DNA from: Sphagnum magellanicum
Lineage: Eukaryota; Streptophyta; Sphagnopsida; Sphagnales; Sphagnaceae
DNA length: 64,000 nucleotides
Assembly: GCA_021904315.1 (NCBI GenBank)
Contig: CM038923.1
Span: 15,940,038 to 16,004,037 of the forward strand
Direction: 5' to 3'
The translations under genes were made by a program, and so were the position numbers. Below, piece by piece: positions 1 to 64,000 of the stretch. Position 1 is the stretch's first letter; each line of letters starts with the position of its first letter. Under the pieces are notes generated by a model. It had not been told where the DNA came from. It did not search any database and saw nothing but the letters and a program-made list of their open reading frames with translations.

Positions 1-177
1 GTCGTTCTTTTTTGGACAAAACTTTCGATTTGAATCTTGAGAAAACATGTTCCTACAATTTTCCTTAGTACATGGTGGAAAGAGGGAGAATAGATTGGAT
101 GATAGTGGTACTTGTGAAAGAATGGAAGTGAATAGGGATAGTTTTGGGAGCTTGAAATCTTACAAAAATTTCACAAG

Positions 178-550
178 ACCTCTTAGGTTTTGTAGCACAA
201 ATTTTTACTAATTTGGGTGTAAAGCTTAAAATTTGGTAGGTAGATGTGCCTTGTAGCTAGGTTTTCAATGATCTAAGGCAAGCTAGATTTGGATAATGTA
301 TGTGATAGGAATAATATTGTAATTGATTAGAGGTTTGCTGCCAAGTTGAACTTTCTACCTTCATGAAATCCTTTTAGGTTTTGTAGCACAAATTTTTACT
401 GATTTGGGTGCGAAGCTTGGAATTTGGTAGACATATGCGCCTTATAGTTAGCTTTTTAATGAACTAAAGCAAACTAGATTTGGATAACGTATGTGATAGG
501 AACAATATTTTAAGTGACTGGAGGTTTGTTGCCAAGTTGAGCATGGTGTC
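178..550 (+). repeat. 191-bp imperfect tandem duplication
   Basis: TTAGGTTTTGTAGCACAAAT at 183 recurs at 374, and the similarity continues through GATTTGGATAA, GTATGTGATAGGAA and GCCAAGTTGA. The copies differ by scattered substitutions, so the duplication is not recent. Confidence 0.8.
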
Positions 551-767
551 GAATCCTTAAAAGTTGGTTTAAGTGAGTGACAATTTAACATAAAATGTTA
601 GGATTTGGAATGTTTGAATTTAGAAAATATATCTATTAATTCCAAATCATAAATGATGCATAAGAGGTGAATTATTTAGTTTCAACTATAAACACAACTT
701 AACATTTAGAGATACACTTTACATTTTTCTTTCACCGGTAGCATATGTATCTCTAAGTATAATCACC

Positions 768-1202
768 TTATAGAACCGAGAGTAGAGGGATAGAAAGTTG
801 CTTCACAAATTCTTGAAGAAATGCTTCTCCATTGTTCATAGGTTTTTGTAGTTTTTTCTCCTCCACAAGTCTTAGTATAGGAATTAGTTGTGGTTGTTCT
901 TCAATAACATGTTGTTGCAACTTTACCTCTTCCATAGGTCTTAACACATGAATTGATTGTGAAATTTCTTCAACAACAGGTTGAGGTCTAATCTCCACTT
1001 TTTCCTTTGAATTTGAAATCACAATGACTTGTGGTATTGGTTTTGCTGTAGATGTAATGGTTCTTTTTAGAAAGTTTAGTGTTGCTTCTAATTCTTTTTC
1101 CAACTCCCTACTTTTTTGTTCTTTTTCAAAAATTGTAATATCTTCTATTATAGGTGCGTGTGAAGCAAACAATTCAACATAAATCGTTTTAGTTAATCGA
1201 AC
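768..1202 (-). other. Open frame of about 144 codons without an ATG start, possible repeat-derived remnant
   Basis: The frame is open from 1202 (after a stop at 1203-1205) to a stop at 768. The predicted peptide has a Glu/Lys-rich coiled-coil-like start (KEQKSRELEKELEATLNFLK) and then an internal near-repeat built on P-M-E-E-V-K-L-Q and L-V-E-E-K-K-L-Q. It begins without ATG, resembles no family I know and lies beside duplicated non-coding repeat DNA. It may be a fragment of a retroelement or of a decayed gene. Confidence 0.2.
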
Positions 1203-1209
1203 CTATTTC

Positions 1210-2820
1210 GCTCTTTCTTTCTCAATCTATTCCCTCCTAAAAGCTCCAACTTTTCTTTCAACATCTTTTGTTACTTCTTATCTTAGCTTCTCTAAAACAT
1301 TTTCACTCATGGCCCTTGCTAATATGAACAATATGGGTCGTGAGCCCAAGGTTAGGGTTAATAAGATGTTAACACATGGTGTAATATGTAGGTAATTATT
1401 ACATCCTATTAAATAACTAGGTTTACCTAGGTATGTAAGTAGGTTGAAAGGTAGGTAAATTATATAAGTATGTTTAGAGTTATTTTATTTTATTTTTAGG
1501 TCAAACATTTTTTAATTTTTCATCTCCAATAACACTTGGCATTTGGTTAGTACATGGCTATTGCACCTATTTACATACTGTGCAAAATTGGATTGGAAGC
1601 CAAAAGATATGGGATAAAAAATTCCATTGCAAAGCCCATGAACTAGTTTAGTTACACATTATATGCAACTACTGTATGGTAGACATGCCCGGGGAGGGCT
1701 CCATTGCTTCTGGTGTTCAACAAAATTTGAACCCTTCTTCTTGGTGCATTTGACACATTAACAATCATTAAAAAAGGATTAGAAACGAGAAAGTTATGAC
1801 CCCCCAAAATAAAGGGGGTCAAAAACTAAATAAAACAAACCATTGAACATTACAAAGGCAAGTTCTTAAACACCAAAAAATTACTTTGTATGTTGTTGCA
1901 TTGTTATTAGAACTTCAAAATGATTTGTACAACTTCAAGTGGTAATCCTCTAACATTTTAAATTGTTTAAAATGAATATGAAATGAGAAAGTTATGAAGT
2001 TTGAAAGTTGGATGGGTCCAAAGAGAGGAGAAAAGAAAAGAAAAAATTTATAACTTGGAAAAGTTATTTTTCTTTTTCTTAATTTATCATTACTCATTTT
2101 CCTTTGTATTTCAAAGATGATTATAGGATATTTTTAATAATTATGATTACTTATAATGAAATTATTATTTTAATATTATTTCCTAGCTTAAACTAATAAT
2201 TAACTTAGGTTTTTTAGGTACTTGTAGGTTAATTAATCTAACATATTTACCATAAATATTTTAACATAAACAATAAAATTTTTAAAATAATTTTTAAAAA
2301 TATTAATTATCATTATAATTAGAATAAATGTTTAATTAATAGTGATGATTACTTATAGTAATTTTTATGTTATAATATTAATACTCAATTTAGGTTAGTA
2401 CTTGGGTAGTAAACTTAAGTTAAAATATTTATAAATTAACTAATGTATCTTATTAGCCATAGGTATAATACCATAATTAATAATATTAAAATAAGATTAC
2501 TATTATGGTAAAAGGATTATAATTATGATTTAAAAATTAATAACAATAACAACTTATAATAATAATTCATATTAATACTAGTTAATAATAATAATAAGGA
2601 TAATTTTGATTTTATAAAATTTTAACAATTTTGATTGCCTATAATATTTAAGTAATAAAATTTTGATATTAATTGGTTTTGAATAAGTCTTTTTGTTTCA
2701 TTGAATTCATACTTTTAAACAAAAATTCCAAATAAAATAAAATAAAATAGTTATATTTGCCATTTAAAAAAATATATTTGACAAATAAAATTTGAAAAAT
2801 TCTAATAAATTTTTAAACCA
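1210..2820. other. AT-rich intergenic DNA, no gene seen
   Basis: This stretch has scattered A/T-rich runs and stops in all frames. Nothing coding or structured is recognised apart from AT-rich simple sequence after about 2100. Confidence 0.6.
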
Positions 2821-3400
2821 TGGTTAGTTTAACTTAATTTAGTTTAGCCATGGTTAATTTTAACCTAATTTAATTTTTAATTTAACCATAATTAATTTAG
2901 CCTAACTTAATTTAGTTAATTAAAAAATTTCTTAAATTAACTTAGTCATAGTTAGTTCAACCTATTTTATTTTATTTTAATTTAATTTAACCATAATTAG
3001 TTTAGTTTAACTTAATTTAGCCTTAGTTAGTTTAGCCTAATTTTTTAGTCATATTTAATTTACCTTGGTTTAATTTACCATAATAAATTTTAACTTAATT
3101 TATTTTAGCTTCATTTAGTTTAACCATAATTAATTTAGCCATGGTTAGTTTAGTTAAATTTAATTTAGTTTAACCTAATTGAATTTAACCATGGTTAGTT
3201 TTGTTTAACTTAATTTAGCCGTGGCTAATTTAACCTTTTGGTTAGTTTAGCCTAGGTTATTTTAGCTGTGATTTTTTTAGCCTAAGTTAATTTAAGCATC
3301 ATGAATTTAATGTCCTAATTAGTTTAACCATGGATAATATAATTTTCTAATTGATTTTGCCATGGTTAGGTTAGGTTAGCTTTAATTAGCATGGGTTTAA
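2820..3400 (+). repeat. Low-complexity tract built on TTTAGCC / CATGGTTAG / TTTAACC
   Basis: Variants of AATTTAGTTTAGCCATGGTT recur irregularly about fifteen times, with the palindromic CCATGG at the centre of many copies. It looks like a decayed minisatellite. Confidence 0.65.
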
Positions 3401-5159
3401 CCTTAGTATTAGAGGTACATAATATTATTATACATAACCTATGTAAATATATTAAGTATTCTAATTTAAAGATGTATCAGTTTAGGCCATTATTTTTATA
3501 ACATGTGCCCATGTTGTACACATTTAGTTATATGTTAGTTGCACACACAAACATATGGCCCAAAAATTGTATAGTACCAAATTTGTAGTTGCAAACATGA
3601 TTAATATAGTTGCAAACGATAGTTGCATGCTAATTGCATAATGACTAGTTGTAGACGATAAGATTTTTACTAATGTTAGTAATTTATTTATATTTAATTA
3701 ATTATTATTATTGCAACTTATTTTTCAAAACCTAATTTATTTTTCATTTACCTTGCTAAAAACATTTACATGCAAATGTGTAAATGTAAATGAAAAGTTT
3801 TGACATTGCCCCATGAAACTATAAACACTAGTATAAAACCCTGCCTTTTGCAATTATGGTTTTAACTAGTGTTCAATTACAAACCAAGTTGAAAATACAC
3901 ATATAGTTACAATTTGTTTATTGCAATTGTAAAATACTTTTTGCAACTATTAACCAATAATGTTGACAAGTATAAATCAAAAATCAAATTACAGTTGAAA
4001 GTGTGTGCCATGTGTCAACACCACAATAATAGCCACTACGTGCCACTAGCCAATTTAGTTGAAAACTATCCTACCAATCTAGTCAAGGGATGTTGTCAAT
4101 TATATTCGACTAGTGGATGAACGTCATTTGTTGACTAGGCATGATGTCACCCAAAAATATAATTACAACTTCAATTAGGTTGCAACTATCTAAGTTGGAA
4201 CATTTGGCTAGTTGTTTAGTGACACGTGGCATAATCACAAATGTTGACATGTGGCATGTTCACAAAGTTTGGGGTCAATAAATAATTAAATAACATGTGG
4301 CATATCCTTGTCAATAGGCTAGGCCACATGGTGCTTAAGCATAAGTTAGGTCTAAACCTAACATACACCATAATGTGTCCTAATTCATTTTGGGTTTCAC
4401 TAGTTTTTGAGTGCACTTGGACATTTTTACTTGGTGAAATTGGTTCACCCTTTAGTGAACAGGGACCAATTGCTATATATAATGAATTGTTTCATTAGTT
4501 ACTAGTGAAACAAGGTTATTTTCAAATGAAATATAAATTTACCAAGCCATTCACTTGTTAGTTAATTAATTAGCCAACATGGAAATCAATTAAAATTAAA
4601 TTATTTAATATATAATATAATTGATAATTTCATGATTTTCAACCTATGATTATTGACACGTGTCACTACCTAAGCTAAGTTAAAAATCTAACCTATGTAG
4701 GTAGGCGATGTAATCAACATAGGCACCTATTTTAGAAAACTAAATAGAAGAATACTTGGTTAATTTACCATTGTTGACCACACATAACATCACTCATGAG
4801 GTTTGATCCCTTCACCTTTAAAATGAAAATAAACACCCTTACCTTCAAGTCACCTCACTTGTTGTGATAATATGTTACATTACATTTTATTTATCAAATA
4901 CTTCATATTAAACATTATAAAAACATAAACTTTGAAAATTCATATCTTATTGAGATTTTGTTTAAATGAAATGATTCGAATTTACTTCTTAGAAAGTTTC
5001 AATAATGTACATAATTACTCTTATTTCCTTTTGAAAGTGTAAAATTAGTTGAACAAAAAAATAATTGAATATCATTATTCAATAACATTTCAATGACCAT
5101 TTTTTTGAAAAACAAAAAGTTTAATAAATGGATAAGATTTTTACTAATATAATAATATT

Positions 5160-5450
5160 ATTTATGCTAAGTTATTTTCAATTGTTATATGGATATTTTT
5201 CATTAATTTAAATTATTTCACCCTACATTATTTATGATTATTTATGGTTATTTTCAATTACTTTTGGCTATTTTTGGCCATTTCACTTTATGTTATTTGT
5301 CGTTATTTTAAATTACTTTTGGCTATTTTAGTTTATTTCACCTTATGTTATTATTGACAATTTTAGGTTATTATAAGTTATTTCATTTTAAATTACTTTT
5401 GTCTATTATAGATGGTTTCACCCTAAATTGTTTTTGGCAATCCTAAGCAA
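5160..5450 (+). repeat. Diverged minisatellite with TTACTTTTGGCTATTTT units
   Basis: TTATTT plus ATTACTTTTGGCTATTTT plus a TTTCACC/TTATGTTATT step recurs about four times with 60-85 bp spacing, inside the CACTA-like element. Confidence 0.6.
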
Positions 5451-5459
5451 TTCTAATAT

Positions 5460-6130
5460 ATGGTTATTAGTAGTTTTCTTATTAGGGCTAATGGTACATA
5501 TTCTATTGGTGGCTATCAGTGGTTATTATATTAATGACTATCAGTAATTATTATATTGATGGTTATTATATTAATGATTATTGGTGCCTATTCTATTGGT
5601 GGATAATTTTGTTTATTAATGGCTATTATATTAGTGACTATTGGTGGTTATTTATTGGTGAATATTGATGGTTATTAATGGTTATTAGATTAGTGGCTAT
5701 TATATTAATGGTTATTGGTGGATATTTTATTAATGGATATTGGTGGATATGAATGGTTATTATATTAGTGGTTATTGGTGCTTATTCTATTAATGGCTAT
5801 TGGTGGATATTTTGTTAGTGGATATTAATGGTTATTGTATTAATGACTATTGGTTCCTATTCTATTAATGGTTATTGGTGGATATTCTATTGATGGATAT
5901 TAATGGTTATTATATTAGTGAATATTGGAGCATATTGGTGGTTATTAATTTTATTATATTAATGGCTATTGATGGCTATTCTATTGGTGACTATTAGTGG
6001 CTATTTTATTAATGGTTATTGGTGGTTATTGTATTATAAGTTATTGTTGGTTGTTATATGTTATATTACAACTATTGGTGATTATTATATTATAAATTAT
6101 TGTTGGATATTTTATGTTATAATATCATAG
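5460..6130 (+). repeat. GGTTATTGGTGGATATT-type minisatellite
   Basis: Short units such as GGTTATTGGTGGATATT and CTATTAATGG are repeated dozens of times with variation over about 670 bp. The strand is strongly asymmetric (T/G-rich on plus). Confidence 0.8.
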
Positions 6131-6560
6131 GTTATTGGTAGTTATTATATTATAGGATACTTTTAATTACTTTTCATAGGTTATTATTTTATATTCTAAG
6201 TTATTTTTACTTTAGGTCATTATATTATATTTTAGATTATTTTAAGTTATTATACTTAGGATAAAATAATTTATAATAACGTAAAATAGAATGACTTTGA
6301 ATAACTTAAAGTATAACTTGAAATAACATATATTAAATTAGAATAAAATAACCTAAGGTATAGCCTAAGGTTAATTGAATAATTTAATTTAAAATAACTA
6401 AAATATTTATAATAAGTTAGTTAAGATACCTTAAAATAAAATAATGTATATTAATAATTTAGGGTATAATAATTTATAATAGCTTATAATAACATAAGAT
6501 ATAAGTTAATATATTTAAAATAGCTTAAAATAATATAGGGTATATCATAAAGTAACATAT
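6130..6560. repeat. Imperfect AT-rich inverted repeat where the TTATT motif switches strand
   Basis: Left of about 6245 the sequence is TTATT/AGGTTATT-rich; right of it the reverse complement (AATAACCTAAA, AATAACTTAAA) dominates. The two arms could pair as a long imperfect hairpin. Confidence 0.5.
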
Positions 6561-6756
6561 ATATAATATTTTTAAAAAACATATAAACAAACTTATTTAC
6601 TATAATAAATTATAATAGTGAATTATGTTAATTAGTAATGAAACATGATGTTTACATAGTGATATTATAGTGAAATAACTTTCATTAGGGTGAAATTAAT
6701 AAAATGGAATGAACTTATTTCGCTGTTAAGATCCCATAGTGATTTAAATGAACTGC

Positions 6757-6775
6757 ACCCCATTTTTGTAATAGT
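6757..6775 (-). mobile_element. Solo terminal motif CACTATTACAAAAATGGGG (minus strand)
   Basis: CCCCATTTTTGTAATAGTG has the form of a CACTA-type right end. I did not find a matching left end, so only one terminus of a nested or broken element is visible. Confidence 0.35.
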
Positions 6776-7829
6776 GTAGGCATCTAAGCTAAACCTAAAC
6801 ATATAAGCCATTTAACTTAAACTTAAATTAAGGCTAGACCTAGGCCTTTATGTTAGGCCTAAACCTAGGCCATATGGTAATAATGAATGAAATCCTATTT
6901 CATTTGGTTTGACTTTTAGAGTTGAATCTCTTTTATTGGTTCATCACAAATGGCTATTACATTTTCATGTTTATTGTGTTCTCCAATAATCCTAGTGCAC
7001 TTCTTTATATAGTTTAGATTCTTGGACTAAAAGTGAAACAATATGGGATAAAAACATTATTTGTAATCTAGTTATAATCTAGTTACATTGTAATTGTAAA
7101 TCAATAATTATAATCTAGTTAAATAAGCCAGTTTAAGCTTAGACTTAAACTAATAATTTATTTAGCCTAGGTTTAGTTACTTCCTTTAATTACTTGTAAT
7201 AAAATTTATCAACTATTTTTAATTGTTCAATTGTATAATTAAACAATTCAACATGTTATCATCATTTATTAAATAATATGGCAATTAGTTAGTCTTTTAA
7301 AATATTAATGACTAAACGTAATTATCTACTAAATAATTAATTAATATTTATTACTTGAATATTTTTTAAAATTACAAATCCATTATAATTTTTATTAACA
7401 TTTTTTAAAGCAAAAATAAAATAAAATGTGAATATTCAATAATAAAATTTAAATGGTATTTTAATTAAAATGATTATTAAAATATAGTGATAATTAACAA
7501 TTGGCTATAGTTACAACAACATTAATAATAATATTATTATAGCTAGTAATTAAACTAGGCTAGTTATTTAACTATTATTATTCATATTTTATCTAACTTG
7601 GTGGAACTATTATGAATTATTATAATAGAGATAGAAAATATATCTCAAAGTATAGTACTCTTAAATGAAAATAATCTCTGAAATTATATAATAATTTATT
7701 AATGATTTCAATCATTATTATAATTTAATCATAAATGACTAAATAAATAATAAAATACTGATTATAAAATTTAAAAAATGAAAAACTTATTGGAACTAAT
7801 AGCCAACACTAGAATACAATTCTAAAAAA

Positions 7830-8770
7830 TATTAATTATGTATCATTCTTTATATGTTGTAAATTAAAATTGATCTATGTGGCAATAATAAATTACAAAT
7901 GTATTGAACATATTCCAAAAGAATATTTATTAAATATCATCACTAGATATGTTGTAAATTAAAATTGAATCTACATAGAAATAATAAATTATGCAATATT
8001 GAACATACACATTATTAAGTTGACTTATATTTCAAAATTTCCTTAAATTTTATTTTCAAATTAAGGTGTAATATTTATATGCACAAAAAAAATTCATCCT
8101 AAATAACCAATGAACCATTCATGTATACAAAAAACATTTACAAGCACTTTAATAGTTAATGAATTTTTATTGTAATTAAAAATATATATTAAGACATCAT
8201 GTGTATAAAAATGGATAAACATTAAAGTTCCACATAATTATTAATTATGTATAATTACTTGATTTGTTGTATACTAACATTTGATTTACAAAGAAATAAT
8301 AAATTACATATATTGAACATACATTATTACAAACTCATATTTGAAAATTTCCTTAAATTTTATTCTGAAATTAAATTTAAATATTTATGTGCACAAAAAA
8401 ATTTGCATCGTACATAACCATTCATTTACACAAATATATTTTACATGCAGTTTAATGTTTAATGAAGTTTTATTACAATTTAAAGCAAATATTCAGATAT
8501 CATGTGTATAAAAATGAATAAAGATTAGAGTTCCACAAAATTATTAATTATTTATCATTATTTGATATGTTGTAAACTAAAATTCAGTCTACATATAAAT
8601 AATAATTAGGTGTATTGAAAATGCACATATTACAAACTTATATTTCAAAATTTCCTCAAATTTTATTTTTTAAGAAAAAATTGTTATTTATATGCACCAA
8701 AAAATATTTTCATCATAAATAACCATTCATTTGATACAAAAAAATTTACATGTAATTTAATCTATTTATG
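7830..8770 (+). repeat. About 300-bp tandem repeat, three or more diverged copies
   Basis: Each copy contains a TATGTTGTAAAYTAAAATT segment, AATAATAAATTA, TATTGAACATACA, CTTAAATTTTATTTT, TTTATATGCACAAAAAAA and ATCATGTGTATAAAAATG. Copies begin near 7940, 8245 and 8550, with a partial one near 7840. A further copy lies at 9605-9900. Confidence 0.7.
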
Positions 8771-8839
8771 AAAATGGATAGTTTGTTTTTTTTTGTTTTA
8801 TCATGTTGAAATTTCCCAAACCAAAATTGCTTCACACAA

Positions 8840-9600
8840 TGTTGTGGATATCTTTGAAAATGTAACAATGAATAAGAGTGCATTGATTAGGGTTGAGAAT
8901 TTTTGGAGCTACAATGCAAAGTTATTGATTATTGAACCATTTTCTTAGTAAACATTAATAAAATCATAAATAAAATTTGTATTCAAATCCAAAGGTGTTG
9001 CTGAGTCAAATTTAATGAAGTTTATTTTATAATTTTCATACTTAAGGTGTGGAAGATATTGAATGTTGAATGATTTTTGTTGTTGAAAGTTCAAACAAAT
9101 TACAAAAAACTAGGTTTAGAAGGGAAAATGAGCTGAGTGTGTTCATACTTGGGGCCAACAATAAAATTATGTTATCTATCCATGAAGGAAGGCAATTTGT
9201 TTTGGTTTCTTCTAATGATATGTCCCAAACCATAGTGTTTTAGGTTATGATATAAAACTTACCATCATAAAGTTTTCAATGAGTAGGGGCGCACCAACTT
9301 GGTTTAGAATGTTTGGAATTATGGTGTAGACTATATCGATTATTGAACCATTTTTTCATTGAATTTAAAAAAGAAAACAAAGATTGAAAACTATATTGGA
9401 ATATGGGGGTTTTCTTCGTATTATTGGAAAGCCCTCACCAAGGTTGATTTAATAATGTTGATTTTGTGATTTTGAGCCTTAAAATGTGAACAATATTATT
9501 GAAGTATTATTGGGTATTGCTATTGGAAATTCAAACAAATTGCAAAAAGGGGTTTGGAAGGAAAATTCAATTGGATGTGTTCAAATTTGGGCCAATGACA
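8840..9600 (+). repeat. Two copies of a dispersed repeat family (third copy at 15.6 kb)
   Basis: Copies at about 8870-9170 and 9285-9600 share TATTGAACCATTTT, GGAAGATATTGA or equivalent, GTTGAAAGTTCAAACAAATT, CAAAAA-CTAGG/GGGG-TTT-GAAGGRAAA and TTGGGCCAA. The family is non-coding and probably a mobile-element fragment. Confidence 0.6.
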
Positions 9601-9604
9601 CAGG

Positions 9605-9900
9605 GTACATTAGTGTTTAATGAATTTTTATCATAATTAAAAAAATTTAAGATAACATGTGTATAAAAATGAATAAACATTATAGTTGTGCAATATTATT
9701 AATTATGTATCATTATTTGATATGTTGTGATGATCTACATAAAAACAATAAATTACATGACTATTGCACATAAACATTATTATTAACATATATTTTAGAT
9801 TTTCCTTAAACTTTATTTTGATATTAAGGTTTAATATTTATATGCACAAAAAAAACCATTCATTTATACAAATAAAATTTATATGTAAGTTAAATTTATC
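9605..9900 (+). repeat. Detached copy of the 300-bp repeat
   Basis: GTGTATAAAAATGAATAAACATTA, ATTATGTATCATTATTTGATATGTTG and TTTATATGCACAAAAAA occur in the same order as in the 7.8-8.8 kb tandem copies. It is separated from them by the 8.85-9.6 kb dispersed repeat. Confidence 0.65.
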
Positions 9901-10604
9901 ATAATTTTAAATAAATATTAAAACTAAAATTACATCCTAGTTGTTCAACCTAGTTGAAAAAGATAATTATAACAAAGTTGCAAACAAAATTGTATTTCAT
10001 CCATCCTCTAGTACATTTTATCATCCATATATGTGTGTAGATGGTGTCATCAAAATAGTTGAACATTAATCAATGTTTTTGATTGTGTGCCAACTAAAGA
10101 ACCTTAGATGCTAAGAATATTTTGAAAATGACCCTTTAGTTGAAACATGTTTCACACTATTTATCAACATAGTTGAATGTTCAACTTGGAAACATTGTTG
10201 ATGCTAAAAATATTCAGCAAATGACCACTAAGTTGAAAAATGCTTTCAACTATATAACAATATAGTAGACAAGTTGACTTAATTGCCATAATTTTATTTA
10301 AAAATTAAAAAAATCCTAGTTGACATATAATTGCAATGTGTGTAGTTGAACACTTTTGGTGAAAAAGGGGATTTTTTACTAGTGAAAAAAATATTATTTG
10401 CATGATAGGCATGGTAAATGTAACAAATATTTACACGATGGGTAAACTTTTACATTTCCCCGATTTATATGGGCATTTACATTTACCAACACAACCCCAA
10501 TCTTATATATTAAAGCAATAGTGGTGTCCATCTGTCTGTCTGTCTGTGTGGGCAGTGCCTGGAAAATTCTTCCACTCAGTGCCCGTTCCCTGTGGAGCTT
10601 CCCC

Positions 10605-10740
10605 AGATGTAATTTCCCCAGATGTAACTGACTCCAGAGAAAAAAAAAATCAGGGGCAGTTTGATTTTTTGAGGCGTTTCCCTAGATGTAACTGACTTAA
10701 AAGAAAAAAGAAATCAGGGGCAGTCTGATTTTTTGAGGCA
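10605..10740 (+). repeat. Two copies of a 70-bp unit inside the Helitron-like element
   Basis: CCTAGATGTAACTGACT (first copy CCCAGATGTAACTGACT), an A-rich run, AATCAGGGGCAGT and CTGATTTTTTGAGG occur at about 10615-10675 and again at 10680-10740. Confidence 0.7.
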
Positions 10741-10767
10741 AAAGATTTGGTAGACTAGAAAAAAAAG

Positions 10768-10955
10768 ATTTAGGCCTTAGACAGCCTAGAATTTATTTAT
10801 TTATTTATTTTTATATTGACCAAGATTACCTTTTTTTTCTTTTAGCTACTATCCGTCCTGATTAAGGGGAGGGATGAAATGTCCGTTCGGCTTGATGACG
10901 GGACGGATTTAGGGGAAGACCAAAAAAAATAAATTTAGGCCTTGGACAGCCCAGA

Positions 10956-10999
<44 letters not shown>

Positions 11000-11170
11000 T
11001 ATTGACCAAGACTACCTTTTTTTTCTTTTAGCTACTGTCCGTCCCAATTAAGGGGATGGATGAAATGTTCGTCCGACTTGATGACGGGACGAATTTTGGG
11101 GAAATTTTTTTTCTTTTAGCTACTATCCGTCCCGATTAAGGGGATGGATGAAATGTCCGTCCGGTTGGAT
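10768..11170 (+). repeat. Three partial copies of an about 160-bp unit with a 38-T tract
   Basis: The unit contains TTTAGGCCTTRGACAGCC, a T-rich tract, TATTGACCAAGA, CTTTTAGCTACT, GTCCGTCC and GATGACGGGACG. Copies start near 10768 and 10932, with a shortened third copy from about 11107. The second copy has expanded its T tract to 38 T (10961-10998). Confidence 0.75.
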
Positions 11171-11305
11171 GATCACATAATAATAATAAAAATAGAAAAC
11201 ACATAAAAATAAAAAAATAAAAAAGTTAAAAGTTTCTAAAACGCGAACCAAGTTTAAAGAAATCGAAGGACTTCACAGTGGCCGAAGGTCACGGGCACCC
11301 ACTAT

Positions 11306-12089
11306 TACATATAAAACCCATAACACTAAACAGACTAAAGTTATGCAGTCCCAAAAGTGGCTAACTCATGGCTCACAATTGGGTCTTTTGGTGTCTTTGC
11401 CCACCCACCATGTTAAGATCAATTTAGAGTATAGTGATGGAAGGTTCTCTTTAACACAATAGTGGGAGGCAATATTGGTGACCTAAGACTAATTACACAT
11501 CTTCCAAAATAAATAATAATAATAAAAAATAAAGGAAAAACACCTAGCAAAGGAACAAAAGAAGAAGATAAAAAAAGGAGCAAAGTCTAAACAAAAGACC
11601 ACATCGAAAAACATAAAATGCACAATGGGGAGCTTTAGGAGGAGAAATCAAGAAACTTAGGACCCAAACCCATCCATCACTAATAGCACAAAACAAGTCA
11701 TACATAGAAATGGGTGGAAAACTTGGAAAGGCACCAAGCCTAGAAGAGCTTTTTCTTATTGCCACAATTGTTCGTTATAGGATAATGGTGGTTTGAATTT
11801 GTTGAAGAACCATCAACACCCCCTACCTATAAAATGAAACATAAAATTGAAAAAAGAGGACCTTCAAAGCCCTTTTCATCGACCATGCCATGTTAGCACA
11901 TCAAGGAAAAAAATTGTCCACCTACTGGTGTAACCATCTAAATATCTCTATTACTAGAGGGATGAAATCATTCTCAGGGTGTCGGTTGCAATATGACAAA
12001 ACCTTTGCTTGATCTACAATCTTGCAACCACTCCTTAAGAAGAAATGGCACATGAAATAAGATTTACACAAGTCAGGTCATCAATGATT
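11306..12089. other. Intergenic DNA, no gene seen
   Basis: This follows the Helitron-like element. The open stretch at 11544-11765 (minus) has no recognisable motif. Confidence 0.5.
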
Positions 12090-13870
12090 ATGTTTGCCAA
12101 ACTGCAAATACAGTTTCTTGTAAGCACAATTTCCATTCGTTGCCATTATGACTAAAGAGATGACACCAAAAGAACATGTGTTTATTCGCACAAAACATGG
12201 AATTTGACATCCTTAACAATGGAGGTGAAAATTTCCTAAAATGCATCATGTCTAGTAACATGTTTTCCTGCATGAACACAATGAAATAAGTGCATCCCTG
12301 TAAAATTTGTGGATTAGCCACATATGCATAAAAAAGGACCACAAGTTGTAGGATGGGGGAGGCCCAATTTGATGCATAGTGTTAAGGAGAAAATGTTAGA
12401 GGCCATTTTAAAACATGGGATGGTTGGGTGGACGGAAAATGAAGCATTCAAGTTAGGCTTGCATAAAATTTCAACTGAACATAATGATAGTTGGAAGACA
12501 CTCTAAAATGATGTTGGATGAATGTTCATGCACGTTTTCAAAATGTTCTCCTAAAAATGATCCGCTCGTTTATTTGATAGTTATTCAAATGGAGGGATGG
12601 AAACTTGAGTATTTGCAGGTAGAAGATCACAAGCCCACTTAAGGTGAACTTGGATTGGAAGTGGACGTTAATTGTTGGCCCCAATAGCCCCAAATAAAAA
12701 TGGGTGACCATCATACAAAAATTTAGATGTTATGATTAAGGAAAGAAGCCCTCAATTCCCTAATCACGATGCTGGGTGATAGTTTCCACATAGACAAGAC
12801 CTATCCCACCTCTAGAAATGGGAATAAAAACTTGTCGACAAACTAGTGGAGCCTTCAAACACTCTAAAAAACCTAACCCTAAAAATCACCCAAATATGTG
12901 AATGATAATCGAATCAAAAGAAGTTAGCTAGTGTTGAAAATCCAAAAGTGGGGGTTTAAAACGAAGAAAATAATAATGCCTTTGTGTGAAACAATGAATC
13001 GGAATCCAAATGCCATTTGCACATCCCCCCAACTTAGTAAGAACATCTATGTGTTGAACATTATTGTCCAAGGCATTTTAGAAAAAAGAAGATGTGAAGG
13101 AAAGGGACCCCAAAGGAACACCCAAAACTCTAATGCCCCCAATAGGGGTATAGAAACCTAATGGAGGCGAAAACCTTAAAAACAACCCCAAAGGAAACCA
13201 AACAACACATTACTACAAAACTTACCAAATCTAATTAGGAAGAGAATGATGAAAAACTTAAGATATAATTGAAACATGCTTAATGATGTGGGTGTCATTT
13301 ACAAGGAAAGGAAACAAACAAGACATGAAAAGGCCAATCGAACTACAAAATATGCGAAAATGAAATAGTGCAACAAAAAAACCGCCTAAAGGATCCCATG
13401 ATAGGTGCCAATGGAAGATTAAATAATAAACAAATCACCCTGAAGGGAGTGGTGATTAAAGAAAAGAGGGAATTGTGGGGCATAAAAGGAACAAAAAAAA
13501 GGTATAAGTTGAAACAAATGCTTACCTATAACACATAATTCTTGGAATATAACCTTATGGGAAATAATGTTGAAGGCATTTGTAATGTCTACTTGTAACA
13601 CAACCCAATCAAGGTGAACATTTAAAGTTCTTTGAATATTGTGTATCATTGTTTCACAACTTTCACTGATTGCAACCCCAAACTAGTAGGGGGACAAGTG
13701 GGTTAAAAATGCATTGTGAAATCAGAAAAAAAAAGTTCTATTCACCAACCAATAAAGAGCCTTGCTTACTACTATTAATTAAAAGGCTTGGCCAAAGCTA
13801 ACAACTTCGCAACACCAAGGGACTTGGTTATGTTTTTAGGGATATGCCTTACAACAACATAAAAGCAAAC
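12090..13870 (-). pseudogene. Decayed non-LTR (LINE-type) retrotransposon, reverse transcriptase and downstream part
   Basis: Read on the minus strand, pieces of one polyprotein appear in order: IPKNITKSLGVAKLLALAK (about 13.84-13.78 kb), FGVAISESCETMIHNIQ (13.69 kb), VVLQVDITNAFNIISHKVIF (13.58 kb), then GT/GDPLGG followed by HFR and NDTHII (13.41-13.27 kb, the NDTHI being the altered YxDD-type catalytic box), GIRVLGVPLGS (13.13 kb), HIDVLTKLGG (13.04 kb) and PISRGGIGLVYVET (12.8 kb). This order matches plant reverse transcriptases of the QFGVA/DVxNAFN/QGDPLGG/DDTHI group. The frame is broken by stops and shifts, so it is not functional. A 76-codon open piece remains at 13419-13649. Confidence 0.75.
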
Positions 13871-14660
13871 TAAAAATAATTGGGAAAAGTTGTTTAGTTG
13901 AATCCTCTAGGTCAGTGAGAGAGGAGAAGAAAAATAAAATGGGGTGGCTCTGCCTTTGCGACACCATTGAAAACCTAAATTTTTAGAAACCCTACATACC
14001 ACAACCAACTCCTATAAGAAATGATATTTACTAAATTTAACACTCTAACCTCCTTAATTTTTAATATCTTGACAAGGTACCCAAAAAAAATTGTGAAGTG
14101 AAAGGGTTTCAAGAGGGCGATTCTCAGCCCAACGAGAATCTCTAAATAGGTTTCAGAAAGCACATCACCTTTAACAATACCTTGAAGGATTCAAGGTGAG
14201 AACTGACTTGAAAGCCTGGCCAGTTCTCACCTCCCACTTGTGTTGGTCAGCTCTTTATTTTTATGACAAACCTCCAATTTTGGTTCTGAAAGATAAATTA
14301 GAACGGTTCCAATTTCACACATAATTGGAATTTAGAATTCGATTCCAGGTCATGTTCTTAAAAAATAAAATAAAAATAAAGTCTCATTTTGGTTCCAGTT
14401 CTGAAAATCAGAGCCAATTCTAGAAGGATTCGGAGTAACCCAAGCTACTAGTTAACAGCTAGTTAACCTCTGGTTAGCCACTGGTTCTAGACCCTTTTTT
14501 CTGGCCCCCTAAAAACTCTCAGTTTTGGTTCCAGTTCCACAGATAAGTAGAACCGGGAACTTGGTTCCAAGGCTAGTTATTAACATGATTCCATTTCCAT
14601 TTTGAGTTTGGAACCTCTTTCAAAAATCAGCCCGGTTCCACTTTCGTTTGTAAAAACCTA
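13871..14660. repeat. Repeat-rich spacer with many GGTTCC/GGAACC motifs
   Basis: From about 14190 GGTTCCA, GGTTCTG and GAACCGG recur on both strands (for example 14313, 14393, 14523, 14562, 14634). It looks like decayed transposon DNA. The open stretch 13975-14163 on minus may belong to the upstream part of the LINE remnant, but no motif confirms it. Confidence 0.4.
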
Positions 14661-14999
14661 AATAAAAAGCGACGGTTATAACCCACCAAACCAGTGTTTC
14701 TTTTATCAGCGAATTTTCGCCAAATTTTCAACTGAAATATATGGTTTCAACCTATATGAAGGATTTTTTGTGAAATAAATGGCCCAAATTTGCCAAAATT
14801 TTAAGAATTTCTTTTCAAATTGTCAGATTTTTATGATAAGTTCTAGTAGATAGTCAAGAATATAATTTTTTTCTTTTCTACTTTCATATAAGTATGTAAC
14901 CAAATTTGGCTAAATTATTTTATAGATATTCACCATTTTGAGTCCATCACAAAATCCTTGAAAGAAATCTTACATTAAATTGTGTACCTACCCAACATT

Positions 15000-15280
15000 G
15001 GTGTATATTAAATAGTGTTGTGAGGAAATCTGGTTTTCAATGTTAAAACTGAAGGGCTCAAAATAAGTTTGTATGACCTGGACCCAAGTTCACATCTTTA
15101 AAATTAGTCTTTTATTAGATCCAAACCTGAAATCAGAACCATGAAAAAACGCTTTTGAAAATAAGGCTGGGTTCTTTAACTAGGCAAGTTGATTTATGTT
15201 ATTTAAAAGTCGACAAGTAGGTTCAATTTTGGAGTTAAACACTAATTTGTATTAGTTGTTGAACTCCACACATTTAATTT
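15000..15280 (+). repeat. First copy of a 280-300 bp diverged direct repeat
   Basis: GTTTTCAATGTTAAAACTG, GACCTGGACC, GAAATCAGAACCATGA, GACAAGTAGGTTCAA and TTTGTATTAGTTGTTGAACTCCA recur in order at 16437-16745, 1.44 kb downstream. Confidence 0.7.
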
Positions 15281-15589
15281 CAGTGATGAGTAATAGGTTG
15301 GAACTGGTATATGAAGGTTTTTTTTGTAATCCTTCGTATGGTTATCCATGTACTGTTCCAAAGGCAAATTCAAAAATAACTATTTCATTTTCAAGTTTAA
15401 TTGCTTCACATTTTTCTCTACAATTACTTCTCTTCCTTATTAACTTTCTTAATAACTATCTCTGACCTTTCTTAATAACCTCCATTTTATATCTATCTCA
15501 CTCTCTTCCCCTATTCACCAACATCTATCTATGAAGCAAGGTAGTTTGTTTGTTTTGTTTTGTACTGATGAGATTCACTGAACTGGGAT

Positions 15590-16085
15590 GCTTCAGATCA
15601 TGTTCTCGGTCTCTTTGTAAAGTTCTTGAGGACAAGGGGTGCATCGGCTTGGTCCCATGCCATTTGAACTTGCGATGCAAAAGTTCTTGAATATTGAACA
15701 ATTTCTTCACTGAAAATTTAATTAAATCGTAGCTGAAAATTTCAGAGGAATTGGGATGTGCCTTTGGTGTTGTTGGAAAGATCTTGATGAGCAGGATTTC
15801 ATGGAATTTATTTGGTAAGATTTGGATTCAGAATGTGGGAGATATTGATTTAAAAGTGATTTCTGCCACTGGAAATTCAAATAAACTCCAAAAAACCAGG
15901 TTTTGGAAAGAAAAATCAGTTGAGAATGTGGTAACACTTGAAGCTTCCCATTCAATATAAGCATGATTTCCTTTCATATTTGGCTGTTCAAAAAATCAAT
16001 ACACACATTGCAAAATAATGTTCCCATGTTGAGTTTTCCTTTTTTGTAATGGGTTCACACTTGGGCCAATGGCACAGGCCACACA
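15590..16085 (+). repeat. Third copy of the dispersed family of 8.85-9.6 kb
   Basis: GGGGTGCATCGGCTTGG, ATATTGAACAATTTCTTCACTGAA, GTTGTTGGAAAGATCTTGATGA, GGAAATTCAAATAAACTCCA and CACTTGGGCCAATGGCACAGG align in order with 9285-9605. Short open frames here occur on both strands and are not taken as genes. Confidence 0.65.
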
Positions 16086-16436
16086 TGTAGATATGAAAAA
16101 ACAAATTAACATGTTTTTTCATGTCCGTGAAATGTATATTAATCTAAATTAGATTTGACATTGACACAAATAATGATGAATTATTGAAAACTATAAGAAA
16201 ACATAAAAGAAAAATAAAAATAAATCATCACTGGTGGTGCACAGCAATGCTGAGCTCAAATTTGGTATAAAACTTTCAATCTATAGAATATCTAGCATAG
16301 GGGAAAATATAATGTCTACATGGAATCAATGCAATGGTCCCAATAAAATTATTAAAAATAAAATTGCAGGGTTAAAAAATAGAAAAAACCAAGCTCAAAC
16401 CCAGGTTCTCTTTAGGAAAGATGAATCTCACAACAC

Positions 16437-16745
16437 TGGTATGTATATCAATGTTGGGAGGGTGTTTGGCTTTCAATGTTAAAACTGTGTGTTTAAGGTC
16501 AAGTTTTTAACCCGGACCTGAGCTTACATATTTTTGTTGGAATGGGCACAAGAACCGGACATTGGAAATAATGTTTTGCTAAATCTGAACTTGAAACCAG
16601 AATCATGAGAAAACATTCTTGAAAGATGAGCATGTTCTTAAGTATTTAAGTAGGCGAGTTGAGTTCTTTTCGAAAAGTTGACAAGTAGGCTGAACTTCAG
16701 AGTTGAATATTAATTTTTATTAGTTGTTGAACCCCATACCTATAT
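16437..16745 (+). repeat. Second copy of the 280-300 bp diverged direct repeat
   Basis: CTTTCAATGTTAAAACTG, CCGGACCTGAGC, GAAACCAGAATCATGA, GACAAGTAGGCTGAA and TTTTATTAGTTGTTGAACCCCA match 15000-15280 in order. The pair could be old terminal repeats of a small element or a local duplication. Confidence 0.7.
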
Positions 16746-17059
16746 AAGCCTTAATTTTAATTTTATATAAAATTTTATATCTATACAATATCTAGCATAG
16801 AGATATTGTATTTCAAATACATTATATTTTCAGTATAATGTTTACATGAAACTGGGGCATGATTTTGAACCAGGCCTAGAACTTCTTGAATTTGAAAAAA
16901 TGTGTCAAAGTCAAAATCAAAATTGCACTGTTTTAAAATGGGAGAACTGGGCTCAAAATTGCACCCAAAGAACCTCCAATTTTTTTTAAAGAATCAAAAC
17001 TGAACTCCTGGTTTTCTTGAAAAAGAAGAACTGCAAAACACCGGTATATACACCACCTT

Positions 17060-18420
17060 AATTCCTGAAAGTCCTTTGTGTTGAATTCAAGAGCTATCAG
17101 GCAAGATATCTCTCAAATTAACTGCCTTCATGATCTATGCTATTGCTTTTGTTAACCCCTGAAATGGTGAATTGAATAGCGGTTTACAATCTCCCAACAT
17201 TCCCAACCACATCCCTCAAGAAGTTTAAAGCTATTCCAATTTCCCGTTGATGTCTTTAACCAAATTTTGAATACAATTTCCAAATCCTTCTCATAATTTG
17301 CAAATTCCTCAACAAAATCCCTAACTTAGCCCATGGGGGAGTCCCAAAATCCATCAAACTTATGTTTACAACAATTTTATCACATCCTGAAAAAGTCTAA
17401 AGATATTTCTATTAACATCTTGTTGTGAAGCACATCCCTAAGACATCCCAAGATCGTTTCCATTTCACCTTTCCACAATCCTATGATATCTTGAAGAAGG
17501 CCCAAATCATTTTCATTAACGCTTGCAAGAATCCAAAGTCATTCCACGTTGATATTGCTGTTATTCACAGGGTTCATAGTGTGTTCCCATCAATGTTCCC
17601 ACTCATACACGTAAAGCTGAGGACCAGATTTTCTGTACCACTCACAAGTTTGAAGCAAGCTCACAGGAAGGAAGATGCTGATGGCACATTGGTGGTGACT
17701 AGCTGACTAGAACAAGACAGAAAAATCTCCAGTGAATTGATTTTTGAGCCCTTAGCACATGTATGTGGAGATGGAGAGGTGAAGCATCCAAACTTTTCCA
17801 AAAATTTCACAAATTCCAAAGGCAAATTTGCCTGTAGCCAAAGTTGGCACATTCCCAGGTTTGTTTGGGACCGACAAAGCCCTGGAAAATGGAGGTGGAA
17901 TTATGTGGGAACCTGACAATTTGGTGACAATTTCTCAGACTGTTTTCTGTTTTATAACATTTCCCTTCCTAAAGGAATTTAATATATTCTCTAGCTCAGC
18001 CAACCCTGGTTTCCTAAAACAGGGGAACATTTAAGTATCAGTAGGAGTGCCCTTTGGGCTTGAGTTTGTTCCTTTGGCTCGTTCTTGTCGCACTAGAGAC
18101 TACAGAACCCAAGGTGCCAAAGACAGGGTGGCCAACTCGCCATGTAAACAAAGCAAGAACCTGCAAATTGGGAGCTGAGCCAGGATTTACAGCCATCCTG
18201 GGCTTGTACTTCGTAGAGCTCATACTGAGACACTTTAGCCATGTTCAAGGTGGGAGGCCTGTTGTCAAGGGATTTTTTAACAAATTTTGGCAATTTCTAA
18301 ACTTGAAGAATATGATTTCAACACATTTATAAAAAAAATCCCAAGTTCACCAGACTTGCAATAAGTTCCCATATGTAACCGAGAACATAAAGGAAGCATA
18401 ATTCTTTTTTTTTCATATCA
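17060..18420. other. Intergenic DNA with short open frames on both strands, no supported gene
   Basis: Open stretches at 17425-17706 and 18054-18332 (plus) overlap others on the opposite strand (17661-17852, 18038-18293). None has a recognisable domain or clear splice context. Confidence 0.45.
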
Positions 18421-18424
18421 TTTT

Positions 18425-18883
18425 TTATTGCCAAAATTTTTGCAACACCTTCTTGTTGAAGATCCCCACTTGGGCTACTTCACAAAATAAAAATAAAATC
18501 ACTGCGTGTGTGGGAGCGATCAGGCTTATCATCACGACTCTCGAGCTGGCCAGCTTGGGTACATGATCGATGTACCTAGCCTTATTACTTCCAAAATCCA
18601 GACTACCAAGTTGCTCGCAAGACGCTTCTAATGGCCCAAGGGTATCAATCATGGGTTTGGGTTCGACATCAAAGGTACTGCTCCTTTTCTTCTTGAGTTT
18701 GTTGAAAACAAATCCCAAAATAATGATCAGTTTGTCATGTCCCATGTAGGGCAACACCGAGCTCGATGTACAGATAAACACCATAAGTGTTATGATAGCC
18801 CATGTGAATAAATACCAGGAGAATAAAATCTGATAAAAATTCACAAATTGATCCCACAGCAAGTGCCCAAGAGAATAATGCAT
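18425..18883 (-). CDS. Hypothetical 152-codon open frame, doubtful gene
   Basis: It runs from an ATG to a stop. The predicted peptide has two hydrophobic stretches near residues 15-60 (a Trp/Phe/Ile-rich run and an I-I-I-L-G-F-V-F run), a central polar part with K-L-K-K-K-R, and a third hydrophobic stretch near residues 118-135. I recognise no family. Neighbouring DNA is repeat-like and no promoter or splice signals are evident, so this may be chance or an element remnant. Confidence 0.2.
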   Translation of the reverse strand: MHYSLGHLLWDQFVNFYQILFSWYLFTWAIITLMVFICTSSSVLPYMGHDKLIIILGFVFNKLKKKRSSTFDVEPKPMIDTLGPLEASCEQLGSLDFGSNKARYIDHVPKLASSRVVMISLIAPTHAVILFLFCEVAQVGIFNKKVLQKFWQ

Positions 18884-21800
18884 GTATTTACAGCCAGCGT
18901 TTCCTTTAGGAATATTTGTTTGTAGTCAAAGTGGCGATCATCCATAGGAAGTTGTACAAAAAGTGACAATCATCCCTAGAAAGATTTAGCCAAATCTGGC
19001 TATAAAGTACAGATTTTTATTCTGCTATACAAGGAAAACCAAACATAAGAAATTTGAAATTTAAAAATATTTTCCCCCTCACTTCTGGTGACTGAAAAAC
19101 TTTCAAAGTCACTTTTTTTAATAATTAAAATTTTAACTGAAAATTTTGACGAAATTTCGCCAGAAAAAAAACTCTGACAAGACCTGCTCCACACACACCC
19201 ACGTTTGGGCATCTAGCTGTTTATCACGTCCAAAATGGTATCAAATTGTCCCTCTCGTTCCTCACCCACGTTTGAAAATCACAATACCCACCCATAAAGA
19301 CCAAAAATGAGATACTGTAAGATGAGAGACCATTTAAATTCAACTACTTGGACTAATCACTGTAACTGGCCAATCAAGAGTTGTCACTTTATTGTGCAGT
19401 GCCTTTTACAAGCATCGAATTATGTACAAGTTTATTTTCATTTACTCTCAAACTAACATATAAATGTTGAATTTCATCCAAAATAATGTGCAGGCCATTG
19501 GTGGAGTTATTCATCCACGCTACCCTAGCCTTTGCCTAGATATGTGAAATGTGAGTATGGATTTTATCACTGTTTAGCTCACTCATGAGTTGCTATAAAG
19601 TCATGAAAATCATGTTTAGTTTATACAAATAGTACATGCCAAGCCAACCATGATCACAATTGCAACTGCAAATCTCTTATGTACATAGATAACAAAAAAG
19701 GACCAAAGATGCACAACAACATTGCATGTAGGTGAGTACAGTATGAAATGCATGGTTAAAAAGAAAAAAACAGAATATGAAACATCTACTAAAATTAATT
19801 TCAAATAAATGATCTTTCAGATTTATTATGAACTGGCTTCTGATCACTAATCTGGGAAGGATGAGATGGTTATTGTGATCCATGTAACCATGTTAAATGA
19901 AGAAAACCAGAGTACTGCAACCAAATGAAAGCTACCTAATAGAAGGAAGGCTAGAATAAACAAAAGAAATTAAAAGTTTACCAGAGTGGAAATGAAATAG
20001 TGCACCAAGAAAGTGAAAGTTCACTATGAACGCAACTGGAACTCCGCACACAATTTGGACTCCATTTTGGTTTGTGCACATAGTCTTGGATTAGTCCTCC
20101 AAAGTTGATTGAATTTCAAGTCCCCCTATATTATGCAAAAATCAGGGTTTGGAGGATATCCACAATGGTGCATATCTTGGACCACTGAACAAATAAGATC
20201 AGTATGCAAGCATCTTGGTCCCATAGTGATTAGACATAAGATTGGTATGTAAGAATATTCACCCAATGGATTAAACATACCTACAGATGACTAGTTTATC
20301 CTGGGTATGGCTGGTCTGTGGAGCTTGGAGATGGTGTACTCTGGTTGGCCAAGTGATATTAACCTTGGTTGATGGCCTTGGGTGAACCAGCATCCACACT
20401 CGTACCATGGTTAAACCCCCAAAAATATATATTTAAATCGCTTCAAATTATTACAAATATCCCACGATCAGACTAAATCAGGGTCTCAGAATCCAAATCT
20501 AACATTTTCTGAGCTTAATACGGCCACTAAGATGCCTCACTCCAAAAGGTGAAGGTACCAGTGTGGGAGCTGGTTCACCCTGGCAGGTCGATGGCCACTC
20601 AACAAGAGTTTTATCACCCATAAGTACTGCTTTTCCCGCCGTTGCTCTAGTCTTGCAGTTATGTGCCAGTCAGCCCAAACCATATCTGCTTAGAAATGGC
20701 AGAGCCAACAAGATCCCATCTTACACCGAAGCTTGAATTAATTTGAGGAGATTTAATGCATATCCCCTGGCTGCAAACTTGCCGCGGAACATGGAGTTAG
20801 TTAACTGAAGCAAGGCCAAGCACCAACTGGTGAGGCAAAGCAGGCACAACAAGTCGGTCAGGAAGTGAGTTATCACATTCCCATCATCTTTTTTTCGAAA
20901 TGTCAGGTTGTTCTGAGACAAGAGGGAATATAGACGGTAAAAGTTAGTTACTGGACTCTATCTCTGGTGAAGAGGGATGGAAAAGATTATGTATAGCGTA
21001 TAGGTATAAGCTAACTGCGTGAACAAAATAGTTTGTTTGTTTTGAGTCCAACTAGCATGTCCATGGGGGGGGGTGGGGGGTGTTATTATTCGGGGCCAGG
21101 CTAGCAAAGATGGTCCAGGCACCGCCCAATCCTGCTTTTCTGGAGCCATGTACGTACCCTGACTGGCCCGACCAGCCATGACCTTGTCAACCTTTTGTCT
21201 CTTCTGCTGTCTGCTACCAACCGCCCTTGAATGACTTCATCAAATTCTAATTTACTTTTGAAGGCCAGATCTACCTGGATTGCTTAATGTGGCATCTGGT
21301 AATTCATGAATGTAAGAATTTTGAGTAAAGATTGGAGAATTTTTGTGTCTTAACAAAGTTTTGTGTTGGACGAAAGCTTCCTTTGCAGATGAACATACAT
21401 CCTAAGTAGATTGACCAGAGTTCTTCTTTTGTTTTCTTTCAGTAATCTGGTTAATTGGTCATGACCCAGATCTTACTACAGTCACAGATTTTGTAGAGTG
21501 GTGATACAATTTGGGCTACTAGAATTCCCGCTGGACTGAGTCCAAGGCTTCCAGTTTTATTCTTTAATGCATGTTGACATGAAATATTCTTCCATAACCA
21601 TCCCTCGTGAGAATTTTGATGCTCTGATTGGCTGTCATGGTGCAAGTTACAACCCATAACCTTTGACCTCCTTTTTATTAGCGACCAACTAGTTAGCACA
21701 AGGTATCACCCTGGGTTCTCATTGGTCCAATGATTCCACACCCCTTTGCTGCTTGGATGAAGATTTCGTAACCAATCTACAAATGAATGAAAAGAGGGCA

Positions 21801-24800
21801 TCTTGATTCTCACATTGGATGGCTATGTCTGATAAACTGCACACTCTTTTGGGTTACCTAGTATATAACTAATTTCTTTGAGCCCTGTGTATGCAGTTTG
21901 TGGGTTTAGCAAACAGTGCTAAAGTTCTGTAGAGGTTGGTTGCTCACAACAGAGATGTGTGGATGGAGGATGAGAAGGGGTGGGATTTTCATTGGCTGTA
22001 ATTTGTAGTGGTAATATGATGTATTTGGCCCCGATGTTGGAACCTTTGATATATGCTGACTGATTGTGTGTTGATTGATGAAGGCAGTCTCTCAACCAAT
22101 GGATATATATCTTTTTTAGTAGATAATTCTAAATAATACTTTAGGCATGGAAGAGGAACAAGTCAATACTGTTGGGCTGCAGTGGACTAGATCAATGCTC
22201 ACCGTCATGAAGCATCTGGGCCACATGAAGTGACCAAGGTCTGCCATGACGTTGGTCCTTTATGTGTGGGACACCTTGAGCAATTTACTCATTTTGGGAG
22301 GATTGGATGACAAGGCAAGTCTGGGCCAAATTCACACAGTGGCCATGTCAACAAGTAGCGACCTACTCATGTCCATCGTTTAAAATCTTGGGGTTCAATT
22401 GAAAAACACATCTGCAAACAATTTTGTTCTGTCTATGATTTAACTTACTATGGAGTTCATATTTCTGTTTTACATTTTGCACAAGGTTGGCTCCCCTCTT
22501 TCATAACTGCATGTCCCAGACAGGCAGATGAACATTAAAATAAACAGATTGGATGGCCCTTGCAGGAAATTCATTCACTACGGTAGCACCTTTACATCTC
22601 TGGCAGTAATTAAATGATTTTCAATAAATGTTTTATTTTTCAAAATCAGCTGCTTGCAATTCCAAAAGTTGTCAAAAGTTCTAGAAATTTGATTGACATT
22701 ACTATTGATTGCCTGCCCTAAAGCTTGATTGTGCAGTGTGCCTGAGTAGTGCAAAATTATTTGGCATTTTTCCCCCCACCTCAATTGCAAGAATTTCAGG
22801 AAACTTTTATTTTTAGTGTTGAAGTCAACAAATGAGAAAAATAAATCTTCAGGAAGATGTTGGAATGGTAAAGGTATTATGGAATATTGAAATCTGGAAT
22901 TATGTAAATGAACAAAGTACCTCTATGGATGGGAGAACCGTTACCCCAAGATTAGTGCACAAATTTTCTCAAAACATATTTTGACATAATCTCTCCCCAT
23001 CCCCCCATAAATCCGATAGACATCACATGAATGAATGAGTGCACGTCCAGTTTGGCCTCAGTGTTGTGCCTTTGTCAGAAACGGAATATCTATCCACTCA
23101 TTAATGCAGCTAAGCAGAAAGCACAGATACCCGTGGTTGGTTGATATATGTGAATGAAAGGAGAACTTTTTCATACAGGAACCTGCTATTAACACGGGAT
23201 AGAGCGCCTAGGTTTTTTTCCCTGGCTAAATTAAGCCAGATTGCTACAGATTCTTTTATCCTGGCTTTAAAATATGTGTTTTTTTTGGGTTTTCTAGTCA
23301 TCAAATATCGATTTGGGGGGGGTGGGTATGTTGCCAGATTTCTCTACTGGGTTCTAGCATGTAGCCCAAAATGTGAAGGATGCTTAAATTTTTTTACTTG
23401 AACATATCCCGTTTAGAGCTACATTTGGCTAAACTGTCTTATGGATGATAGCAAATTCAGCTACAACACAAAAATGGAAAAAAAAAAAAAAGAGAAAAAA
23501 ATACTGGGATAGACCTAAGTTCAATTTTATGAGAAAATAGAAGTTAGAATGGTGGTGCACAGTGTGTGATGTATGTTCGTTGAGCTACATACAACTCTGA
23601 GCTTTTAGGTTTATTTTCTTGAATTACACTGAAAATTCTTGCCAAAAGAGTCTGCTTTTAACATGCGATAAACCTATTTCCATTTGTATATTAAAAAAAG
23701 AGATGATGCTCGGTGTGTTTCACAAATTGGGTAAGCTACATAGAGCTCCAGTATTCCATTAGCTGTATTACGACAGCAGAAGACGGAGTAAGACAAGGAC
23801 CAAGTCTCCAACGAAGCCCCCATTCCATGTGTACCATTGGTGAGAGAGCATCGTTGGCCTTGGAGGTCGAGCACGTTCTGCACCCTTGACCAGGCCTCTA
23901 ATGCTAAGGCCTTACAACAGTGTCAAACAAATTGAATATGTCATGTGGGGTCTGCCATGGCCGCCCAAAGCCGTGCACTTGTTCTATTATGAGTGGAGAC
24001 AAATGGGTTGGTCTGAGACAAGTGGTATCATTTTCATTGGAACCCAGCCTATCTCACAGCTATCTAGCTCACAATTGTTTTTGTAAATACATGACGGAAA
24101 ATGAAGAAATGCCAGCTTTGCTTAAGCCCCACTATCAAAAACTAATATTGCCCTTTAAATGAAAGCAGACCTAGAAGTAGACCTTTGGTCCGAATTGGTA
24201 CAGTAACTCGAGACAGCTTTTTAGCAGGCAGAAGACTTATTCTAACAACCCTAGCTACATTGAATCTAACACTAGCACTCTGATTACGCAAACCTTCAGA
24301 AGGCCTGATTAACCACTGGCCAAACCTCAGTCACATATAGTCAGGGTTGAGTAAATTTGATTTAACCCCCCCATGTAAATCTAATGAAAAATAGTCCCCT
24401 CTTCTTGATCACGGTTGTGGGTTAAAACTTGAAACTCCATGGAGGACTTGGGAGGTTGTAATAAACTCAAACTGCTTATATATTAGAGGTCCAAAAGTGG
24501 GGATTTTTCTAACATTTACTTATCTTTGGTTTCACATATTTATATTTGTAAAAATTCCGGCTCTGACATATTGAGACATTTACATGTAAAGCAAGGGGGA
24601 GGTCCTATTAGATACATATTTACAAGAATATAGTAGAAACTCTTATGCTTTTGGCTTATCTCTTGCAAAGGGTTAGCAAATCAGATATAGGAGCTCAATT
24701 GGAAAACTTGACAATTCTGCCCAAAATCTAGGATCATACAATACCTAAAATGTCATTGGATTGAATTGCTGGATAACCAAGATTTGTCTAGATGGATTTG

Positions 24801-26299
24801 GTTCGTGGTTCACATGGGTTCCGCCATGTGTTAAAAAGAAATGTTGTGGGTTGGACGTGTTTTGGTGCCGAGGAAGATTAGGTAGGCTCATGTGGTGCTC
24901 AAAAGTGTGACTTCTTGATGTAGCTGGATTGCTCATGAGGCCAGTGTCATGCATGCAGGCATGGTACCTAGGTATGGTGGCCAGACTGGACACCTTAAAA
25001 AAGTAAATTGACCAGGCCCCCTTTGTACTGTTCTTTTATTTCTTTATTTCTTTTTGCTTTTTGCTCTTTCAGTCTGGACAATGGCATTATGGATAGCTCT
25101 TGTGTGGAGATAACCTCAGGTCTTCTATTTTGAAATGGTCATATAACAACATATGATATAAAGATATGATGGAAGTGATTATGCAGGAGTTTTTTTTGTA
25201 TCAGCTACTACAATTTCATTTCATTGCTGAATTTGCAGGTTCTAAGGTGCCTGAAAAAGAAAAAAGACTCCATTGTCAGCTCTTTGATCTCATGCAACCC
25301 AGGGCTGATTTTTTTAACAGCTTTGAATTACCAATCAGGGTCTCACTGACCATTGTGCCCTGTGCACACACACACAAAGCCCAACACCACATATCGAGAT
25401 TGGGAAAATTGTGGAGACTGAAAAATATTAACCTCATAGCTGCTAAAAAAAACTCAATAGTTGTATCATGGAGCTTTCAAATTGGATGGGATCTCCTTGG
25501 GTGAAAGAAGGAGCTGTAATGCTGTTAGGCCCAACCATCCCTTTATGGGGTCTCTTTCAGTAAAAAAGATTAAAAAAACTCTTGATACATGCACCGCATT
25601 TAGCTGCCTCACAACTACATGAAAAGTTGAGGAAGCTCCTGGAAGTAAGAAAGGCTAGTCTACTAATTAAATACATAACTGTCCCCACAAGCAATAGGCA
25701 AAGGATCTCCTAAGAAAATCCCTGACTGTCGGGAAGGGCGCCAGGCGGCTCAGCCTTTTATGCAGCACCTAATAAAATAGGACCTTGGGTTTCAAAAAAA
25801 AAAAACAGCCAAAAATTTGCTTAAGAGACCATATAATTTTAATATATTAAGCAATCTGAGCTTTAGATAAGTAGTTCTGTCTTCAATATTTACCCGGTTT
25901 TTTAATGAAAACAAAATGATTTCATTTTTACAGTATGTTTGTACGTAATTACCTATGTATATCGTGAGCTGCCTACGTTTTGAAACAGAAGTGAAGGTAA
26001 ATTTGAAAATGAAACTTGGAGGGCAAGCCACTAAGTTTGCTGGAAAAAAACAGTGAGGTAAAAGTGGGGATAAATGCCAGCAGAGTGGGCCCTAAAGTTA
26101 ACCGACCAAGAAAGGGAGGGATGCTTGATTTTTCAGGCCAGTCCAGCTGCCACCCCCCCCTCTAAACCCCAAAGACTCAGAGCTTTTCAATCTACCGCCC
26201 TTTGATTTGGAAAAAAATTAGAAATGTTTTTGGGAGCCAGGGAATAAAAGCTGAAGGTGGGCCCCTATGCCGGCCCGCCCAGGCTGTTCGTAGGCCTGC
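18884..26299. other. Long intergenic region, no supported gene
   Basis: I find only short open frames with no domain signal. Local features are a 40-bp imperfect duplication at 18915-18990 (two GATCATCC/AATCATCC copies), a G9-T-G6 run at 21065-21080, a G8-T-G3 run at 23315-23326, an A-rich run at 23471-23500, and C-runs near 26152. The last kilobase should hold distal promoter sequence of the giant gene, but no site can be named. Confidence 0.5.
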
Positions 26300-27944
26300 C
26301 AAGAATAGGCCATTACGAACCAGAAAATACACAGAGCAGAACAGAATCTTGCGTCTTTGCTTATTACAGTTTCCAGCGCCAAATTCCAATCTCAAGCATT
26401 TGCTGCATTGTTTGTTGCGCTTCCATCTTCGCGTTCCTCTATCGCTTCTGTCCCTGCATCTTTGTTGCTCTCACTCATTGCATCGTTTTGCATTCCTGTT
26501 GCTGTGTTCCCTACTACTTGTGCGTTACCTGGTTGTTGTCGTCGTTGGCTGCACCTGCTGAACATCTTTGGGCTTTCGTATCCATCCTCGTTCCAGAGTT
26601 GCATCTAGAAGCGATCAGCGCCTGCACTTACAAAGTGAATTCTCGAGCTCAGTGTATGTATGTCGTTTTGTGCATCGGAATTCTGCTCTAATCTTCTATT
26701 TCCTAACTCTGAAAACACCGCCCCTCCCCCCCCAACAAGGGATTTTTGGGTGGGCGCGTGAGCTTGCTCTTTTTTTAAATGCAAGCTGCCACTGACAGTA
26801 GGTTAGATTCATCTCCGGGAACCCGGCATAGCTCTATCATACATAGTCTAAATCAGCCACACGATACCAAAAAAAATCAAAACAATCAGTGCATTTAAGC
26901 TAATTTTGCATGATCATCGCACGTATGCTCGGTTGGCAGCACTCTGACTGAATTCTGCCTCGCGAGATCTTCTTTGCAGCTTATTCATAGTGGTGGAACT
27001 GTCCAATTTTGCGCATTACAGATTTGGTTTCTAGAAGAACAGCTGGAAGAGCGAGGTTGCTGAAGCTCGGAGTTTTCCAATACTTTGAAAAATCATATTT
27101 GCAAGTCCAAGTCTGGTTCGCTTAGGCTTTTGGGTGGGTAGAGTTGGAGTCGGGTTGGAGGTATTCCTACACTAAATATTGCACCTGCATTTTCTATATA
27201 TATTATCAAGTTGTTCTGCTCTTTCCATGTGCACACTAATTTCTTTGTCTTGTGTCTAGATAACCCCTTGCTTGTGCAGGATCTCGACCACTCGGTACTT
27301 GTTTTTCTCCCTCATATTGGATCATAGTTAAACGGTCTGTCTTCACTTGCTCCCCAGAATAGTTTAAATTGTTTGCATACATAAAAATACAGATTGTCGA
27401 AGTTCATCAAAGGGGTTCTGATCGAAATCAAGGTACTCTGCAATCTTGTTGGATCTGAAATTTGTATCGCTTATTCCGTGACCTGGACTGGTTGTGGATA
27501 TTGAATCTGTTGCAGGTTTCTGCTGCTAGAGTAAAGCTTAATACGTTGTCTTTTTTTGGGATCGTTTTGCCAGTCGCAAGTTTTCAAAAGAACAATTTGT
27601 CAGGATCCTGTGTTGCCTCTTATTTCTGTGGCAGCGATAAGATTTGATGATATATATATCTGTTAGCTCTCGAATACTTGTGCCAATCATCAATTAAGCT
27701 ACGTTTGTGGGTCTTCGATCACTCTCGCTTTTGAAATTGCAATTTTGAAGTCATTGTGTTGGTGCCTTTAGGACATAATCTTGTGACTGTTGTGAAGGTA
27801 TTATCAGTGATAGAAAGCTATATTTGGTTGTCATTGGAATTTTATGAAATTCAACTGTTACTGAGTGCATAGGAAATAGTTTTGTGGGTTTTGGAGAATT
27901 TACTGGTACCTAGGGTATAAGAAAGGAGGAGGGTTCCATCTGCC
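26300..27944 (+). promoter_or_regulatory. Probable promoter-proximal and 5' leader region of the giant gene
   Basis: Base composition changes from AT-rich to a GC/CpG-richer, pyrimidine-rich stretch at about 26340-26620, typical of a plant 5' leader. Splice-like sites follow: acceptor-like TTGTGCAG near 27280, donor-like CAAG/GTACTC near 27430, acceptor-like CTGTTGCAG near 27515, donor-like GAAG/GTATTA near 27797. These suggest a leader with one or more introns before the ATG at 27945. No clear TATA box is placed, and several overlapping short open frames here look like composition effects. TATATATA at 27195 and 27649 could mark alternative starts. Confidence 0.35.
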
Positions 27945-28127
27945 ATGGGAAAGGGAGGGGGAAAGTGTGCGAGCAGGGAGAGGAGCGGGAGTTCAGTGGC
28001 GTCCCGGACGCCGCGCCTTCCAGCGAAGCCTCATCACGTAACGCCTCATCAATCTAGCGCCAAGGCCAAGGATGTGGATTGGGCTGCAGATACGGATTCT
28101 GCCACCTTGGAGCCCTTCATCCCCAAG
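27945..28127 (+). other. Coding exon 1 of the giant repeat protein (61 codons)
   Basis: It begins MGKGGGKCASRE and ends in EPFIPK; it is basic and Ser/Pro-rich with GC-rich codons, unlike the AT-rich later exons. The donor is AAG followed by GTATGT, a near-perfect plant 5' splice site, and it falls exactly on a codon boundary (phase 0). The frame stays open past the donor to about 28265, but that extension has no sign of coding and is read as intron. Gly2 and Cys8 resemble a lipidation start, but Lys3 is disfavoured for N-myristoylation. Confidence 0.75.
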
Positions 28128-31100
28128 GTATGTCTTTCTCTCTTCTGCGATAGCTTTCTAGTTGTATCTAAGACACTTCTGTGTCGTTATGGAGCTCTGG
28201 CAGTTCTGTGTTCTGTTGTTGGTTTGGTAGCGTTTGACGACCTTGCCAAATCGGCAGTTTGTTGACCAGGTTCAATCTACAGGGCCCACCCTAATTACAA
28301 TTTAGGTTTAGGGTTTGCCCAAATCAAGGTTGACCTAAAAGGGATTTCCGATCTGATAATGAGTTGAGTGACGAAGTTTCCACTCAACCATCCTTGAATG
28401 TGTAATTCGAGTTTTAGATCAAGTACTCTCATACCATGAAGGCACCCATGGCCCCCATTACATATTCTATGTTTTTTTCTTCTTCTTTTTATGGTCCTTA
28501 CTAGGTAGGAAAGTTCAATCTGGAACACCCATTCTAGCTTAGTTATTGCAAAAACTTAGCTCCATGAAGGAAATGCAAATAATAACCTTTTCCCTTGTCA
28601 CTACCAAGGGTATTGCCTCCTCTTGGAAGTGGCCTTGCTCCAACTTTGCTACATTGATATCTTAGGAAACCCCTATCCCAAGATGAAGGTGCTTAACTTT
28701 GAAGTTCAAATGGAATCCAATGTATCCATCCTAGAAATACTTCCAAGATATACCTAATGAATCTCAAAGTTGACCATCATCATTTTCGACAAATCATCAT
28801 GCAACACATTTTTTGTTCCCTTAAAGGAAATTTTTGTGCCAACCTAAATAGTTGTGTTGTATGAAAAACATGAAATTTGAAGGAATTGTATTGTGAATTT
28901 AGTTACCTTTATATAGAAGTGACATACAAACTAATGGGTGGAAGGTTGGTTTGGCAGAAAATGGAGTCTTCTCAAGTTGAAGAAGATGATGACATTGATA
29001 CAAATGTTATGTTTGATCAACAAGAGATACATTCACATGTGTCAGACTCTGGTAGAAGACTATTGGGATCACCAACCTCCGCAGTGCAAAGTGCATATAA
29101 CACTGCAATGCCAAGCCCATCTCGATCTTTTTCAAGTGGAGGTGGACGAAGCCCTGATGCTTTCCATGATGCACCTGATGAACTACAACATTTCCAAGCT
29201 TCACCCAATCACCCAAAGCACATTAAGTCTGGTGTTGGTGTGTCTCAACAAGGAGGGGTCATTGCTAATGCATCCCAATCATCTTTCGACTCTACACGAC
29301 CAAGGTTCCAAGATGATGATGATCTATTTCCCTCCAAGGAAACCATCATCCCAACCTCAAGCAATAATTCTGCAGTAATGCACCTTGGTCTCCGAAAAAG
29401 GGCCACCTCGTTTCATGCCACTCCATCTGAATCCAAAAATGTTTCATCCACATGTAACACAAAAGCTCCAATTGTTGGTGGAGGTGGTGAGGAAACATCA
29501 TCCCCCATAACTATAATTTCACAAACAAGTTTTGGGTTGCCACAACCTCAATTGGGCGTTACTCCACAACCACAAGAACCAAGTGAACAAGCTACAAACA
29601 TCGAAGTTGCAACCCCATCAAAACAAAAGGTAGACATGAAGGAAGGTGTGCGCACACATGAATCAACAATGCCAAAGGAAAGTGGCAAGTTGAGTGACAA
29701 TTGGGAACTTGTGCCACGAGAACTTGGGTCTGGAAGTTCTTCACCGGTGTTGGTGACAATGTCCAAATCAAGCAAAGCAAGTGAAGTGGATCCAACCTCA
29801 CAACTTGAAGCAATGAAAACAGGTAAATTTATAAATATTCATACATCCCAATATCTTTGTAATTCATCAAAACTTAAAAGATTCTTTGATGACACAACAA
29901 ATTGACTCATTACATGGAATCTTACATTTCATACGTCCCATTTTGAGGAACATCTTATTAATGTATTCTAGAAGAATATTAACTTCAAATAACTTGTTTT
30001 CCAAAGTGCATGAAATCACTTTGCCATTTCTTCATTAATTTTTTTAAATGGTGAATTGAATTACTTTCTTAAACCAACTTGTTTTGGCAACAACATATTG
30101 GATCTTAAAAGGTAGTATATTTTCAAAAAAGTTAGAATAATTTACAACGTGAATCTTCAAATTTTACAAGTTTTAGTTTTGTTAAACAATAATATAATTT
30201 CACTATGTGAATCCTCCATCAACTTTCCACATAATGGTGTCATAATATTCATATAAGATGATTTAGCATAAGAGGTGTTTGGATTTTACTATTTAGGTTA
30301 TTTCTATGGGTGATGGTCTGTCACTTTGTGAGTGACTCTCATGAGGTTATGACTGCACTCATTGTCATGTTACCTTTAATTGATGTTATGGAGATTTCTC
30401 TGCAACTTCATGGATCTTTACTATTTAGGTTATTTCAAGGAATTTTGGTCAATGTACATAGACATTATTACGAAACTTTGTTACATGGCATTAAATAGAT
30501 GACATGGAGAATTAAACAACTTGGTTTTGACAGAAAACTCGAAGAATTTGAAATTCAAAGGAAAGGAAATAGAAGATGATTCTCAACAACCAACAAATGA
30601 ACAAGAGGAGAACATGAAGTCAATGGCAAGCAAGTCGTTCCCTTCAGAACATGTGGTAGAAGGTCTACCAAAGGAAAAATCAGATTCAAGACAAGTACAA
30701 AATGATCAACCTTTTGAAGAAGAACCTGATACTGTGAGGTCTCTTGGAAGTGACCAATCTGATGACATTGAAACACATTCAATCAACGGTGATGGTGGGG
30801 GCTATGTTTTTCTAGGCTCACCTCAACATGAAGAATCACATGACATTGAAAAACTGAAGGATGATAAGGATTTCAACAAGGGGGTTCCCATTGAAACAAT
30901 GTTTGAGGAACAACACATCCCTTCTAATAAGGAATTTCAAGTGGAAGATGTTCAACCCGCATCTATTGAGGAGGAGGAAGAGACTCCAATTGTTAAGGAA
31001 AAGAAAAGCACTCCCATTCAAACACTTGATGAACAATCGCAACATGGGGACTTAAAGGAACCATTTGAGATTGCATTGGAACATGAAGTGGAACCCGAGG

Positions 31101-34100
31101 AAGTGGAACCAAGTTTCAAAGAGGTATCAAGATCTTTGGAGCTTCCAATTAGCCAACCTATTGAGAAAGCACAAGACGATGTTGGAGTCGAAGCTCCAAG
31201 GGAAGGCCAAAATAATTTCGAGGTACGAGAGCCCCAAATTGAAGCTCCAATTATAGAGCCCCAAGTTCGGAAATCTGAGGTTCAGGATAAAGAGGTTCTA
31301 ATCCTTCAGGAACAACACATTCCTTCTACTGAGAAATTTGAAGCGGAAGATGTGAAACCCACATCTATTGAGGAGGAGGAGGAAACTCCAATTGTCAAGG
31401 AAGAAAAGAACATTCCCAATCAAACACTTGATGAACTTCCACAACATGGAGATGTAGAAGAACCATTTGAGATCCCAACAGAAAAGGTGGAACCGAGTTT
31501 TGAGGAAGTACGAAGATCCTTGGAGCTTCCAATTAACCAACATGTTGAACAAAAACAACACGATGTTGGAGTTGAAGCTCCTTCGGAAGCTCACGATGTC
31601 TCGGTGGCAGAACAACCCAAAATTGAACCTCCAATTATGGAGCCCCAAGTCCAAGAATCCGAGGTTCAGGGCAATGATGCTACAATCTTTGAAGAACAAC
31701 AAATCCCTTTTACAAATGAACTAGAACTGGAAGATGTGAGACCCACATCTATTGAGGAGCAGGAAGAGACTCCAATTGTCAAGGAAGAAACGAAGGCTCC
31801 AATTCAAACACTTGACGACCTTCCACAAGACAATGATGTAGAGGCACCATTCGAGGTCCCAACAAAAAAGGAGGTCGAACCCAAGGAGGTTGAACCAAGT
31901 TTTCAGGAGGTACCTAAATCCTTGGAACTTCCAATTCACCACCCCATTGAAGAAACCCAAGGTGATGTTGGAGTCAAAGCCTTGCAAGAAGGTCAACATG
32001 TTTCTGAGTTAGAGGAGCCTCAGATTTTTCACAAATTTGAAGCTCAAGACAAAGAGGCTCCACCACTTGGAGAGCCATATGTCCCTTCTATTGAACAACC
32101 ACAAGATGGAAATGTCAAACCCACATCTATTCAAGAGGAGGAAGAGACTCCAATTGTCAAGGAAGAGATGAGCACTCCCATTCAAACACTTAACGAACTT
32201 CCACAAAACAATGATGGAGAACCACCATTTGAGGTCCCAACAAAAAAGGAGGTCAAACCCAAGGAAGTGGAACCAAGTTTTGAAGACATACCAAGATCCT
32301 TGGAGCTTCCAATTAGCCACCCCATTGAAGAAACCCAAGGTGATGTTGGAGTCCAGGCCTTGCTTGAAGGTCAAGATGTTTCTGAAGTAAAGGAGCCCCA
32401 AATTCTTCGCAAGTTTGAAGTTCAAGACAAAGAGGCTCCAACACTTGAAGAACCATATGGCCCTTCTACTAAACAACCGCAAGATCAAGATGCCAAGCCC
32501 ACATCTATTGATGAGGAGGAAGATACGAAGGCTACAATTCAAACACTTCACAAACTTCCACAAGACAGTGACTTAGAGGCAGAATTTGAGGTCCCAATAG
32601 AAAAGGAGGTCGAACCCAAGGAGGTGGAACCAAGTTTTGACAAGGTACCTAGATCCTTGGAGCATCCAATTAGGCACCCCGAAGAAACCCAAGGCAATGT
32701 TGGAGTTGAAGCATTGCTCGAAGGTCAAGATGTCTTTGAAGTAGAGGAGCCCTCCATTGAGGCTCCAATTATGGACCCCAAAATTCTTCAACAGTTTGAG
32801 GCTGAAGATAAAGAGGCTTCAACATTTGAAGAGCCATATGTCCCTTCCACTGAACAACCACAAGATCAAGATGTCAAACCCACATCTATTGAAGAGGAGG
32901 AAGAGACTCCAATTGTCACAGAAGAAACGAGAGCTACCATTCAAGCACATGACAAACTCCCACAAGATGGTGATGTAGAGGCACCATTTGAGCTCCCAAA
33001 AGAAACGGAGGTCCTACCCAAAGAAATGGAACCAAGTTTTGAAGAGGTACCAATATCCTTCGACCTTCCAATCGCCCACCCCGTCAAGGAAATGCAGGGT
33101 GATGTTGGAATCGAAGCTTTACTTGAAGGTCAACATGTCTCCAAGGTAGAGGAGCCCCAAATTGAGACTCCAATTTCCGAGCCCCAAATTCCTCACACCT
33201 TTGAAGCTCAAGAAAAAGAACATCCAACACTTGAGGAGCCATATGTCCCTTCAATTGAAACGCCGCGAGGTGAGGATGTGACACCGACATTTCTTGAAGA
33301 GGAGGAAGAGACTCCAATCGCCAAGGAACATACGAGTGACTCCATCCAAACACTTCATGAGCTTCCACAAGACATTGATACGGAGGCACCATTTGAAGTC
33401 CCAACAAAACAAAAGGTGGAACTTGAAGAAGCCAAACCAAGTTTGGAAGAGGTACCAACATCTGTGGAGCTTCCAACTAGCCATTCCATTGAAGAAACCG
33501 AAGGCGATCTTGGGTTCAAAACCTTGCTTGAAGGTCAAGATGACTTTGAGCTAAAAGAACCCCAAATTCACGGTCCAATTACGGAGCCCCAAATTCTTGA
33601 AAAGTTTGAAGCTCAAGAGAAGGAGGCTCCAATAGTTGAAGAGCCATATGTCCCTTCTACTAAACAACCGCAGGATCAAGATGTGAAACCCACATCTATT
33701 GAGGAAAAGGAAGACACAAGCGCTTCCATTCAAGGACTTCACGAACTTCCACACGACAGTGAAGTCGAGGCACCATTTGAAGTCCCGACAACAAAGGAGG
33801 TCGGACCCGAGGAAGTGGAACCAAGTTTTGAAGAGGTACCAAGATCCTTCGACCTTCCAATTGCCCACCCCATCGAGGAAACGCATGGCGATGTTGCAAT
33901 CGAAGCTTTACTTGAAGGTCAACATGTCTCCGAGATAAAGGAACCCCAAATTGACACTCCAATTACAGCGCCCCAAATTCCTCACACCTTTGAAGCTCAA
34001 GAAAAGGAACATCCAACACTTGAGGAATCATATGTCCCTTCAATTGAAACACCACGAGGTGAGGATCTGACACCGACATCTCTTGAAAACGAGGAAGAGA

Positions 34101-37100
34101 CTCAATTTGCCAAGGAACATACCACTGACTCCATCCGAGAACTTCATGAGATCCCACAAGACATTGATACGGAATCACCATTTCAAGTCCCAACAGAACA
34201 AAAGGTGGAACTTGAGGAAGCCAAACCAAGCTTGGAAGAGGTACCAACATCCGTGGAGCTTCCAATTAGCCATTCCATTGAAGAAACCAAAGGCGATGTT
34301 GGGCTCAAAACCTTGCTTGAAGGTCAAGATGACTTTGAGGTACAGGAACCCCAAATTGAGGGTCCAGTTACGGAGCCCCAAATTCATGAAGAGTTTCAAG
34401 CTCAAGAGAAGGAGGCTCCCATAGTTGAACAGCCATATGTCCCTTCTACTGAACAACCGCAGGATCAAGATGTGAAACCCACATTTATTGAGGAAAAGGA
34501 AGACACTTCGATCCCGAGGGAAGAAACAAGCGCTTCCATTCAAGGACTTCACGAACTTCCACACGATGGTGATGTGGAGGCACCATTGGAGGTCACAACA
34601 AGAAAGGAGGTCAAACCCAAGGCAGCAGAACCAAGCTTTGAAGCGGTACCAAGATCCTTGGACCTTCCAATCGCCCACCCTGTCGAGGAAACACACGGCG
34701 ATGTTGGAATCGAAGCTTTACTTGAAGGTCAACATGTCTCTGAGATAAAAGAACCCCAACTTGAGACTCCAATTATAGAGCCCCAAATTCCTCACACCTT
34801 TGAAGCTCAAGAAAAGGAACCTCCGACACTTGAGGAGCCATATGTCCCTTCAATTGAAACGCAACGAGGTGAGGATGTGACACCGACATCTCTTGAAGAG
34901 GAGGAAGAAACTCCAATCGCCAAGGAACATACGAGTGATTCCATCCAAACACTTCATGAGCTTCCACAAGACATTGATACGGAGTCACCATTTGAAGTCC
35001 CAACAGAACAAAAGGTGGAACTTGAGGAAACCAAACCAAGTTTGGAAGAGGTCCAAACATCCGTGGAGATTCCAACTAGCCATTCCATTGAAGAAACCGA
35101 AGGCAATGTAGGGCTCGAAACCTTGCTTGAAGGTCAAGATGACTTTGAAGTACAAGAACCCCAACTTGACCGTCCAATTATGGAGCCCCAAATTCTTGAA
35201 AAGCTTGAAGCTCAAGAGAAGGAGGCTCCCATAGTTGAAGAGCCATATGTCCCTTCTACTAAACAACCGCAAGATCAAGATGTGAAATCCACATCTATTG
35301 AGGAAAAGGAAGACACTTCGATCCCCATGGAAGACACAAGCGCATCCATTCAAGGACTTCATGAACTTCCACACGACGGTGATATCAAGACAACATTTGA
35401 CGTCCCAACAAGAAAGGAGGTCGCACCCGAAGAAGTGGAACCAAGTTTTGAAGTGGTACCAAGATCCTTGGACCTTCCAATTGCCCACCTTGTCAAGGAA
35501 ACGCAGGGCGATGTTGGAATCGAAGCTTTACTTGAAGGTCAACATCTCTTTGAGGTAAAGGAACCCCAAATTCCTCACACTTTTGAAGCTAAGGAAAAGG
35601 AACCTCTCACACTTGAGGAGCCATATGTCCCTTCAATTGAAACGCCACCAGGTGAGGATGTGACACCGACATCTCTTGGAGAGGAGGAGGAGACTCCAAT
35701 CGCCAAGGAACATACGAGCGATTCCATCCAAACACTTCATGAGCTTCCACAAGACATTGATACGGAGGCACCATTTGAAGTCCCAACAGAACAAAAGGTG
35801 GAACTTGAGGAAGCCAAACCAAGTTTGGAAGAGGTACCAACATCCATGGAGCTTCCAACTAGCCATTCCATTGAAGAAACCGAAGGCGATCTTGGGCTCG
35901 AAACCTTCCTTGAAGGTCAAGATGACTTTGAGGTAAAGGAACCCCAAATTGAGGGTCCAGTTACGGAGCCCCAAATTCATGAAAAGCTTGAAGCTCAAGA
36001 GAAGGAGGCTCCAATAGTTGAAGAGCCATATGTCCCTTCTACTAAACAACCGCAGGATCAAGATGTGAAACCCACATTTATTGAGGAAAAGGAAGACATT
36101 TCGATCCCGAGGGAAGAAACAAGCGCTTCCATTCAACGACTCCACGAACTTCCACGCGACGGTGATGTGGAGGCACCATTGGAGGTCACAACAAAAAAGG
36201 AGGTCGGACCCAATCAAGTGGAACCAAGCTCTGAAGAGGTACCAAGATCCTTGGAGCTTCCAATTGCCCACCCCATCGCGGAAACACATGGCGATGTTGG
36301 AATCGAAACTTTACTTGAAGGTCAACATGTCTCCGAGATAAAGGAGCCCCAAATTGAGACTCCAATTACGGAGCCCCAATTTCCTCACACCTTTGAAGCT
36401 CAAGAAAAAGAACGTCCAACACTTGAGGAGCCATATGTCCCTTCAATTGAAACGCCACGAGGTGAGGATGTGAAAGCAACATCTCTTGAAGAGGAGGAAA
36501 AGACTCCAATCGCCAAGGAACATACGAGTGACTCCATCCAAACACTTCATGAGCTTCCAAAAGACATTAATACGGAGTCACCATTTGAAGTCCAAGCAAA
36601 ACAAAAGGTGGAACTTGAGGAAGCCAAACAAGGTTTGGAAGAGGTCCCAACATCCGTGGAGCTTCCAACTAGCGATTCCATTGAAGAAACAGAAGGCGAT
36701 GTAGGGCTCGAAACCTTGCTTGAAGGTCAAGATGACTTTGAGGTCACAGTACCCCAAATTGACGGTCCAATTACGAAGCCCCAAATTCCTAAAAAGTTTG
36801 AAGTCCAAGAGAAGGAGGCTCCCATACTTGAAGAGCCATATGTCCATTCTACTGAACAACCGCAAGATCAAGATGTGACACCCACATCTATTGAGGAAAA
36901 GGAAGACACTTCGATCCCCACGGAACACACAAGCGCTTCCATTCAAGGACTTCACAAACTTCCCCAGGACGATGATGTGGAGGCACCATTTGAAGTCGAA
37001 GCAACAAACGAGGTCGGACCCGAGGAAGTGGAACCAAGTTTTGCAGAGGTACCAAGATCCTTGGACCTTCCAATTCCCCACCATGTCGACAAAACGCAGG

Positions 37101-40100
37101 GCGATGTTGGAATCGAAGCTTTACTTGAAGGTCAACATGTCTCCGAGGTAAAGGAACCCCAAATTGAGATTCCAATTACGAAGCCCGAAATTCCTCACAC
37201 GTTTGAAGCTCAAGAAAAGGAACCTTCAACACTTGAGGAGCCATATGTCCCTTCAATTGAAACGCCACGAGGTGAGGATGTGACACCAACATCTCTTGAA
37301 GAGGAGGAGGAGACTCCAATCGCCAAGGAACATACGAGTGACTTCATCCAAACACTTCATGAGCTCCCACAAGACATTGATACGGAGTCACCATTTGAAG
37401 TCCCAAGAGAAAAAAAGGTGCAAGTTGAGGAAGCCAAACCAAGCTTGGAAGAGGTACCAACATCCGTGGAGCTTCCAATTAGCCATTCCATTCAAGAAAC
37501 TGAACGCGATGTTGGGCTCGAAACCTTGCTTCAAGGTGAAGATGACATTAGAGTAAAGGAACCCCAAATTGAGGGTCCACTTATGGAGGCCCAAATTCTT
37601 GGAAAGTTTGAAGCTCAAGAGAACGAGGCTCCCATAGTTGAAGAACCATATGTCCCTTCTACTAAACAACCGCAGGATCAAGATGTCAAACCCACATCTA
37701 TTGAGGAAAAGGAAAACACTTCGATCCCCAGGGAAGAAACAAGCACTTCCATTCAAGGGCTTCACGAACTTCCACACGACGGTGATGTGGAGGCACCATT
37801 GGAGGTGACAACAAGAAATGAGGTCGGACCTGAGGAAGTGGAACCAAGTTTTCAAGAGGTACCAAGATCCTTGGACCCTCCAATTGCCCACCCCGTCGAG
37901 GAAACACAGGACGATGTTGGAATCGAAGCTTTACATGAAGGTCCACATGTCTCCGAAGTAAAGGAACCCCAAATTGAGACTCCAATTACGGAGCCCGAAA
38001 TTCCTCAAACCTTTGAAGTTCCAGAAAAGGAACCTCCAACACTTGAGGAGCGATATGTCCCTTCAATTGAAACGCAACGAGGTGAGGATGTGACACCGAC
38101 ATCTCTTGAAGAGGAGGAAGACACTCCAATCGCCAAGGAACATACCACTGACTCCATCCCAACACTTCATGAGCTCCCACAAGACATTGATACGGAGTCA
38201 CCATTTGAAGTCCCAACAGAACAAAAGGTGGAACTTGAGGAAGCCAAACCAAGCTTGGAAGAGGTACCAACATCCGTGGAGCTTCCAATTAGCCATTCCA
38301 TTCAAGAAACTGAAGGCGATGTGGGGCTCGAAACCTTGGTTGAAGGTCAAGATGACATTAGAGTAAAGGAACCCCAATTTCACGGTCGAGTTACGGAGCC
38401 CCAAATTCTTGGAAAGTTTGAAGCTCAAGAGAAGGAGGCTCCCATAGTTGAAGAGCCATATGTCCCTTCTATTGAACAACCGCAGGATCAAGATGTCAAA
38501 CCCACATCTATTGAGGAAAAGGAAGACAATTGGATCCCCAGGGAAGAAACAAGCGCTTCCATTCAACGACATCATGAACTTCCACACGACGGTGATGTGG
38601 AGGAACCATTGGAGGTCACAACAAGAAAGGAAGTCGGACTCGAGCAAGTGGAACCAAGTTTTGAAGATGTACCAAGATCCTTGGACCTTTCAATTGCCCA
38701 CCCCGTCGAGGAAACGCAGGGCGATGTTGGAATCAAAGCTGTCCTTGATGGTCAACATGTCTCCGAGGTAAAGGAACCCCAAATTGAGACTCCAATTACG
38801 GAAACCGAAATTCCTCACACCTTTGAAGCTCAAGAGAAGGAACCTCCAACACTTGAGGAGCCATATGTCCCTTCAATTGGAACACCACGAGGTGAGGATG
38901 TGACACCGACATCTCTTGAAGAGGAGGAAGAGACTCCAATCGCCAAGGAACATACCACTGACTCCATCCCAACACTTCATGAGCTCCCACAAGACATTGA
39001 TACGGAATCACCATTTGAAGTCCAAGCCGAACAAAAGGTGGAACTTGACGAAGCCAAACCAACTTTGGAAGGGGTCCCAACATCCATGGAACTTCCAACT
39101 CGCCATTCCATTGAAGAAATCGCAGGCGATGTTGGGCGCGAAACCTTGCTTGAAGGTCAAGATGACTTTGAGGTCACCATACCCCAATTTGACGGTCTAA
39201 TTACGAAGCCCCAAATTCCTGAAAAGTTTCAAGCTCAAGAGAAGGAGGCTCCCATAGTTGAAGAGCCATATGTCGCTTCTACTGAACAATTGCAGGATCA
39301 AGATGTGAAACCCAGATCTATTGAGGAAAAGGAAGACACCTCGATCCCCACGGAACACACAAGCGCTTCCATCCAAGGACTTCACGAACTTCCCCGAGAC
39401 GGTCATGTGGAGGCACCATTTGAGGTCGAAGCAAGAAAGGAGGTCGGACCCGAGGAAGTGGAACCAAGTTTTGAAGATGTACCAAGATCCTTGGACCTTC
39501 CATTTGCCCACCCCGTCGAGGAAACGCAGGGCGATGTTGGAATCGAAGCTATCCTTGATGGTCAACATGTCTCCGAGGTAAAGGAACCCCAAATTCAGAC
39601 TTCAATTACGGAGACCGAAATTCCTCACACCTTTCAAGCTCAAGAGAAGGAACCTCCAACACTTGAGGAGCCATATGTCCTTTCAATTGAAACACCACGA
39701 GGTGAGGATGTGACACCGACATCTCTTGAAGAGCAGGAAGAGACTCCAACCGCCAAGGAACATACCATTGAATCCATCCCAACACTTCACGAGCTCCCAG
39801 ATGACATTGATACGGAGTCACCATTTGAAGTCCAAACAGAACAAAAGGTAGAACTTGAGGAGCCCAAACCAACCTTGGACGAGCTACCAACATCCGTGGA
39901 GCTTCCAATTAGCGATTCCATTCAAGAAACCGAAGGCGATGTTAGGCTCGAAACCTTAGTTAAAGGTCAGGATGACTTCGTAGTAAAGGAACCCCAAATT
40001 GAGGGTCCAATTACGAAGCCCCAAATTCATGAAGAGCTTGAAGCTCAAGAGAAGGAGGCTCCCATAGTTCAAGAGCCATATGTCGCTTCTACTGAAGAAT

Positions 40101-43100
40101 TGCAAGATCAAGATGTGAAGCCCACATCTATTCAAAAAAAGGAAGACACCTCGATCCCCACGGAAGAAACAAGCGCTTCCATTCAAGGACTTCATGAACT
40201 TCCCCAGGACGGTGATGTGGAGGCACCATTTGAGGTCGAAGCAAGAAAGGAGGTCCGACCCGAGGAAGCGGAACCAAGTTTTGAAGAGGTACCAAGATCC
40301 TGGGAACTTCCAATCGCCCACCCCGTCAAGGAAACGCAGGGCGATGTTGGAATCAAAGCTTTACATGAAGCTGTACATGTCTCCGAGGTAAAGGAACCCC
40401 AAATTGAGACTCCAATTACGGAGCCCGAAATTCCTTACACCTTTGAAGCTCAAGAAAAGGAACCTCCGACACTTGAGGAGCCATATGTCCCTTCAATTGA
40501 AACGCCACAAGGTGAGGATGTGACACCGACATCTCTTGAAGAGGAGGAAGACACTTCAATCGCCAAGGAACATACCACTAACTCGATCCCAACACTTCAT
40601 GAGCTCCCACAAAACATTGATACGGAGTCACCATTTGAAATCCCAATAGAACAAAAGGTGGAACTTGAGGAAGCCAAACCAAGCTTCAAAGAGGTACCAA
40701 CATCTGTGGAGCTTCCAATTAGCGATTCCATTCAAGCAACGGAACGCAATGTTGGGCTTGAAACCTCGGTTGAAGGTCAGGATGACTTCGAAGTAAAACA
40801 ACCCCAAATTGAGGGTCCAGTTACGGAGCCCCAAATTCATGAAGAGTTTGAAGTTCAAGAAAAGGAGGCTCCCATAGTTCAAAAGCCATATGTCGCTTCT
40901 ACTGAACAATTGCAGGATCAAGATGTGAAACCCACATCTATTGAGGAAAAGGAAGACACCTTGATCCCCACGGAACACACAAGCGCTTCCATCCAAGGAC
41001 TTCATGAACTTCCCCAAGACGGTGATGCGGAGGCACCATTTAAGGTCGAAGCAAGAAAGGAGGTCGGACCCAGGGAAGTGGAACCAAGTTTCGAAGATGT
41101 GCCAAGATCCTTGCACCTACCATTTGCCCACCCCGTCAAGGAAACGCAGGGCGATGTTGGAATCGAAGCTGTCCTTGATGGTCAACATGTCTCCGAAGTA
41201 AAGGAACCCCAAATTGAGACTCCAATTACGGAGCCCGAAATTCCTCACACCTTTGAAGTTGAAGAAAAGGAACCTCCAACACTTGAGGAGCCATATGTCC
41301 CTTCAATTGAAACACCACAAGGTGAGGATGTGACACCGACATCTCTTGAAGAGGAGGAAGAAACTCCAATCGCCAAGGAACATACCAGTGACTCTATCCC
41401 AACACTACATGAGCTCCCATATGACATTGATACGGAGTCACCATTTGAAGTCCAAACAGAACAAAAGGTGGAACTTGAGGAAGCCAAACAAAGCTTGGAC
41501 GAGGTACCAACATCCGTGGAGCTTCCAATTAGCGAGTCCATTCAAGAAACTGAAAGCGATGTTGGGCTCGAAACCTTAGTTAAAGCTCAGGAGCACTTCG
41601 AAGTAAAGGAACCCCAAATTGAGGGTCCAGTTATGGAGCCCCAAATTCATGAAAAGTTTGAAGCTCAAGAGAAGGAGGCTCCCATAGTTCAAGAGCCATA
41701 TGTCGCTTCTATTGAACAATTGCGCGATCATGATGTGAAACCCACATCTATTAAGGAAAAGGAAGACACTTCGATCCCCACGGAAGACACAAGCGCTTCC
41801 ATTCAAGGACTTCAGGAACTTACCCAAGACGATGATGTGGAGGCACCATTTGAGGTCGAAGCAAGAAAGGAGGTCGGACCCGAGGAAGTGGAACAAAGCT
41901 TTGAAGAGGTACCAAGATCTTTGGACCTTCCAATTGCCCACCCCGTGGAGGAAACGCAGGGCGATGTTGGAATTGAACCTCTACATGAAGCTCCACATGT
42001 CTCCGAGGTAAAGGAACCCCAAATTGAGACTCTAATTACAGAGCCCGAAATTCCTCACACCTTTGAAGCTCAAGAAAAGGAACCTGCAACACTTGAGGAG
42101 CCATATGTCCTTTCAATTGAAACACCACGAGGTGAGGATGTGACACCGACATCTCTTGAAGAGGAGGAAGAGACTCTAATCGCCAAGGAACATACGAGTG
42201 ACTCCATCCCAACACTTCACGAGCTCCCACATGACATTGATACGGAGTCACAATTTGAAGTCCAAACAGAACAAAAGGTAGAACTTGAGGAGGCCAAACC
42301 AACCTTGGACGAGGTACCAACATCCGTGGAGCTTCCAATTAGCAATTCCATTCAGGAAACCGAAGGTGATGTTGGGCTCGAAACCTTAGTTGAAGGTCAG
42401 GATGACTTCGAAGTAAAGGAACCTCAAATTGAGGGTCCAATTACGGAGCCCCAAATTCATGAAGAGCTTGAAGCTCAAGAGAAGGAGGCTCCCATAGTTC
42501 AAGAACCATATGTCGCTTCTACTGAAGAATTGCAGGATCAAGATGTGAAGCCCACATCTATTCAAGAAAAGGAAGACACCTCGATCCCCACGGAAGAAAC
42601 AAGCACTTCCATTCAAGGACTTCATGAACTTCCCCAGGATGGTGATGTGGAGGCACCATTTGAGGTCGAAGCAAGAAAGGAGGTCAGACCCGAGGAAGTG
42701 GAACAAAGTTTTCAAGAGATACCAAGATCCCTGGAATTTCCAATTGCCCACCCCATGGAGGAAACGCAGGGCGATGTTGGAATCGAAGCCTTACATGAAG
42801 CTCCACATGTCTCCGAAGTAAAGGAACCCCAAATTGAGACTCCAATTATGGAGCCCAAAATTCCTCACACCTTTGAAGCTCAAGAAAAAGAACCTCCGAC
42901 ACTTGAGGAGCCATATGTCCCTTCAATTGAAACGCCACAAGGTGAGGATGTGACACCGACATCTCTTGAAGAGGAGGAAGACACTCCAATTGCCAAGGAA
43001 CATACCACTGACTCCATCCCAACACTTCATGAGCTCCCACATGACATTGATACGGGGTCACCATTTGAAGTCCCAACAGAACAAAAGGTGGAACTTGAGG

Positions 43101-46100
43101 AAGCCAAACCAAGCTTGGAAGAGGTACCAACATCCGTGGAGCTTCCAATTAGCGATTCCATTCAAGAAACCGAAGGTGATGTTGGGCTCGAAACCTTAGT
43201 TGAAGGTCAGGATGTCTTCGAAGTAAAGGAACACCAAATTGAGGGTCCCATTACGGAGCCCCAAATTCATGAAGAGTTTGAAGCTCAAAAGAAGGAGGCT
43301 CCCATAGTTCAAGAGCCATATATCTCTTCTACTAAACAATTGCAGGATCAGGATGTGATGCCCACATCTATTGAGGAAAAGGAAGACACCTCGATCCCCA
43401 CGGAACACACAAGCGCTTCCATCCAAGGACTTCATGAACTTCCCCAGGACGGTGCTGTGGAGGCACCATTTGAGGTCGAAGCAAGAAAGGAGGTCGGACC
43501 CGAGGAAGTGGAACCAAGTTTTGAAGATGTACCAAGATCCTTGGACCTTCCAATTGCCCACCCCGTCGAGGAAACGCAGGGCTATGATGGAATCCAAGCT
43601 GTCCTTGATGGTCAACATGTCTCCGAGGTAAAGGAACCCCAAATTGAGACTCCAATTACGGACCTCGAAATTCCTCACACCTTTGAAGCACAAGAGAAGG
43701 AACCTCCAACACTTCAGGAGCTATATGTCCCTTCAATTGAAACACCACGAGGTGAAGATGTGACACCGACATCTCTTGAAGAGGATGTAGACACTCCAAT
43801 CGCCAAGGAACATACCACTGACTCCATCCCAACACTTCATGAGCTCCCACAAGACATTGATACGGAGTCACCATTTGAAGTCCCAATAGAACAAAAGGTG
43901 GAACTTCAGGAAGCCAAACCAAGCTTGGACGAGGTACCAACATCCGTGGAGGTTCCAATTAGCGATTCCATTCAAGAAAACAAAGGCGATGTTGGGCTCG
44001 AAACCTTGGTTGAAGGTCAAGATGACATTGAACTAAAGGAACCCCAAATTGACGGTCCAGTAACGGAGCACAAAATTCATGAAGAGTTTGAAGCTCAAGA
44101 GAAGGAGGATCCCATAGTTCAAGAGCCATATGTCGCTTCTATTGAACAATTGCAGGAACAAGATGTGAAACCCAGATCTATTGAGGAAAAGGAAAACACT
44201 TCGATCCCCACGGAAGAAACTTCGATCCCCACGAAAGACAAAAGCGCTTCAATTCAAGGACTTCATGAACTTCCCCAGGACGGTGCTGTGGAGACACGAT
44301 TTAAGGTCGAAGCAAAAAAGGAGGTCGGACCCCAGGAAATCGAACCAAGTCCTGAAGAGGTACCAAGATCCTTGGACCTTCCAATTGCCCACCCCGTCGA
44401 GGAAACGCAGGGCGATGTTGGAATCAAAGCTTTACATGAAGCTCCACATGTCTCCGACGTCAAGGAACCCCAAATTGAGACTCCAATTACGGAGCCCGAA
44501 ATTCCTCACACCTTTGAAATTCAAGAAAACGAACCTCCAACACTTGAGGAGCCATATGTCCCTTCAATTGAAACGCAACGAGGTGAGGATGTGACACCGA
44601 CATCTCTTGAAAACGAGGAAGAAACTCCAATCGCCAAGGAACATACCACTGACTCCATCCCAACACTTCATGAGCTCCCACAAGACATTGATACGGGGTC
44701 ACCATTTGAAGTCACAATAGAACACAAGGTGGAACTTGACGAAGCCAAACCAAGCTTGGAAGAGGTACCAACATCCGTGGAGCTTCCAATTAGCGATTCC
44801 ATTCAAGAAACCGAAGGCAATGTTGGGCTCGAAACCTCAGTTGAACGTCAAGATGACTTTGAAGTAAAAGAACCCCAATCTGAGGGTCCAGTTACGGAGC
44901 CCCAAATTCATGAAGAGTTTGAAGGTCAAGAGAAGGAGGCTCCCATAATTCAAGAGCCATACGCTTCTACTGAACAATTTCTGGATCAAGATGTGAAACC
45001 CACATCTATAGAGGAAAAGGAAGACACTTCGATCCCCACGGGACACACAAGCGCTTCCATCCAAGGACTTCACGAACTTCCTCGGGATGGTGCTGTGGAG
45101 GCACCATTTGAGGTCAAAGCAAGAAAGGAGGTCGGACCCGAGGAAGTGGAACCAAGTTTTGAAGATGTACCAAGAACCTTGGACCTTCCAATTGCCCACC
45201 CCGTCAAGGAAACGCAAGGCGATGTTGGAATCGAAGCTGTCCATGATGGTCAACATGTCTCCGAGGTAAAGGAACCCCAAATTGAGACTCCAATTACAGA
45301 GACCGAAATTCCTCACACCTTTGAAGCTCAAAAGAAGGAACCTCCAACACTTGAGGAACCATATGTCCCTTCAATTGAAACACCACAAGGTGAGGATGTG
45401 ACAGTGACATCTCTTGAAGAGGAGGAAGACACTCCAATCGCCAAGGAACATACCACTGACTCCATCCCAACACTTCATGAGCTCCCACATGACATTGATA
45501 CGGAGTCACAATTTGAAGTCCAAACAGAACAAAAGGTAGAACTTGGGGAAGCCAAACCAACCTTGGACGAGGTACCAACATCCGTGGAGCTTCCAATTAG
45601 CGATTCCATTCAAGAAACTGAAGGCGATGTTGGGCTCGAAACCTTAGTTGAAGGTCAGGATGACTTCGTAGTAAATGAACCCCAAATTGAGGGTCCAGTT
45701 ACAGAGCCCCAAATTCATGAAGAGTTTGAAGCTCAAGAGAAGGAGGCTCCCATAGTTCAAGAGCCATATGTCGCTTCTAGTGAACAATTGCAGGATCAAG
45801 ATGTGCAGCCCACATCTATTGAAGAAAAGGAAGACACCTCGATCCCCACAGAAGAAACAAGCGCTTCCATTCAAGGACTTCATGAACTTCTCCAGGACGG
45901 TGATGTGCAGGCACCATTTGAGGTCGAAGCAAGAAAGGAGGTCCGACCCGAGGAAGCGGAACAAAGTTTTGAAGAGGTACCAAGATCCTTGGAACTTCCA
46001 ATTCCCAACCCTGTCAAGGAAACGCAGGGCGATGTTGGAATCGAACTTGCACATGAAGCTCTATATGTCTCCGAGGTAAAAGAACCCCAAATTGAGACTC

Positions 46101-49100
46101 CAATTACGGAACTTGAAATTCCTCACACCTTTGAAGCTCAAGAAAAGGAACCTCCGACACTTGAGGAGCCATATGTCCCTTCAATTGAAACACCACAAGG
46201 TGAGGATGTGACACCGACATCTCTTGAAGAGGAGGAAGACACTCCAATCGCCAAGGAAGATACCACTGACTCAATCCCAACACTTCATGAGCTCCCACAA
46301 GACATTGATACGGAATCACCAATTGAAGTCCCAACAGAACAAGAGGTGCAATTTGAGGAAGCCAAACTAAGCTTGGAAGAGGTACCAACATCTGTGGAGC
46401 TTCCAATTAGCGATTCCATCCAAGAAATCGAAGGCGATGTTGGGCTTGAAACCTTGGTTGAAGGTCAAGATGACTTTGAAGTAAAGGAACCCGAAATTGA
46501 TGGTGCAGTTATGGAGCCCCAAATTCATGAAGAGTTTGAAGCTCAAGAGGAGGAACCTTCGAGAGTTCAAGAGCAATATGTCGCTTCTACTGAACAATTG
46601 CAGGATCAAGATGTGAAACCGAGATCTATTGAGGAAAAGGAAGCCACTTCGATCCCCAGGGAAGACACAAGCGCTTCCATTCAAGCACATTATGAACTTC
46701 CCCAGGACAGTGATGTGGACGCACCATTTGAGGTCGAAGCAAGAAAGGAGGTCGGACCTGAGGAAGTGGAACCAAGTTTTGAAAAGGTATCAAGATCCTT
46801 CGACCTTCCAATTGCCCACCCCGTCGAGGAAAAGCAGGGCGATGTTGGCATCGAACCTTTACATGAAGCTCCACATGTCTCTAAGGTAAAGGAATCCCAA
46901 ATTGAGACTCCAATTACGGAGCCCCAAATTCCTCACACCTTTGAAGCTCAAGAAAAGGAACCTCCAACACTTGAGGAGCCATATGTCCGTTCAATTGAAA
47001 CTCCACGAGGTGAGGATGTGACACCAACATCTCTTGAAGAGGAGGAAGAAACTCCAATCGCCAAGGAACATACCATTGACTCAATCCCAACACTTCATGA
47101 GCTCCCACAGGACATTCATACGGAGTCGCCATTTGAAGGCCCAACAGAACAAAAGGTGGAATTTCAGGAAGCCAATCAAAGCTTGGAAGAGCTACCAACA
47201 TCCGTGGAGCTTCCAATTAGCGATTCCATTCAAGAAAACGAAGGCGATGTTGGGCTCGAAACCTTGGTTGAAGGTCAAGATGACTTTGAAGTAAAGGAAC
47301 CCCAAATTGACGGTGCAGTTACGCAACCCCAAATTCGTGAAGAGTTTGAAGCTCAAGATAAGGAGCCTTCCAAAGTTCAAGAGACATATGTCGTTTCTAG
47401 TGAACAATTGCATGATGAACATGTGAAACACACATCCATTGAGGAAAAGAAAGACACGTTGATCCCCACAGAAGACACAAGTGCTTCCATTCAAGGACTT
47501 CATGAACTTCCTGAAGACGGTGATGTGGAAGCACCATTTGAGGTCGAAGCAAGAAAGGAGGTCGGACCCGAGAAAATGGAACCAAGTTCTGAGGATGTAC
47601 CAAAATCCTTCGACCTTCCAATTGCCCACCCCGTCGAGGAAACGCAGGGCGATGCTGGAATCGAAGCTTTACACGAAGCTCCACATGTCTCCGACGTCAA
47701 GGAACCCCAAATTGAGACTCCAATTACGGAGCCCGAAATTCCTCCCACCTTTGAAGTTCAGGAAAAGGAACCTCCCACACTTGAGGAGCCATCTGTCCCT
47801 TCAATTGAAACGCAACGAGGTGAGGATGTGACACCGACATCTCTTGAAGAGGAGGAAGAAACTCCAATCGCCAAGGAGCATACCACTGACCCAATCCCAA
47901 CGCTTCATGAGCTCCCACAGGACATTGATACGGAGTCACCATTTGAAGGCCCAACACAACAAAAGGTGGAATTTCAGGAAGCCAAACCAAGCTTGGAAGA
48001 GGTACCAACATCCGTGGAGCTTCCAATTAGCGATTCCATTCAAGAAAACGAAGGCGATGTTGGGCTCGAAACCTTGGTTGAAGGTCAAGATGACTTTGAA
48101 GTAAAGGAACCCCAAATTGAGGGTCCAGTTACGGAGCCCCAAATTCATGAAGAGTTTCAAGCTCAAGATCAGGAGGCTTCCAGAGTTCAAGAGACATATG
48201 TCGCTTCTAGTGAACAATTGCAGGATGAACATGTGAAACACACATCCATTGAGGAAAAGGAAGACACCTTGATCCCCACGGAAGACACAAGCGCTTCCAT
48301 TCATGGACTTCATCAACTTCCCGAGGACGGTGATGTGGAAACACCATTTGAGGTCGAAGCAAGAAAGGAGGTCGGACCCGAGAAAGTGGAACCAAGTTTT
48401 GAGGATGTACCAAGATCCTTGGACCTTCCAATTGCCCACCCCGTCGAGGAAACGCATGGCGATGTTGGAATCGAAGCTTTACACGAAGCTCCACATGTCT
48501 CCGACGTCAAGGAACCCCAAATTGAGACTCCAATTACGGAGCCCGAAATTCCTCCCACCTTTGAAGTTCAGGAAAAGGAACCTCCCACACTTGAGGAGCC
48601 ATCTGTCCCTTCAATTGAAACGCAACGAGGTGAGGATGTGACACCGACATCTCTTGAAGAGGAGGAAGAAACTCCAATCGCCAAGGAGCATACCACTGAC
48701 CCAATCCCAACGCTTCATGAGCTCCCACAGGACATTGATACGGAGTCACCATTTGAAGGCCCAACACAACAAAAGGTGGAATTTCAGGAAGCCAAACCAA
48801 GCTTGGAAGAGGTACCAACATCCGTGGAGCTTCCAATTAGCGATTCCATTCAAGAAAACGAAGGCGATGTTGGGCTCGAAACCTTGGTTGAAGGTCAAGA
48901 TGACTTTGAAGTAAAGGAACCCCAAATTGAGGGTCCAGTTACGGAGCCCCAAATTCATGAAGAGTTTCAAGCTCAAGATCAGGAGGCTTCCAGAGTTCAA
49001 GAGACATATGTCGCTTCTAGTGAACAATTGCAGGATGAACATGTGAAACACACATCTATTGAGGAAAAGGAAGACACCTTGATCCCCACGGAAGACACAA

Positions 49101-52100
49101 GCGCTTCCATTCATGGACTTCATCAACTTCCCGAGGACGGTGATGTGGAAACACCATTTGAGGTCGAAGCAAGAAAGGAGGTCGGACCCGAGAAAGTGGA
49201 ACCAAGTTTTGAGGATGTACCAAGATCCTTGGACCTTCCAATTGCCCACCCCGTCGAGGAAACGCATGGCGATGTTGGAATCGAAGCTTTACATGAAGCT
49301 CCACATGTCTCCGACGTCAAGGAACCCCAAATTGAGACTCCAATTACGAAGCCCGAAATTCCTCCCACCTTTGAAGTTCAGGAAAAGGAACCTCCAACAC
49401 TTCAGGAGCCATATGTCCCTTTAATTGAAACGCAACGAGGTGAGGATGTGACACCGACATCTCTTGAAGAGGAGGAAGAAACTCCAATCGCCAAGGAGCA
49501 CACCACTGACTCAATCCCAACACTTCATGAGCTCCCACATGACATTGATACGGGGTCACCATTTGAAGTCCCAACAGAACAAAAGGTGGAACTTGAGGAA
49601 GCCAAACCAAGCTTGGAAGAGGTACCAACATCCGTGGAGCTTCCAATTAGCGATTCCATTCAACCAACGGAACGCGATGTTGGGCTCGAAGCCTCGGTTG
49701 AAGGTCAGGATGACTTCGAAGTAAAACAACCCCAAATTGAGGGTCCAGTTACGGAGCCCCAAATTCATGAAGAGTTTGAAGTTCAAGAGAAGGAGGCTCC
49801 CATAGTTCAAGAGCCATATGTCGCTTCTACTGAACAATTGCAAGATCAAGATGTGAAACCCACATCTATTGAGGAAAAGGAAGACACCTCGATCCCCACG
49901 GAACACACAAGTGCTTCCATCCAAGGACTTCACGAACTTCCCCAAGACGGTGATGCGGAGGCACCATTTGACGTCGAAGCAAGAAAGGAGGTCGGACCTG
50001 AGGAAGTGGAACCAAGTTTTGAAAAGGTACCAAGATCCTTCGACCTTCCAATTGCCCACCCCATCGAGGAAAAGCAGGGCGATGTTGGAATCGAACCTTT
50101 ACATGAAGCTCCACATGTCTCCGAGGTAAAGGAATCCCAAATTGAGACTCCAATTACGGAGCCTCAAATTCCTCACACCTTTGAAGCTGAAGAAAAGGAA
50201 CCTCCCACACTTGAGGAGCCATATGTCCCTTCAATTGAAACGCAACGAGGTGAGGTTGTGACATCGACATCTCTTGAAGGGGAGGAAGAAACTCCAATCA
50301 CCAAGGAGCATACCACTGACTCAATCCCAACACTTCATGAGCTCCCACAGGACATTGATATGGAGTCACCATTTGAAGGCCCAACAGAACAAAAGGTGGA
50401 ATTTCAGGAAGCCAAACCAAGCTTGCAAGAGGTACCAACATCTGTGGAGCTTCCAATTAGCGATTCCATTCAAGAAAACGAAGGCGATGTTGGGCTCGAA
50501 ACCTTGGTTGAAGGTCAAGATGACTTTGAAGTAAAGGAACCCCAAATTGACGGTGCAGGTACGGAGCCCCAAATTCATGAAGAGTTTGAAGCTCAAGATA
50601 AGGAGGCTTCTAAAGTTCAAGACACATATGTCGCTTCTAGTGAACAATTGCAGGATGAACATGTGAAACACACATCTATTGAGGAAAAGGAAGACACCTT
50701 GATCCCCATGGAACACACAAGCACTTCCATTCAAGGACTTCATGAACTTCCCGAGGACGGTGATGTGGAAGCACCATTTGAGGTCGAAGCAAGAAAGGAG
50801 GTCGGACCCAGGGAAGTGGAACCAATAGAAGATGTGCCAAGATCCTTGGACCTTCCAATTGCCCACCCTGTCGAGGAAACGCAAGGCGATGTTGGAATCG
50901 AAGCTTTACATGAAGCTCCACATGTCTCCGACGTCAAGGAACCTCAAATTGAGACTCCAATTACGGAGCCCGAAATTCCTCCCACCTTTGAAGTTCAGGA
51001 AAAGGAACCTCCAACACTTCAGGAGCCATATGTCCCTTCAATTGAAACGCAACGAGGTGAGGATGTGACACCGACATCTCTTGAAGAGGAGGAAGAAACT
51101 CCAATCGCCAAGGAGCATACCACTGACTCAATCCCAACACTTCATGAGCTCCCACAAGACATTGATACGAAGTCACCATTTGAAGTCCCAACAGAACAAA
51201 AGGTGGAACTTGAGGAAGCCAAACCAAGCTTCAAAGAGGTACCAACATCTGTGGAGCTTCCAATTAGCGATTCCATTCAAGCAACGGAACGCGATGTTGG
51301 GCTTGAAACCTCGGTTGAAGGTCAAGCTGACTTCGAAGTAAAACAACCCCAAATTGAGGGTCCAGTTACGGAGCCCCAAATTCATGAAGAGTTTGAAGTT
51401 CAAGAGAAGGAGGCTCCCATAGTTCAAGAGCCATATGTCGCTTCTACTGAACAATTGCAGGATCAAGATGTGAAACCCACATCTATTGAGGAAAAGGAAG
51501 ACACCTTGATCCCCACGGAACACACAAGCGCTTCCATCCAAGGACTTCACGAACTTCCCCAAGACGGTGATGCGGAGGCACCATTTAAGGTTGATGCAAG
51601 AAAGGAGGTCGGACCCAGGGAAGTGGAACCAAGTTCTCAAGATGTGCCAAGATCCTTGGACCTTCCATTTGCCCACCCCGTCAAGGAAACGCAGGGCGAT
51701 GTTGGAATCGAAGCTGTCCTTGATGGTCAACATGTCTCCGAGGTAAAGGAACCCCACATTGAGACTCCAATTACGGAGCCCGAAATTCCTCACACCTTTG
51801 AAGCTGAAGAAAAGGAACCTCCAACACTTGAGGAGCCATATGTCCCTTCAATTGAAACACCACGAGGTGAGGATGTGACACCGACATCTCTTGAAGAGGA
51901 GGAAGAAACTCCAATCGCCAAGGAACTTACCAGTGACTCTATCCCAACACTGCATGAACTCCCACATGACATTGGTACGGAGTCACCATTTGAAGTCCAA
52001 ACACAACAAAAGGTGGAACTTGAGGAAGCCAAAAAAAGCTTGGACGAGGTACCAACATCCGTGGAGCTTCCAATTAGCGAGTCCATTCAAGAAACTGAAG

Positions 52101-55100
52101 GCGATGTTGGGCTCGAAACCTTAGTTGAAGCTCGAGAGCACTTCGAAGTAAAGGAACCCCAAATTGAGGGTCCAGTTATGGAGCCCCAAATTCATCAAGA
52201 GTTTGAAGCTCAAGAGAAGGAGGCTCCCATAGTTCAAGAGCCAAATGTCGCTTCCACTGAACAATTGCAGGATCAAGATGTGAAGCCCACATCTGGTGAG
52301 GAAAAGGAACACACCTCGATCCCCACGGAAGAAACAAGCGCTTGCATTCAAGGACGTAATGAACTTGCCCAGGACGGTGATGTGGAGGCACCATTTGGGG
52401 TCGAAGCAAGAAAGGAGGTCCGAACTAAGGAAGCAAAACCAAGTTTTGAAGAGGTACCAAGATCCTTCGAACTTCCAATTGCCCCCTCCGTCGAGGAAAC
52501 CCAGTACGATGTTGGAACCGAAGCTTTACATGAAGCTCCACATGTCTTTGAGTTAAAGGAACCCCAAATTGAGACTCCAATTACGGAGCCCGAAATTCCT
52601 CACACCTTTGAAGCTCAAGAAAAGGAACCTCCGACACCTGAGGAGCCATATGTCCCTTCAATTGAAACGCCACCAGGTGAGGATATGACACCGACATCTC
52701 TTGAAGAGGAGGAAGACACTCTAATCGCCAAGGAACATACCACTGACTCAATCCCAACACTTCATGAGCTCCCACAAGACATTCATACGGAGTCACCATT
52801 TGAAGTCCCAAGAGAACAAAAGGTGGAATTTCAGGAAGCCAAACCAAGCTTGGAAGAGGTACCAACATCCGTGGAGCTTCCAACTAGTGATTCCATTCAA
52901 GAAAACGAAGGCGATGTTGGGCTCGAAACCTTGGTCGAAGGTCAAGATGACTTTGAAGTAAAGGAACCCCAAATTGAGGGTCCACTTACGGAGCCCCAAA
53001 TTCATGAAGAGTTTGAAGCTCAAGAGAAGGAGGCTTCGAGAGTTCAACGGCGATATGTCGTTTTTACTAAACAATTGCAGGATCAAGATGTGAAGCCCAC
53101 ATCTATTGAGGAAAAGGAAGCCACTTCGATCCCCACGGAAGACACAAGCGCTTCCATTCAAGGACTTCTTGAACTTCCCCAGGATGTTGATGTGGAGGCA
53201 CCATTTGAGGTCGAAGCAAGAAAGGAGGTCGGACCCGAGGAAGTGGAACCAAGTTTTGAAGATTTACCAAGATCCTTGGACCTTCCAATTGCCCACCCCG
53301 TCGAGGAAACGCAGGGCGATGTTGGAATCGAGGCTATACTTGATGGTCAACATGTCCCCGAGGTAAAGGAACCCCAAATTCAGACTCCAATTAGCGAGCC
53401 CAAAATTCCTCCCACCTTTGAAGCTCAAGAAAAGGAACCTCCAACACTTGAGGAGCCATATGTACCTTCAATTGAAACGCCACGAGGCGAGGATGTGACA
53501 TTGAAATCTCTTGAAGAGGAGGAAGAGACTCCATTCGCCAGGGAACATACCACTGACTCCATCCCAACACTTCATGATCTCCCACAAGACATTGATACGG
53601 AGTCACCATTTGAAGTCCTAATAGAAAAAAAGGTGGAACTTGAGGAAACCAAACCAAGCTTGGAAGAGGTACCAACATCCGTTGAGCTTCCTATTAGCGA
53701 TTCCATTCAAGAAACCAAAGGCGATGTCGGGCTTGAAGCGTTGGTTGAAGGTCAGGATGACTTTGAAGTAAAGGAACCCCAAGTTGAAGGTCCAGTTACG
53801 GAGCCCCAAATTCATGAAGAGTTTGAAGCTCAAGAGAAGGAGGCTCCCACAGTTCAAGAGCCATATGTCGCTTCTATTGAGGAATTACAGGATCAAGATG
53901 TGAAACCCACATCTATTGAGGAAGAGGAAGAGACTTCGATCCCCACGGAAGACACAAGCGCTTCCATTCAAGGACTTCATGAACATCCCAAGGACGGTGA
54001 TGTGGAGGCACCATTTGAGGTCGAACCAAGAAAGGAGGTGGGGCCCGAGGAAGTGGAACCAAGTTTTGAACAGGTACCAAGATCCTTGGACCGTCCAATT
54101 GCCCACCCTGTCGAGGAAACACAGGGCGATGTTGGGATCGAAGCTTTACATGAAGCTCCACATGTCTCCGAGGCAAAGGAATGCCAAATTGAGACTCCAA
54201 TTACGGAGCCCGAGATTCCTCACACCTTTGAAGTTCAAGAAAAGGAACTTCCAACACTTGAGGAGCTATATCTCCCTTCAATTGAAACGCCACGAGGTGA
54301 GGATGTAACAACGACATCTCTTGAAGAGGAGGAAGAGACTCCAATCGCCAAGGAACATACCACTGACTCCATCCCAACACTTCATGACCTCCCACAAGAC
54401 ATTGATATGGAGTCACCATGTGAAGTCACAACAGAACAAAAGGTGGAACTTGAAGAAGCCAAACCAAGCTTGGAAGAGGTACCAACATCCGTGGAGCTTC
54501 CAATTAGCGATTCCATTCAAGAAAACGAAGGCGATGTTGGGCTCGAAACCTTGGTTGGAGGTCAAGATGACTTTGAAGTAAAGGAACCCCAAATTGAGGG
54601 TGCAGTTACGGAGCCCCAAATTCGTGACGAGTTTGAAGCTCAAGATAAGGAGGCTTCCAGAGTTCAAGAGACATATGTTGTTTCTAGTGAACAATTGCAT
54701 GATGAACATGTGAAACACACATCCATTGAGGAAAAGGAAGACACCTTGATCCCCACAGAAGACACAAGCGCTTCCATTCAAGGACTTCATGAACTTCTCG
54801 AGGACGGTGATGTGGAAGCACCATTTGAGGTCGAAGCAAGAAAGGAGGTCAGACCCGAGAAAGTGGAACCAAGTTTTGAGGATGTACCACGATCCTTGGA
54901 CCTTCCAATTGCCCACCCCGTCAAAGAAACGCAGCGCGATGTTGGAATCGAAGCTGTACCTGATGGTCAACATGTCCTCGAGGTAAAGGAACCGCAAATT
55001 GAGATTCCAATTACGGAGTCGACAATTCCTCACAGTTTTGAAGCTCAAGAAAAGGAACATCCAACACTTGAGGAGCCATATGTCCCTTCAATTGAAACAC

Positions 55101-58100
55101 CACGAGGTGAAGATTTGACACTGACATCTCTTGAAGATGAGGAAGACACTCAATTCGCCAAGGAACATACCACTGACTCCATCCGAGAACTTCATGAGCT
55201 CCCACAAGACATTGATACGGAGTCACCATTTGAAGTCCCAACAGAACAAAAGGTGGAACTTGAGGAAGCCAAACCAATCTTGGACGAGGTACCAACATCC
55301 GTGGAGCTTCCAATTAGCGATTCCATTCAAGAAACCGAAGGCGATGTTGGGCTCGAAGCCTTGGTTGAAGGTCAAGATGACTTTCAAGTAAAGGAACCCC
55401 AAATTGAGAGTCCAATTACGGAGCCCCAAATTCATGAAGAGTTTGAAGCTCAAGAGAAGGAGGCTCCCATAGTTGAGGAGCCATATGTCGCTTGTATTGA
55501 ACAATTGCAGGATCAACATGTGAAACCCACATCTATTGAAGAAAAGGAAGACACTTCGATCCCCACGGAAGACACAAGCGCTTCCATTCAAGGACTTCAT
55601 GAACTTCCCCAAGACGGTGATGTGGAGGCACCATTTGAGGTTGAAGCAAGAAAGGACGTCGGACCCGAGGACGTGGAACCAAGTTTTGAAGATGTACCAA
55701 GATCCTTGGACCTTCCAATTGCCCACCCCGTGGAAGAAACACTGGGCGATGTTGGAATCGGAGCTTTACATGAAGCTCCACATGTCTCCGAGGTAAAGGA
55801 ACCCCAAATTGAGACTCCAATTCCGGATCCAGAAATTCCTCACACCTTTCAAGCTCAAGAAAAGGAACCTGCCACACTTGAGGAGCCATATGTCCCTTCA
55901 ATTGAAATGCGAGGTGAAGATGTGACACCGACATCTCTTGGAGAAGAGGAAGAGACTTTAATCGCCAAGGAACATACCAGTGACTCCATCCCAACACTTC
56001 ATGAGCTCCCACATGACAATGATACGGAGTCACCATGTGAAGTCCCAACAGAGCAAAAGGTGGAACTTGAGGAAGCCAAACCAAGCTTGGAAGAGGTACC
56101 AACATCCGTGGAGCTTCCAATTATTGATTCCATTCAAGAAACCGAAGGCGATGTTGGGCTCGAAACCTTGGTTGAAGGTCAAGATGACTTTGAAGTAAAG
56201 GAACCCCAAATTGACGGTCTAGTTACGGAGCCCCAAATTCATGAAGACTTTGAAAATCAAGAGAAGGAGGCTCCCATAGTTGAAGAGCCATATGTCGCTT
56301 CTACTGAACAATTGCAAGATCAAGATGTGAAACCCACATCTATTGACGAAAAAAAAGACACCTCGATCCCCACAGAAGACACAAGCACTTCCAGTGAAGG
56401 ACCTCATGAACTTCCCCAGGACGGTGATGTGGAGGCACCATTTGAGGTCGAAGCAAGAAAGGAGGTCAGGCGTGAGGAAGTGGAACCAAGTTTTGAAGAG
56501 GTACCAAGATCCTTGGAACTTCCAATTGCCCACCCCGTCGAGGAAATGGAGGGCGATGTTGGAATCGAAGCTTTATATGAAGGTTCACATGTCTCCGAGG
56601 TAAAGGAACCCCAAATTGAGACTCCAATTACGGAGCCCAAAATTCCTTACACCTTTGAAGCTCCAGAAAAGGAACCTCCAACACTTGAGGAGCCATATGT
56701 CCCTTCAATTGAAACGCCACGAGGTGAAGATGTGACACCGACATCTCTTGAAGAGGAGGAAGACACTCCAATCGCCAACGAACATACCACTGACTCAATC
56801 CCAACACTTCATGAACTCCCACAAGACATTGATACGGAGTCACCATTTGAAGTCCCAATAGAACAAAAGGTGGAACTTGAGGAAGCCAAACCAAGCTTGG
56901 AAGAGGTACCAACATCCGTGGAGCTTCCAATTAGCGATTCCATTCAAGAAATCGAAGGCGATGTTGGGCTGGAAACCTTGGTTGAAGGTCAAGATGACTT
57001 TGAAGTAAAGGAACCCCAAATTGACGGTCCAGTTACGGAGCCCCAAATTCATGAAGAGTTTGAAGCTCAAAAGACGGAGGCTCCCATAGTTCAAGAGCAA
57101 TATGTCGCTTCTACTGAACAATTGCAGGATCAAGATGTGCAACCCACATCTATTAAGGAAAAGGAAGACACCTTGATCCCCATGGAACACACAAGCGCTT
57201 CCATTCAAGGACTTCATGAACTTCCCCATGACGGTGATGTGCAGGCACCATTTGAGGTCGAAGCAAGAAAGGATGTCCGACCCGAGGAAGTGGAACCAAG
57301 TTTTGAAGATGTACCAAGATCCCTGGACCTTCCAATTGCCCACCCCGTCGAGGAAACGCAGGGCGATGTTGGAATTGAAGCTGTACTTGATGGTCAACAT
57401 GTCCCCGAGGTAAAGGAACCCCAAATTGAGACTCCAATTATGGAGCCGGAAATTCCTCACACCTTTGAAGCTCAAGAAAAGGAACCTCCAACACTTGAGG
57501 AGCCATATGTCCCTTCAATTGAAATGCCACGAGGTGAGGATGTGACATCGAAATCTCTTGAAGAGGAGGAAGAGACTCCAATCGCCAAGGAACATACCAC
57601 TGACTCCATCCCAGCATTTCATGAGCTCCCACAAGACATTAATACGAAGTCACCATGTGAAGTCGCAACGCAACAAAAGGTGGAACTTGAGGAAGCCAAA
57701 CAAAGCTTGGAAGAGGTACCAACATATGTGGAGCTTCCAATTCGCGATTCCATTCAAGAAACCCAAGGTCATGTTGGGCTCGAAACTGTCTTTGAAGGTC
57801 AGCATGACTTTAAAGTAAAGGAAGCCCAAATTGATGGTCTAGTTACGGAGCCCCAAATTCATGAAAAGTTTGAAGTTCAAGAGAAGGAGGCTCCCATAGT
57901 TGAAGAACCATATATCGCTTCTACTAAACAATTGCAGGATCAAGATGTGAAACCCACATCTATTGAGGAAAAGGAAGACACCTCGATCCCCACGGAAGAA
58001 ATAACCGCTTCCATTCAAGGACTTCATGAATTTGCCGAGGACGGTGATGTGGAGGCACCATTGGAGGTTGAAGCAAGAAAGGAGGTCAGGCCTGAGGAAG

Positions 58101-61100
58101 TGGAACCAAGCTTTGAAGAGGTACCAAGATCCGTGGAACTTCCAATTGCCCACCCCGTCGAGGAAACGCAGGACGATGTTGGAATTGAAGCTTTACATGA
58201 AGGTCCACGCGTCTTCGAGGTCAAGGAACCCCAAATCCAGACCCCAATTACGGAGCCCGATGTTGCTCACACCTTTGAAGCTCAAGAAAAGGAACCTCCA
58301 ACACTTGAGGAGCCATATGTGCCTTCAATTGAAACGCCACGAGGTGAGGATGTGACACCGACATCTCTTGAAGAGGAGGAAGACACTCCAATCGCCAAGG
58401 AACATACCACTGACTCCATCCCAACTGTTCATGAGCTCCCACAAGACATTGATACGGAGTCACCATTTGAAGTCCCAACAGAACAAAAGGTGGAACTTGA
58501 CGAAGCCAAACCAAGCTTGGAAGAAGTACCAACATCCGTGGAGCTTCCAATTAACGATTCCATTCAAGAAACCGAAGGCGATGTTGGGCTCGAAACCTTG
58601 GTTGAAGGTCAAGATGACTTTGAAGTAAAGGAACCCCAAATTGAGGGTGCAATTACGGAGCCCCAAATTCATGAAGAGTTTGAAGGTCAAGAGAAGGAGG
58701 CTCCCATAGTTCAAGAGCCATATGTCGTTTCTACTGAACAATTTCTAGATCAAGATGTGAAACCCACATCTATTGAGGAAAAGGAAGACACCTCGATCCC
58801 CACGGAACACACAAGCGCTTCCATTCAAGGACTTCATCAACTTCCCGAGGACGGTGATTTGGAGGCACCATTGGAGGTTGAAGAAAGAAAGGAGGTCAGG
58901 CGTGAGGAAGTGGAACCAAGTTTTGAAGAGGTACCAAGATCCGTGGAACTTCCAATTGCCCACCCCGTCGAGGAAACACAGGACGATGTTGGAATCGAAG
59001 CTTTACATGAAGGTCCACATGTCTCTAAGGTAAAGGAACCCCAAATCCAGACCCCAATTACGGAGCCCGATGTCGCTCACACCTTTGAAGCTCAAGAAAA
59101 GGAACCTCCAACACTTGAGGAGCCATATGTCCCTTCAATTGAAACGCCACGAGGTGAGGATGTGACACCGACATCTCTTGAAGAGGAGGAAGACACTCCA
59201 ATCGCCAAGGAACATACCACTGACTCCATCCCAACACTTCATGAGCTCCCACAAGACATTGATACGGAGTCACCATTTGAAGTCCCAACAGAACAAAAGG
59301 TGGAACTTGAGGAAGCCAAACCAAGCTTGGAAGAGGTACCAACATCCGTGGAGCTTCCAATTAGCGATTCCATTCAAGAAACTGAAGGCGATGTGGGGCT
59401 CGAAACCTTGGTTGAAGGTCAAGATGACTTTGAAGTAAAGGAACCCCAATTTCACGGTCGAGTTACGGAGCCCCAAATTCATGAAGCGTTTGAAGCTCAA
59501 AAGAAGGAGGCTCCCATAGTTGAAGAGCCATATATCGCTTCTACTGAACAATTGCAGGATCAAGATGTGAAACCCACATCTATTGAGGAAAAGGAAGACA
59601 CCTCGATCCCCTCGGAACACACAAGCGCTTCCATCCAGGGACTTCACGAACTTCCCCAGGACGGTGATGTGGAGGCACCATTTGAGGTCGAAGCAAGAAA
59701 GGAGGTTGGACGCGAGGAAGTGGAACCAAGTTTTGAAGATTTACCAAGATCCTTGGACCTTCCAATTGCCCACCCCGTCGAGGAAACGCAGGGCGATGTT
59801 GGAATCGAGGCTATACTTGATGGTCAACATGTCCCCGAGGTAAAGGAACCCCAAATTGAGACTCCAATTAGCGAGCCCAAAATTCCTCCCACCTTTGAAG
59901 CTCAAGAAAAGGAACCTCCAACACTTGAGGAGCCATATGTGCCTTCAATTGAAATGCCACGAGGTGAGGATGTGACACCGAAATCTCTTGAAGAGGAGGA
60001 AGACACTCCAATCGCCAAGGAACATACCACTGACTCCATCCCAACACTTCATGAGCTCCCACAAGACATTGATACGGAGTCACCATGTGAAGTCCCAACG
60101 GAACAAAAGGTGGAACTTGAGGAAGCCAAACCAAGCTTGGAAGAGGTACCAACATCCGTGGAGCTTCCAATTAGGGATTCCATTCAAGAAACCGAAGGCG
60201 ATGTTGGGCTCGAAACCTTGGTTGAAGGTGAAGATGACTTTGAGTTCACGGAACCCCAAATTGGCGGACCAATTACGAAGCCCCAAATTCTTGAAAAGTT
60301 TGAAGGTCAAGAGAAGGGGGCTCCCATAGTTGAAGAGCCATATGTCCCATATACTGAAGAACCGCAGGATCAAGATGTGAAACGCACATCTATTGAGGAA
60401 AAGGAAGACACCTCGATCCCCACGGAAGACACAAGCGCTTCCATTCTAGGACTTCATGAACTTCCTAAGGACGGTGATGTGGAGGCACCATTTGAGGTCG
60501 AAGCAAGAAAGGAGGTCCAACTCGAGGAAGTGGAACCAAGTTTTGAAGAGGTACCAAGATCCTTGGAACTTCGAATTGCCCACCCCATCGAGGAAATGCA
60601 TGGCGATGTTGGAATCGAAGCTTTACATGAAGCTCCACATGTCTCTGAGGTAAAGGAACCCCAAATTGAGACTCCAATTACGGAGCCCCAAATTCCTCAC
60701 ACCTTTGAAGCTCAAGAAAAGGAACCTCCAACACTTGAGGAGCCATATGTGCCATCAATTGAAACACCACGAGGTGAGGATGTGACACCAACATCTCTTG
60801 AAGAGAAGGAAGAGACTCCAATCACTAAGGTACATACCATTGACTCCATCCGAACACTTCATGAGCTCCCACAGCACATTGATATGGAGTCATCATTTGA
60901 AGTCCCAAGAGAAAAAAACGTGGAACTTGAGGAAGCCAAACCAAGCTTGGAAGAGGTACCAACATCCGTGGAGCTTCCAATTAGCCATTCCATTGAAGAA
61001 TCCGAAGGCGATGTTGGGCTCGAAACCTTGGTTGAAGGTCAAGATGACTTTGAGGTAAAGGAACCCGAAATTGGGGGTTCACTTACGGAGCCCCAAATTC

Positions 61101-64000
61101 TTCAAAAGTTTGAAGCTCAAGAGAAGGAGGCTCCCATAGTTGAAGAGCGAGATGTCCCTTCTACTGAACAACCACAGGATCAAGATGTGAAACCCACATC
61201 TATTGAGGAAAGGGAAGACAGCTCGATCCCCACGGAACACACAAGCGCTTCCATTCAAGGACTTCACGAACTTCCCCAGGACGGTGATGTGGAGGCACCA
61301 TTTGAGGTCAAAGCAAGAAAGGAGGTCGGACTTGAGGAAGTGGAACCAAGTTTTGAAGAGGTACCAAGATTCTTGGACCTTCCAATTGCCCACCTTGTCG
61401 AGGAAACGCAGGGCAATGTTGGAATCGAAGCTTTACTTGATGGTCAACATCTCTCCAAGGTAAAGGAACCCCAAATTGAGACTCCAATTACAGAACCCCA
61501 AATTCTTCACAGCTTTGAAGTTCAAGACAAAGAACGTCCAACACTAGAAGAGCCATATGTCCCTTCTACTGAAACGCCACAAGGTGAGGATGTGAAACCC
61601 ACATCTTTTGAAGAGGATGAAGAAACTCCAATCACCAATGAACATACAAGTGATTCCATTCAAACACTTCATGAACTTCCACAAGACATTGATACGGAGA
61701 CACCATTTGAAGTCCTAACAGAAAAAAAGGTGGAACTTGAGGAGGCCAAACCAAGTTTGGAAGAGGTACCAACATCCTTGGACCTTCCAATTAGCCATTC
61801 CATTGAAGAAACTGAAGGCGATGTTGGTGTCGAAGCCTTGCTTGAAAGTCAAGATGCCTTCGAGGTACAGGAGCCCCAAATTGAGGCTCCAATTATGGAG
61901 CCCCGAATTCTCGACAAGTTTGAAGCTCAAGAGAAAGAGGCTCTAACACTGGAAGAACTAGATTTCCGTTCTACTGAACAACTACAAGATCGAGGTATCA
62001 AACCCGCATCTATTGAAGAGGACGAACAAACTCCAATCGTCAAGAAAGACTTGAGCGCTCCCATTCACGGACTTCATGAACTTCCACAAGACAATGATGG
62101 AGAGGCGCCATTTGAGGTCCAAAGAAGAAAGGACATCGAACCCCAGGAAGTGGAACCAAGTTTTGAAGAGGTACCAAGATCTTGGGAATTTCCAATTAAT
62201 GAACCTACTGAGGGAACCGAAGGCAATGTTGGAGTCGAAACCTTGCAAGAAGGTCAACATGTTTTTGAGGTAGACGAGCCCCAAATTGAGGCTCCAATTA
62301 CAAAGCCCCAAATTCTTCCCAAGTTTGAAGCTCAAGACAAAAAGGGTCCAACACTTCAGGAACAATATGTCCTTTCTACTGGACAACCACAAGATGAAGA
62401 TCTCAAACCCACATCTAGTGAGGAAGAGGAAAAAACTCCAATTGCCAAGGAAGATACAAGTGATCGCATTCAAACACTTGACCAACTTCCACAGGACAGT
62501 GACGTGGAGGCACCATTTGAAGTCCCAACTGAAAAGAAGGTCAAACCCAAGGAAGCGGAACCAAGTTTTGAAGAGGTACCAAGATCCTTGGAGCTTCCAA
62601 TTAGTCACCCCATTGAGGAAACCCAAGGTGATGTTGGGGTCGAAACCTTCCCTAAAGGTCAAGATGTCTCCAAGGTAAAGGAGCCCCAAATTGAGGCTCC
62701 CATTATGGAGCCTCAAATTCCTCAAAAGTTTGAAGCTCAAAAGAAAAAGGCTCCAATAGTTGAAGAGCCATATGTCCTTTCTACTGAACAACTGCAAGAT
62801 CAAGATGTCAAACCCACATCTATTCAGGAACAGGAAGAGACTCCAATAATCAAGGAAGACACGAGTGTTCCCATTCAAGGACTTCATGAACCTCCAAAAG
62901 ACAGTGATGTAGAGGCACCATTTGAGGTCCCAACAAGAAAGGAGGTCGAACATGAGGAAGTGGAACCAAGTTTTGAAGAGGTACCGAGATCCTTGGAACT
63001 TCCTATTAGCCACCTCGTTGAAGAAACCCAAGGCGATGTTGGAGTCGAAGCCTTGCTTGAAGGTCAACATGTCTTCGAAGTAGAGGAGCCCCAAATTGAG
63101 GCTCCAATTACGAAGCCCCAAATTCCTCGCAACTTTGAAGTTCAAGACAAAGAAGGTCTAGCATTTCAAGAGCCATATGTCCTTTCTACTGAACAATCGC
63201 AAGTTCAAGATGTCAAACCCGCTTCTATTGAGGAGGAGGAAGAGATTCCAATCTCCAAGGAGGATACGAGCGATCCCATTCAAACACTTTATGAACTTCC
63301 ACAAGATAGTGATGTGGAGGCACCGTTTGATGTCCCAATAGAAAAGAAGGTCAAACCTGAAGAAGCGGAACCAAATTTTGAAGAAGTACCAAGATCCTTG
63401 GAGGTTCCAATTAACCACTCCATTGAGGAAACCCAAGGCCATGTTGGGGTTGAAGCCTTGCTTGAAGGTCAAGATGTCTCTAAGGTAAAGGAGCCCCAGA
63501 TTGAGGCTCTAATTACGGAGCCCCAAATTCTTCACAAGTTTGAAGCTCAAGAGAAAGAGGCTCCATCACTTGAGGAGCCATATGTCCCTTCTCCTGAGCA
63601 ACCACAAGATGAAGATGTCAAACCCACATCTATTGAAGAGGAGGAAGAGACTCCAATTGTCAAGGAAGAGATGAAGGCTCCCATTCAAACACTTGATGAA
63701 CTTCCACAAGACGGTGATCTAGAGGCACCATTTGAGGTCCCAATAGAAAAGGAGGTCAAACCCAAGGAGGTGGAACCAAGTTTTGACGGGGTACCTAAAT
63801 CCTTGGAGCTTCCAATTAGCCACCCCATTGAAGAAACCCAAGGCAACGTTGGAGTTGAAGCATTGCTTGAAGGTCAAGATGTGTTCAAGGTAGAGGAGCC
63901 CTCACTTGGGGCTCCAAGTATGGAGCCCCAAATTCTTCAACAGTTTGAAGCTCAAGACAAAGGGGCTTCAACATTTGAAGAGCCATATGTCCCTTCTATT
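27945..64000 (+). CDS. Giant acidic Glu/Pro/Val-rich tandem-repeat protein, 3 exons visible, 3' end outside window
   Basis: Join 27945-28127, 28958-29822 and 30534-64000 (partial). The joined coding length is 34,515 nt, exactly 11,505 codons, ending in phase at the window edge. The start ATG has G at -3 and G at +4, a good plant context. Residues 1-493 are non-repeated, rich in Ser, Pro, Gly and Gln with acidic patches. From residue 494 the protein is about 82 units of about 135 residues. The consensus units are about 22-25% Glu and 11-14% Pro, with few aromatic residues and almost no Cys, which predicts an acidic, extended, disordered chain. I see no signal peptide, membrane segment or enzyme motif. 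The family is not recognised. The PEVK-like composition allows a spacer, scaffold or ion-binding role, but that is inference. The reading frame and exon structure are well supported; expression and the C-terminus are not known. Confidence 0.88.
28128..28957 (+). other. Intron 1 (830 bp)
   Basis: The intron starts GTATGT and ends TTTGGCAG. A CTAAT branch-point-like motif lies at 28931-28935, about 25 bases before the acceptor. Removing it joins Lys61 to the Lys-Met-Glu-Ser-Ser start of exon 2 in phase 0. A GGCCCA site II core and a telo-box lie about 160-190 bases into it. Confidence 0.7.
28283..28316 (+). promoter_or_regulatory. Site II core (GGCCCA) plus telo-box (TTTAGGGTTT) in intron 1
   Basis: GGCCCA is at 28283-28288 and TTTAGGGTTT at 28307-28316, 18 bases apart. 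In plants this pair is known near the 5' ends of genes expressed in dividing cells, where TCP-type and telo-box-binding proteins act on it. Here it sits within 200 bases of exon 1, a usual place for intronic enhancer elements. Both motifs are short, so chance occurrence is possible. Confidence 0.35.
28958..29822 (+). other. Coding exon 2 of the giant repeat protein (288 codons plus 1 nt)
   Basis: It encodes residues 62-349 and the first base of codon 350. It starts KMESSQVEEDDDIDTN, then a Ser/Pro/Gly/Gln-rich low-complexity stretch with a basic RKRATS patch near the middle, and a single tryptophan at residue 310 in DNWELVP. The end is ACAG followed by GTAAAT, a good donor in phase 1. The reading frame stays open on both sides of the exon (28877-29905), so the edges rest on splice-site sequence and on phase agreement with exons 1 and 3. 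No known domain is recognised. Confidence 0.75.
29823..30533 (+). other. Intron 2 (711 bp)
   Basis: The intron starts GTAAAT and ends TTTTGACAG. Joining 29822 to 30534 completes a GAA codon (residue 350) and enters the exon 3 frame without a shift. The intron is AT-rich with stops in all frames. The short open stretch at 30310-30498 inside it has no coding character. Confidence 0.7.
30965..33292 (+). repeat. N-terminal block of the array: six diverged coding units (378-405 bp)
   Basis: Units start at 30965, 31367, 31751, 32129, 32507 and 32888, with lengths 402, 384, 378, 378, 381 and 405 bp. Each begins near an I-E-E-E-E-E-T-P-I-V-type motif, passes through a P-Q-D-x-D and P-F-E-V motif, V-E-P-S-F, E-L-P-I, G-D-V-G-V-E, and ends near E-E-P-Y-V-P-S. 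The units are more diverged from each other than the central ones and lack the strict A/B alternation, as expected of older array edges. All length differences are multiples of three. Confidence 0.85.
33293..62011 (+). repeat. Central block: 71 coding units of about 405 bp alternating A and B (810-bp dimer)
   Basis: Type A (135 residues) has EEEEETPIA at 2-10, LHELPQD at 21-27, SPFEVP at 32-37, KPSLEEVPTSVELPIS at 48-63, GDVGLETL at 71-78 and FEAQEKEAP at 105-113. Type B has TSIPTE at 7-12, SIQGLHELPQ at 17-26, EAPFEVEARKEVG at 31-43, EVPRSLDLPIAHP at 53-65, GDVGIEAL at 71-78 and EEPYVPSIETP at 116-126. A and B alternate through this block. Length variants are -21 (near 33.70 kb), -27 (35.55 kb), +21 (44.20 kb), -3 (44.96 kb), -3 (50.83 kb) and -3 (55.91 kb). 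Confidence 0.9.
47656..49348 (+). repeat. Nearly identical neighbouring 810-bp dimers inside the array
   Basis: Bases 47656-48538 match 48466-49348 at an offset of 810. I see only two differences in 883 bases (47655 bounds the tract; differences at 48247/49057 and 48484/49294). Other dimers differ from each other at many more sites. This is the youngest visible duplication in the array, or an assembly artefact. Confidence 0.8.
62012..64000 (+). repeat. Right-hand block: four full diverged units and one partial, running off the window
   Basis: Units start at 62012, 62417, 62822, 63227 and 63632, each 405 bp, the last cut by the window edge. They resemble the N-terminal block more than the central dimers: they use V-K-P-K-E or V-E-P-Q-E, S-L-E-L-P-I-S-H-P and G-V-E-A-L-L-E-G-Q. 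The last one closely matches the unit at 32507-32887, including E-E-P-S, I-L-Q-Q-F and A-S-T-F-E-E-P-Y. Confidence 0.85.

Follow-up and report, generated by a model that had tools for sequence, protein, structure and literature searches.

A peat-moss gene with one exon expanded into a long, open array of acidic repeats

The window, a 64,000-nucleotide stretch from a peat-moss genome of 438,994,042 bases, carries on its forward strand the greater part of a gene whose first three exons join in phase. The features are listed below; the last three lie outside the window, and these exons are modelled from sequence signs.

27945..28127, forward strand: exon 1, 61 aa, starting MGKGGGKC, donor AAG|GTATGT
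28958..29822, forward strand: exon 2, a head free of repeats that contains DDDLFP and SDNWELV
30534..64000, forward strand: window part of exon 3, 0 stops; the exon continues outside the window to 65372, donor TGG|GTAAGT
30534..30925, forward strand: non-repeat head opening exon 3, containing ...GDGGGYVFLGS...PIET...
30926..32998, forward strand: left array edge with units 1-6, which are of the monomer type and carry in-frame deletions; unit 1 partial
32999..62122, forward strand: core of the array, units 7-78, alternating types A and B in dimers of 270 aa (810 nt)
47549..49168, forward strand: recent duplication; units 43 and 45 are 6 nt apart, units 44 and 46 are 1 nt apart
62123..64000, forward strand: right array edge with units 79-83, monomer type again; unit 83 partial in the window
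65727-65780: exon 4, modelled from frame and splice signs alone
66159-67553: exon 5, with a weak acceptor, ...CATTGAAAG|CG
67776-68008: exon 6, modelled from frame and splice signs alone

The original prediction held that the three window exons form a single frame still open at the window edge, and this proved correct. Joined, 27945-28127, 28958-29822 and 30534-64000 make 34,515 nt, or 11,505 codons, with 0 stops, and both introns are bounded by GT..AG. The joins matter, because keeping intron 1 or intron 2 brings in 13 or 12 in-frame stops, respectively. Both joins fall at the same positions in two database records: P0002, from a JGI source, with 99% identity, and P0003, an NCBI record of Sphagnum tenellum, with 74% identity over the query. 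Within the window, the two other forward frames of exon 3 contain 241 and 1,058 stops. Coding on the opposite strand was rejected: a 387-aa minus-strand ORF (61982-63145) overlies the array, and the three minus frames of exon 3 hold 168, 444 and 322 stops. Downstream extension, which had been proposed as a check, located the end of the frame at a stop at 65387, the donor at 65372, three short exons and a C-terminal module. Exon 3 totals 34,839 nt, the donor of intron 4 is TAG|GTGAGG, and the model extends about 4 kb beyond the window. The predicted six-exon product has 12,522 aa, a mass of 1.40 MDa and a pI of 4.16. We conclude that a real protein-coding gene lies here, for which the genome yielded one paralogue.

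As had been proposed, the bulk of the product consists of acidic tandem repeats. Tandem Repeats Finder reported a period of 405 with 77.8 copies across 32517-64000, and at the protein level the periods are 270 and 135 aa. The array comprises about 86 units of 135 aa, of which about three and a half lie outside the window. Adjacent units of the same type differ by about 11% of their DNA on average, and unit 83 at the right edge is 84% identical to unit 6 at the left. Higher-order repeat arrays such as alpha satellite likewise have a homogenised multimer core with divergent monomers at the flanks; the peat-moss array, unlike alpha satellite, stays open in one reading frame. Each unit carries a net charge of -26.7 ± 3.6, and lysine is scarce (4.9%). 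AlphaFold gave no predicted fold for a 270-aa dimer (30 rows; pLDDT 46.7, pTM 0.10), and the array is predicted to be an intrinsically disordered, strongly acidic chain. Relatives enter the same kind of array: the head of P0002 and that of P0003 lead into first units of the array, with P0002 99-100% identical to window units 2-4, while the first units of P0003-P0005 have near-full-length best matches to window units at 34-69% identity.

The ends of the protein are not repetitive and are shared with the one paralogue found, C4, a 1,540-aa protein with the head and tail of the giant (the C17 copy) and without the array. Exon 1 is 59% identical between the two, with MGKGGGKC unchanged, and its N-terminus is basic (net +6 across residues 1-45). 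Exon 2 is 48% identical to the C4 copy at the amino acid level and 69% at the DNA level, and the head opening exon 3 is 41% identical (first 100 residues, 103-column alignment). Between P0003 and P0006, the exon 2 region is 29% identical in amino acids. At the other end, a C-terminal module, VDQTWEQxKxNWKxF...KVVGLPWPP, has 33 of 49 residues identical in C17 and C4 (dN 0.22, dS 1.02), and this motif is present at two places in the genome. AlphaFold of P0007, from 7 near-identical rows, returned a mean pLDDT of 27.2, with values <50 across tail residues 987-1053, and so gave no model of the tail that could be used. Comparison with the C4 paralogue revealed no counterpart of exons 4 and 6, no period in the C4 copy (best self-match 0.098) and no match between its body and the three array units tried (best E 0.35). 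Within this two-gene Sphagnum family the 135-aa tandem array is therefore confined to the C17 copy and does not define the family. The array-free sister provides a built-in control, in the same genome, for what the array adds.

The family had gone unrecognised in the original prediction, and it remained so within the pieces scanned. Nothing exceeded the curated Pfam cut-offs in seven pieces: 0 families came from exon 2 or from the frames of exon 5, exon 6 and C4, and the array, sampled by three exon 3 pieces of 2,000 aa, gave sub-cutoff matches only. The best of the Pfam matches, DUF4998, was rejected (E 0.013; 15.5 bits against a cut-off of 29.1). No Ig, Fn3 or kinase domain was found in these seven pieces. 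NCBIfam returned 0 families for 4/4 proteins, with exon 1 covered only within P0002, and a sequence search of the PDB gave one match, for the exon 5 frame, at E 0.93. Searches among proteins yielded at least 5 matches among the best 7,990 candidates by words in common (about 338-1,074 aa), only P0003 and P0002 from 3,869 scored candidates (about 580-1,848 aa) and, for the tail, 7 matches at 91-100% identity from 30 scored candidates (about 847-2,695 aa). A scan of viral contigs and genome contigs with P0002 produced 1 and 7 pattern matches, respectively, with 0 confirmed. A possible likeness of the tail to ATI-type ATG8-interacting proteins was considered and dropped.

The plant origin that had been proposed is borne out by the source, a peat moss, and the figure of 11,505 codons stands; the accompanying claim that this exceeds the largest known plant proteins does not, since the 2019 size survey in PMC6681478 lists longer algal proteins, from Volvox (22,244 aa) and Chlamydomonas (21,004 aa). 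The 12,522-aa model exceeds the land-plant entries shown there, which include a Punica granatum protein of 11,234 aa. The same survey lists Sphfalx0133s0012.1 of Sphagnum fallax, an "unknown protein" of 9,126 aa and pI 4.05. Judged from this published size listing, it is probably the orthologue of the giant: it is similar in genus, extreme length, acid pI (4.05 vs 4.16) and lack of a known family; it is shorter, and the entry as shown in PMC6681478 gives its size without anatomy, repeats or family. Among the matches listed from open-licence papers, the gene is otherwise undescribed. Another close comparison is RBB1 (At5g40450) of Arabidopsis, likewise very large for a plant protein and lacking known domains. 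It is plant-specific, has 2,890 aa, which places it outside the size range of our tail search, and is supported by a full-length transcript, with tagged protein in soluble and membrane fractions; most of its matches have only a 75-aa C-terminal region in common (PMC4411111). Unlike the giant, RBB1 has no tandem array reported in the portion of PMC4411111 available, and the corresponding portion of PMC5103610, on a cotton RBB1 gene, makes no link to the peat-moss gene.

If unit substitutions were allowed to drift, stops should have accumulated. In simulations of 72 units at the observed divergence, 53.2 ± 7.4 stops appeared (minimum 34 in 300 runs), compared to 0 observed, and the idea of a chance open frame was accordingly rejected. 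When 79 n/n+2 unit pairs were aligned as DNA, all 21 gaps were multiples of three bases. Constraint on the residues themselves is slighter. Across 70 n,n+2 core pairs, pN/pS was 0.755 compared to 0.864 ± 0.033 in 60 neutral runs which, together with the absence of stops, indicates that nonsense is strongly and residue change weakly opposed. The share of nonsynonymous changes that alter charge was mildly low (0.383 vs 0.411 ± 0.011). In recent pairs the ratio of nonsynonymous to synonymous changes was 3.13 compared to a neutral 3.46 ± 0.17, near noise by this measure and compatible with an array that is merely tolerated. Older A-B comparisons showed clearer constraint (ratio of nonsynonymous to synonymous counts 3.18 vs a neutral 5.06 ± 0.18), and Trp/Cys and changes in hydrophobicity were avoided.

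We consider it probable, at roughly 60%, that this is a real gene in which one exon has swollen to about 86 units that form an acidic, disordered spacer between non-repeat ends. The simplest route to such an array would be unequal crossing-over, acting first on the 405-nt (135-aa) unit and at a later stage on an 810-nt dimer; the product would be an acidic disordered polymer of about 12,500 residues, its array carrying about -27 per unit. How it might act is a more tentative matter. In what seems to us the likeliest mechanism, though one we would not yet bet on, the basic MGKGGGKC... N-terminus would anchor the chain, perhaps via N-myristoyl and S-acyl groups (a putative lipidation suggested by the motif), and the C-terminal module (TWEQLKSNWKNFKGRPDIHITNKVRQAAREAKEKARKVVGLPWPP), which is basic, contains Trp and may be helical, would bind a partner. 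The array would then serve as an extended, charged entropic spacer or brush, keeping the two attachment sites apart or crowding them, so that length, charge and open frame would be kept while the exact sequence matters little. The PEVK segment of titin, a long, disordered, repetitive chain rich in Pro, Glu and Val, acts as an entropic spring between anchored ends. The giant array resembles it as a long disordered repetitive chain between two ends; it is far more acidic, has few lysines and lacks an Ig or Fn3 match in the pieces scanned. A structural or scaffold role, as originally suggested, is plausible, and expression, localisation, anchoring and spacing are what we infer for the protein. 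A bolder version, which we regard as rather unlikely, would make it a land plant's 1.4-MDa acidic polyelectrolyte, a satellite-like coding array selected for length, charge and frame, anchored at both ends, adjustable in length and present in only one of two sisters that may stem from a whole-genome duplication. Were this true, the length of the array might differ among peat mosses, which dominate peatlands, and through it some physical property of the cell might be tuned. Genomes of two Sphagnum species are published (PMC9946827), which allows a comparison of array length between species and with their physiology. If made in full, the protein would surpass in size the land-plant proteins shown in PMC6681478 and would present a case of a satellite-like higher-order repeat inside a coding exon.

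The strongest competing explanation, unlikely yet serious, keeps the gene and denies the array a function: a coding minisatellite would have grown by slippage and crossing-over and been tolerated as harmless, with selection purging stops and frameshifts because these would cut off a needed C-terminal module. Such neutral baggage would fit a core pN/pS just about 13% below neutral where stops are fully absent, a C4 sister that does without the array, and array starts that vary among relatives. It fits less well with the constraint in the older A-B comparisons, and a very large transcript and protein are presumably costly.

It is improbable that splicing removes most of the array, or that the gene is hardly expressed, leaving a mature protein far below 12,500 aa. 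The frame would survive the loss of whole 405-nt units in whatever number, and exon 3 contains 32 GGTGAG and 31 AGGT[AG]AG sites, with 31 of the latter type in A units, at RGEDV-type codons. Splicing within the array is possible because these sites look like the donor of intron 4, and the six strong donor hexamers counted did not include GTGAGG. However, those six have 0 copies in exon 3 compared to 12.6 ± 3.4 in 200 synonymous shuffles, P0002 and P0003 run from head into array, and the lack of stops means that the sequence of the array has been read in frame.

Very improbable, in our estimate, is a multivalent docking chain that would collect many ATG8 or similar partners via xLIR-like cores. 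PSFEEV/PSFEDV of the A and edge units fits the ATG8-interacting (xLIR) consensus, and YVFL and WELV cores are present in the head. The pattern matched 39 times compared to 15.8 ± 3.8 in 200 shuffles, once (GGYVFL) in residues 1-480 and otherwise in the array or its end, and a looser core occurs in 31/36 A units and 2/36 B units. This excess was rejected as evidence because repeats are not independent. Furthermore, most B units lack the aromatic residue, position 14 is not one of the columns with a conservation of at least 0.93 across all units, and the WELV core fails the full pattern.

Finally, inflation of a short array by mis-assembly has the slightest chance. The assembly, as described in the available part of PMC9946827, used PacBio CLR reads from 20-kb libraries, which are shorter than the array, so the copy number may be off, and units 43-46 are near-identical. 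However, the difference of about 11% between adjacent same-type units suffices to place long reads, an array of this kind also starts in the separate records P0002-P0005, and the acidic 9,126-aa S. fallax model is in print (PMC6681478).

The giant gene has a modelled end, an array-free sister in the same genome and a satellite-like array. The original prediction that three exons (27945-28127, 28958-29822 and 30534-64000) join in one frame was borne out: the joined 34,515 nt hold 11,505 codons and no stops, the frame is open throughout, and both introns have GT..AG borders. Retaining intron 1 adds 13 in-frame stops and retaining intron 2 adds 12. Two database proteins have exon joins at the same positions: P0002 (932 aa, JGI source, 99% identical) and P0003 (1,056 aa, an annotated Sphagnum tenellum protein). 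Because the introns contain stops, we infer that P0002 should represent either a spliced transcript or a gene model. Beyond the window edge, the frame of the array-bearing exon 3 stays open as far as a stop at 65387 (extended window coordinates). Following it downstream located the end of the frame and modelled C-terminal exons, and the gene is larger than predicted.

Features at the 3' end of the giant gene (extended window coordinates)
65372, plus strand: exon 3 donor, TGG/GTAAGT, upstream of the stop
65727-65780, plus strand: exon 4, in phase, placed by frame and splice signs only
66159-67553, plus strand: exon 5, in phase, acceptor weak
67776-68008, plus strand: exon 6, in phase, placed by frame and splice signs only

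The full model has 6 exons with intron phases 0,1,1,1,1 and 37,569 nt of coding sequence, giving a protein of 12,522 aa, 1.399 MDa and pI 4.16. A minus-strand open frame of 387 aa lies opposite the array at 61982-63145; we interpret it as the repeat's shadow.

The accompanying claim of a size record does not hold for plants in general. A survey of very large plant-kingdom proteins in 145 species includes a protein of 22,244 aa in Volvox and one of 11,234 aa in Punica, but the 12,522-aa model exceeds the land-plant entries seen there (PMC6681478). The survey also contains Sphfalx0133s0012.1 of Sphagnum fallax (9,126 aa, pI 4.05, 'unknown protein'), which is probably this giant gene in that species and is described in its entry by size only (PMC6681478). 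Closest in style is RBB1 of Arabidopsis, according to excerpts of its description a plant-specific protein of 2,890 aa without domains, with a role in vacuole bulbs and a supported full-length transcript of 8,957 bp; its ~40 matches have only a 75-aa C-terminal region in common (PMC4411111).

The acidic tandem repeats were likewise as predicted, with 135-aa (405-nt) units and a net charge per residue of -0.198 over the array. Cyclic profile alignment divided residues 481-11,505 into 83 units, the first and last partial; gaps in them measure 1-9 aa, and a single insertion has 7 aa. Because further unit starts lie outside the window (residues ~11,556, 11,684, 11,791 and 11,883, the last units being short), the total comes to ~86. 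Two unit types, A and B, alternate in units 7-78 (identity A-A 0.80, B-B 0.77, A-B 0.50). Units at both edges are monomer-like, with an identity of 0.65 between left units 2-6 and right units 79-82 and of 0.84 between units 6 and 83. Edge-type units reappear inside the window before its end, and the array terminates shortly beyond it. Judged from the sequence, its anatomy is that of a higher-order satellite, with a homogenised dimer core and more divergent monomers at the edges. Units 43 and 45 differ by 6 nt and units 44 and 46 by 1 nt; by this measure units 43-46 are a recent duplication.

The sister gene, on C4, was located as follows.

C4:22987564-22994106, minus strand: array-free paralogue (L008-L013), 4 exons, 1,540 aa, 172 kDa, pI 5.02

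It is 59% identical to the giant gene (the C17 copy) in exon 1 and 48% in exon 2, and its C-terminus is the C17 tail module (33/49 identical). No tandem period was found in this paralogue, and three array units tried against its body gave no significant match (best E 0.35). Just ahead of the C17 tail, an acidic segment (residues ~11970-12320) aligns with the body of the C4 protein in several registers (best E 3.7e-8). Both copies thus appear to contain degenerate acidic repeats of older origin; the 135-aa unit may have arisen from these, although the units themselves gave no significant match to the C4 body. The last coding block measures 1,053-1,057 aa in four of seven C4-type relatives (P0007, P0008, P0009 and P0013), and its length is therefore steady in these; the remaining three (P0010-P0012) have 930 aa and share in-frame gaps, one of ~107 columns. 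Because dS between the two non-repeat heads is 0.66 and the reported Sphagnum Ks peaks of two genome duplications lie at 0.406 and 0.643 (PMC9946827), the pair fits the older duplication, with the proviso that the dS and Ks methods differ. A further protein, P0006 (383 aa, source label 'lgn'), matched the giant-gene head (E 7e-14), is 29% identical to P0003 and may belong to a different moss. Protein searches over certain length ranges, one of them with a capped candidate list, gave no relative from outside the mosses among the candidates scored.

That the array is a tolerated coding satellite is a rival reading, which we hold to be only slightly less likely than the main one given below. Relative to simulations that, like the shuffles below, take units as independent and so overstate significance, no stops were seen over 72 units against 53.2 +/- 7.4 under drift at the observed divergence (300 runs, minimum 34). 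All 21 of 21 gaps in DNA alignments of 79 n/n+2 unit pairs were multiples of three bases, and n versus n+2 differences by codon position were 1,121, 951 and 1,337. For 70 core pairs pN/pS was 0.755 versus a neutral 0.864 +/- 0.033 (60 runs, minimum 0.805), and the plain-count ratio 3.13 versus 3.46 +/- 0.17; residue constraint in array pairs is weak. Older A-B pairs had a count ratio of 3.18 versus a neutral 5.06 +/- 0.18 and avoided Trp/Cys (z -10.0), hydrophobicity changes (z -4.5) and charge changes (z -3.6), with proline changes near neutral (z -2.0). Six strong donor hexamers occur 0 times in exon 3 versus 12.6 +/- 3.4 in synonymous shuffles. All 31 donor-like AGGT[AG]AG sites in exon 3 lie in A units at RGEDV-type codons, where they are possible in-frame exitrons. 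We read the array as under selection for an open frame and general make-up rather than exact sequence.

Our main reading, held tentatively at a probability of about 0.35, is that the giant protein would be a disordered, acidic chain serving as a two-ended spacer or brush. AlphaFold predicted no fold for the 270-aa A+B dimer with 30 rows (pLDDT 46.7, pTM 0.10), and the array is 11% Pro. A denatured-chain formula gives the 12,522-residue chain a contour length of ~4.5 micrometres, with a radius of gyration near 54 nm. The N-terminal 45 residues carry a charge of +6 and the tail module +7; helices in the latter are present only in an AlphaFold model of very low confidence. The N-terminal start, MGKGGGKC, is identical in both paralogues and may be a lipidation site.

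Upstream of the giant gene, window 1-27900 looks gene-poor as far as long open frames go: it contained no stop-to-stop frame >166 aa. No tRNA was found in the window and no Rfam match in 1-31000. A/T-rich tandem repeats, commonly at 25-nt spacings, occupy 5473-6084 (17 copies of a 109-nt reference). Degenerate ~303-nt repeats extend over 7819-9855, with 2.8 copies at 7913-8761 and more near 9625-9855, and short duplications (191-nt, 64-nt and 126-nt copies) lie at 179-540 and 10613-11191.
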